Positions 1 to 64,000 of a DNA stretch of 64,000 nt are shown piece after piece. The stretch is from Rhodococcus qingshengii JCM 15477 (GTDB lineage: Bacteria; Actinomycetota; Actinomycetes; Mycobacteriales; Mycobacteriaceae). A program made the position numbers and the translations under genes. Every line of letters begins with the position of its first letter. Position 1 is the stretch's first letter. The stretch lies in NCBI RefSeq assembly GCF_023221595.1, contig NZ_CP096563.1, forward strand, positions 6,257,001 to 6,321,000, given 5' to 3'. The notes beneath the pieces were generated by a model that made no database searches, was not told where the DNA came from, and saw nothing but the letters and a program-made list of their open reading frames with translations.

Positions 1-336
1 CGTCCCGCGGTTACGGATCGTGGGGTGCGCTACCAACTGCAGAGCACGGTTCAGCAGAGGCTGGACTCGACGAGCACCTTCGTCGGCCGCCAGCACCGAG
101 TGCGTGGCCAGGGCCTGGAACCGCACTCCTTCGTCTTCGGACGAGGTCACCGAAGCGAGGTTCGGGATCGATCCGATGTCGACGATGTGGGCGGGCGCGG
201 CGAGGCGCATGGACAGCAGCGGCACAAGCGATTGCCCACCGGCGAGCACCTTCCCCTCGTGAGAGACCTCGGAGAGGATTCGGCACGCGTCCTCGACCGA
301 GGACGGTCGGTGATAAGTCAGCGGCGACGGTTTCAT
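1..336 (-). CDS. Molybdenum hydroxylase FAD-binding (medium) subunit, partial
   Basis: The reading frame is open from an ATG at 336 to the window edge, so only the first 112 residues are present. They begin MKPSPLTYHRPSSVEDA and contain the FAD-loop signature AGGQSLVPLLSMRLAAP (about residues 33-49), followed by HIVDIGSIP and, at the edge, HPTIRNRGT. This is the hallmark order of the CoxM/XdhB-type FAD subunit of xanthine dehydrogenase-family enzymes, which pass electrons from a molybdenum centre through iron-sulfur clusters to FAD. The stop of the downstream permease set lies only 90 bases from this start, in the same direction, so it looks like the next gene of the barbiturase operon. I infer that it belongs to the uracil/thymine dehydrogenase that makes barbiturate. 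A xanthine or carbon-monoxide-type dehydrogenase subunit remains possible. The large and small subunits should lie beyond position 1. Confidence 0.85.
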   Translation of the reverse strand, partial: MKPSPLTYHRPSSVEDACRILSEVSHEGKVLAGGQSLVPLLSMRLAAPAHIVDIGSIPNLASVTSSEDEGVRFQALATHSVLAADEGARRVQPLLNRALQLVAHPTIRNRGT

Positions 337-425
337 TACTTAATCCTGCCTCTATGAGTCACTTCACGTTTTGTGCAGATGTGACAACGGTCACGGGTCA
401 TACCTGGCATACATTCAACTTGGCA

Positions 426-1865
426 TCACGTGAGCTGCGCCACGGGCTCTTCGCGTTCGTCATCTGACGCATTCGCCCCCGGCGTTGCGCCCGGCCGCCT
501 GCCGGACTTCGGCCTGTTCAGTTCAGGGTTCCAGGACCCCACGAGCCGGCAGAGGTGGTACATCACGATCAAGACGATGGTGCCGAGCGCGATACCTCCG
601 AGCGAGAACGTGTCACTGAACTTCAGCGCCGTGTCGCCGATACCGATGATCAGACCGGCGGCAATCGGCATCAGATTCAGCGGGTTCCCGAAGTCGACGC
701 CGTTCTCTTTCCAGATCTTGGCGCCGAGCAGACCGATCATGCCGAACAGAACCACAAGAATTCCGCCCAGGACGCCGCCGGGCGTCGCCGCCATGACTGC
801 TCCGAACTTGGGCGAGAAGCCGAGCAGGATCGCGATGAAACCCGCAATCACGTACGCGGCGGTCGAGTACACCCGCGTGGCAGCCATGACACCGATGTTC
901 TCGGCATGCGTCGTCGTAGGGGAGCCGCCTACTGCGCTGGCGATGGCGGTGGCAAAACCGTCACCGGCAATGGCGCGTCCGATGTACGGGTCGAGATCGT
1001 CGCCCGTGATCTCGGCGACGGCCTTGACGTGTCCGGCGTTTTCCGCGACCAGTGCGATGACACCGGGAAGCACCAGAACGATGAACGTGAGGCTGAACGA
1101 GGGAGCGTGGATACCGACGATCCCGTTGGCTTCGTCCGAGAACGGCGGCAACCCGAACCAGGACGCCGAGTGCACCGAATCCCAGTTGACACGAAAGTGC
1201 TCGGTGGGTGCGCCACTACCACTGGCGGACGTGATCGGACCGGAGAGCCGGTCGAGGACCCACGAGAAGATGTAGCCGAAAACCAGCGCGACGAGAATGG
1301 CGATACGTCCCAGGAAGCCGCGTAGCGCAACGCTCATCACGATCAGTGCAACCATCACGATCAGTGCCACCCACTGATCCTGCGGCCAGTACAACCCCGC
1401 GACAACGGGCGCCAGGTTGAAGCCGATCAACATCACCACAGCGCCGGTGACCACCGGCGGTAGCGCTTTACTGATGACGCCACCGCCGAGAAAGTGGATG
1501 GCGATGCCGACGAATCCCAGAACCAACCCCGACACCAGAATCGCACCGGTCACTTCGGCCGTCGTTCCACCTTGGGCACGAATGGCGGCAACGCCACCGA
1601 CAAAAGCTGCGGATGTTCCGAGGTAGCTAGGGACGTGCCCCTTGACCACCAGCAGGAAGAAGAGCGTACAAAAGCCTGACATCATCACGGCAAGTTGAGG
1701 ATTGAGGCCCATGATGATCGGGAAGACGAACGTCGCGCCGAACATCGACACGACATGCTGGCCGCCCAACCCGATGGTTCTCGCCCAACTGAGTCGCTCG
1801 CCGGGAGCGACCACTTCACCGGCTCCGATGTTCTTTCCGTCTCCGTGCAACGTCCAGATCGGCAT
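426..1865 (-). CDS. Uracil/xanthine-type permease (NCS2 family), copy 1
   Basis: A 479-residue polytopic membrane protein of the nucleobase:cation symporter-2 family. It has about 12-14 hydrophobic segments, the GLNPQLAVMMSGFCTLFF stretch after TM1, and the family signature around AENAGHVKAVAEITGDDLDP and GGSPTTTHAENIGVMAATRVYS. It likely imports uracil or thymine for the oxidative pathway encoded around it. I start at the ATG at 1865 (MPIWTLHGDG), which has GAAAGG a few bases upstream. The longer open frame to 1994 lacks family similarity. It closely resembles the second permease at 11884-13317, with most differences in the C-terminal tail and one extracellular loop. Exact substrate (uracil, thymine, barbiturate or xanthine) cannot be read from the sequence. 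Confidence 0.9.
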   Translation of the reverse strand: MPIWTLHGDGKNIGAGEVVAPGERLSWARTIGLGGQHVVSMFGATFVFPIIMGLNPQLAVMMSGFCTLFFLLVVKGHVPSYLGTSAAFVGGVAAIRAQGGTTAEVTGAILVSGLVLGFVGIAIHFLGGGVISKALPPVVTGAVVMLIGFNLAPVVAGLYWPQDQWVALIVMVALIVMSVALRGFLGRIAILVALVFGYIFSWVLDRLSGPITSASGSGAPTEHFRVNWDSVHSASWFGLPPFSDEANGIVGIHAPSFSLTFIVLVLPGVIALVAENAGHVKAVAEITGDDLDPYIGRAIAGDGFATAIASAVGGSPTTTHAENIGVMAATRVYSTAAYVIAGFIAILLGFSPKFGAVMAATPGGVLGGILVVLFGMIGLLGAKIWKENGVDFGNPLNLMPIAAGLIIGIGDTALKFSDTFSLGGIALGTIVLIVMYHLCRLVGSWNPELNRPKSGRRPGATPGANASDDEREEPVAQLT

Positions 1866-2011
1866 GACGAGACCTTTCGCAAAGGAGGAAGGTGTTCGAA
1901 ATGCTTTGTGCCCCAGCCCACAAACACCGTGTCTGGAGTGAAACGCTAATGCAGGACCGAGATTCGGACGTGATGACAATCTGCCAGAACCCACTCACCG
2001 AGATTGGCAAC
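1866..2011 (-). promoter_or_regulatory. Permease 1 upstream region with blocks shared with permease 2
   Basis: No gene lies here. Reading toward permease 1, two blocks are shared exactly with the same place upstream of permease 2: positions 1967-1994 match 13420-13447 (28 of 28 bases), and 1933-1948 match 13386-13401 (CTGGAGTGAAACGCTA as written on the plus strand). The rest of the gap is similar but less strict. The likely meaning is a conserved promoter plus regulator site, plausibly for a PucR protein because a pucR gene sits directly upstream of permease 2. Conservation may also partly reflect recent duplication. Confidence 0.55.
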
Positions 2012-2148
2012 AATGGTGGCAGATGATGCGGGCAGGGGTCATCGTCAGTGTTGGAGGCAGTTTCGACCGAAATGAGGACCACGCCACGAAGGGCCCAAAC
2101 ATTTTCTTCGGCTTAATGATTCCGTAACACGATGTCTGTCAACGGAAA
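2012..2148 (-). pseudogene. Decayed 3' end of a pucR-type regulator gene
   Basis: This stretch aligns without gaps to the last part of the pucR gene at 13466-15109. By hand, about 57 of 90 bases match between 2053-2142 and the equivalent stretch near 13505-13594. In the pucR frame the minus strand reads about SCYGIIKPKKMFGPF, where the intact protein has LRYRVVKLEKMLGPF, with a TGA in place of the codon region for the conserved HYN helix-turn-helix motif. The rest of the regulator is gone, replaced by the aminotransferase gene that ends at 2158. It is a fossil showing that a pucR-permease unit was duplicated here. It is unlikely to be expressed as protein. Confidence 0.75.
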
Positions 2149-2157
2149 ACGACAGTC

Positions 2158-3381
2158 CTAGCCGAGGGCTGCGAGGATCCCTGCTGCCATCTCCGCGACC
2201 TGATCATCTGTCATGACGAACGTCGGCGAAATCTGCATCGCACCCTGACCCGCGGCGCGACCCGAAATACCTTGCTCGCGAAGCGTCTTCACGAACGGCA
2301 ACGCCTCCGCCGGATCAGCCAACTGCACCGCAGCGACCGCACCGAGCCCACTACGAACCTCCGCCACCCGCGGATGCTCCGCCAACGGCTGCAGATGCGT
2401 ATGCAACGACGCCTCCAAACGCTTCGACTCCGCGAGCAGATTCTCACGCTCGAGAATGTCCAGGTTCGCCATCGCCGCCGCAGCAGCACCGGCATGCCCG
2501 CCGTACGTGTAACCATGACGCCACCACGAACCCGCATAGAACGGCTCCGCCACCCGCGGCGCGATGAACACCGCACCCATCGGAACGTAACCCGACGTCA
2601 AACCCTTTGCCGTGGTCATCATGTCCGGCTGCAAATCGAAACGAGTGGACGCGAACCACTCACCACCGATCCGGCCGAAACCGGTCACGACCTCGTCGAC
2701 GACAAACAGAATGTCGTGCTCACGGCAGATGTCACGCACCTCCGCCAGATACCCCTCCGGCGGCAGATACACCCCACCCGCACCGATGATCGGCTCCGCG
2801 AAGAACGCAGCGATCTTGTTCGCACCGATCTTCTCGATCAACTCGAGCAGACTCTTCGCATCATCCCAGCCGACGGTCGCCGCATCCGCCATCAGCTCGC
2901 CGTACCCCTCACGGTTCACCGGAATACCAGCGAGAGCCGTTCCGGCAACGTGCATTCCGTGATACGCCTTCTGGCGTCCGACGATGATCGTCTTCTCCGG
3001 CTGCCCCACCTCGTGCCAGTACCGGCGAGCCAGCTTCGCCGCAGTGTCCACCGAATCCGAACCACCCGAGGTGAAGAAGATCTTGCTCCCGGCAACCGGC
3101 GCGATGGCCGCCAACCGCTCGGCCAACACCTGCGTGGTTTCGGGAACGAAATCACCGAAGTTGGAGAAATGAGCGATCTTCGACAACTGAGCCGCTACCG
3201 CATCCGCGATCTCCGTGCGCCCGTGCCCGACATTGGTGAACCACAGGCCCGCCGTCGCATCCAGATACCGAGTGCCCTCGCGGTCCCAGATGTACGCGCC
3301 CTCACCGCGTGAGACGACAAACGCGCCGTTCTTCTCCACAGCGCCCATGTCCGCGAACCCGTGCCACAATGCCGAAGCCAT
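2158..3381 (-). CDS. Class III PLP-dependent aminotransferase
   Basis: A 407-residue fold-type I aminotransferase. Visible are the N-terminal region with YLDATAGLWFTNVGHG, the cofactor phosphate site FTSGGSDSVDTAAKLARRY (about residues 103-121), the AYHG motif, the aspartate pocket LFVVDEVVTGFGRIG, and the PLP lysine in TTAKGLTSGYVPMG. The family transfers amino groups between omega-amino acids (beta-alanine, GABA, putrescine) or amines and keto acids. It sits 40 bases after the amidase on the same strand, so it is probably in the barbiturase operon. A role with beta-alanine/malonate semialdehyde or 3-aminoisobutyrate would connect it to pyrimidine breakdown, but that is inference. It is about 40 residues shorter than typical omega-transaminases, mainly at the N-terminus. 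Confidence 0.88.
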   Translation of the reverse strand: MASALWHGFADMGAVEKNGAFVVSRGEGAYIWDREGTRYLDATAGLWFTNVGHGRTEIADAVAAQLSKIAHFSNFGDFVPETTQVLAERLAAIAPVAGSKIFFTSGGSDSVDTAAKLARRYWHEVGQPEKTIIVGRQKAYHGMHVAGTALAGIPVNREGYGELMADAATVGWDDAKSLLELIEKIGANKIAAFFAEPIIGAGGVYLPPEGYLAEVRDICREHDILFVVDEVVTGFGRIGGEWFASTRFDLQPDMMTTAKGLTSGYVPMGAVFIAPRVAEPFYAGSWWRHGYTYGGHAGAAAAAMANLDILERENLLAESKRLEASLHTHLQPLAEHPRVAEVRSGLGAVAAVQLADPAEALPFVKTLREQGISGRAAGQGAMQISPTFVMTDDQVAEMAAGILAALG

Positions 3382-3421
3382 CGTCTTTCTCTCCCAACTG
3401 GATACGTTCGAAATAGATCGG

Positions 3422-4900
3422 TCAGTTCACGCGGAGTGCGGGCGGAAGAACCCGCTCGACCCACTGGGTTGCCTGCTCGAATGCGTAGGCGAGTTGGAGT
3501 ACGTCCAAGTCGGCTCCGTGCCGACCGATGATCTGGATACCCATGGGAAGCGAACGATCGTCGAAGCCGACCGGCATCCCCGCAACCGGAACCCCGGCCA
3601 TCGTCCAGGGAACAACCGTCTCCATCCACCGGTGATACGTGTCCATCGATCGGCCGTCGACGGTCTCGGGCCAGTGAGTGTTCTTGTCGAAAGGAAACAC
3701 CTGGGCACTGGGCGCAAGAATGTAGTCGTAGGTTTCGAACATCTTGGTAATGGCCGACAGCCAGCCGTTGCGGGCCTCCGCGGCCTTGGTCACGTCGAGA
3801 GCCGACAGTGTGACCGCGTGCTCGAGTTCCCACAACAGTTCGGGCTTCATCAACTCGCGCAAGCTCGGATCGTTGTACTGATCGATCAAGCCGAGCTGTG
3901 CCCACCAACGCCACCGCAAGAACAGTTGCCAGATGTCCTCGGGTTTGAAGTCGGGAAGCGCCGCCTCGACGCGGCACCCCAACTGTTCGAAGACCTCGAA
4001 CGAGGATTCGCACAACTCGAGAACTCCAGGTTCGGTTGCCAGGTAACCGTTCCAGTCACCGACCCATGCGATCCGAGAGCCCTTCAGAACACGTGCGAGG
4101 CTTTCGGTGAATACCGCGGGATCCTCACGAATCCCCAACGGTGCATAAGCATCCGGCCCCGCCATCGTGGAAAGCAGGTGAGCCACGTCGGTGACGGTTC
4201 GGCCCATCGGGCCCACAACGGCGCCCTGAGCGATGAATCCCGTCTCCGGTATCCGACCCCAGGATGGTCGAAACCCAACAACGTTGTTGAATGCCGACGG
4301 GTTTCGGAGCGAACCCATGTAATCGCTTCCATCAGCCACCGGCAACATGCGGAGCGCCAACGACGCTGCGGCGCCACCGCTGCTACCGCCGGCAGTGCGC
4401 GAATTGTCGTACGGCGACACCGTCGTACCCCACACCGGGTTGTACGTCTGGGATCCGAGCCCGAACTCCGGTGTGTTCGTCTTGCCGATCACAATGGCAC
4501 CGGCAGACCTGATCCGCTTGACGAACAGTTCGTCATCTTCGGCGATTCGGTCCGCGAACATCGGCGACCCGGACGTGAACGGCAGACCCTTGGCTGCCGA
4601 AAGATCCTTCACCGCATGCGGAAACCCGTGCATCCAACCGAGATACTCCCCACTCGCCAACTGCGAATCACGCTCGCGCGCCTCCGCCGTCAACGCTTCC
4701 CGATCCCGCAATGCGACGATCGCGTTCACCGCCGGGTTATGTAATTCGATCTGATCGAGGAAGCTGTCCATCACCTCGACACACGACACTTCACGCCTGC
4801 GTATCAGACCACTGAGCGTGACCGCATCGGCCATGACGAGTTCGCGATTCTCGGGCGCACCGGAAACGCTCTCGTCGACAGGGTCAGCAGCATGAACCAT
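3422..4900 (-). CDS. Amidase-signature hydrolase, candidate ureidomalonase
   Basis: A 492-residue amidase-signature enzyme with an intact Ser-cisSer-Lys triad: lysine in HAVKDLSAAKG, cis-serine in RTAGGSSGGAAA, and nucleophile serine in DGSDYMGSLRNPSA. The start at 4900 has GAAAGG about ten bases before the ATG; the longer open frame to 5149 runs back over the barbiturase end. It follows the barbiturase gene by 125 bases on the same strand. In R. erythropolis, barbiturate is opened to ureidomalonate, which a separate amidohydrolase, ureidomalonase, cleaves to malonate and urea. Position makes this the best candidate for that step, since no other uncommitted hydrolase sits in this operon. The family is broad, so the substrate assignment is an inference. 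Confidence 0.85.
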   Translation of the reverse strand: MVHAADPVDESVSGAPENRELVMADAVTLSGLIRRREVSCVEVMDSFLDQIELHNPAVNAIVALRDREALTAEARERDSQLASGEYLGWMHGFPHAVKDLSAAKGLPFTSGSPMFADRIAEDDELFVKRIRSAGAIVIGKTNTPEFGLGSQTYNPVWGTTVSPYDNSRTAGGSSGGAAASLALRMLPVADGSDYMGSLRNPSAFNNVVGFRPSWGRIPETGFIAQGAVVGPMGRTVTDVAHLLSTMAGPDAYAPLGIREDPAVFTESLARVLKGSRIAWVGDWNGYLATEPGVLELCESSFEVFEQLGCRVEAALPDFKPEDIWQLFLRWRWWAQLGLIDQYNDPSLRELMKPELLWELEHAVTLSALDVTKAAEARNGWLSAITKMFETYDYILAPSAQVFPFDKNTHWPETVDGRSMDTYHRWMETVVPWTMAGVPVAGMPVGFDDRSLPMGIQIIGRHGADLDVLQLAYAFEQATQWVERVLPPALRVN

Positions 4901-4945
4901 CGTGAATCCTTTCAAGCAGTGAAGTGGGGTACGCCGCGGCGGACT

Positions 4946-4991
4946 CGCCGCCACCGGCAACTGATTCGAGGACGAATTGCCGGTGGCGGCG
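4946..4991 (-). terminator. Strong hairpin between barbiturase and amidase genes
   Basis: Perfect 15-base inverted arms at 4946-4960 and 4977-4991 (CGCCGCCACCGGCAA and its complement) with a 16-base loop. No T-run follows on the minus strand, so this may act as an attenuator or RNA stability element separating barbiturase from the downstream genes rather than a classic terminator. Confidence 0.6.
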
Positions 4992-5025
4992 CGACTGTCG
5001 AGGTTTCCAGCGAGGTTCTTGCCTA

Positions 5026-6135
5026 CTACTGACCGAGATCGACGATGGCAGCGACTGGGCCGCCGCCCTCGGGACCCTGGTGCGCTGCCGATACCGAGAC
5101 GAACACTGCCGGATCGCCGGTGACAGCTGCCGTGACTCCGCCGACACACGACTTGATCTGGCGGTGCCAGTGCACGTCGGAGTCGTCGAGCATCGCATTA
5201 CGACGGCCACGGACCGTTCCGTCCTGACTGGCCTCGCACTTCAAGAACACGTTGACGAGTTGACCGTCCAGGTCGCTCGAGTGCGGCCGCTCCGGAAGTT
5301 CGAGTCCGGCGTCACGGATCGCCGCCCAGATGCCGTCCTGGTCGAGCGGATCCTTCATCACGCTGTGGCCGATCCGGTAGCGTCCGCCGACGCCACGTGC
5401 GTTACCGACGACGACGATCTGCGCGCGGTCCAACTCGACGCCGGACGAGCAGGATGCGACAGAGGAGAAGAGTTCGCGGCTGTGCATGACATCCTCGTCG
5501 GTCGGCATGTCGATTTCGCCGAGCGCAACCGCGATCCCCAGAGCCGTTCCGCCGTTGGACAGGTCCATCGACTCATGAGTCTGTTCGGTCCACACAGTCT
5601 TGCCGCGGCTCTTGGCGTCACGGATGGTGTGAATTGTCAGCAACGGAGTCTTGGTCTGTACGTAGTGCACGTCGGCGGGATCGGTGATGCCGGCATTGGC
5701 CATCGCGTCTTTCACTGCCGCAGCAACTTTGGTGATCATGGCCGTACGGCCGATGTCCTCGGGCAGCAGTTGCTCACTCATGGCGACACCCACGGTCAGG
5801 CGCGGCTCGTCGGTCTTGGTGACCTTGTCTGCCGGCACGGTCGCGAAGATCGTCGCGTGCGGGCTGATCACGCCGTCCGTGCCGCCGGACCAGACGATCG
5901 GCACCTCCGCCACTTCTTCGGGGCTGCGATTACCCTTGGCGGAGAGAACCTCTCGGAACGCTCGGTCCGCGATGATGCGCGTGTAGTCGTTGACGCCGCC
6001 GTTACCCTCGGTTTTGCCGATGACTGCAATGACGCGGTCGGCCTCGAGGACACCGTCGTCGATCAGCTTGGCGAGCTCACTGGCGTCGGAGACGCTGTGT
6101 AGCGGAACCTTACGGACCTCGATTGCTTCGGGCAT
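5026..6135 (-). CDS. bar: Barbiturase (ring-opening amidohydrolase)
   Basis: A 369-residue member of the cyanuric acid hydrolase/barbiturase family, made of three similar repeats. Each repeat ends in a lysine/serine-bearing block: [16 protein letters not shown], the central [24 protein letters not shown] with [13 protein letters not shown], and the C-terminal [20 protein letters not shown] and [28 protein letters not shown]. It opens barbiturate to ureidomalonate and is a cytoplasmic enzyme of oxidative pyrimidine breakdown. Two ATGs are six bases apart; AAGGAG abuts the first, so the second (6135) has the correct spacing and is chosen. It heads the minus-strand operon and diverges from upp. 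Cyanuric acid hydrolase would be the alternative, but upp, the permease and molybdenum-enzyme genes nearby favour barbiturase. Confidence 0.93.
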
Positions 6136-6358
6136 TGGCATCTCCTTGTATAGGGAATCGTGGAGGCAAAATTGGGCCTTGACAGCTCCGGGCGCCCAGT
6201 CCAGCCGAGCGGTTCGGAACTGCCGTGTCGACCACGCTATGACGACTCGAACCCATCGGCATCGTCAATACTTGCCCAAACGAAAACCGCGATTGGTTAT
6301 TTCGACTCCGAATCACCGGTTGTGCGCCGCCCCATCGGTTCTCACTTACGATTCGACC
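6136..6358. promoter_or_regulatory. Divergent bar/upp promoter region
   Basis: The 223-base gap must hold both promoters. On the plus strand a TANNNT -10-like hexamer (TACGAT, 6347-6352) ends exactly six bases before the upp ATG, with no ribosome binding site, which suggests a leaderless upp transcript. I see no obvious long palindrome. Confidence 0.4.
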
Positions 6359-6982
6359 ATGGACACCACTGTTGTCGACCATCCGCTGGCGGCATCGCTG
6401 CTCACGACCATGCGCGACGCTCGCAGCGACAACGCAACGTTCCGGTCCGCCTTGCGCAGACTGACCCATATGTTGGTCTACGAGGCCATGCGCGGCGCAA
6501 AACTGGAACAGTTCGACATCGAGACGCCAGTTGCTCCGACGCTGGGGGTGCGGCTGGCGAATCCACCACTCCTGGTCCCGGTCTTGCGAGCGGGCCTCGG
6601 CATGGTCGAACAGGCGAGTGCCCTCATTCCGCAGGCAGGCGTCGGTTTCGTGGGAATGGCACGAGACGAGAAGACACACCAGCCGGTTCCGTATCTGGAG
6701 TCCCTGCCTGCTGATCTGTCGAGCACCCCCGTCTACGTCCTCGATCCGATGTTGGCGACCGGTGGATCCATCGTCCGCACAATCGATCTGCTCATTGCAC
6801 GCGGAGCCACCGATGTGACTGCAATATGTGTCGTCGTGGCTCCGGAAGGGATCGAAGCACTGAAGAACTCCGGACATCCGGTCCGGCTCCTCACAGCGAG
6901 CATCGACGACGGCCTGAACGAAAATGCTTTCCTGATACCTGGACTCGGAGACGCGGGCGATCGCCAATTCGGGCCGCGGTAG
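6359..6982 (+). CDS. upp: Uracil phosphoribosyltransferase
   Basis: A 207-residue type I phosphoribosyltransferase that joins uracil to PRPP to give UMP (pyrimidine salvage, cytoplasm). Visible are the [14 protein letters not shown] block, [21 protein letters not shown], the PRPP loop [21 protein letters not shown] (about residues 125-145), and the uracil-binding [21 protein letters not shown] tail. Length matches the family. The ATG at 6359 fits homologues that begin near [14 protein letters not shown]; upstream in-frame codons are not needed. It diverges from barbiturase and precedes a pucR gene, so imported uracil can go either to salvage (upp) or to breakdown. Confidence 0.95.
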
Positions 6983-7034
6983 TTGGCAGACATACGGAGA
7001 ACCGCTCATTCCGAGAGGCTATTTTCGTCAACTG

Positions 7035-7068
7035 TTGACAATGTTCACTGTGAGATCGAGCGTAGTCT
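7035..7068 (+). promoter_or_regulatory. Possible leaderless pucR promoter and small palindrome
   Basis: GTCAAC-T-GTTGAC (7027-7039) is a short palindrome containing a TTGACA. A TAGTCT hexamer at 7063-7068 ends six bases before the pucR ATG and no ribosome binding site is visible, which fits leaderless transcription. The -35/-10 spacing (22 bases) is too long for these two boxes to pair with certainty. Confidence 0.35.
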
Positions 7069-7074
7069 CGCGAC

Positions 7075-8772
7075 ATGGATAGATCTGCCAAATATTCGAG
7101 CGAAGAGCTTCAACATTTGCCAGAAGGTGGCGACTACAGACTCACAGTTCGGGATGTCCTCGAGCTGCCCAGTCTGCGTGGAGCCGAAGTCCTTGCCGGG
7201 CACGGGGGCTTGCGCCACCTCGTTCAATCGGTGAACGTGATGGAAGTACCGGACATCCTCGCTTGGGTGAAGCCGAACGAGTTGTTGGTGACAACCGGGT
7301 TCCCGCTGCGCTACGGGCGAACCGGCGAGCTTCTCGACGACACAGATCTCAGTGACCTCGTCGACGGTCTTGCACGTCGAGGAGTCGCGGCACTTGCCGT
7401 GAAAACGGGCCGTTATCTCGACGAGCTGCCCGAGGCGATGCTGCACATGGCAGAGCAGCGAGGGCTTCCGCTGTTGGTTCTTCCCGTCACCGCGGGATTC
7501 GACGAGGTGATCTCGGAGGTCTTCACCAAGTTGGTGGCGAAGCAGTCCGCGGCACTCGACATTGCCGATCGACTTCACCGCTCGTTGACGTCGATCGTCT
7601 TGGAAGGTGGCGATCTACCTCAGATTGCCGCAGAATTCGCCGCGCTTTTCGACGTCAGCGTTCTCATCTGCTCGCCGGACGGAAGAGTGTTGACGGAGGC
7701 CGGAGATTCAGCCGCGCTGAACGCGCTTCCGTTGTTCGAAAGCACCGGTCGGTTCCTGACCGAACGGGTCGCTGTCGGTTTACAGAACGCGCCCAAAGGA
7801 TTTCCTGGTCAGTTGGCGCTCACCCGGGTGGTGGCCGGCGGCACCGACCACGGCCGAATGGTGGCGTACGCCGGCACCCACGAACTCGGCGCAGTTGTCG
7901 TTCAAGCGCTGGAGCGAGCGGCCACCGTTGCCGCGCTGGCCGTCACCAAACAGCTGGCAGTTGCGGCAGTGGAATCCAAGTTCCGCGGCGACTTCCTCCG
8001 CGACGCACTGATAGGCGAAGCCGGCTCGCCAGCGGAAGTGAGCGCGCACTTCACCCAGTTGGGGTGGGATGTCACTCGTCCACTTACCGTTGTGGTTGCA
8101 GAACTCGACGTCGATCACCCGGAATCCCAGCACGCGAATTCCACTCGCACGGACCAAGATCGACTCAGCGACGGCTGGCAACAAGTGGTACGAACACACG
8201 AGCGGACAGCGCCGTCCGTCGGGTTTCGACACGAGGTGGTCACGCTTTTCCCGACCAGCACCGACCGTGCGGTTCGGGACATCGAAGGGTTGGTGCGCAA
8301 GGTTGCCGGCGATCGCACCAGCGGCCGCCGATCCTTCAGCACGGGAGTGAGCCGGGTGATCTACTCCCTGGCCGATCTACCCGCGGCCTACGACCAAGCC
8401 TGTACAGCCGTGGTCGTCGGCCGACGTATCAACGGGCCGGGGCAGATCGCACACTTCGACGAACTCGGTGTACACCGACTCCTCTCGCTCCAGACGGACA
8501 AGAGCGAACTGCGTTCGTTCACCGATGACGTTCTGAAGTCCTTGTCGGCGGACAACGCCGAAGCCGCTGACCTGCGTCTGACACTCCAGACCCTGCTCGA
8601 CTGCAATTGCAATGTCGCCGAGGCCTCCCGGGCGCTACACATGCACTACAACACTTTGCGTTACAGAATCGGAAAGCTGGAGAGCGTCGTCGGATCGTTC
8701 ACCGACGACCCCGTCCTTCGATTGAACGTCTCACTCGCCCTGCAGGTCATGAAGATGCACGAAATGTCATGA
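7075..8772 (+). CDS. PucR-family transcriptional regulator 1
   Basis: A 565-residue PucR-type regulator. The N-terminal purine-catabolism domain is visible at VRDVLELPSLRGAEVLAGHGG and VMEVPDILAWVKPNELLVTTGFPL. A middle GGDEF-like degenerate domain follows (region of RSFSTGVSRVIYSLADLPAAYDQA), and the C-terminal helix-turn-helix reads DCNCNVAEASRALHMHYNTLRYRIGKLE. PucR proteins usually sense purine or pyrimidine pathway intermediates and activate catabolic genes. Its place between upp and the CoA transferase/carboxyltransferase pair suggests that it controls pyrimidine breakdown. It is only distantly similar to the second PucR at 13466-15109, so they are paralogues with possibly different effectors. 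Confidence 0.93.
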   Translation: MDRSAKYSSEELQHLPEGGDYRLTVRDVLELPSLRGAEVLAGHGGLRHLVQSVNVMEVPDILAWVKPNELLVTTGFPLRYGRTGELLDDTDLSDLVDGLARRGVAALAVKTGRYLDELPEAMLHMAEQRGLPLLVLPVTAGFDEVISEVFTKLVAKQSAALDIADRLHRSLTSIVLEGGDLPQIAAEFAALFDVSVLICSPDGRVLTEAGDSAALNALPLFESTGRFLTERVAVGLQNAPKGFPGQLALTRVVAGGTDHGRMVAYAGTHELGAVVVQALERAATVAALAVTKQLAVAAVESKFRGDFLRDALIGEAGSPAEVSAHFTQLGWDVTRPLTVVVAELDVDHPESQHANSTRTDQDRLSDGWQQVVRTHERTAPSVGFRHEVVTLFPTSTDRAVRDIEGLVRKVAGDRTSGRRSFSTGVSRVIYSLADLPAAYDQACTAVVVGRRINGPGQIAHFDELGVHRLLSLQTDKSELRSFTDDVLKSLSADNAEAADLRLTLQTLLDCNCNVAEASRALHMHYNTLRYRIGKLESVVGSFTDDPVLRLNVSLALQVMKMHEMS

Positions 8773-9061
8773 CTTCGCACGATATGAGCTGACAGAACGT
8801 CCCGATAACGGTTCGATACAACCGCAATCGCGCCGCCCGGTGAGCGTTCGTCACTTCTTACCCACCACTGACACCCGTCGTCGGCAAGGTTACCCATGTG
8901 CCGTTCACCGGTGCCCGCTTACGGTTCGAAAGACGGGCCGCACATACCTCCTTCAGTGGCCCTGGCCGGTTTCTCGGTCCAGCGGACCGGAGTCGACCGA
9001 ACTACGGAGGCCTCAACCACCAACTGGCTCAGCCAATTACACCAGAACACGGCGGTGCGAC
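8773..9061 (+). other. Gap upstream of the CoA transferase
   Basis: 289 bases without a supported gene. The open frame back to 8840 continues from the CoA transferase but shows no family similarity. Small inverted repeats are visible: CGGTCC-AGC-GGACCG (8975-8989) and TGGCT-C-AGCCA (9025-9035). The second lies just before the start and could be an operator. No clear -10/-35 pair was found. Confidence 0.35.
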
Positions 9062-10288
9062 ATGAACTCGACTTCGAAGCCTCACAACACAAGTGCTCGT
9101 AGTGGTCCGTTACACGACGTGATAGTCGTCGACCTCACGCGCGCACTCGCGGGTCCTCACGCGGCAATGATGCTCGGCGATCTGGGTGCCGACGTGATCA
9201 AGGTCGAATCACCTCACGGCGGCGACGACACCCGTGGGTGGGGGCCGCCTTTTGTGGAGCCCACGTTGGAACCACCGAACACACAACGGGAATCGACGTA
9301 TTTTCTGTCCACGAACCGGAACAAGAAGTCGATCACGCTCGATCTGAAATCCGACAGTGGGCGCGCGACCCTCGAAGATCTCGTCTGCCGCGCCGATGTT
9401 CTCATGGAGAACTTCCGCACCGGAGTTCTCGATCGACTCGGATTCTCGACCGAGCGGTTGGCCGAACTCAATCCTCGACTGATCGTTCTGTCCATCAGCG
9501 GTTTCGGCCACGACGGCCCGGAAGGCGGTCGCGCCGGCTACGACCAGATCGCCCAGGGGGAAGCCGGACTCATGTCGCTGACCGGCTCGAGTCCGGACGA
9601 CGTTCAACGAGTCGGAGTTCCGATCGCCGATCTTCTCGCCGGAATGTACGGGGCGTTCGGTGTCGTCGCGGCTTTGAAGGAACGCGAACAGACGGGGAAA
9701 GGCCGCGTTGTCCGAACGTCGCTCTTGGCCAGCGTGGTCGGTGTTCACGCGTTTCAAGGAACGAAGTGGACCGTCGCCGGTGAGGTAGGCACAGCGCAGG
9801 GCAACCACCATCCCTCCATCGCACCGTACGGGCTCTTTCGTACCGGCGATGGCGCAGTGCAGATCTCGGTCGGCAGCGAAAGCCTGTGGAGAAGATTCTG
9901 CGAAGGATTCGACCTCGACCCTGACGCCCCGGGTATGGCAACAAACGCCGAACGCGTCGAAAATCATTTCCAGGTCGTCGAATTGATCGAACGTACCTTC
10001 AAGCCGTACTCGCGTGACGAGCTTCTGACCGAACTCGACCGCATCGGAGTACCGGCAGGACGGGTTCGGACGATCTCCGAAGTGTACGAATGGGAGCAGA
10101 CCCGATCACAGGGATTGCTCGTCGACGTCGACCACAGCACGCTCGGAAACATCACACTGCCCGGTCCACCGCTACGATTTTTCGATCCGGACGGAACCGA
10201 AGTGACGGAGACCCGCCACACTGCACCTCCGGTTCTCGGTGAAGACACTGACGAAATCATGTCATGGCTACAAGGATTCACCCGATGA
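9062..10288 (+). CDS. CaiB/BaiF type III CoA transferase 1 (candidate malonate CoA transferase)
   Basis: A 408-residue type III CoA transferase. The N-terminal signature VDLTRALAGPHAAMMLGDLGADVIKVE, the TNRNKKSITLDL block and the catalytic aspartate in GYDQIAQGEAGLMSLTG (about residue 161) are all present, and the C-terminal half has FQGTKWTVAGEVGTAQGNHHPSIAPYG. Such enzymes swap CoA between carboxylic acids through an aspartyl-CoA anhydride. The start at 9062 comes just before MNSTSKPHNT; GGCGGTGCGAC is a weak binding site. The stop overlaps the start of the carboxyltransferase gene by four bases (ATGA), so the two are translationally coupled. I infer that it activates malonate, the end product of ureidomalonate cleavage, to malonyl-CoA. 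Other dicarboxylates are possible. Confidence 0.88.
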   Translation: MNSTSKPHNTSARSGPLHDVIVVDLTRALAGPHAAMMLGDLGADVIKVESPHGGDDTRGWGPPFVEPTLEPPNTQRESTYFLSTNRNKKSITLDLKSDSGRATLEDLVCRADVLMENFRTGVLDRLGFSTERLAELNPRLIVLSISGFGHDGPEGGRAGYDQIAQGEAGLMSLTGSSPDDVQRVGVPIADLLAGMYGAFGVVAALKEREQTGKGRVVRTSLLASVVGVHAFQGTKWTVAGEVGTAQGNHHPSIAPYGLFRTGDGAVQISVGSESLWRRFCEGFDLDPDAPGMATNAERVENHFQVVELIERTFKPYSRDELLTELDRIGVPAGRVRTISEVYEWEQTRSQGLLVDVDHSTLGNITLPGPPLRFFDPDGTEVTETRHTAPPVLGEDTDEIMSWLQGFTR

Positions 10289-11796
10289 ACCGCCTGACGG
10301 CTCGCGACTTGCTCGACCTGGTGATCGATGCCGGCACCTGGGAGTCGTGGGATACCCCTCCGATTCCCGTCGCGACCGACTCCGATTACGCCGAAGCACT
10401 TCTGCGGGCCCAGGAGAAGACCGGACTCGACGAGTCCGTCCTGACCGGAAGCGCCTCCGTCCGAGGCCGCCGTGTGGCAATCATCGTCTGCGAGTTCGGT
10501 TTTCTCGGTGGTTCGATCGGCGTGGCGGCGGGAGAACGCCTCGTCGTCTCCATCCGTCGAGCCACCCAAGAGCAGCTGCCCCTTCTTGCGCTTCCCACGT
10601 CCGGGGGAACGCGTATGCAGGAGGGGACGACGGCGTTTTTGCAGATGGTCAAGATCACCGCGGCGCTCATCAAGCACAAAGAAGCGCACCTGCCCTACAT
10701 CGTCTATCTCCGAAACCCCACCACCGGAGGCGTATTCGCGTCCTGGGGATCACTCGGTCACGTGACGATCGCGGAACCGGGGGCCCTCGTCGGATTCCTC
10801 GGCCCTCGAGTGTTCGAGACCTTGTACAACTCACCTTTCCCCGCCGGTGTCCAGACAGCGGAGAACCTTCACGAGCACGGACTCATCGATGCAGTGAGGC
10901 CGCCAGACCAGCTCGCCGAAATCGTCGAACGCGCATTGCGCATCATCACCGGGGCGCATCGTGGGTACTTATTGCCCAGTGACCCGTGCTCGTACGATTG
11001 CCCACCCGATACGTCGGCGTGGGAATCCGTCGTCGCATCCCGGCGCGAAGACCGACCGGGGATACGGGAAGTGTTGCTCAATTCCGCCTCGGACATGCTC
11101 CCGCTCAACGGAACCGGCCAAGGCGAGAACGATCCCGGCATCATGCTCGCGCTCGTTCGCTTCGGCGACATGCCCTGCGTCCTTCTCGGACAGGACCGGC
11201 GCGGACAGACTGCTCACTCCCCACTCGGCCCCGGCGCTCTGCGGGAGGCTCGGCGAGGTATGCGGCTGGCCGCAGAACTCGACCTGCCGCTGGTGACGAT
11301 CATCGACACAGCGGGCGCGGCACTGTCGAAGGAGGCCGAAGAAGGCGGACTGGCGGGCGAGATCGCTCGGTGCATAGCCGACATGATTTCACTCGAGGTC
11401 CCCACCATTTCCCTCCTGCTCGGGCAGGGCACGGGCGGCGGCGCCCTGGCACTGATTCCGGCCGATCGAGTGCTGGCGGCCCGCCACGGTTGGCTCTCGC
11501 CCTTACCTCCCGAAGGTGCGAGCGCGATCATGTTCCACGACGTCACGCACGCGCCGGACATGGCAGCCAGTCAAGGGATCAGGTCCTTCGATCTGCTCGC
11601 GGGCGGCATCGTCGATCGGGTCATCCCCGAATTTCCCGATGCCGCGGACGAATCCGCCGCCTTCTGCACTCGCGTCGGAGCGGTACTGCACTACGAGCTG
11701 AGCGTGCTCAGTGCTACCGATGCGACTGAACGGCTCAACACCCGCACCGAACGCATCGACCGTATCGGCCTGGTCGAAGCCAGTACCTCCGTCTGA
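10285..11796 (+). CDS. Fused AccD/AccA-like carboxyltransferase, candidate malonyl-CoA decarboxylase
   Basis: A 503-residue protein with two crotonase-fold carboxyltransferase halves. The N half has LPTSGGTRMQEGTTAFLQM and NPTTGGVFASWGSLG, as in AccD or MdcD. The C half has DRRGQTAHSPLGPGALREARR, DLPLVTIIDTAGAALSKEAEE and LLLGQGTGGGALALIPADRV, as in AccA or MdcE. There is no N-terminal zinc ribbon, and I see no biotin carboxylase or biotin carrier gene anywhere in the window. A carboxyltransferase without biotin partners, coupled by a four-base overlap to a CoA transferase inside a malonate-producing pathway, suggests decarboxylation of malonyl-CoA to acetyl-CoA. The alternative is a subunit of an acyl-CoA carboxylase whose partners lie elsewhere. 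Start chosen at the ATGA overlap (10285) over 10264. Confidence 0.8.
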   Translation: MNRLTARDLLDLVIDAGTWESWDTPPIPVATDSDYAEALLRAQEKTGLDESVLTGSASVRGRRVAIIVCEFGFLGGSIGVAAGERLVVSIRRATQEQLPLLALPTSGGTRMQEGTTAFLQMVKITAALIKHKEAHLPYIVYLRNPTTGGVFASWGSLGHVTIAEPGALVGFLGPRVFETLYNSPFPAGVQTAENLHEHGLIDAVRPPDQLAEIVERALRIITGAHRGYLLPSDPCSYDCPPDTSAWESVVASRREDRPGIREVLLNSASDMLPLNGTGQGENDPGIMLALVRFGDMPCVLLGQDRRGQTAHSPLGPGALREARRGMRLAAELDLPLVTIIDTAGAALSKEAEEGGLAGEIARCIADMISLEVPTISLLLGQGTGGGALALIPADRVLAARHGWLSPLPPEGASAIMFHDVTHAPDMAASQGIRSFDLLAGGIVDRVIPEFPDAADESAAFCTRVGAVLHYELSVLSATDATERLNTRTERIDRIGLVEASTSV

Positions 11797-11820
11797 TCGA
11801 TCAGTACCCAGAACACCGGA

Positions 11821-11856
11821 AAGGCCGGACATCCTCCGCGGAGGATGTCCGGCCTT
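11821..11856. terminator. Bidirectional terminator between convergent genes
   Basis: A perfect 36-base palindrome: AAGGCCGGACATCCTCCG at 11821-11838 followed directly by its complement to 11856. The outer AA/TT ends and its place between the convergent carboxyltransferase and permease 2 genes fit a two-way transcription stop. Confidence 0.85.
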
Positions 11857-11883
11857 CGTCGATCGAGCACACTCAGCCAAGCG

Positions 11884-13317
11884 TCACGTGAGTTGCTTGG
11901 CGGGTTCCTCCCGATCGCCGCCGGGAGTCTTCGAATCCGGCTTGTTCGGTTCCGGATTCTTCGCATTCAGTTCCGGGTTCTTCGAACCGATGAACTGGCA
12001 CAGGTGGTACATCCCGATCACGACGATGGTGCCGAGCGCGATCCCGCTGAGCGAGAACGTGTCACTGAACTTCAGAGCCGTGTCGCCGATACCGATGATG
12101 AGGCCGGCCGCGATCGGCATGAGGTTGAGCGGATTGCCGAAGTCGACGCCGTTCTCCTTCCAGATCTTCGCGCCGAGCAGACCGATCATGCCGTAGAGCA
12201 CCACGGTGATTCCGCCGAGAACACCGCCGGGCGTCGCCGAGATGACGGCACCGAACTTGGGGGAGAAGCCGAGCATCATGGCGACGATGCCGGCAACCGC
12301 GTAGGCGGCGGTGGAGTACACACGGGTCGCTGCCATGACACCAATGTTCTCGGCGTACGTCGTGGTGGGCGAACCGCCGACGCTGCTGGCGATAGCGGTG
12401 GCGAAACCGTCACCGGCGAGCGCACGTCCCATGTACGGGTCGAGGTCGTCCCCGGTCATCTCGGCCACGGCCTTGACGTGGCCCGCGTTCTCCGCGATCA
12501 ACGCGATGACACCCGGAAGGACCAGGATGATGAACGTGAGGCTGAACGACGGAGCGTGGATGCCGACGATTCCGTTGGCCTCGTCCGAGAACGGGGGAAG
12601 GCCGAACCACGACGCCGACTGCACCGAATCCCAGTTGACGCGGAAGTGCTCGGTGATCTGACCGGTGCCTGCGTCGTAGGAGGTGATCGTCCCCGAGACC
12701 CGGTCGAGGATCCAGGAGAGGACGTAACCGAAGATCAGCGCCAGGAAGATGGCGATGCGCGCCATGAAGCCTCGTAGCGCGATACTCATGACGATCAGGG
12801 CCACCATGACGATCAGAGCCACCCACTGGTCCTGTGGCCAGTACAGCCCCGCGACGACGGGTGCCAGGTTGAATCCGATCAGCATCACCACTGCGCCGGT
12901 CACCACCGGGGGAAGAACCTTGAATACGACCCGGCCACCGAGGAAGTGGATCGCGATACCGATGGCTGCCAGGACCAGTCCGGACACCAGGATCGCGCCG
13001 GTCACCTCTGCGGACGTTCCGCCTTGGGCACGAATGGCGGCGATACCGCCGACAAAGGCCGCCGACGTACCGAGGTAGCTAGGAATGCGTCCCTTGACCA
13101 CCAGCAGGAAGAAGAGCGTACAAAAGCCCGACATCATCACGGCAAGTTGAGGATTGAGCCCCATGATGATCGGGAAGACGAACGTCGCGCCGAACATCGA
13201 CACCACGTGCTGGCTGCCCAGCCCGATGGTTCTTCCCCAGCTGAGCCGCTCGCCGGGAGCGACCACTTCACCCGGTCTGATGTTCTTTCCATCTCCGTGC
13301 AACGTCCAAATCGGCAT
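11884..13317 (-). CDS. Uracil/xanthine-type permease (NCS2 family), copy 2
   Basis: A 477-residue multi-pass NCS2 transporter, nearly the same as the copy at 426-1865 over the whole core (MPIWTLHGDGKNI onward, AENAGHVKAVAEMTGDDLDP, GGSPTTTYAENIGVMAATRVYS). Differences cluster in the loop near residue 230 (TSYDAGTGQITEHF here against TSASGSGAPTEHF) and in the charged tail. The start at 13317 has GAAAGGTCCC upstream, as in copy 1. It lies directly downstream of a pucR gene on the same strand, which probably preserves the original arrangement from which copy 1 arose. The two copies may differ in affinity, in substrate (uracil against thymine or xanthine) or only in regulation. Confidence 0.9.
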   Translation of the reverse strand: MPIWTLHGDGKNIRPGEVVAPGERLSWGRTIGLGSQHVVSMFGATFVFPIIMGLNPQLAVMMSGFCTLFFLLVVKGRIPSYLGTSAAFVGGIAAIRAQGGTSAEVTGAILVSGLVLAAIGIAIHFLGGRVVFKVLPPVVTGAVVMLIGFNLAPVVAGLYWPQDQWVALIVMVALIVMSIALRGFMARIAIFLALIFGYVLSWILDRVSGTITSYDAGTGQITEHFRVNWDSVQSASWFGLPPFSDEANGIVGIHAPSFSLTFIILVLPGVIALIAENAGHVKAVAEMTGDDLDPYMGRALAGDGFATAIASSVGGSPTTTYAENIGVMAATRVYSTAAYAVAGIVAMMLGFSPKFGAVISATPGGVLGGITVVLYGMIGLLGAKIWKENGVDFGNPLNLMPIAAGLIIGIGDTALKFSDTFSLSGIALGTIVVIGMYHLCQFIGSKNPELNAKNPEPNKPDSKTPGGDREEPAKQLT

Positions 13318-13385
13318 GATGGGACCTTTCGTGCAGAGGAAGGTGTCCGAACGCTGAGTGTGCTCCAGCTCACAAAACACCGTGA

Positions 13386-13447
13386 CTGGAGTGAAACGCT
13401 ATTACAGAGCAGGGGTATCGACGTGATGACAATCTGCCAGAACCCAC
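13386..13447 (-). promoter_or_regulatory. Conserved upstream blocks of permease 2
   Basis: Counterpart of the blocks upstream of permease 1: 13420-13447 is identical to 1967-1994, and 13386-13401 is identical to 1933-1948. The block lies between the pucR stop (13466) and the permease start (13317), so it is a good candidate for a promoter with a PucR site. Confidence 0.55.
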
Positions 13448-13465
13448 GGACTCGGATTGGCAATA

Positions 13466-15109
13466 TTAGTGATTGATGCCGCGCATCGCGGTTATCTTCA
13501 GTGCTAGAGACAGATCCAGCCGGAGCTCGGGTTGCGCCGTGAAGGGTCCAAGCATTTTCTCCAGCTTAACGACCCTGTAACGCAGTGTGTTGTAATGGAA
13601 GTGGAGCTTGCGCGCTGTCTCGGCGATGTTGATGTTGGTCGCGAGCAAGACTTCCAATGTCTTGCGCATGTCCTGCGCTTCGGCAGTTTCCTCCGTCAGT
13701 TCCCGCAGTGTCTCCCGCGCGAACGTCTCCAGCTCGTTTTCGTCCTCGACCAGACTGAGCAGTCTGTACACACCGAGATCGTCGAACTGAGTCACCGTCC
13801 ACGGACCGGAGATCCGGCGTCCGACGGTCAGTGCGGTGCGCGCCTGACTGTAGAGCGCCGGAACGGCGTCGATCGCCGCTGTCGGCCGGGACACCCCGAC
13901 ACTGAACGGCCTTCTCCCGCCGCCACCTTCACCGCGAACGACCGTGACGAGGTCCCGCACCAATGCCATCGTGTCGGTGCCGACGCCCATCACGATCACC
14001 GTCTCGCCCGTCAGCGCGGTCACCGCCGCACCGGGATCGCGGTGGGCGATCGCGCCGGAGAACGCCATCGCCTGGCGATCGACGACGGGCAGCCGAGCGG
14101 GCGCCGCAGAGGCCGGTTCGTCGATCGGGTCCGGCTCGATCGAGACGATCACCAGCGGGCGGTCGAAGTCCCAACCGAATGTCTTGGCATGGGAGACAAC
14201 GTGATCGTGGTCCCCGGCCCGACCGAGGAGCAGGTCGTGAACGAAGTTGGCGCGATGGCGTTCCTCCACCGACGCCACGGCTTGTTCGCGGGTGATGACC
14301 AACGCACACACCGACGCGGCCCGCTCGACCAGGTACTGGTCGTAACTCGTCATCACGCGCTCACCGGTGAACAACGCGAGACGCCCGTGGTCGATGTGAT
14401 TGGCGGAAATCGCGGACACCGCGATGAATTGACCGTCGAACTCGTGCAGACCCAATCCGCCCTCGACGGTGTCGGTCCGCAGACGACCGGTGGAATCGAC
14501 GGCGGGACAGGCAGACAGATGCTTGCGCTCCGCGGCGTCCCCGGCGCGGCAGATCTCGCGTCCGTCCGAGGTGGTGATCAGGGCAGCGCCCTTCATCTCC
14601 CGAGCGATGACTTCGGTCAATTGCGGGAGGCCGCCGCCGCCCATCACGACGTCGACCAGCAGCCGTCGCAAGCGCTCGGCCCCGAACATGGCGTCGATCT
14701 GGGCCGACTCCGTCTGCTCACGGTCTCTCGCCGCAGGGTGATCACACGCACCGTGAAAAACCAGGAGCGGGAAGCCGGCGCTTTCGGCCGCGTCGACCAG
14801 CTCCGGCGCGAGAGTGTCCCCGTCTGCGCCGAATTGGACGGCAAGTGCCGCAACACCTCGCGTCGACAACCGTCCGACAAATGCTTTGAAGGTTTCGGTG
14901 ACCCTGGCGAGGGTTTCCGGCGTGGTGATCAGCAACTGTCCGTGCCGCAGCCACGGTCCGATGTCCGGAACCGCCATGAATCCCACCCGGGCTACCGTCG
15001 GGTCTTCGCAGCCGCCGGCGACCTTTCGAACACCAGGAAGGAGCTGGGTTCGAAGAAGTTCGGAGAGAACAGCATTCACCTCGGATGCCGGTACGGCCGG
15101 GTTTGCCAC
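13466..15109 (-). CDS. PucR-family transcriptional regulator 2
   Basis: A 547-residue PucR-type regulator. The N-terminal domain includes VARVGFMAVPDIGPWLRHGQLLITTPET and GVAALAVQFG. The GGDEF-like middle contains GGRRPFSVGVSRPTAAIDAVPALYSQARTA in overlapping pieces, and the C-terminal helix-turn-helix is TNINIAETARKLHFHYNTLRYRVVKLEKM. It starts at a GTG (15109); no strong binding site is visible. The stop lies 148 bases before permease 2, with conserved promoter blocks in between. Its 3' end has a degraded twin at 2012-2148. It probably controls permease 2 and perhaps xdhC, which is transcribed toward it from upstream. The effector is unknown; a purine or pyrimidine intermediate is the family expectation. 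Confidence 0.92.
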   Translation of the reverse strand: MANPAVPASEVNAVLSELLRTQLLPGVRKVAGGCEDPTVARVGFMAVPDIGPWLRHGQLLITTPETLARVTETFKAFVGRLSTRGVAALAVQFGADGDTLAPELVDAAESAGFPLLVFHGACDHPAARDREQTESAQIDAMFGAERLRRLLVDVVMGGGGLPQLTEVIAREMKGAALITTSDGREICRAGDAAERKHLSACPAVDSTGRLRTDTVEGGLGLHEFDGQFIAVSAISANHIDHGRLALFTGERVMTSYDQYLVERAASVCALVITREQAVASVEERHRANFVHDLLLGRAGDHDHVVSHAKTFGWDFDRPLVIVSIEPDPIDEPASAAPARLPVVDRQAMAFSGAIAHRDPGAAVTALTGETVIVMGVGTDTMALVRDLVTVVRGEGGGGRRPFSVGVSRPTAAIDAVPALYSQARTALTVGRRISGPWTVTQFDDLGVYRLLSLVEDENELETFARETLRELTEETAEAQDMRKTLEVLLATNINIAETARKLHFHYNTLRYRVVKLEKMLGPFTAQPELRLDLSLALKITAMRGINH

Positions 15110-15211
15110 TTGGCAGGCACCTCGATTTCATTCGGATCACGGAAGATGGTTCACGAAAGAAACGATCCTATCCCCACCGAACACAAGATGTCCGAATTCA
15201 GCGCAGTCGAC

Positions 15212-16327
15212 TCAGGCCGTTCGATGCAGGGCGGTCGGATTCTCCTGAGGTGGCGGGTGGATCGGCCCCTGCAGATCCCGCAGTTCCAAACCGGAGGCAT
15301 TGCGCAGGGTCTTGGTCATCTCGGCGAGGATCGACACTGCAGTCTCCTCAGGTGTCCTCGCGCCGAGATCCAACCCGATCGGTGAGTGCAGACGCCCCAA
15401 CTCGACGTCGGTGACGCCTCGCTCCTTCAACAGCGCCACCCGACGCTCATGCGTCGCACGACTTCCCATCGCGCCGACGTACGCAGCCGGCGAACGCAGC
15501 GCGATCTCGAGCAGGGGGATGTCGAACTTCTCGTCGTGCGTGAGCACGGCCAGGACGGTTTTGTTGTCGATCGGTGCGGTTTCGAGGAACTTGTGTGGCC
15601 ACATGACGACCAGATCGTGGGCGTCGGGGAAGCGCGCCCGTGTCGCGAAGACCGGCCGTGCGTCCACGACGGTCACGCGATAACCCGCAAAGGCGCCCAA
15701 CGTACACATCGAGGCCGCGAAGTCGATGGCCCCGAACACGTACATCCGCGGTAGTGGCGCGAAGATCTCGACCAGCAGGTCGTGCTGCGAATCGATGAGA
15801 GTTCCCGCCGGCGCGACAAAAGCGACGGACTCACCGGTGTCCATCGTGCGCAGCAGGATGGACACCTCGTCCTCCGTGGCATCCAGATCTCCGCTGCGTC
15901 GGCCGTGCTCGACGACGAGGTGCCGTGCCGGTGCTCCCGGACGCACTTCGGTGACCACGACGACGGGCGTATCGGCCTCGATCCGTTCACAAACCTGACC
16001 GAACTCGACGAAATCGGCTCCGACGGCCTGGACGAACACTTCGATGGTTCCGCCGCAGGTCAGCCCTACTCCGATGGCGTCGTCGTCGGAGACGCTGAAG
16101 ACCTCGACGCGACTGGTGCCGTCGGCGAGAACCTCCTGGGCGATCTCGTACAGTGCACTCTCGATACACCCGCCCGAGACGCTGCCGACCACCTCGCCGG
16201 AGCGTGAGACGGCCATCGAAGCACCGGGCATGCGCGGTGAGGATCGCCAGGTACGGACAACCGTCGCCAGTGCAAAATCCTCGCCGCGGGCGTGCCACTG
16301 CGCCAGCTGAGTGGAAATGTCGCGCAT
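15212..16327 (-). CDS. xdhC: XdhC/CoxI-family molybdenum-cofactor maturation protein
   Basis: A 371-residue XdhC-type chaperone that sulfurates or inserts the molybdenum cofactor into xanthine dehydrogenase-family enzymes. The N-terminal XdhC/CoxI domain has ATVVRTWRSSPRMPGASMAV, the GSVSGGCIESALYEIAQEVL signature and GVGLTCGGTIEVFVQ with its conserved cysteine. The C-terminal Rossmann-like domain has MYVFGAIDFAASMCTLGAFAGYRVTVVDARP in overlapping pieces and AYVGAMGSRATHERR. The start at 16327 has GGGAGG upstream; the open frame to 16387 is less likely. Its presence implies that the molybdenum enzyme whose FAD subunit begins at 336 needs a sulfurated cofactor and is the probable client. It diverges from CoA transferase 2. 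Confidence 0.92.
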   Translation of the reverse strand: MRDISTQLAQWHARGEDFALATVVRTWRSSPRMPGASMAVSRSGEVVGSVSGGCIESALYEIAQEVLADGTSRVEVFSVSDDDAIGVGLTCGGTIEVFVQAVGADFVEFGQVCERIEADTPVVVVTEVRPGAPARHLVVEHGRRSGDLDATEDEVSILLRTMDTGESVAFVAPAGTLIDSQHDLLVEIFAPLPRMYVFGAIDFAASMCTLGAFAGYRVTVVDARPVFATRARFPDAHDLVVMWPHKFLETAPIDNKTVLAVLTHDEKFDIPLLEIALRSPAAYVGAMGSRATHERRVALLKERGVTDVELGRLHSPIGLDLGARTPEETAVSILAEMTKTLRNASGLELRDLQGPIHPPPQENPTALHRTA

Positions 16328-16609
16328 CGCCTCGCCTCCCGCTTGCATCGCCGTCCGTAGAGAGTTCACGGTATCGGCCCACCGCAATCCTGCCTGTCAC
16401 ACAATGCGCCTAAATCCGGGCCCTGCAGTTGTGCAATGTCGCCGTCGCATCACCTTGCGCTCTCGACCAGTGTTGTCACCGAGCCCAGCCGAAAGCAGGC
16501 CTGACCTTCATTCTTCCCCTCTCCGACGATCACTGCAGCGGCAATTCACGCAGATGGTGCGACGGATCGAGTGGGCGACGTTGCACACCACAGAACCGAG
16601 GTTTCCCCC

Positions 16610-17797
16610 ATGGACCAATTGCTCAGCGGTATCAAAGTTCTCGACCTCACCCGTGCTCTCGCGGGCCCTCTGTGCACGTCGCTGCTCTCGGACTTCGGCG
16701 CCGACGTGGTCAAGGTCGAAACCCGTGGCTCCGGCGACAGTTCACGTCAGTGGCCGCCGTTCGACGGCGATCGAAGCCTCTACTTCGCTTCCGTGAACCG
16801 CGGCAAACGGTCGATCGCCATCGACATGCGCAGTGACCGCGGGCGGAAACTGCTTCGCAGCCTGGCCCTCGACGCAGATGTGCTGGTCGAGAACTTCCGT
16901 CCGGGAGTACTGGCCGACATGGGGCTCGATCCCGACTCGCTCGAGCAGGAGAATCCCGGGCTCGTCGTGATGAGCATCAGTGGTTTCGGCCCGGTGGGCC
17001 CGGACCAGTTCGCGCCCGGACTCGATCAGGTGGCCCAGGGTATGTCCGGGCTGATGTCGGTCACCGGTGCCGGGGAACAGACCCCGATGCGGGTCGGTAT
17101 CCCCATCATCGACACGGTCTCGGGCATCTACGCAGCGCTGGGCATCACGGCGGCGCTTGCCTCTCGCGGTCGCGACGGTCGTGGGCACCGCGTGCAGACC
17201 TCGTTGCTGGAATCCGCGATCTCGATCATGACCTTCCAGGCGCAGGACTACCTGAGCACCGGGCGGGTTTCGACGCCGAACGGCAATACGCACCCGACGA
17301 TCACGCCGTACGGCGCTTTCGACACTGCCGACTTCCCGATCAACATTGCGACCGGCTCGGACAAGCACTGGATCGCACTGTGCTCGGTACTCGGTGACCC
17401 CGAGCTCGCCTTCCGTACCGAATATGCCACGGGTAAAGAACGTTTGGCGCACCGAGACCAACTGACCAAAGAACTCGAGGACCTACTGACCACGAAGGGC
17501 GCGGCGCAATGGATCTCCGAGATCCGCGGTGCCGGAATCCCCTGCGGCCCCATCCATTCGATCGATCAGGTGTTCTCCGACCCGCAAGTCGAGGCATTGC
17601 AGATGGTCGAGCAGACCCAGAGCGCCGACGGAACGTCGATTCCCGTTGTCCGCGGACCGTTCTGGGTGGACGGCAAGACCCTTCCCGTCAGGAATGCGCC
17701 ACCCATGACTCTCGGCGGTGACGCCGACGACGTACTCACCGACTTCGGCCTGCGCCCGGAGGAGATCGAGGATCTTCGCGCAAATTCGGTGATCTGA
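16610..17797 (+). CDS. CaiB/BaiF type III CoA transferase 2
   Basis: A 395-residue type III CoA transferase: MDQLLSGIKVLDLTRALAGP, DFGADVVKVETRG, NRGKRSIAIDMRSDRGRKLL, and the catalytic aspartate in APGLDQVAQGMSGLMSVTG. It is more similar in layout to CoA transferase 1 (9062-10288) than to the one at 36149-37378. The chosen ATG at 16610 matches the family start; 13 extra codons upstream are possible. It is followed by a TetR regulator with its own operator and then an enoyl-CoA hydratase. It may act on methylmalonate from thymine breakdown, in parallel with malonate from uracil, but no residue proves this. Divergent from xdhC with a 282-base gap. Confidence 0.86.
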   Translation: MDQLLSGIKVLDLTRALAGPLCTSLLSDFGADVVKVETRGSGDSSRQWPPFDGDRSLYFASVNRGKRSIAIDMRSDRGRKLLRSLALDADVLVENFRPGVLADMGLDPDSLEQENPGLVVMSISGFGPVGPDQFAPGLDQVAQGMSGLMSVTGAGEQTPMRVGIPIIDTVSGIYAALGITAALASRGRDGRGHRVQTSLLESAISIMTFQAQDYLSTGRVSTPNGNTHPTITPYGAFDTADFPINIATGSDKHWIALCSVLGDPELAFRTEYATGKERLAHRDQLTKELEDLLTTKGAAQWISEIRGAGIPCGPIHSIDQVFSDPQVEALQMVEQTQSADGTSIPVVRGPFWVDGKTLPVRNAPPMTLGGDADDVLTDFGLRPEEIEDLRANSVI

Positions 17798-17806
17798 CCG
17801 CACTCT

Positions 17807-17832
17807 AGTAACAGAGCAGACGCTCTGTTACT
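17807..17832 (+). promoter_or_regulatory. Palindromic operator of the TetR gene
   Basis: Perfect 11-base arms AGTAACAGAGC and GCTCTGTTACT with a 4-base spacer, ending eight bases before the tetR ATG. A TACTGT hexamer (17829-17834) that overlaps the right arm lies six bases before the ATG with no ribosome binding site, so a bound repressor would block a leaderless promoter. Autoregulation is the simplest reading. Confidence 0.8.
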
Positions 17833-17840
17833 GTGCGTTC

Positions 17841-18500
17841 ATGCCTCGGCCACGCGTCCACGACCTCGACACCCTGCTCGACGCTGCCGAAAAACTTGCC
17901 GCCACTGCCGGGCCGAGCGCTGTCACGGTCCGGGCAGTCTCCGACGCCACCGGTGTATCCAACGGGGCGATCTATCACGCATTCGGCTCTCGCAGTGGAC
18001 TGGTCGGTAGCGCGTGGCTGCGTGCTGCGCGACGATTTCTCGCGCTTCAACAATCGAGAGTGGACGACGCTCTCGCGGACCCGTCGCCGACTTCGGCGGT
18101 TTCCGCCGTCGTCGCGGCCGCCGAAGTTCCGGCCGTCTTCGCGCTCGACTACCCACAATCCGCGTTGCTGCTGTTGACGATCCAGCGCGACGAACTGCTC
18201 GGCACCGACGTCCCTGCCGACATCGCCGAGCAACTCACACAACTCGACCGGTCTCTGGTCGAGTTGTTCATCCGGTTGTCGACCGCGCTCTGGGGCCGCA
18301 AGGACGGCAGAGCCGTCGAGGCAATCGAGGCCTGTGTTGTCGGCCTGCCTACCGGATTACTCATTCATCCCGCCAAACGCGCCGACGGTTGGCGAGTCCC
18401 CGACGCCGCAGCACGCGCGCGGTTGGATGCCGCCGTTCGAGCGGTTCTGCATCTCGACCCACCACTGCCCAAGCCACGCAACAGGAAAGGCCAATCATGA
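17841..18500 (+). CDS. TetR-family transcriptional regulator
   Basis: A 219-residue one-domain-plus-ligand-domain repressor. The N-terminal helix-turn-helix reads TVRAVSDATGVSNGAIYHAFGSRSGLVGSAW (two consecutive pieces, residues about 33-63). The rest is a helical ligand domain. Its stop overlaps the start of the enoyl-CoA hydratase gene by four bases (ATGA), so the two are co-translated and the hydratase is a likely target. The operator just upstream suggests that it represses its own operon, probably released by an acyl-CoA. The start codon seems leaderless. Confidence 0.9.
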   Translation: MPRPRVHDLDTLLDAAEKLAATAGPSAVTVRAVSDATGVSNGAIYHAFGSRSGLVGSAWLRAARRFLALQQSRVDDALADPSPTSAVSAVVAAAEVPAVFALDYPQSALLLLTIQRDELLGTDVPADIAEQLTQLDRSLVELFIRLSTALWGRKDGRAVEAIEACVVGLPTGLLIHPAKRADGWRVPDAAARARLDAAVRAVLHLDPPLPKPRNRKGQS

Positions 18501-19156
18501 CCGCAACTCTGCGCTTCGAAGACAAGATCGCCGTTCTCGATCTCGGCGAGGACGAGAATCGATTCTCGCCGGAGTGGCTCGATTCCGTCGACAAGCTACT
18601 CGACCAGGCTTTGAGCGAAAGCGCACATGCCCTGGTCACCACGGCGACGGGCAAGTTCTACTCCAACGGACTCGACCTCGACTGGCTGGGCGCGAACGGC
18701 GACAAGGCGAAGTGGTATGTGCAGCAGGTGCAGTCGCTGTTCGCCCGGATGCTGACGTTCCCGATGCCCACCGTCGCGGCGATCAACGGCCACGCCTTCG
18801 GAGCCGGCGCCATGCTCGGCATCGCGCACGATTACCGCGTCATGCGCGATGATCGCGGCTACTACTGCTTCCCGGAGGTGGACATCAACATCCCCTTCAC
18901 CGAAGGAATGGCAGCTCTCATCCAGGCCAAACTCAGCCCGGCGTCGGCAATCGTCGCCATGACCACGGGGCGGCGATACGGCGGAAGTGACGCATTCGCA
19001 GCCGGTTTGGTGGACTTCACCGCATCCGTCGACGCTTTGACCGCCAAGGCCATCGAAATGGTTGCACCGATCGGCCCGAAGAATGCGGGCACACTGGGGG
19101 CAATCAAGTCGACGATGTTCGCTTCAGTGGTCACCGCTCTGAACACCGACGGCTAG
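18497..19156 (+). CDS. Enoyl-CoA hydratase/isomerase family protein
   Basis: A 219-residue crotonase-fold protein, shorter than the usual 255-265. It has TTATGKFYSNGLDLDWLG, the oxyanion-hole block PMPTVAAINGHAFGAGAMLGIAHDYRVM and FPEVDINIPFTEGMAALIQ. Classic hydratases carry two glutamates in this region; here the second half reads PEVDINIPF, as in the delta3,delta2-enoyl-CoA isomerase-like group. It probably acts on an acyl-CoA in the same regulon as CoA transferase 2. The last 33 bases overlap, tail to tail, with the P-loop protein gene on the other strand. Confidence 0.85.
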   Translation: MTATLRFEDKIAVLDLGEDENRFSPEWLDSVDKLLDQALSESAHALVTTATGKFYSNGLDLDWLGANGDKAKWYVQQVQSLFARMLTFPMPTVAAINGHAFGAGAMLGIAHDYRVMRDDRGYYCFPEVDINIPFTEGMAALIQAKLSPASAIVAMTTGRRYGGSDAFAAGLVDFTASVDALTAKAIEMVAPIGPKNAGTLGAIKSTMFASVVTALNTDG

Positions 19157-19669
19157 AAGCGACGGACTGTGTTCTCGCAGAGCCGCTTCCAGATCGTCGG
19201 CAACACTTTCGGGATCGCGGCCGTCGGTGCTCAGAACCACGTCGACTCCACTGAGCGTCGGCATCGAACCGGCCAGCAGTTGTGACGCCTCCACCAACTC
19301 GTCCAACCCGGCCCAGCCGGCCGGTTCACGTTCGATGATTCTGGTACGCAACGTATCCGGATCGGCCTCGAGGCGCGCCAGCAGGTGCCCCTCGGCGCCG
19401 GTCGCGGCCAGCAGGGCGCGCCCGTAGTCGTCGTCTTCGACGGTAGCCGTGAGGAACAGGAGTTCGTACCCCGCTTCCCGGTACGACGCACACAGCATCC
19501 CGACGTGTGCGATTGCCCGTTCGGTCCCCAGCGGCGGATAGCACCGCTCGAGTTCGTCCACCTCGATCATCGCGTTGCTCACCCCGGCCTCGCCGAGTCG
19601 ATCGTGAAGCGCGGTCAGCACGGAACTCTTCCCCGCGCCCGGCGGGCCTGTCAGCAGCAGTACGAACAC
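19124..19669 (-). CDS. P-loop ATP-binding protein, possible small-molecule kinase
   Basis: About 181 residues from a GTG at 19669. The Walker A motif VLLLTGPPGAGKSSVLTAL lies right at the N-terminus, as in gluconate/chloramphenicol-phosphotransferase-type kinases. Further on are MIEVDELERCYPP and LLARLEADPDTLRTRIIERE, a lid-like arginine-rich segment typical of these kinases. The substrate is unknown. The frame is open back to 19819, but the upstream part is not kinase-like and overlaps the start of the divergent gene; an ATG at 19756 is the other option. The 3' end overlaps the enoyl-CoA hydratase gene by 33 bases. Confidence 0.72.
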   Translation of the reverse strand: MFVLLLTGPPGAGKSSVLTALHDRLGEAGVSNAMIEVDELERCYPPLGTERAIAHVGMLCASYREAGYELLFLTATVEDDDYGRALLAATGAEGHLLARLEADPDTLRTRIIEREPAGWAGLDELVEASQLLAGSMPTLSGVDVVLSTDGRDPESVADDLEAALREHSPSLLAVGVQSGDH

Positions 19670-19784
19670 GTCCTCGACTATTGCAGAGCCGTAAGCACGT
19701 CCAGAACCTTGTGCAGGCGAGGGGCGGCGAGAAGGCTGGAGAAGACAGCTCGACATGTACAACAGCCCTGATCGGAGCACAGCG

Positions 19785-20516
19785 ATGACCATCACGATCA
19801 CCGAAATCGCGCCGGACATCTACCGACTGTCGACCTTCGTGGACGAAGCGAACCTCACGATGAACCAGTTTCTCGTCGACGGCGAGGAACCCTTGCTCTT
19901 CCACACCGGGCAGCGAGCGTTGTTCACCTCGGCTTCCGACGCACTCTCCACGCTGATCGACATCGACCGTCTGAAATGGATCACGTTCGGTCACGTCGAG
20001 GCCGACGAATGCGGGTCCATGAACTCCTGGCTTGCGGCGGCCCCCGAAGCGCAAGTTGCACACGGTGCGATGGGGTGCTTCGTCCAGGTCAACGATCTGG
20101 CCGATCGGGCGCCACTTCCCTTGCAGGACGGCGACGTACTCGAAACCGGCAGCCGCCGAGTCCGGCACATCGACACCCCACACATCCCACACGGTTGGGA
20201 CGCGGGTCTGATGTTCGAGGAGACGACGTCGACGCTGTTCTGCGGAGATCTCTTCACTGCGTTCGGGCACCACCCCGCGACCACCGAGCACGAAATCGTC
20301 GGTCCCGCTTTGGAAGCCGAGGACTTGGGCCACGCCACCTGCCTCACCCCGGATCTCGAACCCACGATCCGCGCCCTGGCCGACCTCGAGCCGCGGATTC
20401 TGGCTACCATGCATGCACCGACGTACTACGGCGACTGCGTCACCACGCTTCACGACCTGGCCGACTCGTACGCAACACGTTTCGCAGCCGAAACCGAAAG
20501 ATGGAAGTCAGACTAG
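19785..20516 (+). CDS. Metallo-beta-lactamase-fold protein of the diiron (ODP) type
   Basis: A 243-residue MBL-fold protein. In place of the HxHxDH zinc motif it has HVEADECGSMN (about residues 67-77), matching the HxExD motif of flavodiiron-type domains that bind a non-heme diiron site. Further ligands could be HGAMG (H89-region), FCGDLFTAFGHH (bridging aspartate) and TMHAPTYYGD (final histidine). Such domains reduce oxygen or nitric oxide, or sense them, but here there is no flavodoxin domain. It starts at 19785 with GGAG nine bases upstream. The stop overlaps the convergent amidase stop by nine bases. Its partner and substrate are unknown. Confidence 0.85.
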   Translation: MTITITEIAPDIYRLSTFVDEANLTMNQFLVDGEEPLLFHTGQRALFTSASDALSTLIDIDRLKWITFGHVEADECGSMNSWLAAAPEAQVAHGAMGCFVQVNDLADRAPLPLQDGDVLETGSRRVRHIDTPHIPHGWDAGLMFEETTSTLFCGDLFTAFGHHPATTEHEIVGPALEAEDLGHATCLTPDLEPTIRALADLEPRILATMHAPTYYGDCVTTLHDLADSYATRFAAETERWKSD

Positions 20517-21899
20517 AGCTTGCGCATTCGACGTGATTCGCGCCGCCACGGACAGCGCAACATGCTCGTGGAACGGCCGGGCCACCACTTGCACTCCGAC
20601 CGGTAAACCGTTGCGGGAGAGTCCTACCGGAACCACGACCGACGGAAGGCCGAGCACACTGATCGCCCGGCAACTCGCGAGCGCGTCCATCCACGTGAGT
20701 TTGCGACCGCCCACCTCGAAGCTCTCCACACCGAGCGGCGGAGCGAGCACCGACGCAACCGGCAGAATCAGGACGTCGCCCATCTCGTCGAGGAATTCGG
20801 CGATCAACATCGCACGATCCGCCCACAGCGCTTCCACCTCGGCGGAACTGCGATCACGGCCTGCCGCAAGCATGGCGGTGATGTCCGCGTCGAAAGAGTG
20901 CGCTGAACCTGCGGCGAGAGAGTGGATGTCCGCGTGGGTCTCGACCGATCGCAACGCGCCGAAAAGCGCGTTGGCCCGCGGCAGAGCCAGACCGTCGTAC
21001 TCGCTCGCGTCCAGGCTGATCGCCACCGTCCGAACCGCTGACCGGATTTCTTCGTCGACGGGAATCGTTCCCTCGCCGGTGGCCCAGCGGATGTCGAGGT
21101 CATCGACGTCGACCGAATCAGGCTCGCTCCACGAGAAATGCGGCATCGACAGGACGCGCAACGCAAGCGCCGCATCACCGAGGTTGCGGGCCAGTGGGCC
21201 GATGGTCTGGATCGTGCCGTGCATCGTCGCAGGGTTGGCGAGTACCCGTCCATCCGAAAGCACGCCTGGATACTGACCTTCCGGATCGACACGTCCGAGC
21301 GTCGGGCGAACCGAAGTGAGGCCGGTGCAGTGGGCGGGCCAACGCACCGAGCCACCAAAATCCGTACCGAGTCCGAGCACGCTCATTCCGGCAGCAACCG
21401 ACGCGGACTCGCCGCCACTCGACCCGCCGGGGGACCGGACGACGCCGTCCGGTCGCACCGGACTGGCCGTGGTTCCGAACAGTTCGTTTCGAGTCAGGCC
21501 GCACGCGCCGAATTCCGGGGTGTTGGTCTTGCCGATCAGAATCGCACCGGCAGCCTTGAATGCCGCGACGGCCGGGGCGTCGACGGCCGGGACGTTGTCC
21601 GCCAGAGTGCGAGAACCGGCAGTGGTGCGCACGCCGGCAGTGGCGATCAGGTCCTTGACCGTGAACGGAACCCCGGCAAGGGGGCCGAGTGTCTCACCGA
21701 GAAGGCGTCGTTCGTCCAGGGCATCCGCGGCCGTGCGAGCCTCCTCGGCGCACACGGTGACCAGTGCGTTGAGTTCGTCATTGCATTCGTCGACCCGTGC
21801 GAGGTGGTCTTCGACGATGGTCCGCGCCGACGCCTGACCCGACCGCACGGCCTCGGCGATGGATCGGGCATCACGGCCCACCCAGCTCTCACGACTCAT
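20508..21899 (-). CDS. Amidase-signature hydrolase
   Basis: A 463-residue amidase-signature enzyme with lysine in PFTVKDLIATAGVRTTAG, cis-serine in RSPGGSSGGESA and nucleophile serine in TDFGGSVRWPAHCTG. AKTNTPEF-type block reads LIGKTNTPEFGACGLTRN. The start at 21899 has AAGGAGAGG seven bases upstream. It is not closely similar to the amidase next to barbiturase or to the nitrile-pathway amidase; the substrate is not evident. It is the last gene before the ArsR-type gene on the same strand, with 150 bases between, so it may be read from its own promoter or from the arsR promoter. Confidence 0.87.
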   Translation of the reverse strand: MSRESWVGRDARSIAEAVRSGQASARTIVEDHLARVDECNDELNALVTVCAEEARTAADALDERRLLGETLGPLAGVPFTVKDLIATAGVRTTAGSRTLADNVPAVDAPAVAAFKAAGAILIGKTNTPEFGACGLTRNELFGTTASPVRPDGVVRSPGGSSGGESASVAAGMSVLGLGTDFGGSVRWPAHCTGLTSVRPTLGRVDPEGQYPGVLSDGRVLANPATMHGTIQTIGPLARNLGDAALALRVLSMPHFSWSEPDSVDVDDLDIRWATGEGTIPVDEEIRSAVRTVAISLDASEYDGLALPRANALFGALRSVETHADIHSLAAGSAHSFDADITAMLAAGRDRSSAEVEALWADRAMLIAEFLDEMGDVLILPVASVLAPPLGVESFEVGGRKLTWMDALASCRAISVLGLPSVVVPVGLSRNGLPVGVQVVARPFHEHVALSVAARITSNAQALV

Positions 21900-22049
21900 C
21901 GCACGCCTCTCCTTGCCAGTACCCTCTGCCGAGCGTAAGGACAACGAGCAACCCGAGAAACGACCACAATGCACATACCGACGGCGCCGGCGATGTGAGG
22001 TTTTGCCACAACGTTGGCGGCCCCGGAGGGATCGGTCAGGTGCTGGTAC

Positions 22050-22373
22050 CTACAAACCCTGCTTGATGAATGCAGCAAGCTTCTCGATCTGTTGCTCGTT
22101 TCGCTTGTAATGCCGCCACTGACCGATTCGTGTGGTGGTCACCAGATCCGCGGCCTGGAGTGCGGCCATGTACTGAGACGCCGTCGATTGCGACACCTTC
22201 GCCCTCGCTTGAATGTGCTTGAGGCACACTCCGACCTCCTCAGCAGGCTCGAGCTGAGGGGGAAAGCTCCCGGGGTCTTTCAACCACTGCAGGATTTGCA
22301 CACGCATCGGGTTGGCCAGCGCCTTGAACGCCGTTTCCCACTCGGTTGTTGCGTCTTCCATGTTCGTGAGCAT
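22050..22373 (-). CDS. ArsR-type winged-helix regulator
   Basis: A 107-residue winged-helix protein: FKALANPMRVQILQWLKDPG (helices 1-2), then CLKHIQARAKVSQSTASQYMAALQAADLV (recognition helix) and the wing TTTRIGQWRHYKRNEQQIE. It lacks the ELCVCDL metal-binding motif, so it likely senses something other than arsenic or cadmium. There are two possible starts, 22373 and 22361 (MEDATTEW), neither with a clear binding site. It diverges from the reductase gene, with a palindrome between, which suggests that it represses both. Confidence 0.87.
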   Translation of the reverse strand: MLTNMEDATTEWETAFKALANPMRVQILQWLKDPGSFPPQLEPAEEVGVCLKHIQARAKVSQSTASQYMAALQAADLVTTTRIGQWRHYKRNEQQIEKLAAFIKQGL

Positions 22374-22414
22374 ACCGCTAGATCGCGAAATGCCGATATG
22401 TGTGGTTCACTCCC

Positions 22415-22436
22415 TATATCGCAACATCGCGATATA
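22415..22436. promoter_or_regulatory. Palindrome in the arsR-reductase divergent region
   Basis: TATATCGC-AACATC-GCGATATA, perfect 8-base arms, centred in the 79-base gap between the two divergent starts. A related half-site, ATCGCGA, lies at 22382-22388. Position and shape fit an operator for the ArsR-type protein. Confidence 0.7.
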
Positions 22437-22452
22437 CCAATGGGAGGCTGAA

Positions 22453-23511
22453 ATGGTGCAGCACGACAAAGTGGCACTCGTGGTCGGAGCCCGAGGCGTG
22501 ATCGGTGGGAACTTGATCGATCACCTCGAGTCGACCGGAGAATGGAAGATCATCGGACTCTCGCGGCGAGGCGGTACGGACACCGACCGGGTCGAACACA
22601 TCGCAGTCGACCTGCTCGATCCTTACCGGACTGCAGCGGCACTGAGCGGACTGGGCGACGTCACTCACGTCTTCTACGCCGCCTATCAAGACCGCCCGAC
22701 ATGGGCCGAGCTGGTTCCGCCCAACTTGGCGATGCTGGTCAACACTCTCGACGCCATCGAGCCCGTTGCGGGCGGACTCGAGCACGTCAGCCTGATGCAG
22801 GGCTACAAGGTTTACGGGGCACACCTCGGACCGTTCAAAACTCCGGCCCGCGAGAGCGATCCACCGCACATGCCACCCGAGTTCAACGTCGACCAACAGC
22901 AGTTCCTCGAACGTCGGCAGCTCGGCAAGTCGTGGACATGGTCGGCGATCAGACCCTCGGTCGTCTCCGGATTCGCACTGGGCAACCCGATGAACCTCGC
23001 GATGGTCATCGCCGTCTACGCGACCATCTCGAAGAAACTGGGTGTCCCACTCCGATTCCCCGGCAAACCCGGCGCGTACACCAGCTTGATCGAGATGACC
23101 GACGCCGGACTCCTGGCCGAAGCGACGGTCTGGGCCGCGACCAACCCCGAGTGCGCAAATCAGGCGTTCAACATCAACAACGGCGACCTGTTCCGCTGGC
23201 AGGAGATGTGGCCGAAGATCGCAGCCTTCTTCGACATGGACGTCGCACCTCCGCTCCCGATGTCCCTCGATGTCGCAATGGCGGACAAGGAGTCGGTGTG
23301 GGATGAACTCGTCGAGGAACACCACCTTGCTCGGACCCCGTATTCCGATGTCTCGTCCTGGGGGTTCGGTGACTTCGTATTCGGATGGGACTACGACTTT
23401 TTCGCTGACGGATCGAAAGCTCGGCGGTTCGGATTTCACCGCCACGTCGACACCGAAGCGATGTTACTCGACATCTTCGCCAATCTGCAGGCTCGGAAGA
23501 TAATCCCCTGA
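22453..23511 (+). CDS. NAD(P)-dependent reductase of the SDR/PRISE type
   Basis: A 352-residue extended short-chain dehydrogenase. The N-terminal Rossmann motif is VALVVGARGVIGGNLIDHL, followed by the NADP-type RRGG after beta-2 (IIGLSRRGGTD). Instead of the usual YxxxK it has GYKVYGAHLGPFKTPARESDPP, the pattern of progesterone 5-beta-reductase/iridoid synthase-like (PRISE) enzymes, which reduce activated C=C bonds. GGGAGG lies just before the ATG at 22453. The divergent ArsR-type gene probably regulates it. The physiological substrate, likely an enone or enal, is unknown. Confidence 0.85.
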   Translation: MVQHDKVALVVGARGVIGGNLIDHLESTGEWKIIGLSRRGGTDTDRVEHIAVDLLDPYRTAAALSGLGDVTHVFYAAYQDRPTWAELVPPNLAMLVNTLDAIEPVAGGLEHVSLMQGYKVYGAHLGPFKTPARESDPPHMPPEFNVDQQQFLERRQLGKSWTWSAIRPSVVSGFALGNPMNLAMVIAVYATISKKLGVPLRFPGKPGAYTSLIEMTDAGLLAEATVWAATNPECANQAFNINNGDLFRWQEMWPKIAAFFDMDVAPPLPMSLDVAMADKESVWDELVEEHHLARTPYSDVSSWGFGDFVFGWDYDFFADGSKARRFGFHRHVDTEAMLLDIFANLQARKIIP

Positions 23512-23650
23512 CTGAAACACGGTCACTCGGATCCTACGAACACTGTCACTGTCGGACCCCACGACTAACGTCGTAGGCGGGGTTTGAAAAGCAGGGGTTT
23601 CGGCGAGTCGTCGGTAGGGCCCCATGCGCCCCCGGACCAGAGGAGCGACG

Positions 23651-24949
23651 ATGTCGGACAATACTTTCGATCTGGAAATCCTGAGTGCCTGGACTACTTT
23701 CGAGACTCATCTCGCTCGCTACATCTCCGTGATGGAGGACGACGACACCCTCGTGGTGGAGTCGCATTACGACAGCATGGACGAACTGGCCGACGCACCC
23801 GCGTGCATCCAGTTCTTCGCATGGAACCAGACCTCCGTGCGCTGTGAAGTTCCTTCCAACAGGTTTCTGCATCCACTGCGCATGCTCGAACCGGAAGACC
23901 ATTCAGCGCTGCTCGACATGGGGTTCAACGCTCCCGATCTGTGCGAGCACGAACCCGAGGGCAATGGGTCCATGTCCTTCTACATCGACGTCGACCGCGC
24001 TCGTCCCGAGGAGCTGGTGACAATGGTGTTGCGCGTATTCCGCGAAATGTGGAGCATTGCGCACCCGTCGTTCCTGCGTGCCAGCACCAGTGGGCGCGAG
24101 TCGACGCCGGCGTTCGCCACGACGCCGTCTCACGCTCCCTCGGGTTCGGGCGACATGCTGCGGATCCTGGTCGACGGGGCCGTCGAGCGCCTTCTCGGTC
24201 ATCCGCCCAAGCGTGACGACGACGGCGACATCCCGCTGGTCCGCGGTGAGCAGGTCACCTATGTTCGTGTCCTCGAGGACGACGAGTACGTAGAGGTGTT
24301 CTCGCGGGTCGTGCATTCGGTGGAGAACCTCGAGAACGCTGCTGTAATTCTTGCTCAGCTCAATCGGCAATGGCCGACCATCAAGCTCATTCTCGTCGAG
24401 CAGAGTGTGCTGGGCGTGGTCCGCGTGGACGGCGCACCCTTCGTCGCCGAGCACCTGCTGCGGGCTCTGCGCTCGTTCGCCGAACTGGCCGAAGCATCCG
24501 ACGAACTCGCCGAAGAACTGGGCGGGCAACCCATCCGCGCAACCGGAGACACCGCCTTCAACGACGGCATGGCCTCCGAGCACGAAGATCCCGGTGCCGA
24601 ATACGAGTCACACGAGTGCCACGAATTTCCGCCGGCTCTCATGGCGCTCCTCGAACTCGACGCAGACGGAACGGGCGAGCTCAGCGCCGAAGAGGTTGCC
24701 GTGATCTGTGAGCACGACCGCGACACCATTCTCGACTACCTGCGGATCAGCCAGGAGCAGGAGACTGCCTGGCACGAGGCGTTGACCGAGTCCATCCGCC
24801 GCAAGGACGACGACACCGACCTGTGTGCGGGCGAGAAGCGCGCGTGGACGCACGCGATCCGCAACCTCAGGCGCGGACTGCGCGTCGTCGTACTGCCCGC
24901 CAAGGATGCAGCGCCCACCCAACTCGGTCTCTTCGACGATCAGGCCTGA
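23651..24949 (+). CDS. YbjN/TY-Chap-like domain protein of unknown function
   Basis: A 432-residue acidic soluble protein. I recognise it only loosely: residues about 20-145 and 175-285 resemble the type III secretion chaperone-like (YbjN/TY-Chap) fold repeated twice (for example DVDRARPEELVTMVLRVFREMW and VLAQLNRQWPTIKLILVEQSVLGVVRVDG in part). A linker with many serines and prolines (about 148-172) separates them. The C-terminal 100 residues are helical and charged, ending PTQLGLFDDQA. No signal peptide or catalytic motif. Start at 23651 with AGGAG. Such proteins recur in mycolate actinomycetes without a known role. Confidence 0.8.
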   Translation: MSDNTFDLEILSAWTTFETHLARYISVMEDDDTLVVESHYDSMDELADAPACIQFFAWNQTSVRCEVPSNRFLHPLRMLEPEDHSALLDMGFNAPDLCEHEPEGNGSMSFYIDVDRARPEELVTMVLRVFREMWSIAHPSFLRASTSGRESTPAFATTPSHAPSGSGDMLRILVDGAVERLLGHPPKRDDDGDIPLVRGEQVTYVRVLEDDEYVEVFSRVVHSVENLENAAVILAQLNRQWPTIKLILVEQSVLGVVRVDGAPFVAEHLLRALRSFAELAEASDELAEELGGQPIRATGDTAFNDGMASEHEDPGAEYESHECHEFPPALMALLELDADGTGELSAEEVAVICEHDRDTILDYLRISQEQETAWHEALTESIRRKDDDTDLCAGEKRAWTHAIRNLRRGLRVVVLPAKDAAPTQLGLFDDQA

Positions 24950-24973
24950 GAACCGGAAATCGAGCGCTGCTTG

Positions 24974-27163
24974 TCAGCCCGGTAGTGGGATGACGATGCC
25001 CGGCAGGATCTCGATCTGACGCGGCAACTGGGGGAGCGGCGGCACTTCGATCGGCGGTAGGCCGGGCACCTCGATGGGCGCCGGGGGAGCGACCGCGCCC
25101 GTCGTGGGCGTGCCCGTCCCGTCCCCCGAGGTCACGCCGGAGTTCGCGGGAACGCCGGCCTGCCCGCCGATGGGGTCCGGCCACGGGAAGCTCTCCCAGT
25201 CGGATCCCTTCAGCGCGCCGTCCATCGTGCTCTTCCAGATGTCCGCAGGCACTCCGGAGCCGTAGATCAAACCACCGTAGGAGTTGGTGATGGCCTGAGC
25301 GTCGGAAGTTCCGATCCACACCGCGGTGGACAGCGACGGCGTGTAACCGACCATCCACGCATCCTTGTTCTGCCCCGTGTCACCCAACTGCGCGGTGCCG
25401 GTCTTGGCAGCAGACGGGCGTCCACCGGCAAGCGCGTGACCGTTCGAGTACGACGCGATCGGGAGCATTGCCTGCGTGACGTTGTCGGCAACGGCAGCAT
25501 CGAGACGACGCTCACCGGGAGAGACCGGGCGATCGAGCAGGACTTCACCTTCGGCCGTCACGACCTTCCGGATGAAGTGCGGCTGCTGGTACACACCGGA
25601 ATTGGCGAGCGTCGCGTAAGCGGACGCCATGTCGATAACGCGAGACTGATACTGGCCGAGCACGATTCCGTTCTCCGGCGGACCACCCTCCTGTGTGAGC
25701 GTCGGGTAGTCGAGTCCGGGAATGTGCTCGGGGATGCCGGCCAGGTGGGCGGCGTCGGCGATCTTCTGGGGACCGTTCTCCATCGAGAGCATCAACCGGT
25801 AGAAGCTGGTGTTCAGCGAACGCTTGAGTGCCTCGGCGATGGTGCATCGACCACAGGATTCGCCGCCGACGTTTCCGATGGTCACGCCGTTGATCGTGAG
25901 CGGTGAACTGTCGAACCGTGCGGACAGCGGAATGTCTTCCATCAATGCTGCGACCAGACCGAAGACCTTGAACGCTGAACCGGTCTGCAGCGGCGCCTGG
26001 GCGTAGTCGAAGCCGGCTCCGTCGTCACCGCCGTAATAGGCGTCGACGCCACCGGTCTTGGGGTCGATGGACACTACTGCGGTCCGCAGGTCTTCCGGCT
26101 CGCCCTCGAGATTCCGCCTGACGGCGTTCAGCGCAGCTTCCTGCGCAACCGGGTCGATGGTCGTCGTGATCTGCAGACCAGCGGTGTTCAGCGTCTGATC
26201 GCTGATACCGGCCTCGGCCAGTTCCTTGAGTACCTGCGTCTTGATGTGGCCTTCGGGTCCTGGCGCCTGGTTCAGATCGGTCGGCCGATTGGCGGGGGCG
26301 ACGGCCGGGAACTGCATCGCGTCGCGATCCGTCTTGGTCAGGCTGCCCAGTTCCACCATGCCGTTGAGAACGTAGTCCCAGCGCGCTTGCAGCGCGGACA
26401 GATTGGTCTCGGGGTCCAGGAACGACGGGCTCTGGATGACGGACGCGAGAACTGCGCCTTCCTCGACGCTCAGCTCACTGACCGGCTTGTCGAAGTACGC
26501 GTTCGACGCGGCGGCGATGCCGTACGCACCGCGACCGAAGTAGATGGTGTTGAGATACGCGGCAAGAATGTCGTCCTTGGACCATTCGCGCGCCATCTTG
26601 GCGGAGATGACGAGCTCACGCAGCTTCCTGTCGATACTGCGCTTGTCACCGACCAAGACGTTCTTCACGTATTGCTGAGTGATCGTCGAGCCACCGCCGG
26701 CACTTTCCTTGCCCATCACGTTGTCGCGGGCAGCGCGAGCAAATCCGGAGATCGAGAACCCGGGGTTGGTGTAGAAGTTACGATCCTCCGCCGAGAGCAC
26801 CGAATCGCGGACGTGAATCGGGATGGCCGACAACGCGACCTCGGTCCGGTTTCCCTCCGGCGGCACTACCTTGCCGAGCACGGTCGTGCCGTCGGCCATG
26901 TAGATGGTGGACACCTGATTGGTCTGCATGTCAGAGGGGCGCGGGACGTCGGTCCGGCTGTACGCGACAGCAAAAACCGACGCGGGCACGATGACCATCA
27001 GGAGCACGAGCACGTAGATGGTCCGCCGGACGTACCGCCACTTCGAGCGCTGCTTTTTCGCGGGCTTGGCCGACTTGTTCGACCGGGGCGAATTAGCCGA
27101 CTTGCCCGATCGAGCCGACGACTGATCGCCACCCGTCGCACTCGATCTGTTCGATGGACTCAC
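24974..27163 (-). CDS. ponA: Class A penicillin-binding protein, PonA1-like
   Basis: A 729-residue bifunctional cell-wall polymerase. A basic, proline/serine-rich cytoplasmic tail (about 1-43) leads into one TM segment (IYVLVLLMVIVPASVFAVAY). The GT51 transglycosylase domain follows, with LSAEDRNFYTNPGFSISGFA, GGSTITQQYVKN and KLRELVISAKMAREWSKDD. The transpeptidase has SAFK (TGSAFKVFGLVAAL) with catalytic serine, SLN (RSLNTSFYR) and KTGTA (AAKTGTAQLGDTG). The end is proline-rich (PAPIEVPGLPPIEVPPLP) without PASTA domains, as in PonA1 rather than PonA2. Start is a GTG at 27163 with GGGAG six bases away. It polymerises and cross-links peptidoglycan outside the membrane. Confidence 0.93.
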   Translation of the reverse strand: MSPSNRSSATGGDQSSARSGKSANSPRSNKSAKPAKKQRSKWRYVRRTIYVLVLLMVIVPASVFAVAYSRTDVPRPSDMQTNQVSTIYMADGTTVLGKVVPPEGNRTEVALSAIPIHVRDSVLSAEDRNFYTNPGFSISGFARAARDNVMGKESAGGGSTITQQYVKNVLVGDKRSIDRKLRELVISAKMAREWSKDDILAAYLNTIYFGRGAYGIAAASNAYFDKPVSELSVEEGAVLASVIQSPSFLDPETNLSALQARWDYVLNGMVELGSLTKTDRDAMQFPAVAPANRPTDLNQAPGPEGHIKTQVLKELAEAGISDQTLNTAGLQITTTIDPVAQEAALNAVRRNLEGEPEDLRTAVVSIDPKTGGVDAYYGGDDGAGFDYAQAPLQTGSAFKVFGLVAALMEDIPLSARFDSSPLTINGVTIGNVGGESCGRCTIAEALKRSLNTSFYRLMLSMENGPQKIADAAHLAGIPEHIPGLDYPTLTQEGGPPENGIVLGQYQSRVIDMASAYATLANSGVYQQPHFIRKVVTAEGEVLLDRPVSPGERRLDAAVADNVTQAMLPIASYSNGHALAGGRPSAAKTGTAQLGDTGQNKDAWMVGYTPSLSTAVWIGTSDAQAITNSYGGLIYGSGVPADIWKSTMDGALKGSDWESFPWPDPIGGQAGVPANSGVTSGDGTGTPTTGAVAPPAPIEVPGLPPIEVPPLPQLPRQIEILPGIVIPLPG

Positions 27164-27275
27164 TCAACACTCCCGGTCGTGGATCCGGACTTACCGGCAC
27201 CATTCCACCAGGGTGATATCTCGATCAGATAACTCCCGGCAACTGCGATACCGAAATGTCACCCTACCGGGCTGG

Positions 27276-27500
27276 CTACTCGCGACGTTCTGCTCGGACC
27301 GCGTTCCGATATCCGCGGAACGCGAGCCCGAGAGCGACGACGCAACCGAGCAGCACCAAAGACGGCATCACGCCGGGGTCTCCCTTGACGATCGCGACCA
27401 CAGCGCCGATCAACGCCATGAGGGCGAAGACCGAGATGAAGCCGGCAATCAGCTCCATACGCTGGGCGCGCGAAGCCCGCCTCATCGAAACCGTGCGCAA
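27276..27500 (-). CDS. Small two-helix membrane protein
   Basis: 74 residues with two hydrophobic helices (ELIAGFISVFALMALIGAVV and MPSLVLLGCVVALGLAF) and basic ends (MRRASRAQR and FRGYRNAVRAERRE). An inner start at 27485 (MRRASRAQRM) is possible. It lies seven bases after the SugB-like stop on the same strand and could be the last gene of the sugar-importer operon. No function can be assigned. Confidence 0.6.
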   Translation of the reverse strand: MRTVSMRRASRAQRMELIAGFISVFALMALIGAVVAIVKGDPGVMPSLVLLGCVVALGLAFRGYRNAVRAERRE

Positions 27501-27507
27501 GCGCGCA

Positions 27508-28344
27508 TCACGACTTGACGCCGCCTGCGGTCAGACCGGCGATGATGCGTCGCTGGAAGATGAGAACCATGATGACCAGCGGGACCATCACGAGGGTTCC
27601 GCCGGCCATGATCGAGGTGTACGGCGTGACGAATGGGTCCGTTCCGGAGAACTTGGCCATCGCCACGGTGACGGGTGCGGTCTTGTCACTCGAGAGTTGG
27701 AGCGAGAGCAGGTACTCGTTGACCGTTGCGATGAAGGCGAGGATCGCGGTGGTGAACAGTGCCGGCGCGGCGAGCGGAAGCATGATCAGACGGAAGGCCT
27801 GGCCACGGGTGGCGCCGTCAATACGCGCCGCCTCTTCGAGCTCCCACGGAAGCTCGGAGAAGAACGACGTCAGCGTATAGACCGTCAGCGGCAGCACGAA
27901 CGAGATGTTCGGGATGATCAGCGCTTTGTAGCTGCCGATCCAGCCGATGTCGGTGAACAACTGGAACAGCGGGGTCACGAGGGCGACGACCGGAAACATG
28001 GACGCGCCGAGGATGATTCCGGTGACGAAGTATTTGCCACGGAAATCGAAACGCGAGAGCGCGTACGCCGTGAACACGCCGATGACCAAGGCGATCAGCG
28101 TGGTCGCGCCCGCGATGATGAGGCTGTTCATCAGTGCACGGGTGAAGTTCACCTTGGCATCGGGATCGAGCGCCGCGGTGAAGTTGGACAGAGTGAGATT
28201 GGTGGGCCACAGCGACGTCGAGAACGTGTCCGCGGGGTCGCGCAGCGCCGTCACGATCATCCAGTAGCAGGGAGCGAGTCCCCACACGATGATCAGTACG
28301 ACGCCGATGTAGGTGCCGATCTTGCCGCGTAGTGCCTTGTTCAT
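27508..28344 (-). CDS. sugB: Sugar ABC transporter permease, SugB-like (MalG type)
   Basis: A 278-residue MalG-type permease with six hydrophobic segments and the EAA loop ELEEAARIDGATRGQAFRLIMLPLAAP, which docks on the ATPase. The start at 28344 overlaps the previous gene's stop (ATGA) and has GGGGGAG upstream; the longer frame to 29262 only runs antisense-free over the previous gene and is not used. Together with the SugA-, LpqY- and SugC-like genes it forms a carbohydrate importer resembling the mycobacterial trehalose-recycling system. The substrate could equally be another alpha-glucoside. Confidence 0.88.
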   Translation of the reverse strand: MNKALRGKIGTYIGVVLIIVWGLAPCYWMIVTALRDPADTFSTSLWPTNLTLSNFTAALDPDAKVNFTRALMNSLIIAGATTLIALVIGVFTAYALSRFDFRGKYFVTGIILGASMFPVVALVTPLFQLFTDIGWIGSYKALIIPNISFVLPLTVYTLTSFFSELPWELEEAARIDGATRGQAFRLIMLPLAAPALFTTAILAFIATVNEYLLSLQLSSDKTAPVTVAMAKFSGTDPFVTPYTSIMAGGTLVMVPLVIMVLIFQRRIIAGLTAGGVKS

Positions 28345-29516
28345 ACCGGCTCCCCCTTCCGCTGCTTTTCCTGCGTGCTGACCGCATTGGCTCCGAGGAA
28401 TCGGACCAGGATGAAGGCCACAGCGAAGATGATGAGGAACGTGATGGTGGACAGTGCCGACGCCGAATTGGCGCCGACGCGCATCTGATCGACCACCAGA
28501 ACCGAGATGGTGGAGGTGGCGGGATTGGATCCCATCATGATCGCGGGCAGGTCGTACATGCGCAGCGCGTCCATCGTGCGGAAGAGCACCGCCACCATGA
28601 GTGCGGGCTTGACCAGCGGAAGCGTGATCATGCGGAACCGCTGCCACGCCGTCGCACCGTCGACCTTGGCGGCCTCGTAGACGTCGGCGGGAATCATCTG
28701 AAGACCCGCGAGGATCAGCAACGCCATGAACGGCGCGGTCTTCCAGACGTCGGCGACGACGATCGCGAATCGCGCCGGCCAGGGGTCCGCCGTCCACAGG
28801 ATGTTGGTGCCGAGGATCTTGTTGGCAATGCCGTCGTTGGCGAAGATGAAGAACCAGAGCTTCGCGGTGACGGCGGTGGGGATGGCCCAGGGAATCAGCA
28901 CGGAAGCGCGGAGCAAACCGCGTCCGCGGAACGTCTTGGCCATGATCAACGCCATCGACAGACCGATCACCGTCTCGAGCAGGACGGTGACGACGGTGAA
29001 GCCGAACGTATTTCCGATCGACTGCCAGAACTGCGATCCGAGTGTGCCGGGCGGGCAGGGAATCGAGCCGTTGGCGGTGTTGCAGGACTGGGTGATCCAG
29101 TTCTTGTAGTTGTCGAACCACGTGAACTGACCGGTGACGAACATGCCGGTCTCGGGATCGAGCTTCTTGCCGTCGCTGTGCATCGACATCCAGATCGCTC
29201 GTCCGAGCGGATACAGAATGATGACGGCGAGAACGATCAGCGACGGTGCGACGAACGCCCACACCGGAACTCGTCGACGCTTCTTCGGCTTGTCGGCCGA
29301 CGCAGGCGGGGGCGAGGTCGGCGGGGGTGGAGTAGCTGCAAGGTCAGGCAGAACCTTGGTCAGGGATGTCCCTGCTGCCTCGGATGCCGACGGCTCTTCT
29401 AGCGGTTCCGGTGCACGGTGTCTCCCACCAACGCCCGAACGGTCGGGACCGGTTGAACCGGCCCCGACCGTGGGGTTGGTAGGCACAGCCGCGGAAGGAT
29501 CCTGCGGTTCTGCCAT
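28341..29516 (-). CDS. sugA: Sugar ABC transporter permease, SugA-like (MalF type)
   Basis: A 391-residue MalF-type permease. The first 80 residues are an unusual proline/serine/threonine-rich cytoplasmic extension (TPPPPTSPPPASADKPKKRRR) that typical SugA proteins lack. Six helices follow from VWAFVAPSLIVLAVIILYP, with a large periplasmic loop containing the cysteine pair SCNTANGSIPCPPG, and the EAA loop DVYEAAKVDGATAWQRFRMI. It pairs with SugB (four-base overlap) and starts 20 bases after LpqY. The long disordered N-terminus could be a regulatory or scaffold tail. Confidence 0.88.
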   Translation of the reverse strand: MAEPQDPSAAVPTNPTVGAGSTGPDRSGVGGRHRAPEPLEEPSASEAAGTSLTKVLPDLAATPPPPTSPPPASADKPKKRRRVPVWAFVAPSLIVLAVIILYPLGRAIWMSMHSDGKKLDPETGMFVTGQFTWFDNYKNWITQSCNTANGSIPCPPGTLGSQFWQSIGNTFGFTVVTVLLETVIGLSMALIMAKTFRGRGLLRASVLIPWAIPTAVTAKLWFFIFANDGIANKILGTNILWTADPWPARFAIVVADVWKTAPFMALLILAGLQMIPADVYEAAKVDGATAWQRFRMITLPLVKPALMVAVLFRTMDALRMYDLPAIMMGSNPATSTISVLVVDQMRVGANSASALSTITFLIIFAVAFILVRFLGANAVSTQEKQRKGEPV

Positions 29517-29536
29517 TGCTTATTGCTCCTGGTAGA

Positions 29537-30826
29537 TCAGTTACCGGCGGTTTCGATGCCGGCCTTGGTGTCCGCCAAGGCCTGCTCGACGGTCTTCTCG
29601 CCGCGAATAGCAGCGTAGGTGTTGTCGGAGATCGACTTCGACACCTGCGTGTAGTACGGCGTGACGGGGCGCGGCTGAGCGGTGGCGAGTGCTTCCTTCA
29701 GGGTCGCGAAGTACGGGAACTGAGCGAGCACTGCCGGATCGTCGTAGACAGCCGAGAGGACGGGTGCGCCGCCGACCTCGGTGAAGTACGTCTGCGACTT
29801 CTTGGTCTGCATGAACTCGAGGAAGTCACGAGCCGTGGCGGGTGCGTCCGAGTACGCGCTGATGCCGACGTTGTAGCCGCCGACGGTCGAAGCGCCCGGT
29901 CCGTCGACACCCGGAAGAACGGTGTAGCCGTACTTGCCGGCAACCGAGGTCTTCTCACCGTCGACCGAGAAGCCGGACCACGTGCGCATGAAGAGTGCCT
30001 TGCCGTCGCCGAACGCGGTCTGCGACTCGCCCTCGGAGTAGGTCAGCGCTTCCTGCGGGATCGTGTTGTCGGCGAAGTTGTCGACGATCGACTGAACGCC
30101 TGCCTTCGTCTTGTCGTCGATGGCCGGGGTGAGTCCGTCCGGGCCGACCCACGGTCCGTCGAAGGCGTTGGTGATCTCGGTGGTGTTGACCGTCAGGCCC
30201 TCGTAGTTCTTGAACTGACCGATGTAGCAGGAGATGCCGGCTTCGACAGCCTTCGGGCAGTTTTCCTTGAGCTCGGCCCACGTGGTGGGGGCCTTCTCGA
30301 CGAGGTCCTTGCGGTAGTACAGGAACGCGGCGTTGGTGTTCTTCGGCGCTGCGTAGAGCTTGCCGTTGTAGGTGCCCGAAGCGACGGTCGACGGCAGGAG
30401 GCCGGACTCGTCGATCGCGAGGTCGCCTTCGAGCGGCAGCAGCCAACCGTTTGCGGCGAACTGGGCGGTGTTGACGACGTCGACGCCGATGAGGTCGTAC
30501 TCGTCGCTCTTGGCCTGCATGCGCTGGGTGATGTCGTCGACCTGCGCGTTGGCTTCCTTCGCCAGCGGCTTGAGCGTGACCTTCTCGTCCGGATGCTCGG
30601 CATTCCAGTCGGAGATGATGTTTTCGAGCGCCTCGTTCAGGGCATCCTGCCCCTCGACGATCGTGATGGGTCCGCGGCCTTCGCTCGAGGACGATCCCCC
30701 GGATGCGGCCGTGGTGCTGGTTCCGCTGTCCTTGTCCGAATCGGACGAACAGCCTGCCAGTACCAGCATGGACGCTGCCGTGGCTGCAATTGCAGCGCGG
30801 CGCATCGCCTTCGAGTTCAGAACCAT
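29537..30826 (-). CDS. lpqY: LpqY-like sugar-binding lipoprotein
   Basis: A 429-residue extracytoplasmic solute-binding lipoprotein of the family-1 (maltose-type) class. Signal peptide MVLNSKAMRRAAIAATAASM ends in the lipobox LAGC, with lipidated cysteine near residue 26, followed by a serine/threonine-rich linker. The mature part has ITIVEGQDALNEALENIISDW, YDLIGVDVVNTAQFAANGWL and GKLYAAPKNTNAAFLYYRKDL, typical of the binding cleft. The ATG at 30826 has GGGGAG upstream. It probably hands trehalose or a related glucoside to SugA/SugB. The ATPase gene lies upstream on the same strand, 170 bases away. Confidence 0.9.
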   Translation of the reverse strand: MVLNSKAMRRAAIAATAASMLVLAGCSSDSDKDSGTSTTAASGGSSSSEGRGPITIVEGQDALNEALENIISDWNAEHPDEKVTLKPLAKEANAQVDDITQRMQAKSDEYDLIGVDVVNTAQFAANGWLLPLEGDLAIDESGLLPSTVASGTYNGKLYAAPKNTNAAFLYYRKDLVEKAPTTWAELKENCPKAVEAGISCYIGQFKNYEGLTVNTTEITNAFDGPWVGPDGLTPAIDDKTKAGVQSIVDNFADNTIPQEALTYSEGESQTAFGDGKALFMRTWSGFSVDGEKTSVAGKYGYTVLPGVDGPGASTVGGYNVGISAYSDAPATARDFLEFMQTKKSQTYFTEVGGAPVLSAVYDDPAVLAQFPYFATLKEALATAQPRPVTPYYTQVSKSISDNTYAAIRGEKTVEQALADTKAGIETAGN

Positions 30827-30996
30827 GGATTCGCTCCCCGTATGTGTATGACAAATAGACGGTCACCGAGAGCCTGCTCACGGCATGCGCCATGAGTGCC
30901 GTCTCCCGGCATCGGCCCCTACTGTGGCACGAGACACCCCTACTTGTGGGTATTACGCCGAACCTGAATCGGTCATGTGTCGTTTGACAGGTCCAC
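30827..30996 (-). other. Gap between sugC-like and lpqY-like genes
   Basis: 170 bases with no gene. On the minus strand it holds two AGTAGGGG copies and a TATGTGTATGACAA-type A/T-richer stretch (as on plus, 30840-30855) close to the lpqY start, which could be a -10 region. A separate lpqY promoter is therefore likely, so sugC and lpqY-sugAB may be differently expressed. Confidence 0.35.
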
Positions 30997-32070
<1,074 letters not shown>

Positions 32071-32172
32071 GACGGGGTTGATCCCTTCTACCGGCAGGAA
32101 CGTGCCGGACGATCCAAGTTGAGGGTGAGCGTGTGCGCTAGCAGCATAAACGTCCGTGTCGGCGCGCGAGCG

Positions 32173-32178
32173 TAGTCT
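32173..32178 (+). promoter_or_regulatory. Leaderless -10 box of the DUF2786 gene
   Basis: TAGTCT ends six bases before the GTG start at 32185 and no ribosome binding site exists between, which is the usual geometry of a leaderless actinobacterial start. Confidence 0.45.
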
Positions 32179-32184
32179 TTCACG

Positions 32185-33009
32185 GTGAGTTCGGAGAAGA
32201 TGCTGACCCGCATCGGTGCGCTGCTTCGCCAAGCGGAGTCCACCGACAATCCACACGAAGGTGAAGCCTTCATGGCTGCCGCTCAGCGGTTGGCCACCAG
32301 TTCCGCGATCGACCTGGCGGTCGCGCGTGCGCATACCGCGTCTTCGGAAAAGCGTGCGACGCCCACTCAACGGCTCATCACCATCGGCGAACCGGGCAAG
32401 CGCGGACTGCGAACGTACGCCCAGTTGTTCATCGCGATCGCCGCTGCCAACGACGTGCAATGCGACATCGCGCAGACGTCGGCCGTCATCTACGCCTACG
32501 GCTTCGCCGGCGACATCGACGTGTGCGAGGCCCTGTATTCGAGCCTGCTCTTCCAGATGGTGCGTGACTCCGATGCCTACGTGCGTTCCGGGGCGTACCG
32601 CGGCGAAACGTCCGTGCGGACCGTCGTCGAAACTCGTGGACGACGACGCGTCAGCACGCAGGTCCGCAAGCCGGTGGCCGGAGTGACGGCGCGCCTGAAC
32701 TTCCAGATGGCGTACGCGTCCCGCATCGGCGCTCGGTTGGCCGAGACGAAGCAGGAGACGGAGAAGACCGCGATCGCAGAATCTGCCACGTCGTCTTCCG
32801 AAACCGCACTCGTGCTGCGTAACAAGGAAATCGAGCTGAAGGACTACTACTCGTCCAACTCCAAAGCGCGTGGGACGTGGCGGGGCGGCGGCCGCGCAAG
32901 CGCCGGGCATTCCTCACATGCTCGACGAGCGGGTGATCGGGCGGCGCGCTCCGCACGTCTGGGGAACCTTCCGGAGATCGGCGGGGTGCGCGGGCAGCTG
33001 GACTCGTGA
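32185..33009 (+). CDS. DUF2786 domain protein
   Basis: A 274-residue protein. The first 60 residues fit DUF2786 (KMLTRIGALLRQAESTDNPHEGEAFMAAAQRLATS in two pieces), a short helical domain seen in bacteria and phages. The remainder has RTYAQLFIAIAAANDVQCDI and a long helical, charged region with KPVAGVTARLNFQMAYASRI. Function is unknown. The GTG start seems leaderless. Its stop overlaps the next gene's GTG (GTGA), so it is coupled to the small metallohydrolase, a pairing conserved enough in actinobacteria to suggest joint work. It diverges from sugC. Confidence 0.82.
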   Translation: MSSEKMLTRIGALLRQAESTDNPHEGEAFMAAAQRLATSSAIDLAVARAHTASSEKRATPTQRLITIGEPGKRGLRTYAQLFIAIAAANDVQCDIAQTSAVIYAYGFAGDIDVCEALYSSLLFQMVRDSDAYVRSGAYRGETSVRTVVETRGRRRVSTQVRKPVAGVTARLNFQMAYASRIGARLAETKQETEKTAIAESATSSSETALVLRNKEIELKDYYSSNSKARGTWRGGGRASAGHSSHARRAGDRAARSARLGNLPEIGGVRGQLDS

Positions 33010-33503
33010 GGGATACGCAGCGGAGCGCCGTCTACGAGGCAGAGACGTTGGTGCGCACCATGTTCGATCGCGCCGACCAGCGTGGACTTCGGAGCGTCGA
33101 GGTCATGGGTTCCACCATCACCTTGCCGGTCGAGCGCAAATTCGGTTCCGTGGAGTCGGTCCAGGCGTACTGCGATCAGCTACTCGGGCTGAATTGGGTA
33201 CGGGAGACCTGGACTCGCGCAACCATTCCGGTGTCCGTACGCTCCCGCGGCGGCAATGCCGCCGCTCACTACTCGAACGACGTCATCGCCGTCCCGGACG
33301 ACCGTGACGGCCGGTGGGCGCTACGCGAATTCGTTGTCTTGCACGAACTGGCGCACCACCTCGGCGACCCCACTTCCGACGAGGCTTCCCACGGGCCCGA
33401 GTTCGTCGACCGCTACACCAGCCTTGTCGGCGAGATCATCGGGCCCGAGGCGGCCTTCGTTCTTCGAGCGATGTTCCTTGCCGGTGGTGTTCGAACGGAC
33501 TAG
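33006..33503 (+). CDS. Small putative zinc metallohydrolase (HExxH)
   Basis: 165 residues with a zincin motif HELAHHLG (about residues 115-122: histidine, glutamate, histidine as zinc ligands and base) and a downstream SHGPEFVDRY that could supply the third ligand, as in SprT-like or TIGR04338-type proteins. No signal peptide, so it is cytoplasmic. It starts at a GTG overlapping the DUF2786 stop. The substrate is unknown; proteolysis is the family expectation, not shown here. Confidence 0.82.
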   Translation: MRDTQRSAVYEAETLVRTMFDRADQRGLRSVEVMGSTITLPVERKFGSVESVQAYCDQLLGLNWVRETWTRATIPVSVRSRGGNAAAHYSNDVIAVPDDRDGRWALREFVVLHELAHHLGDPTSDEASHGPEFVDRYTSLVGEIIGPEAAFVLRAMFLAGGVRTD

Positions 33504-33561
33504 ATGTCAGCCCTCGGCGAACCCGGTGGTGTCCGTACCGGTCGGCTGGAATACTCGGCCT

Positions 33562-33930
33562 ATGGATGCGCCGCGCAGACTGGTCCTGGTCAAGGGTGAG
33601 TCGGAACTCCCCGATCCGGCTGTTGCCGTGCGCAAACCCCCACTGATTCGTGAAGCCTACGGACGAGTGCTGCGGGAGGTTCGACGCGATCAGGACCGAA
33701 CTCTCGACGACGTAGCCGCAAAGGTCGGGATGTCGAAGCAATACCTCTCCGAGATCGAACGGGGCAAGAAGGAACCGTCGTCGGAAATTCTGCGCGCAAT
33801 CTGCGAAGCGCTCGGGATGCCGCTCGAGCATCTACTGTTCCGAGCGGGCAACAGGATCGTTGCACTCAACTCCCTCACCTTCGGGCACTCTCCCTCACCG
33901 ATCTCGGGTCCCGTCCTGATGGCGGCCTAG
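33562..33930 (+). CDS. ClgR/PopR-like helix-turn-helix regulator
   Basis: A 122-residue XRE-type protein. The helix-turn-helix LREVRRDQDRTLDDVAAK with KVGMSKQYLSEIERGKKEPS and SSEILRAICEALGMPLEHLL closely follows ClgR, the clp gene regulator of actinobacteria, and its Streptomyces paralogue PopR, which activates clpP3clpP4. The protein ends LMAA; PopR and ClgR are known to be degraded by ClpP with help of terminal alanines, so this tail may be a feedback degron. The stop codon abuts, without a gap, the stop of the convergent clpP gene. Start at 33562 is the best family fit, with no clear binding site. Confidence 0.83.
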   Translation: MDAPRRLVLVKGESELPDPAVAVRKPPLIREAYGRVLREVRRDQDRTLDDVAAKVGMSKQYLSEIERGKKEPSSEILRAICEALGMPLEHLLFRAGNRIVALNSLTFGHSPSPISGPVLMAA

Positions 33931-34518
33931 TCAGTTCCCTTCGATGAGGGTGTCGGCCAGCCCGTAGGAAATTGCGTCGTCGGCAGTGAAGATCCTGTCG
34001 CGATCGGTGTCCTTACGCAATCGCTCGACGCTCTGACCGGTGTGCTTACTCAGAATCGCCTCGGTCTGCTCCCGGATTCTCAGGATCTCGGCTGCTTGAA
34101 GTGCGAGGTCCGAGATGGTGCCGCTACCTTGCGTCGACGGTTGATGCAGCAGCACCCGCGAATGGGCGAGAACATGCCGATGGCCCGGAGTGCCGGCGGC
34201 GAGAAGCACCGCAGCAGCCGAAGCCGCTTGACCCATGCAGTACGTCGAAATCGTCGGCTTCAAGAACTGCATGGTGTCGTAGATCGCGAGCATCGCCGTG
34301 GTGGAACCGCCGGGAGAGTTTATGTACAAACCGATTTCGCGATCCGGGTTGTCGGCTTGCAGATGCAGCATCTGAGCCATCACGACGTTGGCGACGCCGT
34401 CGTCGATCTCTGTGCCGAGAAAGACGATGCGTTCGTTGAGCAGCCTGCTGAAGATGTCGAAAGATCGCTCACCCGTTGGTGTTCGCTCGATGACACTGGG
34501 AATCGTGTACTGGGACAT
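33931..34518 (-). CDS. clpP: ClpP protease subunit A (ClpP3/P4-type paralogue)
   Basis: A 195-residue ATP-dependent serine protease subunit. Catalytic serine lies in [15 protein letters not shown], histidine in [10 protein letters not shown] and aspartate in [11 protein letters not shown]; the oxyanion glycine stretch [20 protein letters not shown] is intact. Short N-terminus, so no long propeptide. The serine context GQAASAAA differs from the usual AASMG. It is the second gene of a pair, four bases after the other clpP. No clpX or tig is adjacent, so this is probably the accessory pair rather than the essential clpP1P2. Confidence 0.93.
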
Positions 34519-34522
34519 GACG

Positions 34523-35131
34523 TCACAATCCGATCTTGGGGAAGGTGGCTTGCGGTGCTATCTCGGCGAAGGACGTCACGACGCGGTCGACGATTCCGTA
34601 CTCGCGCGCCTGCTCGGCGGTGAACCAGCGATCCCGATCGCTGTCGGTCTCGATCTCTTCGACGGTCCGGCCCGTTTCGGCGGCGAGGATTTCCTGCGAT
34701 TGACGCTTCATCAGCTCGAGGCTCTCGGCCTGGATCGCAATGTCCACCGCAGTGCCACCGATACCCGCCGAAGGTTGGTGCATCATGATGCGGCTGTGCG
34801 CCAGGCTGATTCGCTTGCCGTGGGTGCCGGAGCAGAGGAGCACCTGGCCCATGCTGGCGGCGAAGCCCATCGCGACCGTCACGACGTCATTGGGGATGAG
34901 CTTCATAGTGTCGTAGATGGCCAGACCGGCAAACACCGATCCGCCAGGTGAATTGATGTAGAGCACGACGTCGCGCTTGGGGTCGGTGGTGGCGAGGAGC
35001 ACCAGTTCCGAACACACACGTTCGGCCATGGCGTCGTTGACCTCGCCGGTGAGCAGAATGGTTCGCTGTCGGAAGAGCCTGTCTGTCAACAGGTCACGGT
35101 AGCCGGTATCGGTGGGAGCTTCAGTAGTCAT
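34523..35131 (-). CDS. clpP: ClpP protease subunit B (ClpP3/P4-type paralogue)
   Basis: A 202-residue ClpP. Catalytic serine is in [20 protein letters not shown], histidine in [15 protein letters not shown] and aspartate in [11 protein letters not shown]; the [20 protein letters not shown] block is intact. It is first in the operon, followed after four bases by the other subunit, so a mixed tetradecamer is likely. The leader upstream is G-rich on the transcribed-sense strand (see 35132-35432). Expected to be under the ClgR/PopR-like regulator at 33562; I could not find a convincing ClgR box. Confidence 0.93.
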
Positions 35132-35432
35132 GAATCCATTCCTACCGGCGCGGCAGTGCCGCGGCCCCGCTTGTCTGCTGTGGGCAGACCACCCCTGTTT
35201 TTACCCGCCCCCTCTGTTGACTGCCGCCTTTTTTGCCTGCCCCCCCCTTTGACTGCCCCCCTGTTTGAGCGAACGGCACGTTCAGTCGATCTAAGGCGCC
35301 GAAAGTACCGTTCGCTCGAAAAGGGGTGGGCACAAGATCGGGCAAACCCGTCACCGACGGCGGCGGTAGCGGTACCGCGCACACCCGGCCATGATGGGAG
35401 AAGACAACCATTCCTCTCGTCAGGAGCGTGGC
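35132..35432. promoter_or_regulatory. G-tract-rich divergent region between clpP pair and LLM gene
   Basis: 301 bases without a gene. On the minus strand (clpP leader) there are runs of guanines, including eight at 35240-35247 and six at 35256-35261, plus shorter runs near 35185-35215, enough to form a G-quadruplex. Next to it an inverted repeat GAGCGAACGG (35267-35276) and CCGTTCGCTC (35310-35319) spans about 53 bases. The latter could be a regulator site or a hairpin. The LLM gene has AGGAG before its ATG. Confidence 0.45.
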
Positions 35433-36227
35433 ATGACTCGTCCGGTACGCATCGGTGTTCAACTCCAACCCCAGCACGCACCCGATTACGGGTTGATACG
35501 CGACGCCGTCTTGCGGTCCGAGGACGCCGGGGTGGACATCGTCTTCAACTGGGACCACTTCTACCCGTTGACCGGCGATCCCGACGGCGCACACTTCGAA
35601 TGCTGGACCATGCTCGGCGCCTGGGCCGAGCAGACCGAACGCGTCGAGATCGGCGCCCTGGTCACCGGTGGTGGCTACCGCAATCCGGATCTGCTGGCCG
35701 ACATGGCGCGAACCGTCGACCACATCAGCGGTGGGCGCCTGATCCTCGGTATCGGTGCCGGCTGGTTCGAGAAGGACTACGACCAGTTCGGATACGACTT
35801 CGGCACTCCCGGTTCACGGCTGAAACTGCTGGGCGAATACCTCCCCCGCATCACGGGCCGCCTGGCGAAGGGCAACCCGCCGCCGACGCGCAACATCCCG
35901 GTCCTCATCGGCGGTGGCGGCGAGAAGAAGACCCTGCGCCTGGTCGCCGAGTACGCCGACGTCTGGCACAGCTTCGGCGACCGTGAGACACACCTTCGCA
36001 AGTCAGACATCCTCTCCGACCATTGCGCCGACGTGGGCCGGAACCCGCTGGAAGTAGAGCACTCGGTTCCGTGGCCTGGGCTCGAGAATGCTGCTGACCT
36101 GGTCGCCGACGGTGTCTCGCTCTTCACCGTCGGCGTCAGCGGACCGGACTACGACCTCACGACGCTTGCCGAGGCCATCGGTTGGCGCGACGACAACACG
36201 CCGCCTGCGTTGAGCGGGCTGGCCTGA
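35433..36227 (+). CDS. LLM-class F420-dependent oxidoreductase
   Basis: 264 residues of the luciferase-like monooxygenase fold. Seen are IGVQLQPQHAPDYGLIRDAVLRSEDAGVDIVFNWDHFYPL in pieces, EIGALVTGGGYRNPDLLADMARTVDHISGGRLILGIGAGW (substrate/cofactor barrel strands) and PVLIGGGGEKKTLRLVAEYADVW (phosphate-binding glycine loop). Actinobacterial members of this subgroup (TIGR03560-like) usually use F420. The role is unknown. The AGGAG-preceded ATG is at 35433. Its last 79 bases overlap the end of the convergent CoA transferase gene. Confidence 0.88.
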   Translation: MTRPVRIGVQLQPQHAPDYGLIRDAVLRSEDAGVDIVFNWDHFYPLTGDPDGAHFECWTMLGAWAEQTERVEIGALVTGGGYRNPDLLADMARTVDHISGGRLILGIGAGWFEKDYDQFGYDFGTPGSRLKLLGEYLPRITGRLAKGNPPPTRNIPVLIGGGGEKKTLRLVAEYADVWHSFGDRETHLRKSDILSDHCADVGRNPLEVEHSVPWPGLENAADLVADGVSLFTVGVSGPDYDLTTLAEAIGWRDDNTPPALSGLA

Positions 36228-37378
36228 GCGGTACCAAGGACTTCGTCGTTGTCGGCGCCGAGAACGGGCGGCGCCGACGTCAGACGTGGCCTCTGGCCGG
36301 AGAAGTTGACCGGAAAGGCCACTTGCTTCAACGGTCCGAGCGTCGGATGGTCGACGGTTCCGACCATGCCGAGCGCGGCAGTGTGGGGATCGGAGTAGAT
36401 CTCGTCGAGATGCCGGATCGGTGAGACCGGTACGGCGCGTTCGGCGAGAAGAGCGCACCAGTGTTCGACGGTCTCCGGTGCGAAGGCGCTGGTGAGTTCT
36501 CGTTCCAGACTCTCGCGGTTCTCCACCCTGTCGCGGTTGTGGGCAAAACGCTGATCGGTGACCAGTTCACTCCTTCCGATGACCTCGGCCAGCGACGCCC
36601 ACATCGCGTCGTTGCCGACAGCGACGACGAAGTACCCATCGCTGGCAGGAAATGCTTGATACGGAGCAAGATTCGGATGACCTGAGCCCAACGCAGTCGG
36701 GCGCTCACCGGTGGCGAAGTAACTGGTCGCCCAATTCACGTGCATCGCGAGTTGGCACTCGTACAGCGACGTGGTCACGTACTGTCCGCGTCCGGTCCGG
36801 CCTCGCTCGACCAATGCAGCCAGCACCCCGACCAGTCCGAACAGCGCTGCGCCCAAGTCTCCCAACGCAAACCCGGATTTCATCGGAGCACCACCCGGTT
36901 CACCGGTGAGCGACATGAGCCCACCCGCGGCCTGCGCGATCATGTCGTACCCCGGTTCGTCGCGCAGCGGTCCTTCTTCACCGAAGGCAGAGATGTGCAA
37001 GGTGATCAGATGCGGGTATCGCTCGGACAGCGCCTGGTAGTCGAAGATCTTCTGTAATCCGCTGCCCGGCTTGAAGTTCTCCACGACCACATCGGTCTCT
37101 TCGAGCATACGGTGGATGATCTCCTGTCCTTCGGTGGACTTGAGGTCGATCGTGACCGACTTCTTACCGCGGTTGATCGCGAGATAGTAGGCGGCATCGA
37201 CCCCGACGAAGGGAGGCCCCCACGAACGCGTGGGGTCGCCGCCTTCAGGGTGTTCGATCTTGGTGACGTCGGCACCGAGATCGGCAAGCGACATGGTTGC
37301 GTACGGCCCGGCAAGGATCTTCGACAGATCGAGCACGCGGACACCAGCCAAGGGTGTGGGTCCTGTTGGAGAATTCAC
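36149..37378 (-). CDS. CaiB/BaiF type III CoA transferase 3
   Basis: A 409-residue CoA transferase: VRVLDLSKILAGPYATMSLADLGADVTKIEHPEG, NRGKKSVTIDLKS and catalytic aspartate in EPGYDMIAQAAGGLMSLTGE. Succinyl-CoA:dicarboxylate-type members read much like this. The last 25 or so residues (PLNAGGVLSSRQPMASASVVRS) extend past the family's usual end and overlap the LLM gene on the other strand. It overlaps the acyl-CoA dehydrogenase stop by four bases, so MHS transporter, dehydrogenase and CoA transferase are one operon: import of an organic acid, CoA activation, then alpha-beta oxidation. Confidence 0.88.
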   Translation of the reverse strand: MNSPTGPTPLAGVRVLDLSKILAGPYATMSLADLGADVTKIEHPEGGDPTRSWGPPFVGVDAAYYLAINRGKKSVTIDLKSTEGQEIIHRMLEETDVVVENFKPGSGLQKIFDYQALSERYPHLITLHISAFGEEGPLRDEPGYDMIAQAAGGLMSLTGEPGGAPMKSGFALGDLGAALFGLVGVLAALVERGRTGRGQYVTTSLYECQLAMHVNWATSYFATGERPTALGSGHPNLAPYQAFPASDGYFVVAVGNDAMWASLAEVIGRSELVTDQRFAHNRDRVENRESLERELTSAFAPETVEHWCALLAERAVPVSPIRHLDEIYSDPHTAALGMVGTVDHPTLGPLKQVAFPVNFSGQRPRLTSAPPVLGADNDEVLGTAQASPLNAGGVLSSRQPMASASVVRS

Positions 37379-39090
37379 CGCTGACCTCCTGCTACGGAGA
37401 GGAACTCGGCTACGACGTCACGTGCATCATCCAGCTCGACGTCACCGCCGTCGGTGATCACGTCGAGATTGCCGAGTGCAGCCGACGGCACCTTCCCCAC
37501 AAGACCGGCCAGGTAGGAATTCGCCACCAGCAGTGACCGGTACCCATTACCGTGTCGGATGCCGTGATCCGCAAGGTCGAAGAGCAGGGTCGCCATGACG
37601 GTACGAGCCAACTCGTCGGAGTACCTTGCACTCGCAGCCTGCGCGGCATCGTCAGATCCGGAGATCAGACGATCTCCTTCCTCTACCAGTTCCTCCCAGC
37701 GCCGCAACAGAACTCCGGCCCCGGCTTCGCAATCCGGTCCGACGGTGGACAAGATGTCCGTCATCGCTTCCGCGACCGTGCGGTGCGAGTTGAACTTGCG
37801 TAGGCACCGAAGTACGTCCAGCGCAATGACATTGCTCGAGCCCTCCCAGATCGAGCCCAAGTGGGCATCCCGCACTAGTCGCGCGTTGGCCCATTCCTCG
37901 ATGTAGCCGTTTCCTCCGCGCACCTCCATGGCCTCGCCGGTGACCACCCGCGCGCGTTTGCAGACAAAGTGTTTGGCGATCGGTGTCAGCACCCTGATCA
38001 GTGCGCGCGCCTGTTCGTCGCCGCCGTCTGCTGCCTGAAGACACTGTGCGCTGTACGCGACCAGGGCCAGCGAAGCCTCGGCATCGAGTGCAAGGGGAAG
38101 AAGCGTCGCCCGCATCAGCGGCTGGTCGAAGAGCTTCTTACCGAACACGACTCGACTCTTCGAATGTTCGACGGCTTCGCGGACTGCTCGGCGCATGAGA
38201 GCGCTCGAACGCATCGCATTGGACAGGCGAGACGTGTTGACCATCTCCGCCATCTGGCGGAATCCTCGATCGAGTTCGCCGACCTGGAGTGCGTGCGCGC
38301 GGTTCAGCGTCACCTCGCCGCTCGGCATGGAACGCGTACCCAGCTTGTCCTTGAGACGATCGATCGTGAGGTTGTTGCGCTCGCCGGATCCCAAGGTCTT
38401 GGGCACCATGAACATTCCGACTCCACGCGTCGAACCATCCTGTCCGCCCGGGAATCTCGCGAGGGTGATGATCACATCGGCATCCGGGTTGGAGGCGAAC
38501 CACTTCTTGCCCGTCAGAACCCATCCGTCACCGTCGCGCTCGGCGCGTGTTTCGGTGCAGGCGATGTCGGTGCCTGCCTGAATCTCGGTCATGAACATCG
38601 CACCCGTCTTCGCCTGCTCGGGGTCCGTCGACGTCAACGCGTCGATCCAGGGCGAGAACACGGCCGGATCACCGAACATACGCAGGGTCCGCGCAGCAGC
38701 ATCTGTCATCGACACCGGGCAGGCCAGCCCGAACTCTGCCTGCACGAAGATGTACGACGCGAGGTACTTCGCGAGTGGCGGATGCACGGAGTCCCATCCG
38801 TGCAACCCTTTTCGGTGCGACATGGCGGACAGGCCGTACTCGTTGTACGCCGCCCGGCACAGTTCCAGGTAGGCCGGGTGATAGGAAATCCGGTCGACGC
38901 GGTCACCGGCCTTGTCGAATTGCTGCAGCACCGGCGGGTTCTTGTCTGCGATGTCGGCAAGCTCGGACAAACGGCCGGCTGCATCTCGGCCCAGTCGGTC
39001 GAGCAATCCGTTCAACGTCTCTCGGTCCGCCCCGGCGGTCCATCTGTCCACTACCGCTGTCAGAGCGGGGTCGGTGTGTGCAAAGTTCAT
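37375..39090 (-). CDS. Acyl-CoA dehydrogenase, AidB-like, operon 1
   Basis: A 571-residue acyl-CoA dehydrogenase of the long AidB-like type. Seen are the FAD-binding MFMTEIQAGTDIACTETRAE and GWVLTGKKWFASNPDADV, the RLKDKLGTRSMPSGEV loop, and the C-terminal GEAMEVRGGNGYIEEWANARLVRD followed by GSIWEGSSNVIALDVLR. A long helical tail follows. It removes two hydrogens from an acyl-CoA made by the neighbouring CoA transferase. Starts with an overlap to the transporter stop at 39090. The substrate is not readable. Confidence 0.9.
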   Translation of the reverse strand: MNFAHTDPALTAVVDRWTAGADRETLNGLLDRLGRDAAGRLSELADIADKNPPVLQQFDKAGDRVDRISYHPAYLELCRAAYNEYGLSAMSHRKGLHGWDSVHPPLAKYLASYIFVQAEFGLACPVSMTDAAARTLRMFGDPAVFSPWIDALTSTDPEQAKTGAMFMTEIQAGTDIACTETRAERDGDGWVLTGKKWFASNPDADVIITLARFPGGQDGSTRGVGMFMVPKTLGSGERNNLTIDRLKDKLGTRSMPSGEVTLNRAHALQVGELDRGFRQMAEMVNTSRLSNAMRSSALMRRAVREAVEHSKSRVVFGKKLFDQPLMRATLLPLALDAEASLALVAYSAQCLQAADGGDEQARALIRVLTPIAKHFVCKRARVVTGEAMEVRGGNGYIEEWANARLVRDAHLGSIWEGSSNVIALDVLRCLRKFNSHRTVAEAMTDILSTVGPDCEAGAGVLLRRWEELVEEGDRLISGSDDAAQAASARYSDELARTVMATLLFDLADHGIRHGNGYRSLLVANSYLAGLVGKVPSAALGNLDVITDGGDVELDDARDVVAEFLSVAGGQR

Positions 39091-40460
39091 CAGTGGTCAA
39101 CGCCTTTCAGGGTGGAAGCATCGGTCATGTTCGAGGAGCTCGTCGACTCCAGCCCTTGCCCGTGCAGCGCACTCCTGCGCAACAATGCAGTCATACAGAC
39201 AAGGGAGAGAACGACATACACGAGCCCTAGAGCTACGACCGGCCAGATCGAGTTGGTTCGCGTCAGCAGATACTGGCTGACCATCGGGGCCGTTCCGGCA
39301 AAAATGGCGGTCGACAATTGGTACGACAGAGAGATGCCGGTATACCGAACATTGGTGGGGAAAACCTGCGCCAGGATGCCGGCCAACGCGGCGTAATACA
39401 TTGCGTGAGGCGCCGTCGCGAGGACCATACCCAGAATCGCCAAGGGCACGGAGCCCGTCTGAACCAGCACGAACATCAGTGGTAGGAGCACGATCTCCGG
39501 AAGCAGCATCCAACGGACCGCTTTCGACGGATCGATCCGCGTGGCCAGCACAGCGCCGAAAGGCTGTACGAGCGCCTGGGCTACCAGTGCCACGGTGATC
39601 ACGAGGAGGAAGTCACTACGCTCGAAGCCGAGATCCGTTGTCGCCCAAGAGAGCGCAAAGGTTGTCTTGACGTACGTGATGGCAACACCGGCAACCACAG
39701 CGCCGACGCCGAGGGCAAGTTCGACGGGATGCGACCGCAACACTTCGACCAGCGGCATCCGTGTACGCTCTTGTGCCGCAACAGCCTTCTTCATCTCGGG
39801 TGTCTCGGAGATGTGCAGACGGATGTAGAGAGCGACGATCACCAAAGCTGCGGATCCGAGGAACGGCAGACGCCAACCCCACGACTCGAACACGGAATCC
39901 GACATCAACGTCAGGCCGAGGAAGGCCAGCGTCGCGAGCAGGTTGCCGACCGGTGAACCCTGCTGCGCAAACGCACCGTAGAGCACCTTTTTCTTCGGGG
40001 GAGCGAACTCGGTGGCGATCAATACGGCGCCACCCCATTCGCCGCCCATGGCGATGCCCTGGAGAACACGCAGTGCCACAAGCAGTATCGGCGCCCAGAT
40101 CCCGATCTGGGAGTACGTAGGGAGGAGGCCGACACCGACAGTTCCCAAGCCCATGAGCGCGAGGGTGATGATCACGGCGTTCTTGCGACCGAACTTGTCT
40201 CCGAAATGACCGAACACCACTCCGCCGACCGGACGAGCCACGAATCCCACGGCAAAAGTCGCGAAGGCTGCGAGTGTCCCCACCGCCGGCGACGCATCCG
40301 GGAAGAACAGCGGGCCGAGCACCAAGGCGGATGCGGTTCCGTAGATGTAGAAGTCGAACCATTCGATGGTCGTTCCGACAAACGCCGTGATTCCGGCCTT
40401 GCGTGCCTGTTTGGTGTTGTATTCAGGCGGATTGGTGTCTTGACCTGGGTGTTGATCCAC
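39090..40460 (-). CDS. MHS-family major facilitator transporter
   Basis: A 456-residue 12-helix transporter of the metabolite:H+ symporter family: GTTIEWFDFYIYGTASAL at the first helix, the loop GGVVFGHFGDKFGRKNAVIITL (family signature between helices 2 and 3) and RVLQGIAMGGEWGGAVLIATE. MHS members import shikimate, citrate, alpha-ketoglutarate, proline/betaine or aromatic acids. The C-terminal tail is serine-rich. It heads the operon with the acyl-CoA dehydrogenase and CoA transferase, diverging from the LysR gene, so the imported acid is probably their substrate and the LysR ligand. Confidence 0.92.
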   Translation of the reverse strand: MDQHPGQDTNPPEYNTKQARKAGITAFVGTTIEWFDFYIYGTASALVLGPLFFPDASPAVGTLAAFATFAVGFVARPVGGVVFGHFGDKFGRKNAVIITLALMGLGTVGVGLLPTYSQIGIWAPILLVALRVLQGIAMGGEWGGAVLIATEFAPPKKKVLYGAFAQQGSPVGNLLATLAFLGLTLMSDSVFESWGWRLPFLGSAALVIVALYIRLHISETPEMKKAVAAQERTRMPLVEVLRSHPVELALGVGAVVAGVAITYVKTTFALSWATTDLGFERSDFLLVITVALVAQALVQPFGAVLATRIDPSKAVRWMLLPEIVLLPLMFVLVQTGSVPLAILGMVLATAPHAMYYAALAGILAQVFPTNVRYTGISLSYQLSTAIFAGTAPMVSQYLLTRTNSIWPVVALGLVYVVLSLVCMTALLRRSALHGQGLESTSSSNMTDASTLKGVDH

Positions 40461-40566
40461 GGTTCTCCCTGATTCTCGCGTCGGGCATCACCAAGGGATG
40501 CAATGTGAGGCGTGAATCACTATCGTCCGAAATCCATGTAGAGTCCAAGACTTAGTTCGACTTATT

Positions 40567-40585
40567 TATGTGGGAGAACCACATA
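40567..40585. promoter_or_regulatory. Palindrome in LysR-transporter divergent region
   Basis: TATGTGG-GAGAA-CCACATA, perfect 7-base arms, sits in the 146-base gap between the transporter start and the lysR GTG. It fits a LysR binding site. A GACTTA direct repeat lies just upstream (40548-40563). Confidence 0.65.
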
Positions 40586-40606
40586 ATGAAACCCGGGAGG
40601 AGCGAC

Positions 40607-41485
40607 GTGGAACTGCGTCAACTGCGCGCGTTTCTCGCAGTCGCCGACGAACTTCATTTCGGCCGGGCCGCCGAGCGACTCCACATCGGGCAGTCCCCGC
40701 TCAGCCAGACCATTCGGGGGCTCGAGCGTGAACTGGGTACCGACCTGTTCGTCCGGACCACCAGATCAGTGCAACTGACAGCCGCCGGCGAAGCCTTGGT
40801 CACGCCCGCACGGATCATCGAAGCGCAGATCGCCGTGGTACGAGAAATCGCATCGGCCGCGTCGACTGGCGAGACGGGCCGTGTCACAGTGGGTTTCGGC
40901 GGAACAGGCGGCTACACCGTCCTGTCGGCCCTCACACGGTCCTTGGCCGACTCCCATCCGGGAATCGAACTGGAACTACGGCCGCAGATGTACTCGGGTG
41001 AGGTGCTCGACGCTCTCCGACGCGGAGCACTGGACATGGGCATAGTCGGCCTGCCCATTCCGCGCGGATTCGAGACTCACACTGTGCGGGAGGAAACCTT
41101 GATGGTCGCGGTTCCGGCCAGGCATCACCTCGGTACGCATGACTCGGTGTCACCGGAAGACCTGGCAACCGAGCGATTCGTGATGTATCCCGCCGAGCAC
41201 GGCTCGGTGGTGCGCGATGCAACGTTGTCCGTTTGCGCCACAGCAGGTTTCACGCCCACCATCGCACACGAAGCCCCCGATCCGTACAGCCTGTTGGCCA
41301 TGGTCGGAGCGGGGGTCGGGATCGCCGTCGTCGTGGAGTCGACGGCGCATCTGTCCATGGACGGGGTCGTGTACCTGCCGATCGCCGGGGCCACGCCCAC
41401 GCTGAAAATCGCGATGGCATGGCGACCCAACAATCCGACGCCGGCAGTACACACCGTCACCAGGGTACTGAGGGAGCAGCCTTAG
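40607..41485 (+). CDS. LysR-family transcriptional regulator
   Basis: 292 residues from the GTG at 40607, chosen because GGGAGG precedes it with ideal spacing and LysR proteins start near VELRQLRAFLAVADELHFG. The helix-turn-helix is FGRAAERLHIGQSPLSQTIRGLERELG. The rest is the two-lobed effector domain (VTVGFGGTGGYTVLSALTRSL onward). Upstream in-frame starts at 40568 and 40586 would place the palindrome inside the coding region. It diverges from, and probably controls, the MHS transporter-dehydrogenase-CoA transferase operon. Its stop overlaps the next convergent gene by four bases. Confidence 0.92.
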   Translation: MELRQLRAFLAVADELHFGRAAERLHIGQSPLSQTIRGLERELGTDLFVRTTRSVQLTAAGEALVTPARIIEAQIAVVREIASAASTGETGRVTVGFGGTGGYTVLSALTRSLADSHPGIELELRPQMYSGEVLDALRRGALDMGIVGLPIPRGFETHTVREETLMVAVPARHHLGTHDSVSPEDLATERFVMYPAEHGSVVRDATLSVCATAGFTPTIAHEAPDPYSLLAMVGAGVGIAVVVESTAHLSMDGVVYLPIAGATPTLKIAMAWRPNNPTPAVHTVTRVLREQP

Positions 41486-43173
41486 GCTCTCGCGAGAACT
41501 CCGGCGAAATCTGTTCCCACAGGCAGAGTTCCGTACTCGTGACCACGGTCGGCGCCGAGGCGAGCGGCAATGAACGCATCGGACGAGGCGGCCGGGGAGT
41601 GGCGCACCATGAGCGAAGCCTGCAGTGCCAACGCCATAGCCTCGACGACGGTCCGAGCGTGGAGTTGAGCGTCGGCAGGTGCCATCGTGGCGAGCTCACC
41701 GAGTTGGCGTCGTACCCGATCGAGGTGCTGATCGAGGACCGGGTTGTTGCCGCGGGCGAGGTTGATCTCGTGGTCGAAGGCGGCAACGGAGTCGGGTTCA
41801 CGGGTCATCGCGCGCAGGACGTCGAGCGCGATGACGTTGCCCGACCCCTCCCACACGGCCATGACGGGCTGCTCACGGTAGCGACGGGCAAGCGGGAAGT
41901 CCTCGGTGTAACCGTTGCCGCCCAGGCACTCGAGGGCTTCGTAGGAGTGGTGCGGGCCGCGCTTGCAGATCCAGTACTTCGCAACAGCCGTCGCGAGTCG
42001 GCGGAACGCCTTTTCCTGCTCGTCCGCGTCCTCGTCCTGCGCGCGAGCCAATCGCAGTGCGGTGATGGTGGCGGCTTCGGATTCGAGAGCCAGATCGGCA
42101 AGCACCGAGGTCATCGCCGGCTGATCTGCCAGGACGGCACCGAAAGCGCTGCGGTGCCGTGCATGCCACACCGCTTCGGCGACCGACTGACGCATACCTG
42201 CCGTGCTGCCGAGGATGCAGTCGAGTCGCGTCTGGGACACCATTTCGATGATGGTCCGCACGCCACGACCCGGTTCGCCGATCATGGTGCCGACGGTGCC
42301 GTCGAGTTCGATCTCGGACGACGCGTTGGACTTGTTGCCCAGCTTGTTCTTCAGACGCTGGATACGGAAGACGTTGCGTGTGCCGTCGGGCAGGATGCGG
42401 GGGAGAAGGAAGCAGGAAAGTCCCTCACCGGCAGCACCTTCGGCCTGAGCAAGAACCAGGAACGCGTCGGACATCGGCGCGGAGCAGAACCACTTGTGTC
42501 CGGTGAGCAGGTAGTCCGCACCCGGACCGCCACGTCCGGCCGGCTTGGCGATGGTCGTGTTGGCTCGCACGTCGGAGCCGCCCTGCTTTTCCGTCATCGA
42601 CATTCCGAATATCGCGGATGCCTTTCCGGGAGCATCCAACTCGGGGGTGTAACTCCGAGAAAGGGCTCGCGGCGTCCAGAGAGCGGCCACGTCCGGTTGC
42701 AGCTCGAGCGAGGGGATCACGGCGTGCGTCATGGAGATCGGGCACGCGTGGCCCGGTTCGACCTGGGAGAACAGCATGAATGCCGCGGCCCGAGCCACGT
42801 TGGCACCCGGCTTCGGGTCAGCCCAGGCAGAGGTGTGAGCACCGTGCGCAACGGCAGCAGAGATGATCCGGTGATACGACGGATGGTATTCGACCTCGTC
42901 GATGCGGTTTCCCCAGCGATCGAAGGTCTTCAATTCGGGGATCACCGTGTTGGCCAGCTCGGCGTCGTGCTGGAATCCAGCACTGCCAACCAGTTCACCA
43001 ATATCGGTGAGTTCGCTTGTGGCCCAATCGGCGTCGTGACGCGCGACGCCTTCGGCCAGGACCGTATCGAGCAGGAACTCGTTGACGTCCGTGCGCGGTA
43101 CCGACTGGTTGAGCACTGCATGGGTGCGATGCGGAGCCGGGTGGGTGACGGTCTTCTCGGAAATATCAGTCAT
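41482..43173 (-). CDS. Acyl-CoA dehydrogenase, AidB-like, operon 2
   Basis: A 563-residue AidB-like flavoprotein: FGMSMTEKQGGSDVRANTT (FAD loop), YLLTGHKWFCSAPMSDAFLVLAQAEG in pieces, RLKNKLGNKSNASSEIELDG, and GNGYTEDFPLARRYREQPV with VMAVWEGSGNVIALDVLRAM near the C-terminus. E. coli AidB has the same layout with a DNA-binding end; I see the long C-terminal helical part but cannot judge DNA binding. The start at 43173 has GAAAGG; the frame to 43395 lies over the ligase gene. It is the last gene of the TetR-ligase-dehydrogenase operon. Confidence 0.9.
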   Translation of the reverse strand: MTDISEKTVTHPAPHRTHAVLNQSVPRTDVNEFLLDTVLAEGVARHDADWATSELTDIGELVGSAGFQHDAELANTVIPELKTFDRWGNRIDEVEYHPSYHRIISAAVAHGAHTSAWADPKPGANVARAAAFMLFSQVEPGHACPISMTHAVIPSLELQPDVAALWTPRALSRSYTPELDAPGKASAIFGMSMTEKQGGSDVRANTTIAKPAGRGGPGADYLLTGHKWFCSAPMSDAFLVLAQAEGAAGEGLSCFLLPRILPDGTRNVFRIQRLKNKLGNKSNASSEIELDGTVGTMIGEPGRGVRTIIEMVSQTRLDCILGSTAGMRQSVAEAVWHARHRSAFGAVLADQPAMTSVLADLALESEAATITALRLARAQDEDADEQEKAFRRLATAVAKYWICKRGPHHSYEALECLGGNGYTEDFPLARRYREQPVMAVWEGSGNVIALDVLRAMTREPDSVAAFDHEINLARGNNPVLDQHLDRVRRQLGELATMAPADAQLHARTVVEAMALALQASLMVRHSPAASSDAFIAARLGADRGHEYGTLPVGTDFAGVLARA

Positions 43174-43183
43174 GACAGGCCTT

Positions 43184-44689
43184 TCAGCTCGCTGCGCGGA
43201 TGAGGTGCTTCTGGATCTTGCCGGTCGGTGTACGCGGAAGAATCGTCGCGAACACCACTTCACGCGGAATCTTGTAGCGCGCCAACTTGTCCGAGAGGTA
43301 GTCCTTGATGTCGTCGGCGCTGATGACATCCGGTTCACGCCAGACGACGTGCGCGACGACGGTCTCGCCCCATTCTTCGTTGGGTTTTCCGACAACGGCG
43401 ACGTCGACGACGTCCGGGTGGCCGGAGATCACGTCCTCGACCTCCTTGGAGTAGACGTTCTCACCGCCCGTGATGATCATGTCCTTCGCGCGGTCGACGA
43501 TGAAGAGGTAGCCGTCCGCATCCTTGCGCGCCAGATCGCCGGTGCGATACCAACCGCCGTCGGCAAATGCAGCCTTCGTGGCAGCGGGGTCGTCGAGGTA
43601 CCCCTGCATGACGGTGTCGGCGCGCAGCCAGATCTCACCGATCTGATTGGGCTCCGCGTCGGTGCCGTCATCGGCAACCAGGCGCAGGTCGACGCCGGCC
43701 AGCGCGACGCGGCCGATCGAGCCCGCCTTGCTCAACTGCTCTTCGGGGTACAGCACGGTGCCCACTGGCCCGGTCTCGGTCATGCCGTAGACCTGCCGGA
43801 ATTCGGTGGTGCCGTACGACTCCACCAGTCGCCGAGCGACATCCGCGCCGATCGGTCCCCCGCCGTACAACCACGCACGAACGCTTCCGAGGTTGTAGTC
43901 GGCAAAGTTCGGCACGAGGTTGAGTGCGGTGGTATAGATGACCGGCGGGCCGAAGCAGAGGGTAATGCGTTGTTCCTGAACTGTTTCCAGAAATTTGACG
44001 GGATGGTACTCGCGCAGCAGCACGACGGTTCCGCCCATGTAGAGCGTGGACATGAACCAGTTGTTGAGCGGGGAAGCGTGCCAGATCGGGACGGCCATGA
44101 GCAGTCGCTCGTCCCGAGTCGTCGACACGGCGAGGGCCGCGGTGACGGCAACACCGACGACGTTGCGGTGGCTGTGGACGCAGCCCTTGGGCGAGCCGGT
44201 AGTCCCCGAGGTGTAGAGGATTTCGGCCGGATCGTTCTCGTCGATGTCGATACCGTCAACGCCGTCCTGGCGGGTGATGGCGTCGTCGAAGAAGTCGAAA
44301 CCGTCTGCGACAGAGTCCGTGCTGATCAGCTTGGCCGTTGTCTCCAGTCGACCGACAACCGGCGCCAACTCACCGTCGAAGACGCACACCGACACCTTCG
44401 CGTGTCCCAGCACGTAGGCAACTTCCGGAGTCTGCATCTTGTGGTTGATGGGGACCACGACGGCGCCCAAGCGCCAGGCACCGAGCATCGCGTACACGAA
44501 TCCCGGAGTGTTGTAACACATCAGCGCGACGCGGTCGCCCGGCTGCACGCCCAGCGACTGCAAATAGCCTGCGGCGCGTCGACTTCCGTCCTGAACCTGG
44601 GAGTACGTGTGATCGTGACCGTCGAATATCAGGAAGGGTTTGTCCGGGGTCTTGGTGACGTTGCTGTCGAATACGCGAACGATATTCAT
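43184..44689 (-). CDS. Acyl-CoA synthetase (AMP-forming ligase)
   Basis: A 501-residue ANL-superfamily ligase. P-loop-like LYTSGTTGSPKGCVHSHRN, A5 motif YGMTETGPVGTVLYPEE, A7/A8 WYRTGDLARKDADGYLFIVDRAKDMI in pieces, and the catalytic lysine in PRTPTGKIQKHLIR at the C-terminus. It activates a carboxylic acid with ATP to the acyl-CoA, which the next gene's dehydrogenase can oxidise. The first 60 residues and length resemble medium-chain or aromatic acid ligases. 10 bases separate it from the dehydrogenase and 36 from the tetR stop, so they are one operon. Confidence 0.92.
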   Translation of the reverse strand: MNIVRVFDSNVTKTPDKPFLIFDGHDHTYSQVQDGSRRAAGYLQSLGVQPGDRVALMCYNTPGFVYAMLGAWRLGAVVVPINHKMQTPEVAYVLGHAKVSVCVFDGELAPVVGRLETTAKLISTDSVADGFDFFDDAITRQDGVDGIDIDENDPAEILYTSGTTGSPKGCVHSHRNVVGVAVTAALAVSTTRDERLLMAVPIWHASPLNNWFMSTLYMGGTVVLLREYHPVKFLETVQEQRITLCFGPPVIYTTALNLVPNFADYNLGSVRAWLYGGGPIGADVARRLVESYGTTEFRQVYGMTETGPVGTVLYPEEQLSKAGSIGRVALAGVDLRLVADDGTDAEPNQIGEIWLRADTVMQGYLDDPAATKAAFADGGWYRTGDLARKDADGYLFIVDRAKDMIITGGENVYSKEVEDVISGHPDVVDVAVVGKPNEEWGETVVAHVVWREPDVISADDIKDYLSDKLARYKIPREVVFATILPRTPTGKIQKHLIRAAS

Positions 44690-44725
44690 CGAAGTCCTTG
44701 TCGGAGAATCACGCTCGAAGAGAGT

Positions 44726-45364
44726 TCATTCCATCGAGCTGTTGAGTACGGCGTCGGGTATCTGGAGGGTGGCGAAGATGACGGCAACCGCCTCCTCGAG
44801 GGAGTAGCCGAAGCTCTCGCCGGTGGCAGTCTTCTGGATGACGAGGCCGAAGATCGCAGACCAGAAGGCCTTGGACTCGACGTCGATGCCCGCGCGCAGC
44901 TGCCAGCCGGTGCGGATCAAGGTACGGAGGAGGGCGGTTTCGCCCGAGGAATGCAGAGTGCGAAGCGTCTCGGAGATCAGATCGCGGAGTTCACCACGAC
45001 GACCCGTCATCATCATCGCTTCCACGAACAGTTCGACACTGGGAGCGCCCGAGCCGAGGAGTGATCCGACCAGCTTCTTGGTGTAGTCGCCGACCGTGTC
45101 GGCGTCGGCGGCATCGACCTCGGCACGCTTGCCTGCGCGCAGAACGGCCGCGCACGCCACCTCGACGAAGAGCTTCTCTTTTGAGCCGTAGTAGTAGGTC
45201 ACCTGGTTGGGATGGGCGCCGGCGGCCGTGCAGATCTGCGCGATGGAGACGCTGTCGCCGTGCTCGAGGAACAGCTCGGTTGCGGCGTTGAACAGCGCCA
45301 TGCGCGTCTGCTTGCCCGACTCACGCGTCGCGCGCGCTGCGGGAACTGCCTCGGTGGCCATCAC
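44726..45364 (-). CDS. TetR-family regulator of the acyl-CoA operon
   Basis: A 212-residue TetR-type repressor. The N-terminal helix-turn-helix includes NAATELFLEHGDSVSIAQICTAAGAHPNQVTYYYGSKEKLF in pieces. The C-terminal part resembles TetR_C domains with a dimer helix. Two palindromes with the same TTGTTTG core lie directly upstream, which suggests self-repression of the tetR-ligase-dehydrogenase operon and perhaps of the divergent AraC gene. The likely inducer is an acyl-CoA. Confidence 0.9.
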   Translation of the reverse strand: MMATEAVPAARATRESGKQTRMALFNAATELFLEHGDSVSIAQICTAAGAHPNQVTYYYGSKEKLFVEVACAAVLRAGKRAEVDAADADTVGDYTKKLVGSLLGSGAPSVELFVEAMMMTGRRGELRDLISETLRTLHSSGETALLRTLIRTGWQLRAGIDVESKAFWSAIFGLVIQKTATGESFGYSLEEAVAVIFATLQIPDAVLNSSME

Positions 45365-45374
45365 GAACTCCTAC

Positions 45375-45393
45375 TTGTTTGTGCGACAAACAA
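45375..45393 (-). promoter_or_regulatory. TetR operator 1
   Basis: TTGTTTGT-GCG-ACAAACAA, perfect 8-base arms, ten bases upstream of the tetR start on the minus strand. The same core recurs 29 bases away, centre to centre. Confidence 0.8.
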
Positions 45394-45403
45394 TAACTCG
45401 GCG

Positions 45404-45422
45404 TTGTTTGTATGGCAAACAA
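45404..45422 (-). promoter_or_regulatory. TetR operator 2
   Basis: TTGTTTG-TATGG-CAAACAA, 7-base arms, the second copy of the palindrome just upstream of operator 1. The pair would allow cooperative binding of two repressor dimers. Confidence 0.78.
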
Positions 45423-45439
45423 TTTCTTCCCGACGCGAT

Positions 45440-45465
45440 GACATGTCGACTTCTATCGACATGTC
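45440..45465. promoter_or_regulatory. Nitrile-regulon palindrome, site 1 (araC side)
   Basis: GACATGTCGA-CTTCTA-TCGACATGTC, perfect 10-base arms, between the tetR and araC genes. Its core ATGTCGA-N6-TCGACAT is shared with the site upstream of nhr2 and, more weakly, with the site upstream of the amidase gene. It does not resemble the TTGTTTG operators next door, so a different protein binds it. Confidence 0.72.
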
Positions 45466-45537
45466 TGATGTGCGGGATTACTCTCTGAACATCGAGCACC
45501 CGAGAACTTCGGCTTTTCTGCGAGGAGGCGCCCTGCA

Positions 45538-46518
45538 ATGCTCGCGCGATCCGGCTTCTCCCTGCCCACACGCACGACTCTCACGGGCGACTGGGCAGAT
45601 TTGTTGCGCGAGCATTTTGTCGCGCTCGACGTATCCGATATCGGAGACGGCGATCGATTCAGCGGGGCCGTCCACTCGGCCCAACTCGCACACGTTCGGG
45701 TATCCGCAGTTCAATCGATGGAACAACGAATAGTCCGTAGCAACAGCCTCATCAAAAGCGACGGCGCGGACTATCTGCAGATCGGGATGATCCGCCGCGG
45801 TAGCGCGGTAGTGCGCCAAGACGACCGCGAATGCGTCCTGCGACGTGGCGACTACGTCCTGTACGACACCACGCGCCCCTTCGATTGGCAGATCGAGGGA
45901 CACGCACACGACGGCATCTGGGGACTCGAGGTGTTCACCTGGCCACGGTCGTACCTGTCGCTCAGCGACGCGGAGGTCACGAGCCTGACCGCCATCGCCT
46001 TCGACGGACACGCGGGCCTGAGTGGCCTGCTCGGTCGCTTTCTTCACGATCTTGCCTCCGTCCGCATGACGTCCGACGCAAGCGGAGACGAAGAGGAAGT
46101 CGTCAACGAGATCGGCAACCTGGTCAAGTCCGTTCTTCACACAACTGCGCGACCGATCACCTCGCGGCGAACCAGCCTCTACGAATCCGCCCTGTCGGTC
46201 ATAGACGCCCGCATCGCAGACCCGGCCCTGTCTCCGGTGGACATCGCGGGATCGGTCAAAGTCTCCATTCGGCAGTTGCACCGAGCCTTCGCCGAACACG
46301 GCACGACGGTGTCACGGTCGATTCGCAGCCGTCGACTCGACGGTTGCCGTCGTGAGATCGTGCAACGACACGGAGTAGAGCGGTCGCTGACCCAGATTTC
46401 TCACCGCTGGGGATTCACCGACCTGGCCGCCTTCAGTCGAGCCTTCAAGGCGGAATTCGGAATCAGCCCGCGGCGGTACCGGTCGCAAGCAGCGGCCCCC
46501 ACAAGTACTACCCGCTGA
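45538..46518 (+). CDS. AraC-family regulator of aldoxime dehydratase
   Basis: 326 residues. The N-terminal AraC-binding-like domain (about 1-200, including YLQIGMIRRGSAVVRQDDRECVLRRGDYVLYD in pieces) resembles the NphR/OxdR type. The C-terminal helix-turn-helix pair covers SLYESALSVIDARIADPALSP to the end, with RSLTQISHRWGFTDLAAFSRAFKAEFGISPRRYRSQ as the family signature in pieces. It precedes oxd by 204 bases, like oxdR in other aldoxime dehydratase clusters. GGAGG lies 12 bases before the ATG. It most likely activates oxd in the presence of aldoxime or nitrile; repeats in the oxd upstream region may be its sites. Confidence 0.9.
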   Translation: MLARSGFSLPTRTTLTGDWADLLREHFVALDVSDIGDGDRFSGAVHSAQLAHVRVSAVQSMEQRIVRSNSLIKSDGADYLQIGMIRRGSAVVRQDDRECVLRRGDYVLYDTTRPFDWQIEGHAHDGIWGLEVFTWPRSYLSLSDAEVTSLTAIAFDGHAGLSGLLGRFLHDLASVRMTSDASGDEEEVVNEIGNLVKSVLHTTARPITSRRTSLYESALSVIDARIADPALSPVDIAGSVKVSIRQLHRAFAEHGTTVSRSIRSRRLDGCRREIVQRHGVERSLTQISHRWGFTDLAAFSRAFKAEFGISPRRYRSQAAAPTSTTR

Positions 46519-46722
46519 TCTGTAACATCTTCGGACACTTACCCATTGAACATGGTGTTCAAAATTTTCTGTCGCCGAAGCGTATCCACAATTCTTGGCA
46601 CGGTAGGCCAAGCATCGGGCGCTGACGGCCAAGTTTGCTCGGCTGAGCGGGCGTAGATTTTCGGCACGGCGTTGCCAAGTGCCAGGCACCCGATTCGACC
46701 ACCTACATCACAGGGAGCACTC
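46519..46722 (+). promoter_or_regulatory. oxd promoter region with repeats
   Basis: A 204-base gap. An inverted repeat TTGAACA-TGG-TGTTCAA (46546-46562) lies upstream. Then come similar elements CTTGGCACGGTAGGCCAAG (46594-46612), GACGGCCAAG (46624-46633) and CGGCACGGCGTTGCCAAG (46662-46679), that is, repeated GGCACGG/GCCAAG half-sites of the direct-repeat kind AraC proteins use. GGGAG precedes the oxd ATG. No clear -35/-10 pair was found. Confidence 0.5.
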
Positions 46723-47784
46723 ATGGAATCTGCAATCGGCGAACACCTTCAATGCCCGCGCACTCTGACCAGGCGGGTCCCGGATACCTATACGCCACCG
46801 TTTCCCATGTGGGTCGGGCGCGCAGACGACACATTGCACCAGGTCGTGATGGGCTATCTCGGCGTGCAGTTCCGCGGCGAGGATCAGCGCCCGGCAGCAC
46901 TGCGGGCGATGCGGGATATCGTCGCCGGCTTCGACTTGCCGGACGGACCGGCACACCACGATCTCACCCATCACATCGACAACCAGGGCTACGAGAACCT
47001 GATCGTGGTCGGTTACTGGAAAGATGTTTCTTCCCAACATCGTTGGAGCGCATCACCTCCAGTATCCTCCTGGTGGGAGTCCGAAGACCGCCTGTCGGAC
47101 GGATTGGGGTTCTTCCGCGAGATCGTGGCACCGAGAGCCGAACAATTCGAAACGCTCTACGCGTTCCAAGACGACCTCCCCGGAGTGGGAGCTGTCATGG
47201 ACGGTGTCAGCGGCGAAATCAACGAGCACGGCTACTGGGGTTCGATGCGCGAGCGGTTTCCGATCTCCCAAACCGACTGGATGCAGGCCTCGGGCGAACT
47301 ACGGGTCGTCGCCGGTGACCCCGCCGTAGGTGGACGCGTAGTAGTGCGGGGACACGACAACATCGCACTGATCAGGTCCGGGCAGGACTGGGCCGACGCG
47401 GAAGCAGACGAGCGCAGCCTCTACCTGGACGAAATCCTGCCCACTCTTCAATCGGGCATGGACTTCCTCCGCGACAACGGCCCGGCCGTCGGGTGCTACA
47501 GCAACCGATTCGTACGCAATATCGACATCGACGGAAACTTCCTCGACTTGAGCTACAACATCGGCCACTGGGCCTCCCTCGACCAACTCGAACGGTGGTC
47601 GGAATCCCACCCGACCCATCTACGGATCTTCACGACGTTCTTCCGGGTGGCCGAGGGCCTGTCGAAATTGCGTCTCTACCATGAGGTCTCGGTATTCGAT
47701 GCCGCCGATCAGCTCTACGAGTACATCAATTGCCATCCCGGGACCGGAATGCTGCGCGACGCGGTGATCACCGCCGAGCACTGA
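46723..47784 (+). CDS. oxd: Aldoxime dehydratase (heme enzyme)
   Basis: 353 residues, matching the known Rhodococcus enzyme in length. It dehydrates aldoximes to nitriles with a heme b centre, cytoplasmic. Residues known from OxdRE all fall on the right numbers here: proximal heme ligand His299 (SHPTHL), distal catalytic His320 (LRLYH), Ser219 (LIRSGQ) and Arg178 (MRERFP). The ATG at 46723 has GGGAG six bases upstream. It is the first enzyme of the aldoxime -> nitrile -> amide -> acid route completed by the genes to 54059. Confidence 0.96.
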   Translation: MESAIGEHLQCPRTLTRRVPDTYTPPFPMWVGRADDTLHQVVMGYLGVQFRGEDQRPAALRAMRDIVAGFDLPDGPAHHDLTHHIDNQGYENLIVVGYWKDVSSQHRWSASPPVSSWWESEDRLSDGLGFFREIVAPRAEQFETLYAFQDDLPGVGAVMDGVSGEINEHGYWGSMRERFPISQTDWMQASGELRVVAGDPAVGGRVVVRGHDNIALIRSGQDWADAEADERSLYLDEILPTLQSGMDFLRDNGPAVGCYSNRFVRNIDIDGNFLDLSYNIGHWASLDQLERWSESHPTHLRIFTTFFRVAEGLSKLRLYHEVSVFDAADQLYEYINCHPGTGMLRDAVITAEH

Positions 47785-47834
47785 CCGAAGTCGCCGGCAA
47801 TCTTCGGCCACATTCTTTCCCTCGGAGGCAACTC

Positions 47835-47864
47835 GAGATATGTTGACGGGTGTCGACATATCTC
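47835..47864. promoter_or_regulatory. Nitrile-regulon palindrome, site 2 (nhr2 side)
   Basis: GAGATATGTTGAC-GGGT-GTCGACATATCTC, 13-base arms with one mismatch, ending 35 bases before the nhr2 GTG. Core ATGTTGA-N6-TCGACAT (47840-47859) matches site 1. Its place suggests autoregulation by Nhr2 or control by a partner protein. Confidence 0.75.
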
Positions 47865-47899
47865 AGTAGAGACCATCGAGGAAGCGCGGACAGCAGACA

Positions 47900-48268
47900 G
47901 TGACTACTCAACGAAACGAAGAGTTGGCGTTTGCTGTGCTGGCCGACCAAGTGCGTCGACAGATTCTCGACACGCTGGCTACACACGGCGAGTGCAACGC
48001 GGGCTTCATCAGCGATCAAATTTCGACGGTCGGTCGCACCACGGTATCCACACATCTCAAGGCGCTGCGGTTGTCCGGCGTGATCGTCGAACGGCGTCAA
48101 GGACGTCATCGCCTGTTCTCGATAGATCCATCGGGGCCCGCCAACGATGCACTCCAGTTCCTGCGCGACGTCCTCGGGCGAGCGCTGGAAGCAGGTTCGA
48201 ACGCCTCCGAGTTGCCGGCCACTGCGACTGAGGATTCAGACGTCGCATCGGTGCGTCGCCGAGCGTGA
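47900..48268 (+). CDS. nhr2: Nhr2, ArsR-type winged-helix regulator of nitrile hydratase
   Basis: 122 residues with an ArsR-like winged helix: AVLADQVRRQILDTLATHGE, TVGRTTVSTHLKALRLSGVIVE (recognition helix) and the wing RRQGRHRLFSIDPSG. It has no metal-binding ELCVC motif. Starts at a GTG at 47900. It lies between oxd and nhr1, as in the N-771-type cluster, where nhr1 and nhr2 are required for nitrile hydratase expression. It probably binds DNA while Nhr1 senses the inducer. The palindrome just upstream is a candidate binding site. Confidence 0.9.
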   Translation: MTTQRNEELAFAVLADQVRRQILDTLATHGECNAGFISDQISTVGRTTVSTHLKALRLSGVIVERRQGRHRLFSIDPSGPANDALQFLRDVLGRALEAGSNASELPATATEDSDVASVRRRA

Positions 48269-48312
48269 GGCCTTGTTGAGCCCCAGCACCTATTTCAGGC
48301 AGGAAGTAGAAC

Positions 48313-49719
48313 GTGCCAGGTCTCTCCGTAACGGCACAGATCGTGACGACCGACCCACCAGGGTCAGCCTTCGAGCGCCTCGAAACGGGGCAACTGCTCG
48401 AACTCGAATGTGAGCAACTGACGGTCGGGGCCGCTGCCGCCATCTCCCTTCCCGTCGGCGACGGCGCACGCGCAGATCCAGTCGGAATGCCGATCACGCT
48501 GTTGGGATACGTCGCCGGCGTGAAGCGGGGCCGATCGGTCGTGATCGTGCACCACCAACCGTGGCGCGGCCGCCTGACGATCCGGTTCTTTCCCGACGGC
48601 GCCGGGACCCGGATCGTTCTCGAGTCCAGCCTCGATCAGGACGGCATTTCCTGGCTTGCCAACAAGCGCGGATTCGCTCCACCCGAACCTCCGCGTTCCG
48701 ACCGACATCGGATCGGGCTGCTGGTCAGCAAATCCGGCCCGGCAGCTGTATTCGCCCAGGCGACAGAAACACTCGCAGCCCTGGCCGTGGAAGAAATCAA
48801 TGCCGACGGCGGCATCGGCGGCGTTCTCGTCGACTTGGTGATCGGCGATGACGCTTCCGACTCGGCGGCCGGAGCGGCGACCGCACTGCGATTGGTGAAA
48901 AGCGGATGTCGCGCCGTTTTCGCGTGCGTGACATCGTCGACCTTCAATGCCGCTGCATCTGCATTGCAGAACACCGGTGTGCTGTTAGTGCACACAGTTC
49001 TCAACGAGGGAGGTCGATCGCGTCCGGGAGTCCTTCGATTGGGTGAGCGACCACTCGACCAGACGCGAGCAGGTATACCCGCAATGATGTCCGAGACCGG
49101 TTCTCGCACTTGGTTCCTGGTCGGCCAGCAGTATTCGTGGTCGTTCGGAGCGCATTGGGCGGCCCGGCGTGTGATCGCCGAATCCACAGGTTCGGTGGCC
49201 GGCGAAGTCTACGTACCGTTGGGGACAACCGACTTCTCACGCATCATCGAGTCGATAGCCGACTCCGGGGCCGAACTGATTCTTTCCACCCTGGTGGGCC
49301 ATGACGAGGTCTTCTTCGAACGACAATGCGCCCAGCACGGACTGCGGGCCACCACGCGGACGTTTGCATTGGTCCTCGACGAGGCCACTCAGCAGCTCAT
49401 CGGCAATTCCGATGCCGACGGAGTCTGGGCGGCATTCGGCTACTTTCAATCCGCAGCCGGCGATCACGACCTCGAAAAGCGATACAGCGCGAGCTCGAAC
49501 GAACTCCTGCCTCCGCTCAGTTCCCTGTCGGAGACAACATACGAAGCGATCGTCGCTTACGCACGCGCAGTCGAACGAACGTCGGCAGGCGATCCGGAAA
49601 CAGTACTTCGGCAGCTTGTCACGACATCGAAAAGCTCTACGAACAACGGCGTTCCACTGCATCGACCGATTCTGCTCGCTGAATCACGCCGTGGGCGCCT
49701 GTACCCCCGCTCTCTCTGA
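48313..49719 (+). CDS. nhr1: Nhr1, cytoplasmic amide/nitrile sensor with substrate-binding-protein fold
   Basis: 468 residues from a GTG (48313) with AGGAAG upstream. The last 330 residues follow a leucine/amide-binding-protein fold (IGLLVSKSGPAAVFAQATETLAALAVEEINADGGIGG in pieces, EVYVPLGTTDFSRIIESI), like AmiC and NhhC, but without a signal peptide, so a cytoplasmic sensor. The first 125 or so residues resemble an SRPBCC-like helix-grip segment (LTIRFFPDGAGTRIVLESSL). In N-771-type clusters it is an activator needed with Nhr2. The N-terminal addition is unusual for AmiC-like proteins; its role is unknown. Confidence 0.88.
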   Translation: MPGLSVTAQIVTTDPPGSAFERLETGQLLELECEQLTVGAAAAISLPVGDGARADPVGMPITLLGYVAGVKRGRSVVIVHHQPWRGRLTIRFFPDGAGTRIVLESSLDQDGISWLANKRGFAPPEPPRSDRHRIGLLVSKSGPAAVFAQATETLAALAVEEINADGGIGGVLVDLVIGDDASDSAAGAATALRLVKSGCRAVFACVTSSTFNAAASALQNTGVLLVHTVLNEGGRSRPGVLRLGERPLDQTRAGIPAMMSETGSRTWFLVGQQYSWSFGAHWAARRVIAESTGSVAGEVYVPLGTTDFSRIIESIADSGAELILSTLVGHDEVFFERQCAQHGLRATTRTFALVLDEATQQLIGNSDADGVWAAFGYFQSAAGDHDLEKRYSASSNELLPPLSSLSETTYEAIVAYARAVERTSAGDPETVLRQLVTTSKSSTNNGVPLHRPILLAESRRGRLYPRSL

Positions 49720-49749
49720 GCGCGCGTAACCCGAACTTAACGAGTCAAT

Positions 49750-49792
49750 ATGTCGATACCTATTGACGCAATTATGGATCCGGCCCTAGTCT
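49750..49792 (+). promoter_or_regulatory. Nitrile-regulon site 3 overlapping the amidase promoter
   Basis: ATGTCGA-TACCTA-TTGACGC (49750-49769) keeps the left arm of sites 1 and 2, with a degenerate right arm that doubles as a -35-like TTGACG (49763-49768). A TAGTCT hexamer at 49787-49792 lies 18 bases downstream. A bound regulator would touch RNA polymerase, as expected for the inducible amidase-nha1-nha2 promoter. Confidence 0.55.
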
Positions 49793-49833
49793 GAAAGACA
49801 AGTGAAGCCGATCACATCAGGAGCACACTTCTC

Positions 49834-51399
49834 ATGGCGACAATCCGACCTGACGACAATGCAATAGACACCGCCGCAAGGCATTACGGCATCACTCTCG
49901 ACCAGTCAGCCCGGCTCGAGTGGCCGGCACTGATCGACGGAGCACTGGGCTCCTACGACGTCGTCGACCAGTTGTACGCCGACGAGGCAACCCCGCCGAC
50001 CACGTCACGTGAGCACACGGTGCCAACAGCGAGCGAAAATCCTTTGAGCGCTTGGTATGTGACCACAAGCATCCCGCCGACGTCGGACGGCGTCCTGACC
50101 GGCCGACGCGTGGCGATCAAGGACAACGTGACCGTGGCCGGAGTTCCGATGATGAACGGGTCTCGGACAGTAGAGGGGTTCACTCCGTCTCGCGACGCGA
50201 CTGTGGTCACTCGACTACTGGCGGCCGGTGCAACCGTCGCGGGCAAAGCTGTGTGTGAGGACCTGTGTTTCTCCGGTTCGAGCTTCACACCGGCAAGCGG
50301 ACCGGTCCGCAATCCATGGGACCCACAGCGTGAAGCAGGTGGATCATCCGGTGGCAGTGCGGCTCTCGTCGCAAACGGTGACGTCGATTTTGCCATCGGC
50401 GGGGATCAGGGTGGATCGATCCGGATCCCGGCGGCATTCTGCGGCGTCGTCGGACACAAGCCGACGTTCGGGCTCGTCCCGTATACCGGTGCATTTCCCA
50501 TCGAGCGAACAATCGACCATCTCGGCCCGATCACACGCACGGTCCACGATGCCGCACTGATGCTCTCGGTCATCGCCGGTCGCGACGGTAACGACCCACG
50601 CCAAGCCGACAGCGTCGAAGCAGGTGACTATCTGTCCACCCTCGACTCCGATGTGGATGGTCTGCGAATCGGGATCGTTCGAGAAGGTTTCGGGCACGCG
50701 GTCTCACAGCCCGAGGTCGACGACGCAGTCCGCGCAGCGGCACACAGTCTGGCCGAAATCGGTTGCACGGTAGAGGAAGTAAACATCCCGTGGCACCTAC
50801 ATGCTTTCCACATCTGGAACGTGATCGCCACGGACGGTGGTGCCTACCAGATGTTGGACGGCAACGGATACGGCATGAACGCCGAAGGTTTGTACGATCC
50901 GGAACTGATGGCACACTTTGCTTCTCGACGCCTTCAGCACGCCGACGCTCTGTCCGAAACCGTCAAACTGGTGGCTCTGACCGGCCACCACGGCATCACC
51001 ACCCTCGGCGGCGCGAGCTACGGCAAAGCCCGGAACCTCGTACCGCTCGCCCGCGCCGCCTACGACACTGCCTTGAGACAATTCGACGTCCTGGTGATGC
51101 CCACACTGCCCTACGTCGCATCCGAACTACCGGCGAAGGACGTGGATCGTGCAACCTTCATCACGAAGGCTCTCGGGATGATCGCCAACACAGCACCGTT
51201 CGACGTGACCGGACATCCGTCCCTGTCCGTTCCCGCCGGCCTGGTGAACGGGCTTCCGGTCGGAATGATGATCACCGGCAAGACCTTCGACGATGCGACG
51301 GTCCTCCGGGTCGGGCGCGCATTCGAAAAGCTTCGCGGCGCGTTTCCGACGCCTGCCGACCACATCTCCGACTCTGCACCACAACTCAGCCTCACCTAG
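49834..51399 (+). CDS. Amidase of the nitrile pathway
   Basis: 521 residues, the length of the enantioselective Rhodococcus amidase (RHamidase). The triad falls on its published numbers: Lys96 (RRVAIKDNV), cis-Ser171 (EAGGSSGGSAA) and Ser195 (GGDQGGSIRIPA). It hydrolyses the amide produced by nitrile hydratase to a carboxylate and ammonia in the cytoplasm. It precedes nha1 by 73 bases with the regulator site 3 in its promoter. GGAG lies nine bases before the ATG. It likely acts on a range of aliphatic and aromatic amides. Confidence 0.95.
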   Translation: MATIRPDDNAIDTAARHYGITLDQSARLEWPALIDGALGSYDVVDQLYADEATPPTTSREHTVPTASENPLSAWYVTTSIPPTSDGVLTGRRVAIKDNVTVAGVPMMNGSRTVEGFTPSRDATVVTRLLAAGATVAGKAVCEDLCFSGSSFTPASGPVRNPWDPQREAGGSSGGSAALVANGDVDFAIGGDQGGSIRIPAAFCGVVGHKPTFGLVPYTGAFPIERTIDHLGPITRTVHDAALMLSVIAGRDGNDPRQADSVEAGDYLSTLDSDVDGLRIGIVREGFGHAVSQPEVDDAVRAAAHSLAEIGCTVEEVNIPWHLHAFHIWNVIATDGGAYQMLDGNGYGMNAEGLYDPELMAHFASRRLQHADALSETVKLVALTGHHGITTLGGASYGKARNLVPLARAAYDTALRQFDVLVMPTLPYVASELPAKDVDRATFITKALGMIANTAPFDVTGHPSLSVPAGLVNGLPVGMMITGKTFDDATVLRVGRAFEKLRGAFPTPADHISDSAPQLSLT

Positions 51400-51472
51400 T
51401 TCTGTATCCGCACTTGCACAACAAATTCCACCGATTCACACATGATCAGCCCGCATAGAAAAGGTGAACCAG

Positions 51473-52096
51473 ATGTCAGTAACGATCGACCACACAACGG
51501 AGAACGCCGCACCGGCCCAGGCGCCGGTCTCCGACCGGGCGTGGGCACTGTTCCGCGCACTCGACGGTAAGGGATTGGTACCCGACGGTTACGTCGAAGG
51601 ATGGAAGAAAACCTTCGAGGAGGACTTCAGTCCAAGGCGCGGAGCGGAATTGGTCGCGCGGGCGTGGACCGACCCCGAGTTCCGGCAGTTGCTTCTCACC
51701 GACGGTACCGCCGCGGTTGCCCAGTACGGATATCTGGGCCCCCAGGGCGAATACATCGTGGCAGTCGAAGACACCCCGACCCTCAAGAACGTGATCGTGT
51801 GCTCGCTGTGTTCATGCACCGCGTGGCCCATTCTCGGCCTGCCCCCTACCTGGTACAAGAGTTTCGAATACCGTGCGCGAGTGGTACGTGAGCCACGGAA
51901 GGTTCTCTCCGAGATGGGAACCGAGATCGCGTCGGACGTCGAGATCCGCGTCTACGACACCACCGCCGAAACTCGCTACATGGTTCTCCCGCAACGTCCA
52001 GCAGGCACCGAAGGCTGGAGCCAGGAACAGCTTCAAGAGATCGTCACCAAGGACTGCCTGATCGGCGTCGCAGTCCCGCAGGTCCCCACCGTCTGA
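51473..52096 (+). CDS. nha1: Nitrile hydratase alpha subunit, Fe type
   Basis: 207 residues, equal to the N-771 alpha subunit. The metal motif VCSLCSC (Cys110, Cys113, Cys115 counting Met; 109, 112, 114 in the mature protein) with serine instead of threonine in the second position marks the non-heme iron type. Cys112 and Cys114 are known to be oxidised to sulfinic and sulfenic acids. The start at 51473 has AAAGGTG at good spacing; the in-frame GTG at 51464 does not. It forms a heterotetramer with nha2, hydrating nitriles to amides. Inactivation by NO and light re-activation is known for this enzyme type. Confidence 0.97.
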   Translation: MSVTIDHTTENAAPAQAPVSDRAWALFRALDGKGLVPDGYVEGWKKTFEEDFSPRRGAELVARAWTDPEFRQLLLTDGTAAVAQYGYLGPQGEYIVAVEDTPTLKNVIVCSLCSCTAWPILGLPPTWYKSFEYRARVVREPRKVLSEMGTEIASDVEIRVYDTTAETRYMVLPQRPAGTEGWSQEQLQEIVTKDCLIGVAVPQVPTV

Positions 52097-52122
52097 TCAC
52101 CCCGACAAGAAAGAAGCACACC

Positions 52123-52761
52123 ATGGATGGAGTACACGATCTTGCCGGAGTTCAAGGCTTCGGCAAAGTCCCGCATACCGTCAACGCCGACATCGGCCCC
52201 ACCTTCCACGCCGAGTGGGAACACCTGCCGTACAGCCTGATGTTCGCCGGTGTCGCCGAACTCGGGGCATTCAGCGTCGACGAAGTTCGATACGTCGTCG
52301 AGCGGATGGAACCACGCCACTACATGATGACCCCGTACTACGAGAGGTACGTCATCGGCGTCGCGACACTGATGGTCGAAAAGGGAATCCTGACGCAGGA
52401 GGAACTCGAAAGCCTTGCAGGGGGACCGTTCCCACTGTCGCGGCCCAGCGAATCCGAAGGGCGGCCGGCACCCGTCGAGACGACCACCTTCGAAATCGGT
52501 CAGCGAGTACGCGTGCGCGACGAGTACGTTCCGGGGCATATTCGAATGCCTGCGTACTGCCGCGGACGAGTGGGAACCATCTCTCATCGGACTAGCGAGA
52601 AGTGGCCGTTTCCCGACGCAATCGGCCACGGGCGCAACGACGCCGGCGAAGAACCGACGTACCACGTGAAGTTCGCCGCCGAGGAATTGTTCGGTAGCGA
52701 CACCGACGGCGGCAGCGTCGTAGTCGACCTTTTCGAGGGTTACCTCGAGCCTGCGGCCTGA
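52123..52761 (+). CDS. nha2: Nitrile hydratase beta subunit
   Basis: 212 residues, equal to the N-771 beta subunit, starting 26 bases after nha1. Arg56 (DEVRYVVE) and Arg141 ([12 protein letters not shown]), which hydrogen-bond to the oxidised cysteines of the alpha subunit, are conserved in number. The C-terminal part is the SH3-like domain ([27 protein letters not shown]). AAGAAAG precedes the ATG. A stable hairpin follows the stop. Confidence 0.97.
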
Positions 52762-52776
52762 TCGTCCAACATTCCG

Positions 52777-52818
52777 GGCGGCGGTCACGCGATCACAGCG
52801 TTTCGCGTGACCGCCGCC
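52777..52818 (+). terminator. Hairpin between nha2 and nha3
   Basis: Perfect 15-base arms GGCGGCGGTCACGCG (52777-52791) and its complement (52804-52818) with a 12-base loop; no T-run. It sits in the 98-base gap before the activator gene and could lower read-through, so that the activator is made in smaller amount than the enzyme. Confidence 0.7.
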
Positions 52819-52859
52819 TGATCACAGCAATTCTCTCATTCGGAAGGACACTGGAAATC

Positions 52860-54059
52860 ATGGTCGACACACGACTTCCGGTCACGGTGCTGTCAGGTTT
52901 CCTGGGCGCCGGGAAGACGACACTACTCAACGAGATCCTGCGAAATCGAGAGGGTCGGCGGGTCGCGGTGATCGTCAACGACATGAGCGAAATCAACATC
53001 GACAGTGCAGAAGTCGAGCGTGAGATCTCGCTCAGTCGCTCCGAAGAGAAACTGGTCGAGATGACCAACGGCTGCATCTGCTGCACCCTGCGAGAGGATC
53101 TTCTCTCCGAGATCAGTGCCTTGGCCGCCGATGGCCGATTCGACTACCTACTCATCGAATCTTCGGGCATCTCCGAACCGCTGCCCGTCGCAGAGACGTT
53201 CACATTCATCGATACCGACGGCCACGCCCTCGCCGACGTCGCCCGACTCGACACCATGGTCACCGTCGTCGACGGCCACAGTTTTCTGCGCGACTACACG
53301 GCTGGTGGCCGCGTCGAAGCCGATGCCCCGGAAGACGAACGAGACATCGCGGATCTGCTTGTCGATCAGATCGAATTTGCCGACGTCATCCTGGTTAGCA
53401 AGGCCGATCTCGTCTCGCACCAGCACCTGGTCGAATTGACCGCAGTCCTGCGCTCTTTGAACGCATCCGCTGCGATAGTTCCGATGACGCTCGGTCGCAT
53501 CCCACTCGACACGATTCTCGACACCGGTTTGTTCTCGCTCGAAAAGGCTGCACAGGCCCCCGGATGGTTACAAGAACTCCAAGGTGAACACATCCCCGAA
53601 ACCGAAGAGTACGGAATCAGTTCGGTGGTGTACCGCGAGCGCGCACCCTTCCACCCCCAACGGCTGCATGATTTCCTCAGCAGCGAGTGGACCAACGGAA
53701 AGTTACTTCGGGCCAAGGGCTACTACTGGAATGCCGGCCGGTTCACCGAGATCGGGAGTATTTCTCAGGCCGGTCATCTCATTCGCCACGGATACGTCGG
53801 CCGTTGGTGGAAGTTTCTACCCCGTGACGAGTGGCCGGCCGACGATTACCGTCGTGACGGAATCCTCGACAAGTGGGAAGAACCCGTCGGAGACTGCCGA
53901 CAAGAACTCGTCTTCATCGGCCAAGCCATCGACCCGTCTCGACTGCACCGAGAACTCGACGCGTGTCTACTCACCACAGCCGAGATCGAACTCGGGCCAG
54001 ACGTCTGGACCACCTGGAGCGACCCCCTGGGCGTCGGCTATACCGACCAGACCGTTTGA
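52860..54059 (+). CDS. nha3: Nitrile hydratase activator, P47K/CobW-type GTPase
   Basis: 399 residues of the COG0523 family. Walker [18 protein letters not shown], the metal-binding [11 protein letters not shown] motif (CxCC, about residues 73-76), and the switch region [15 protein letters not shown] are clear. A C-terminal CobW-like domain includes [14 protein letters not shown] and [13 protein letters not shown]. Known role of this gene in Rhodococcus: needed for functional Fe-type nitrile hydratase, probably delivering iron or aiding cysteine oxidation, using GTP. AAGGA lies some ten bases before the ATG. Confidence 0.95.
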
Positions 54060-54210
54060 TATTGATCTCTTCGGCACGAGATTCCCCGACCTGGCGATAC
54101 TTAAAATCACGCTGATTTGAAGGCATGCCCGCAGCGCAACGGCCCCTTGTCCGAAAACTGTCAACAGTTCTACACGGAGAAATGGCTACCCTTAGGTTTA
54201 CGCTGCACGC
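54060..54210 (+). other. Gap after the nitrile hydratase cluster
   Basis: 151 bases between nha3 and the amino-acid ABC gene, with no gene. A/T-richer in its middle (ACTTAAAATCACGCTGATTT, 54098-54117). CTACCCTTAGG-type sequence (54185-54195) just before the next start may include a -10. No rho-independent terminator is evident. Confidence 0.3.
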
Positions 54211-56028
54211 ATGTTTTCTTCCGTCGCAGCGAAGATCCGCCTGGTGGTGGCACTGCTCCTCACTGCCCTCCTGGCGCTGACTCTGTCATCGTGCTCGAGT
54301 GGCTCGGATTCGTCGGCAGCCCCCACAGACCTGTGTGCACCTCCAGGAGTGGGAGCCGCAACCGCGGCGCCCACCAACCTGGATGCGGCAGCGGGTGCGG
54401 GCGCCGAAGACCGCTACACCACGGCCACCGTCACCCCGGTCGATCAGATCGACACCTCGAAGCTGAATCTGATCAAACCCGGGGTCATCACGGTCGGCAC
54501 GCTCGGTGACGCGCCCCCGAGCATCTGCGTCAACTCCGAGAATCAGTACACCGGATACGACAACGAGCTGCTGAAGGCCGTCGCGGACAAGCTGGGCCTG
54601 AAGGTCGAGTTCGTCGGCACCGAGTTCGCCGGGCTTCTCGCCCAGGTTGCCGGTCGACGCTTCGACGTCGGCTCGTCGTCCATCACCACCACGGACGACC
54701 GTCGCAACACCGTCGGCTTCACCAACGGTTACGACTTCGGATACTTCTCCCTCGTCGTGCCTAACGGCAGCCCGATCACCGGCTTCGGAGACCTGGATGC
54801 CTCCAAGCGCATCGGCGTCGTGCAGGGAACCGTGCAGGACGACTACGTCGTGAACACGCTCAAGCTCGATCCCGTGAAGTTTCCCGACTACGCCACGGCG
54901 TACGCGAACCTCAAGTCCGGACAGATCGACGCCTGGGTAGCTCCGTCTCAGCAGGCCGAAGGTGCAATCGCTCCCGGTGATCCGACCTCGATCATCCAGA
55001 ACACCTTCTCGGTCAACAACTTCGTCGGTTGGGCGGTGAACAAGGAAAACCAGCCGCTGATCGACGCCCTCAACTCCGGCCTCGACGCAGTCATCGACGA
55101 CGGAACCTGGTCTCAGCTGTACGCCGACTGGGTACCGCGCCAACTCCCTGAAGGCTGGAAGCCCGGATCCAAGGCCGCGGCCACTCCAGAACTGCCCGAC
55201 TTCGCAGCCATTGCCGCGGAAAACGCAGCAAACGGCGACGGTGGCGATACCGCGTCGTACCAACCGAAGTCGACGCTCGAACAGCTCAAGGACACGTTCT
55301 TCGACTGGGATCTGTACAAGAAGGCATTCCCCGATCTCCTCAAGACCGGTCTTCCCAACACCCTGATCCTTGCGCTCGCGTCCGGCATCATCGGCACGAT
55401 CCTCGGCATGCTGCTCGCTGTCGCCGGTATCTCGCGCACCCGTTGGCTGCGCTGGCCGGCCCGCGTCTACACCGACATCTTCCGTGGCCTGCCCGCAGTC
55501 GTCATCATCTTGATCATCGGGCTCGGCGTCGGACCGATCGTCAAGGGAATCACCGGTAGCAATCCGTACTGGCTCGGTGTCGCGGCACTGTCACTGCTCG
55601 CGTCGGCATACATCGGTGAGATCTTCAGATCCGGAATCCAGAGCGTCGAGTCCGGGCAGCTCGAGGCTTCACGTGCCCTCGGTTTCAGCTACCGAAAGTC
55701 CATGTCGCTGGTCGTCATCCCGCAGGGTGTACGACGCGTTCTGCCGGCGTTGATGAACCAGTTCATCTCGCTGATCAAGGACTCGTCGCTGATCTACTTC
55801 CTCGGTCTGCTCGTCACCCAGCGGGAACTCTTTGCCGTCGGACGTGATCTCAACGCCCAGACCGGCAGCCTGTCCCCGCTCGTTGCGGCAGGCTTGTTCT
55901 ACCTTGCTCTGACCATCCCGCTGACGCACCTCGTCAACTACATCGACAACCGACTCCGGACCGGACGCGCCGACACTTCAGGCACGTTGGATCCGCTCGA
56001 GCAGGCCATCGTCGTGGAAAGGGGCTGA
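54211..56028 (+). CDS. Fused amino-acid-binding lipoprotein and ABC permease
   Basis: 605 residues in one chain. The N-terminus is a lipoprotein signal ([18 protein letters not shown]) with lipobox LSSC. Next comes a type-2 amino-acid-binding domain (about 80-320: [56 protein letters not shown]), then a HisM/GlnP-type permease (about 370-590: [59 protein letters not shown] as EAA loop). Fusion keeps the binder tethered to its channel. The next gene, four bases later, is its ATPase. It likely imports polar amino acids such as glutamate or glutamine. Confidence 0.92.
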
Positions 56029-56032
56029 GGAC

Positions 56033-56779
56033 ATGACCACCAGCTCTGAACTGAAGTCCGTATCGCTCACCGGCAAGGACCTGCATCTGTCCTTCGGCAC
56101 CAACAAGGTGCTTCGCGGCGTCAACCTGCACGTCGACGCCGGAAACACCGTCACCGTCATCGGGCCCTCCGGTTCGGGCAAGTCGACGCTCCTGCGCGTG
56201 CTGAACCGTCTGCACGAGCCCGAGCAGGGTGACGTGCTGCTCGACGGGAAGTCCGTCCTGAAGGACAACCCCGACGAGCTACGCCAGCGGATCGGCATGG
56301 TGTTCCAGCACTTCAACCTGTTCCCACACAAGACCGTCGCCGAGAACATCGCACTCGGGCCGAACAAGCTCAAGGGTTTGTCGAAGGAGCAAGCTCGGGC
56401 GCTCGCGCTCGAGCAGCTGGATCTGGTGGGGCTCAGGGAGAAGGCCGACTCGCGGCCCGGCAACCTTTCGGGTGGTCAGCAGCAGCGCGTCGCCATTGCC
56501 CGCGCCCTGGCGATGAAGCCCGAGGTCATGTTCTTCGACGAGGCGACGTCAGCTCTCGACCCCGAACTGGTCAAGGGTGTTCTGGCATTGATGGCCGATC
56601 TCGCGAAGTCCGGCATGACCATGGTCGTCGTGACGCACGAAATGGGTTTCGCGCGTTCCGTTTCCGACAAGGTGCTGTTCATGGATCGCGGCGCCGTAGT
56701 CGAAACCGGTACTCCGGAACAGCTTTTCGACGATCCCGAAACAGATCGACTGCAGGCGTTCCTCTCACAGGTTCTCTGA
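56033..56779 (+). CDS. Amino-acid ABC transporter ATPase (GlnQ type)
   Basis: 248 residues. Walker [21 protein letters not shown]-loop [17 protein letters not shown], signature [18 protein letters not shown], Walker [16 protein letters not shown] and switch [12 protein letters not shown] are intact. It couples ATP to the fused binding-protein/permease four bases upstream. The 3' end overlaps the convergent sigma factor gene by 15 bases. Confidence 0.95.
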
Positions 56780-57961
56780 CTCAGGGGCGCTTGCAGGGGA
56801 TCGACGGGCGTTGATCCTCGACGCCTGAAGCATCAGATGGTCACGTTCGGCGAGGTTGGATGCCTTGTGCGCTGCATCGGCATACAACCTCGCCGCCGTC
56901 TCCAGGTCTCCGTCGCGTTCACGGAGATAGGCCTCGACTGCGGCATGGCGTGGAAGTGAATCGTCGAGCGCTGCAAGAGCTGCCAAGCCGGCGCGTGGCC
57001 CGTCCGCCTCGCCGACCGCCACCGCTCGGTTGAGCCGGACGATCGGGCTGTCGGTCAGGGCTGCGAGTTCGTCGTACCACTCCACGATCTGCACCCAATC
57101 GGTCTCGTCTGCTGTGAAAGCGTCGGCATGGAGTGCGGCAATGGCGGCCTGGGCCTGGAACTCACCCAGTCGGTCGCGAGCGAGAGCTGACTGGAGGATT
57201 GCGACTCCTTCGGCAATCGAATCGGTGTCCCACCGGCTGCGATCCTGCTCGGCTAGCGGAACCAGACTGCCGTCCGCGGCAGTTCGCGCGGCTCGACGAG
57301 CGTGATGGAGCAGCATCAGTGCGAGCAACCCTGCGACTTCGGGGTGATCGATCGCGGCCGCCAACTGCCGGGTGAGCCGGATGGCCTCGGCAGCCAGGTC
57401 GACGTCGCCGGAGTACCCCTCGTTGAAGACCAGATAGAGGACACGCAGGACGGTGGCGACATCGCCGGGTTGCTCGAACCGGACGCCGGAGACCGTGCGC
57501 TTGGCTCGGCTGATGCGCTGAGCCATAGTCGCCTCGGGCACCAGGTAGGCCTGCGCAATCTGGCGGGTGGTCAGCCCGCCGACAGCGCGCAGCGTGAGTG
57601 CGACGGCGGACGACGGCGTCAACGACGGGTGCGCGCACAAAAAGTAGAGCTGGAGTGTGTCGTCCACGCCCGGCACCGACCCGCTGACCGGCCGCTCGCC
57701 TGGCTGCTCGCCTGGCTGCTCGTCAGCCCGAAGCTCCCGCCTGCGGCGAGCCGCATCCGACCGGATCCCGTCGAGGAACCGCCGCCCGGCCACCGTGACC
57801 AGCCAGCCCTTCGGGTCCCGCGGCGGGTTGTCCGGCCAGACCCTGACCGCCTCGAGCAGAGCGTCCTGCACGGCGTCCTCGGCCGACGCGAAATCTGCTC
57901 CGCGGTGGACGAGGATGCCGAGCACGCTCGGAGTCAGACTCCGAAGCAGGGCGTCGTCCAT
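56765..57961 (-). CDS. ECF42-like RNA polymerase sigma factor with TPR-type C-terminus
   Basis: 398 residues. Region 2 ([27 protein letters not shown], then [20 protein letters not shown]) and region 4 ([34 protein letters not shown]) are in the first 190 residues. A long helical repeat C-terminus ([40 protein letters not shown]) marks the ECF42 group, whose genes pair with DGPF proteins, as here. The start at 57961 follows the DGPF gene's stop by eight bases. It likely redirects RNA polymerase in a stress not visible from the sequence; no anti-sigma gene is adjacent. Confidence 0.9.
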
Positions 57962-57969
57962 GACAGGTT

Positions 57970-58377
57970 TCAGTCCGTGATGGTCGGCGGCTCGGTCAGG
58001 AACGGGCGCAGTTCGAGCCATTCGTGAATCGGCTTCCCGCCTGCGCCGGGCGCGGCCGAGAGCTCGCCGGCCAATTGGACGGCACGGTCGTAGTTGTCGA
58101 CGTCGATCACCATCCAGCCGGCAATGAGGTCCTTGGTTTCCGCGAACGGACCGTCGGTGACCGGCGGGCGACCCTCACCGTCGTACCGGACAAAAGTGCC
58201 CTCAGGAGCGAGAGCCTGACCGTCGACGAACTCGCCCGCCTTCTCGAGCCGATCCGCGAAGTCCTGCATGTACTTCACGTGGGCCGTGATCTCGTCCGGC
58301 GTCCACTGGTCCATCGGCACGTCGTTGACTGCAGCCGGAGCGCCGCGGTAGTGCTTGAGCAGCAAGTACTTGGCCAT
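57970..58377 (-). CDS. DGPF/YCII-domain protein
   Basis: 135 residues of the YCII-like fold with the DGPF motif in PVTDGPFAETKDLIAGWMVIDV and a conserved histidine near KYMQDFADRLEKAGEFVDG. The family's role is not known, but it is habitually encoded with ECF42 sigma factors, as here (eight-base gap). AGGAG lies eight bases before the ATG. It may modulate or be controlled by the sigma factor. Confidence 0.9.
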   Translation of the reverse strand: MAKYLLLKHYRGAPAAVNDVPMDQWTPDEITAHVKYMQDFADRLEKAGEFVDGQALAPEGTFVRYDGEGRPPVTDGPFAETKDLIAGWMVIDVDNYDRAVQLAGELSAAPGAGGKPIHEWLELRPFLTEPPTITD

Positions 58378-58462
58378 CGTGAATCTCCTCTGTGTCGGTG
58401 CCACCCATTCTGGTCGCACTTCACTACAGGGACGAAGCAAGTCGGGGATTCTCGACATTGCG

Positions 58463-58530
58463 GGGCCTTCGGCCCTGTGCGCCTTTTTGGTAGTGCCCGC
58501 AACCAGAAAGGCGCACGGGGCCGAAGGCCC
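58463..58530. terminator. Large imperfect inverted repeat between the response regulator and DGPF gene
   Basis: Two arms of about 27 bases around a 14-base loop: GGGCCTTCGGCCC at the left outer end and GGGCCGAAGGCCC at the right, then GTGCGCCTTT and AAAGGCGCAC inside, with one mismatch. Each outer part is itself palindromic, so a cruciform is possible. It ends exactly at the stop codon of the minus-strand response regulator and probably terminates its operon. Confidence 0.7.
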
Positions 58531-59144
58531 TAAATCCACCCCTGCCGGCGGGCGATCACTGCGGCTTCGTGCCGATTGGCTGCACCGAGTTTGGTGACAG
58601 CTGACGACAGATAGTTTCGGGTGGTACCCGCAGACAGGTGTGCCCGGGAAGCGATCTGCTCGATGGATGCTCCGTCGGCCGCGTACTCGAGTACGTCCGC
58701 TTCGCGCGGAGTAAGCGGTGAGTCGCCGGCGCCGATTGCCTCGGCAGCCAACGACGGATCGACGTACCGCCCGCCCGCGTGGACGCTGCGGACCACCTCG
58801 GCGAGCGTCGCCGCAGGCGTCGTCTTCGGCAGAAATCCTCGGACGCCTGCTGACAGTGCCTTCTTCAGATACCCGGGACGCCCGTGGCTCGTCACGATGA
58901 TCGAGACGCACCCCGAGACCGTCTGCGCAATCTGTTGCGCCGTCTCGATGCCGTCGATACCTGCCATTTGAAGGTCGAGCACGGCTACGTCAGGTTGATG
59001 TTTTGCAGCAGCGACCACGGCATCCTCGCCGGATTCGGCTTCCGCGACGACAACGATGTCGTCCTCGAGCGACAACATCATGGCCAGAGCCGAGCGGATC
59101 AGGTTCTCGTCGTCGGCCAGCAGTACCTTGATCGGCTCGGTCAC
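58530..59144 (-). CDS. NarL/LuxR-type response regulator
   Basis: 204 residues. Receiver domain with the acidic pair DDE at the start (VLLADDENLIRSAL), phosphorylated aspartate in VAVLDLQMAGIDG, and lysine in RGFLPKTTPAA. C-terminal LuxR helix-turn-helix: LTPREADVLEYAADGASIEQIASRAHLSAGTTRNYLSSAVTKL in pieces. The GTG start at 59144 overlaps the kinase stop (GTGA) and has AAGGAG. It is the output of the kinase encoded upstream and probably regulates this ABC exporter operon. Confidence 0.94.
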   Translation of the reverse strand: MTEPIKVLLADDENLIRSALAMMLSLEDDIVVVAEAESGEDAVVAAAKHQPDVAVLDLQMAGIDGIETAQQIAQTVSGCVSIIVTSHGRPGYLKKALSAGVRGFLPKTTPAATLAEVVRSVHAGGRYVDPSLAAEAIGAGDSPLTPREADVLEYAADGASIEQIASRAHLSAGTTRNYLSSAVTKLGAANRHEAAVIARRQGWI

Positions 59145-60283
59145 CGAGACTCCTTCGTTCGGGACGGAAAGTGGGCGGTGAGGGTGAAGCGATCTTCGTC
59201 CTGCACGGTTTCGACAATTCCTCCGACGGCGCCGACGCGCTCGCGCAATCCGTTCAGGCCGGTTCCGTTGTTCGGCTCTGCGATCCGTGCGCCGTCGTTG
59301 GCGATCACGACGCCGTCCGCGAACACTTCGATGCTGCAATTCTCGGCACTGGAGTGCCGGAGAATGTTGGTGACGCCTTCACGGACGACCCAGGCGGCAG
59401 CTTCGGCCAGTTCCACCGGCAGCTGATCTGCCGATCCACGTATCGCAGTGGAGATTCCGGCGGCCTCGAGCAGAGACTGCGCACCGGCCAGCTCGGACGC
59501 CAAGGCGATGGACCGGTATCCCCGAACCAACTCGCGCGCTTCGTCGAGTGAATCTTGCGCAAGTTCGCGTACTTCGTCCATCTGCGCGGCGGCACGATCG
59601 TCGCCGCGCCGTGAAAGAGTAGCTGCAAGTTCACTTTTCACCGCAATTGCAGACAGTGCCCGCCCGACGACGTCATGGAGATCGCGTGAAAATCGCAACC
59701 GTTCCTCGGCGACGGACAGAGCGGCAGCGGCTCCGCGTGCCTCGTCCAATTCGGTGACCATCCGCAGCAGCCACACCGACATGTAGACGGTCAGCCCCAT
59801 GAAGGCGGCGACGATTCCGACGGACACGCCGCTTTCCGGACCCGCAAGCAGTCCCAGTACAACCCCGGCGGCCACCGAGCCCACGATCAGCCAGCGCAAC
59901 GACGTCAACCCCGCAAGGGGCACGACAAGGATTGCCGCCAGCCAGAAGTACGGGCCGTTCTCGCCATTGCTTCCCAAGGCAATTCCCGCCGAGCAGAACG
60001 CCGACAACGTCATCACGGCAAGAGGAATCTGGACGGGCTTGGCCACGACTCCGCCCAGATCAGGCATCCGAGACACGGCGATGACGCACGCAACGGCACT
60101 GATTCCGAGGAAGACACCCGACAGGTACCGATCCGCAACGACCTCGGTGACCGCACCGAAGCCACCGAAAACCACTGCGACCATGATGAACGATTGCCGC
60201 GTGTAGAGGCGAACCTTGTCGACGTTCGACGCGGTTCGCCACGTCCGTCTCGGATTCCAGCGTCCGAAGTTCTGCGCGATCAT
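59141..60283 (-). CDS. Sensor histidine kinase (HisKA_3 / DesK type)
   Basis: 380 residues. Five or six membrane helices (about 20-160: FIMVAVVFGGFGAVTEVVAD, FWLAAILVVPLAGLTSLRWL) followed by the dimerisation/phosphoacceptor helix with LRFSRDLHDVVGRALSAIAVK (histidine in DLHDVV) and the ATPase domain with NNGTGLNGLRERVGAVGG. Such kinases sense membrane state or antibiotics. The ATG at 60283 has AAGG at good spacing; the GTG at 60289 does not. It follows the permease gene by 42 bases including a duplicated 21-base repeat. Confidence 0.92.
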   Translation of the reverse strand: MIAQNFGRWNPRRTWRTASNVDKVRLYTRQSFIMVAVVFGGFGAVTEVVADRYLSGVFLGISAVACVIAVSRMPDLGGVVAKPVQIPLAVMTLSAFCSAGIALGSNGENGPYFWLAAILVVPLAGLTSLRWLIVGSVAAGVVLGLLAGPESGVSVGIVAAFMGLTVYMSVWLLRMVTELDEARGAAAALSVAEERLRFSRDLHDVVGRALSAIAVKSELAATLSRRGDDRAAAQMDEVRELAQDSLDEARELVRGYRSIALASELAGAQSLLEAAGISTAIRGSADQLPVELAEAAAWVVREGVTNILRHSSAENCSIEVFADGVVIANDGARIAEPNNGTGLNGLRERVGAVGGIVETVQDEDRFTLTAHFPSRTKESR

Positions 60284-60292
60284 GCCCACTAC

Positions 60293-60334
60293 CTTCTCAG
60301 AGTTCTACGAACGCTTCTCAGAGTTCTACGAACG
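60293..60334 (-). repeat. Perfect 21-base tandem duplication
   Basis: Two identical head-to-tail copies at 60293-60313 and 60314-60334, beginning CTTCTCAGAGTTC. The second copy contains the permease stop codon; the first ends near the kinase ribosome binding site. It looks like a slippage duplication that widens the permease-kinase gap, so coupling between the two genes may vary between strains. Confidence 0.9.
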
Positions 60335-61117
60335 CGGTTCCCAGCGGAAGTGGACGTTCGCGATCAGAACCGAACCGACGATCCACGCCAGCATGACCAA
60401 CAGCGGTTGCGCAGCCGAACCGAAGGTGTCGACAAATCCCGCTGCCGCACCGGGCGCATCGCCCAGATCAGCCAGTTCGCCAGTGGTCCGCCCCAGCCAT
60501 CCGAGATTGAGAAGGTCCACTACTGCGGCCAGCGGAGTGAAATCGAGAATGCGAGCAACGTTGTCCGGCACGACATTCCTGATCGAGGACATACCTGCCG
60601 TCGCCAGAATCAGAATCGGCATGCAGGTGATCTGCGCCGCCTCTGCATTTCGCGTGACAGCCGAAGTGATCAACGCCAGCGCCGTGAAGAGCGCGGCGCC
60701 GCCGATCACCGCGACCAGCACCAGGACCGGATTGACCGGAGCACTACCGCCCAGAACCATCACGGCGATTCCGATCACCACCGTCAACAGGCCGGTGAGA
60801 ACCCACGACGGCACTGCCGGGCCCGCGAGGATCTCGGCGTCGCTGCATTCCCCTGTCCGTAGTCGCTTGAGAACCAACTCGTCACGACGCGTCGCGTACA
60901 CCGACAGGAGGTTGTAGAAGACCACGAACACGAGCAGGAAGAGTGCAAACACCTCGAGGCCTGCCGACACCGACTTGTCGGACAACCCGCCATCGCGCGA
61001 CAGGTACAGCATCCCCACGGGAAAGATCAACGGGAGGACGATTGCGTTGAAGAGCAACAGTCGATTTCGTCCCAGGAGCGTGAACTCCGAACGAGACAGG
61101 GTTGCTATGCGGTTCAT
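60326..61117 (-). CDS. ABC-2 type exporter permease
   Basis: 263 residues with six hydrophobic segments: LLLFNAIVLPLIFPVGMLYL, VFALFLLVFVVFYNLLSVY, LTVVIGIAVMVLGGS, VLVLVAVIGGAALFTALALI, ILILATAGMSSIRNVV, PLLVMLAWIVGSVLIA. The conserved ATRRDELVLKRLRTGECS loop lies between the first two helices, typical of ABC-2 drug/lipid exporters. The start overlaps the ATPase stop (ATGA) and has AAGGAG. It exports an unknown compound with the ATPase encoded just before it. Confidence 0.9.
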   Translation of the reverse strand: MNRIATLSRSEFTLLGRNRLLLFNAIVLPLIFPVGMLYLSRDGGLSDKSVSAGLEVFALFLLVFVVFYNLLSVYATRRDELVLKRLRTGECSDAEILAGPAVPSWVLTGLLTVVIGIAVMVLGGSAPVNPVLVLVAVIGGAALFTALALITSAVTRNAEAAQITCMPILILATAGMSSIRNVVPDNVARILDFTPLAAVVDLLNLGWLGRTTGELADLGDAPGAAAGFVDTFGSAAQPLLVMLAWIVGSVLIANVHFRWEPRS

Positions 61118-62052
61118 GCTGACGCTCCTTCGAGAGTTGCGTGATGATCGAATTGGTCTGCAATGGAGAGGAATACGGTCTCCAGGGATGCCGCGCGGGC
61201 ATCCAGGCCGGTCAGCAGGATGTTGTTGTGCTGTGCCCACAGCAGCAGTTCCGTCAGCGTCTCCTGCACTGTGCGAGTGGTGATCACCACCAGATCGTTT
61301 TCGACGCGTACCTCCGCGCCGGCCAGGGCCGGGAGCGGAAGACCGGGACGGTGCAGTTTGATCTGGGCAGGATGATCCGCGACGACGTCCGCCACGGTTC
61401 CGCTGCGCACCACCGATCCTCGGTGCATGATCGCCAACTGGTCGCACAGGGACTCGGCTTCGTCCAGGTAATGCGTCGTCAACATGATGGTGACGCCCGA
61501 CGCTTTCAAGTCAGCGATCAATTGCCAAGTGTTACGTCGACTTTCGGGATCCAAACCAGTAGTCGGCTCGTCGAGAAACAGGACGAGTGGCCGGCCGATG
61601 ATCGCGCACGCCAGATCCAGTCGCCGCGCCTCACCTCCCGAGAGGAACTTCACGCGGGTATCACCACGGTCACGCATGTCCACGCGCTCGAGCACCTCGT
61701 CCACGGGCAGCGGATTCGAGCAGGTTCCGGCCCACATCGCCAAACTCTCACGAGCAGTCAGGTCTTGGGGCAAGCCACCCTTCTGGAGCATGATGCCAAG
61801 CGACGGGCGAATCTGCTTGCGGTTGCGCACCGGATCCATGCCCAGAACGCGCACCGTTCCGGCACTGGCTCGTGAAAGACCCTGAATCACTTCGAGGGTG
61901 GATGTCTTGCCGGCACCATTGGTTCCGAGGAGGCCGAACAGCTCGCCTTCCTGAACACTCAGATCCAGATTGCGAACAGCATCGAACGCCTCCTTACCGG
62001 AGCCGTAACGCCGCGACATTCCGACTACGTCGATCACGGGATCGCCCTTCAT
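61114..62052 (-). CDS. ABC-2 exporter ATPase
   Basis: 312 residues. Walker A LFGLLGTNGAGKTSTLEVIQG, Q-loop LGIMLQKGGLPQDLT, signature FLSGGEARRLDLACAII, Walker B VLFLDEPTTGLDPES and switch MLTTHYLDEAE. The tail is of the CcmA/daunorubicin-resistance type. It overlaps the previous small membrane-protein gene by four bases and the permease by four, so all are co-translated. Confidence 0.93.
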   Translation of the reverse strand: MKGDPVIDVVGMSRRYGSGKEAFDAVRNLDLSVQEGELFGLLGTNGAGKTSTLEVIQGLSRASAGTVRVLGMDPVRNRKQIRPSLGIMLQKGGLPQDLTARESLAMWAGTCSNPLPVDEVLERVDMRDRGDTRVKFLSGGEARRLDLACAIIGRPLVLFLDEPTTGLDPESRRNTWQLIADLKASGVTIMLTTHYLDEAESLCDQLAIMHRGSVVRSGTVADVVADHPAQIKLHRPGLPLPALAGAEVRVENDLVVITTRTVQETLTELLLWAQHNNILLTGLDARAASLETVFLSIADQFDHHATLEGASA

Positions 62053-62285
62053 CGCTGCGCCTCCGCTCGGTTCCAGCCGCGCAGTCCGATCACGAATCGG
62101 ATACCCGCATAGACAGCGAGAGCGGCAACAAGAATCCAGAACACGGGATTGGAGCCGATGATCGCGAACAGCACTCCGATGATCGCAATATTCACGACGA
62201 TCACAACAAGTTCGCGGCCCATCGTGGGTGCGGGTCCGATGTCCATCAGGTCCGTCAGGAGGCTTCCCTCATGTGGTTCTCTCAT
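62049..62285 (-). CDS. Small two-helix membrane protein heading the exporter operon
   Basis: 78 residues with two hydrophobic helices (ELVVIVVNIAIIGVLFAIIG and VFWILVAALAVYAGIRFVIG) and charged ends. Its stop overlaps the ATPase start (ATGA), so it is the first gene of a five-gene operon: small protein, ATPase, permease, kinase, response regulator. It may help the exporter or the kinase sense the membrane. No family recognised. Confidence 0.75.
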   Translation of the reverse strand: MREPHEGSLLTDLMDIGPAPTMGRELVVIVVNIAIIGVLFAIIGSNPVFWILVAALAVYAGIRFVIGLRGWNRAEAQR

Positions 62286-62420
62286 GCATCCAAGCTTCGC
62301 GGGAAGTCAGAGCCGAAAACAGTGCACTGCGTCATCACCTGCGGTGACACCGTCACGGATCAGCGATGACAAATGTCATGCGACGTCCCCGCGGGGACGC
62401 GTCGTAAACCGCGGGTAAGG

Positions 62421-62463
62421 GTCACCTCGTTGTTTTGCCGTTCATTTTTACGTTCCTTTACCC
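62421..62463 (+). promoter_or_regulatory. Pho-box-like direct repeats upstream of phoX
   Basis: Repeats spaced 11-12 bases apart: GGTCACCTC (62421-62429), GTTGTTTTGCC (62430-62440), GTTCATTTTTAC (62441-62452), GTTCCTTTACC (62453-62463). Actinobacterial PhoP boxes are direct repeats of a GTTCACC-like unit with this period. About 57 bases lie between the last repeat and the phoX GTG, so phosphate-limitation control is likely. Confidence 0.6.
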
Positions 62464-62519
62464 TTGCTTAGAGCTTCTACGGTTCCCGAAGTCCGTACAT
62501 CGAATCTCGGGAGTTCACG

Positions 62520-64000
62520 GTGGCTATCAAGCCTTTGGCCTTGTTCGTCAAACACGACGGCGTGTCTGCGCGCGCGTCGATCACCTGCCAGTACAAGTGC
62601 GGAAACGCGTGCTCTCACGAGGTCCCCAACACCTCGGGCGGCGAGTACTTCCGCGACATCGCACGCACAGCGCTGAGTCGTCGCGGCTTGCTCCGGGGCA
62701 GCGGCATGGCAGTCCTCGCGGTGGGAGCGGGCAGCGCCCTCGTCGCGTGTTCGGACGAATCCGCAAGTGCGGAACCGGGAACCGGTTCGACGAGCGGCAG
62801 CAGCGGCGGATCGACACCAACGGGGACGAACTTCAGCGCTGTCGCGCCCAACAAGGAAGACAAGGTCACCGTCCCTGACGGATACGATCAAGCCGTCGTG
62901 ATTCGCTGGGGTGACGCCGTTCTCGCCGGCGCCCCGGCTTTCGACTTCGACAAGCAGACTGCGGCAGCGCAGGAACTGCAGTTCGGATTCAACAACGACT
63001 TCGCCGGATTGCTCCCGGTCGACGGGCAGCCCAACACCTACCTACTCGTGGTCAATCACGAATACTCCACCGAGCCGGCGATGTTCCGCGGCTACGATGC
63101 GGAGAACCCGACCGAGGAGCAGTTCAAGATCGGCCTCGCCAGCCACGGACTGTCGGTCGTCCAGGTCAAGGGCGAATCCGACAACGGCAAGCTCGTACCG
63201 GAGATCGGATCGAACAACCGCCGCATCACCGGAACCACGGAATTTGTCGTGACCGGCCCCGCTGCAGGTAGCGACTTCCTCAAGACGAGTGCCGATCCCA
63301 CGGGAACCAAAGTGCTCGGCACCCTCAACAATTGCGCCGGCGGCGTCACCCCCTGGGGCACAGTGCTTTCCGGCGAAGAGAACTTCAACCAGTACTTCGC
63401 GAACGCCGAGGGTGTCACCGATCCCACGGTGGCAGCACGGCTGAAGCGCTACGGTCTTGCCGGTGCCGCTTCCGAGCGCAAGTGGGAACGCTTCGACAAG
63501 CGGTTCGATCTGGTCGCAGAACCCAACGAGGTCAACCGATTCGGATACGTCGTCGAGATCGATCCCTGGGATCCGTCGTCGACTCCGATCAAGCACACAG
63601 CGCTCGGACGTTTCAAGCACGAAGCCGCCACCATTTACATCACGTCGGACGGCACCGTCGTCGCCTACAGCGGCGACGACGAGCGCTTCGACTACATGTA
63701 CAAGTTCGTCTCCAGCCGAAAGATGCAGGACGGCAAGAGTCAAGCAGCCATGCGCCACAACATGACTCTGCTCGACGCCGGAACACTGTACGTCGCAAAG
63801 CTCAGCGGAAACTCCGCCGGCGAGATCGACGGCAGCGGCAAACTTCCGTCGGACGGTAAGTTCGACGGAACCGGCGAGTGGGTAGCCATCCTGCGCACCG
63901 GCGAAGACGGCAAGGGCGAATCGCTGGTCGACGGCATGAGTGCCGAAGAGGTAGCTGTCTTCACCCGCCAGGCCGGCGACAAGGTCGGGGCAACGAAGAT
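62520..64000 (+). CDS. phoX: PhoX-family alkaline phosphatase, partial
   Basis: 493 residues up to the window edge, frame open; the C-terminus is missing. Starts at a GTG with GGGAG eight bases upstream. Residues 1-60 include CQYKCGNACSHEVPNTSGGEYF, then a twin-arginine signal LSRRGLLRGSGMAVLAVGAG, a lipobox-like LVACSDES, and a serine/glycine linker. The mature part has VNHEYSTEPAMFRGYDAENP, TLNNCAGGVTPWGTVLSGEENFN and FGYVVEIDPWDPSSTPIKHTALGRFKHEAA in pieces, typical of PhoX (DUF839) enzymes using calcium and iron. It likely releases phosphate from esters outside the membrane after Tat export. Confidence 0.92.
   Translation, partial: MAIKPLALFVKHDGVSARASITCQYKCGNACSHEVPNTSGGEYFRDIARTALSRRGLLRGSGMAVLAVGAGSALVACSDESASAEPGTGSTSGSSGGSTPTGTNFSAVAPNKEDKVTVPDGYDQAVVIRWGDAVLAGAPAFDFDKQTAAAQELQFGFNNDFAGLLPVDGQPNTYLLVVNHEYSTEPAMFRGYDAENPTEEQFKIGLASHGLSVVQVKGESDNGKLVPEIGSNNRRITGTTEFVVTGPAAGSDFLKTSADPTGTKVLGTLNNCAGGVTPWGTVLSGEENFNQYFANAEGVTDPTVAARLKRYGLAGAASERKWERFDKRFDLVAEPNEVNRFGYVVEIDPWDPSSTPIKHTALGRFKHEAATIYITSDGTVVAYSGDDERFDYMYKFVSSRKMQDGKSQAAMRHNMTLLDAGTLYVAKLSGNSAGEIDGSGKLPSDGKFDGTGEWVAILRTGEDGKGESLVDGMSAEEVAVFTRQAGDKVGATK

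Follow-up and report, generated by a model that had tools for sequence, protein, structure and literature searches.

The steps of the oxidative pyrimidine pathway of Rhodococcus erythropolis were reportedly set out by Soong in 2001 and 2002. To our knowledge, the dehydrogenase genes of this pathway are so far without assignment, and its thymine branch is without a named ring-opening gene. In another system, the AllFGH type, oxalurate breakdown proceeds through carbamoyl phosphate and carbamate kinase, the enzyme that handles carbamoyl phosphate. For R. erythropolis JCM 3132, the available part of the published scheme describes a pathway with barbiturase and ureidomalonase (PMC3758960). Relatives of HyuAB are described, in the available parts of two further papers, as using ATP and bicarbonate to open cyclic amides of five to seven ring members, and one of these relatives prefers the six-membered lactam (PMC8453981; PMC11033972). 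In these relatives, the motifs DxGGTxTD, DxGGT and GxxPGP are given as the ATP site, and an Asp-His-Asp-His set as the metal ligands (PMC8453981, available part).

The features of the window (the whole 64,000-nucleotide stretch of Rhodococcus qingshengii JCM 15477 that was analysed) and of the DNA beside it were as follows, in window coordinates unless marked otherwise.

1..336, minus strand: FAD subunit of a Mo hydroxylase, N-terminal part (PF00941, PF03450; 300 aa in full, the remainder precedes the window)
G000:C1 6256440 down to 6247428, on the strand of the FAD subunit: Fe-S subunit, Mo subunit, CoxG, HyuA, HyuB and an NmrA-like protein, in that order (ORFs and translations)
426..1994, minus strand: perm1, NCS2 nucleobase permease (PF00860; 84% identical to perm2)
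1995..2128, minus strand: decayed copy of the PucR2 3' end (DNA local alignment)
2158..3381, minus strand: class III aminotransferase (PF00202)
within 3422..5149, likely start near 4900, minus strand: amidase-signature hydrolase, probable ureidomalonase (PF01425, PRK07486)
5026..6141, minus strand: barbiturase (PF09663)
6359..6982, plus strand: upp, uracil phosphoribosyltransferase (PF14681; TIGR01091 and PRK00129 above cut-off)
7075..8772, plus strand: PucR1 regulator (PF07905, PF13556, PF17853)
8840..10288, plus strand: CaiB1, class III CoA-transferase, CoA_transf_3 (PF02515)
10264..11796, plus strand: AccDA, fused AccD-AccA-like carboxyltransferase (PF01039/PF03255)
11884..13380, minus strand: perm2, NCS2 permease (PF00860)
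13466..15109, minus strand: PucR2 regulator (PF07905, PF13556, PF17853)
15212..16387, minus strand: XdhC-type Mo-enzyme maturation factor (PF13478, PF02625)
16571..17797, plus strand: CaiB2, second class III CoA-transferase (PF02515)
17841..18500, plus strand: TetR regulator, pathway link putative (PF00440)
18497..19156, plus strand: crotonase-family protein, pathway link putative (PF00378)
20508..21974, minus strand: amidase2 (PF01425)

Within their longer reading frames, the genes were taken to span 426..1865 (perm1), 3422..4900 (window amidase), 9062..10288 (CaiB1), 11884..13317 (perm2), 15212..16327 (XdhC), 16610..17797 (CaiB2) and 20508..21899 (amidase2). Pfam recovered all the genes listed in the sequence-only reading, namely the permeases, amidase, barbiturase, upp, both PucR regulators, CoA-transferases, carboxyltransferase and XdhC. 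That reading did not mention HyuAB, the island's composite make-up, the class III aminotransferase, the TetR regulator, the crotonase or amidase2 beyond 19156. A homologue of the aminotransferase was present in 2/80 related loci, and two more R. erythropolis-type loci end short of its place.

The locus was like that of R. erythropolis JCM 3132 in organism group, a near-identical barbiturase, an upp neighbour and an amidase some of whose family bear the name ureidomalonase. However, the available part of the JCM 3132 scheme names no HyuAB, carbamate kinase or dehydrogenase genes. The Rut pathway, compared by RutG only, was similar in that both permeases resembled RutG, but perm1 and perm2 scored 346 and 356 bits, under half of the cut-off of 759, and the chemistry here would be oxidative with barbiturase.

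We consider it fairly likely that this is an oxidative pyrimidine island comprising the Mo hydroxylase, barbiturase, amidase, CaiB1 and AccDA, with HyuAB as a second ring-opener. Gene content, co-occurrence, synteny, duplication and intact catalytic motifs were observed, and from these we infer every substrate and flux. The permeases would import uracil or thymine, which the three-subunit Mo hydroxylase, together with XdhC and CoxG, would convert to barbiturate or 5-methylbarbiturate. Barbiturase would turn barbiturate into ureidomalonate and the neighbouring amidase would release malonate and urea. CaiB1 would then convert malonate to malonyl-CoA, and AccDA may decarboxylate or exchange this, giving acetyl-CoA. 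HyuAB would open the oxidised ring with ATP, most plausibly that of 5-methylbarbiturate from thymine, and amidase2 and CaiB2 would follow, CaiB2 presumably acting on methylmalonate.

Barbiturase was identical to PDB 5hwe ("Barbiturase") at 368 of 369 aligned residues and scored 806 bits to it, with the next PDB sequences at 327 bits or less. The protein exceeded the cut-offs of PF09663 (490 bits vs 25; the single match in the entire genome), TIGR02714 (660 vs 153) and also the cyanuric acid hydrolase equivalog NF052395 (477 vs 360). On these alignments the enzyme can be placed closest to barbiturase rather than to cyanuric acid hydrolase, and its sequence puts this DNA in the R. erythropolis clade. 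Elsewhere, a single record (P0325) showed a kinase-like stretch at the N-terminus of a barbiturase, and this may be an ORF-calling effect.

The window amidase scored 711 bits to PRK07486 (cut-off 465) and contained GGSSGG, which we take to be the amidase signature motif. Ten of its 120 listed relatives carry the JGI name ureidomalonase, and the enzyme is probably the ureidomalonase that cleaves ureidomalonate to malonate and urea. Relatives at 60-74% occurred in other actinobacteria among the matches listed. The amidase was rejected as a universal partner of barbiturase: across the 79 genomes searched, which are all those of the 394 sampled with barbiturase, HyuB or Mo, the copy in this genome alone exceeded 49% identity.

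A CaiB1 homologue lay near barbiturase in 47/80 loci and an AccDA homologue in 21/80. The supposed biotin-free carboxyltransferase was present as a PF01039/PF03255 protein, but it fell below the cut-offs for biotin-independent malonate decarboxylase (beta 53 vs 278, gamma 23 vs 237), and its top scores were to the accD/accA models, yet below their cut-offs. A paralogue (62%) occurs elsewhere in the genome. As a pathway marker AccDA failed: relatives (E <= 1e-60) were found in 56 of 80 genomes searched (of the 394; 43 with barbiturase, G316, G073, G158 and 34 others), including 13 of 16 same-family genomes without barbiturase.

The Mo hydroxylase was complete by Pfam in its three subunits (FAD, PF00941; two-[2Fe-2S], PF00111 and PF01799; Mo-pterin, PF02738 and PF20256), with the Fe-S and catalytic Mo subunits directly beyond the window edge and the Rhodococcus gene order being FAD-FeS-Mo-CoxG-HyuA-HyuB. 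The FAD subunit reported from the window was genuine, but the window holds the N-terminal part only; the PF00941 match covers C1:6256812-6257321, of which window 1-321 is one part and the rest lies upstream. The claim that every step lies in one place was therefore only partly borne out. Barbiturase, amidase, upp, permeases, PucR, XdhC, CoA-transferases and carboxyltransferase are inside the window, but the FAD subunit is cut by its edge, the Fe-S and Mo subunits, CoxG, HyuA and HyuB are outside, the carboxyltransferase is without pathway specificity, and no urease or urea amidolyase was found by Pfam among the 30 window ORFs and neighbours scanned.

The three-subunit layout with CoxG and XdhC accessories was like that of CO-dehydrogenase-like Mo hydroxylases (quinoline 2-oxidoreductase, 1t3q). 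However, the Mo subunit here was above cut-off for an exception model only ("CODH_aero_grp5", among the NCBIfam models listed), and its substrate is putative. We regard this hydroxylase as the candidate uracil/thymine dehydrogenase.

The new finding is the HyuAB pair beyond the window, which nearly always occurs alongside the known enzymes. HyuA carries DxGGTxTD, DxGGT and GxxPGP at residues 11, 298 and 361, and all three motifs were present in 32/32 HyuA ORFs from the loci. The HyuB metal ligands D64, H118, D121 and H149, with equivalence to CapB taken from the alignment, were invariant in 32/32 aligned sequences (31 from loci plus its own). When searched for as fixed letter strings, 21/31 passed, and the ten failures shown were all at the string AHDF alone. 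The pair was like CapAB caprolactamase, OplAB (valerolactam) and N-methylhydantoinase in its domains (PF05378/PF01968 and PF02538), in the motifs of the ATP site and in the set of four metal ligands. In contrast to CapAB, it scored 523 and 189 bits, far under the caprolactamase equivalog cut-offs, both of which are 1000, and the vicinal cysteine pair of CapB had no counterpart in the alignment.

Co-occurrence was determined across 394 genomes, with barbiturase called at E <= 1e-80. Barbiturase occurred with the HyuB orthologue in 75 genomes and without it in 1, HyuB occurred without barbiturase in 3, and 315 had neither; for barbiturase and the Mo subunit the counts were 74, 2, 2 (Mo alone) and 316, and Fisher values on these counts ignore relatedness among genomes. 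HyuAB and the dehydrogenase track barbiturase equally closely, and HyuB was found in 49/50 barbiturase genomes reached through loci. One could suppose that the ordinary published pathway is accompanied by unrelated passengers, HyuAB among them, since the published steps suffice on paper (PMC3758960, available part). This is very improbable given HyuB in 75/76 barbiturase genomes vs 3/318 others, and 74-85% identity of HyuB outside the family with its ligands intact. The best explanation is that HyuAB would be an integral part of the oxidative pyrimidine pathway. The pyrimidine-degradation island of the sequence-only reading was upheld by the likeness of barbiturase to a solved enzyme, the amidase kin named ureidomalonase and the Mo subunit in 74/76 barbiturase genomes, and actinobacterial oxidative uracil/thymine degradation is its best reading.

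The 76 barbiturase genomes span 36 genera, which also bears on whether the Mo hydroxylase and HyuAB serve another N-heterocycle, barbiturase having joined via common regulators and permeases. The modules can indeed occur separately (some 361 kb lies between them in R. koreensis, they are together in R. erythropolis, and G316 keeps one only), and among solved proteins the Mo subunit is best matched by quinoline 2-oxidoreductase and 6-hydroxypseudooxynicotine dehydrogenase. Against this stand the co-occurrence of both Mo and HyuB with barbiturase over so many genera and, as far as we know, the lack of any other gene proposed as the pathway's uracil dehydrogenase, and we judge this route to be rather unlikely.

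The island appears to consist of two joined modules. Segment 11966-13581 matches 517-2128 at the DNA level, a duplicated permease region. The decayed PucR2 copy gave a DNA local score of 53 vs at most 28 in 200 shuffles, and a 48-residue alignment to the PucR2 C-terminus with an internal stop; 1995..2128 is a remnant of the duplication that produced the two permeases. In this lineage the barbiturase module sits between the duplicated permeases, inside the Mo-HyuAB module.

HyuAB without barbiturase was found in one genome listed as 100% complete (G316) and in two that are 80% complete (G073, G158). G316 retains amidase2, CaiB2, XdhC, PucR2, permease, FAD, FeS, Mo, CoxG, HyuA and HyuB, and showed no barbiturase at E <= 1e-80 and no barbiturase-type amidase at E <= 1e-60. 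Its permease grouped with perm1 at 93/88, just under the 95/80 mark, and the permease tree slightly favours G316 having lost the barbiturase module; by DNA the permease was nearer perm2 in 16/18 100-column blocks (columns 0-1799). Amidase2 was matched at 61-62% within the four Rhodococcus islands L018-L021 and at 68% in G316, and likely belongs to the Mo-HyuAB module. CaiB2 had a 76% match beside XdhC in G316. None was seen in islands L018-L021, which makes the proposed thymine branch variable between islands.

Another genome, G256, has barbiturase and Mo without HyuB. Because G316 and G256 each miss one, Mo looks like the hub, with barbiturase and HyuAB as two separate second steps. The most likely role of HyuAB is a second ring opening, driven by ATP and perhaps serving thymine. 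For a pair confined to thymine, more losses would be expected than 1/76, which counts against a thymine-only role.

HyuAB could instead be an ATP-dependent amide hydrolase acting on ring-opened ureidomalonate or its methyl analogue, with the amidases finishing the breakdown. HyuA directly follows an amidase gene in Nocardioides-type islands, and in 65/80 related loci a carbamate kinase gene is the immediate upstream neighbour of barbiturase, no more than about 140 bases away. However, the solved hydrolase-named relatives (N-methylhydantoinase, 5-oxoprolinase/hydantoinase) take their names from cyclic substrates, G316 carries HyuAB and no barbiturase for making ureidomalonate, and in Rhodococcus the ATP-free amidase probably already covers the ureidomalonate step. 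We hold this alternative to be unlikely.

The window-type amidase (at least 77%) was present in 11/15 loci without the kinase and in 0/65 with it, and this genome gave a weak and partial carbamate kinase match only. AllFGH-type oxalurate breakdown is comparable in that oxalurate has one carbon fewer than ureidomalonate and the kinase adjoins barbiturase in most loci, but no AllFGH-type carbamoyltransferase was recognised by eye in the first 160 residues of the unlabelled ORFs of L124-L127, and the kinase match of this genome is poor. HyuAB might split the pyrimidine ureide with ATP and free carbamoyl phosphate, from which the adjacent kinase would regain ATP in most loci, an idea we find quite doubtful. 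If true, the oxidative pyrimidine pathway would be energy-neutral, ending in ammonia and CO2, not urea, and Rhodococcus would have swapped the kinase for a urea-releasing amidase beside barbiturase. Dependence of the kinase on HyuAB was weakened by L047, where the kinase lies beside barbiturase in a genome with no HyuB (E <= 1e-100).

Among the open-access papers searched, none joined barbiturase with carbamate kinase or hydantoinase, subscription papers being mostly beyond the search. Likewise none joined uracil dehydrogenase with barbituric acid or methylbarbituric acid with thymine, and, judged by titles and abstract openings, none on the thymine branch or ureidomalonate dealt with this pathway.

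Returning to the reading of HyuAB as a second ring-opener, co-occurrence points to a single Mo hydroxylase and a single ATP-driven enzyme pair as the parts that the pathway has lacked. Natural genomes missing one or other part open both questions to simple knock-out and enzyme tests. Two second-step enzymes, one ATP-free and one ATP-driven, and two barbiturase neighbours, amidase or carbamate kinase, would help to explain the genus-level differences between clusters.

All the genes named in the sequence-only reading were found by Pfam, and its observation of a pyrimidine island was confirmed. Pfam additionally showed a class III aminotransferase, a TetR regulator and a crotonase. The proposal that the island supplies every step of oxidative pyrimidine degradation in one place held in outline, but not as to completeness within the window, nor as to the carboxyltransferase as a marker of the pathway. 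The genome itself (G000) comprises 7.51 Mb in 6 contigs, and C1 denotes the contig of the window, which spans C1:6257001-6321000.

Features of the island within and beyond the window
Window 20508-21974: second amidase (amidase2, by Pfam), past the island end given in the sequence-only reading
Window base 336, minus strand: start of the FAD subunit gene of the Mo hydroxylase, which extends out of the window
C1:6255787-6256440, same strand as the FAD gene: Fe-S subunit
C1:6253268-6255790, same strand as the FAD gene: Mo subunit
C1:6252600-6253271, same strand as the FAD gene: CoxG
C1:6250219-6252318, same strand as the FAD gene: HyuA
C1:6248276-6250222, same strand as the FAD gene: HyuB
C1:6247428-6248261, same strand as the FAD gene: NmrA-like protein
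Window 1995-2128, minus strand: remnant (pseudogene) of the 3' end of the regulator gene PucR2, before the first permease, a footprint of permease duplication

The FAD/Fe-S, Fe-S/Mo, Mo/CoxG and HyuA/HyuB genes overlapped by 4 to 7 bases. An msiK cis-regulatory RNA (RF01747; 48.2 bits, gathering score 33) was also seen at window 32076-32133 (minus strand).

The window barbiturase differed from PDB 5hwe at only 1 of 369 aligned positions, and its identity to the copies of Rhodococcus sp. P-2 and R. erythropolis NBRC 15567 was 100% and 99%, respectively. A profile search of the whole genome gave it as the sole match to PF09663. The cyanuric acid hydrolase model also passed its cut-off for this protein, so the name barbiturase rests on the 5hwe match. 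The adjacent amidase scored above the PRK07486 subfamily cut-off, and 10 of its 120 relatives among the matches listed carried the JGI name ureidomalonase. That upp adjoins the barbiturase gene was reportedly noted already in 2002. The oxidative pyrimidine pathway is already known: passages of PMC3758960 summarise the route from barbiturate via ureidomalonate to malonate and urea, and a passage of the genome announcement PMC3961730 gives pyrimidines as a carbon source for R. erythropolis CCM2595 (also listed as JCM3132).

Presence in the class sample of 394 genomes, treated as one set with handles and counts agreeing across searches, was scored at E <= 1e-80 for barbiturase, E <= 1e-100 for HyuB and E <= 1e-200 for the Mo subunit. 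Barbiturase was present in 76/394 genomes from 36 genera, HyuB in 78/394 and the Mo subunit in 76/394. Barbiturase and HyuB (n = 394) occurred together in 75 genomes, with 1 barbiturase only (G256), 3 HyuB only (G316, G073 and G158) and 315 neither. The corresponding counts for barbiturase and Mo (n = 394) were 74 both, 2 barbiturase only (G070 and G169), 2 Mo only (G073 and G316) and 316 neither. Fisher's test against barbiturase gave p < 1e-60 for HyuB, Mo and a carbamate kinase each, values that ignore relatedness. HyuB and barbiturase shared a contig in 55 of the 75 genomes and lay <=30 kb apart in 52, so the association is partly independent of close linkage. No report of an association of HyuAB or carbamate kinase with barbiturase was found in the open-access literature searched.

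Barbiturase relatives occupied 494 stretches of the genome collection, and the best 80 of these were studied; since they were kept at >=82% identity, close relatives are favoured, and contig ends truncate many of the loci. Within ~10 kb of barbiturase, tblastn found homologues of the CoA-transferase CaiB1 in 47/80 loci, HyuB in 43/80, HyuA in 35/80, the amidase in 25/80 (11 at 77-98%, 14 at 39-43%), the fused carboxyltransferase AccDA in 21/80, CoxG in 20/80 and Mo in 18/80. The second CoA-transferase, CaiB2, was not constant across islands. The search for HyuB covered 50 of the 80 locus genomes and found it in 49, the exception being Pseudonocardia acaciae (locus L047).

Several further features were seen. 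The class III aminotransferase (window 2158-3381, minus strand), within the barbiturase operon, was matched in 2/80. The own genome holds a second AccD-AccA fused paralogue (G000:C1:4882364-4883854; 62% identical). By eye, a nitrilase superfamily-like protein lay between CoxG and HyuA in L126 (6783-7700, plus strand), where Nocardioides-type loci have an amidase. Also by eye, MoxR-type ATPase and VWA-type genes adjoined XdhC downstream of barbiturase in L025 (12523-15156) and L041 (12870-14882, plus strand), as they likewise do in CO-dehydrogenase maturation clusters; L025 additionally had a MobA-like transferase.

ORF clustering showed a further conserved barbiturase neighbour in 54/80 loci. 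Its copy in locus L083 was a carbamate kinase by PRK12352 (334 bits, cut-off 266) and fell narrowly under the cut-off of TIGR00746 (345 bits against 358). Blastp at >=55% identity placed the kinase in 65/80 loci, and in 65/65 the kinase end ranged from 138 bases ahead of the aligned barbiturase start to 19 bases past that start, inside barbiturase. All 11 loci with the window's amidase type fell among the 15 kinase-free loci of the 80. Among the matches listed at >=60% identity, 66 genomes had both kinase and barbiturase, 10 barbiturase only (including the own genome), 2 kinase only and 316 neither; the kinase was on the barbiturase contig in 64/66, start to start <=1.2 kb. The best match in the own genome was partial (34%, E 8.6e-5). 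A second ring-opening role for HyuAB leaves the kinase beside barbiturase unexplained. A carbamoyl-phosphate route is a bold predicted alternative, to which L047 is a counter-example. One barbiturase record (P0325) had, within a single reading frame, an N-terminal piece resembling carbamate kinase, a possible fusion or ORF-calling effect.

The ATP-site motifs of HyuA were intact (residues 11, 298 and 361), and HyuB Asp64, His118, Asp121 and His149 were invariant in 32/32 aligned sequences. The best solved relatives of HyuAB were N-methylhydantoinase 7hk5 and 6yra, the latter of which we take to be CapAB. Names given to the 120 HyuB relatives listed were wider-family ones, namely hydantoinase B/oxoprolinase, N-methylhydantoinase B, 5-oxoprolinase and acetophenone carboxylase; none was that of a pyrimidine enzyme. 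The four HyuB ligands matched in alignment those of caprolactamase, as described in part of PMC8453981. Caprolactamase itself was rejected as an assignment for HyuAB, which scored under the NCBIfam cut-offs. According to passages of PMC11033972, relatives of HyuAB use ATP and bicarbonate to hydrolyse cyclic amides of five to seven ring members, and one prefers a six-membered lactam and keeps 10% activity with carbamoyl phosphate for ATP.

The window's two permeases were 84% identical, within a repeat spanning 517-2128 and 11966-13581, and between them lay AccDA, CaiB1, PucR1, upp, barbiturase, amidase and aminotransferase. The repeat, the decayed PucR2 3' end and the intervening genes therefore indicate a barbiturase module inside a Mo-HyuAB module. 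The order PucR2-permease-FAD-FeS-Mo-CoxG-HyuA-HyuB-NmrA was unbroken in R. jostii (L096), R. koreensis (L097), Rhodococcus sp. 14-1411-2a (L098) and G316 (L095), and in R. koreensis barbiturase was ~361 kb distant on the same contig. No report of this composite build was found in the open-access literature searched. G316, listed as 100% complete, had XdhC, CaiB2 and amidase2 along with the Mo-HyuAB module, and neither barbiturase (E <= 1e-80) nor the bar-adjacent amidase type (E <= 1e-60) was found there. G256 was the reverse, with barbiturase and Mo present and HyuB not found. Support for HyuAB without barbiturase comes mainly from one genome.

Barbiturase is reportedly specific for barbituric acid, which would leave thymine-derived 5-methylbarbiturate without an enzyme. 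HyuAB, encoded in the Mo operon, fits this gap as a putative enzyme for that compound; a thymine-only role does not account well for the near-absence of HyuAB loss. The Mo enzyme would be shared, with barbiturase and HyuAB as two different second steps; this is the simplest logic because G316 and G256 each lack one second-step enzyme.
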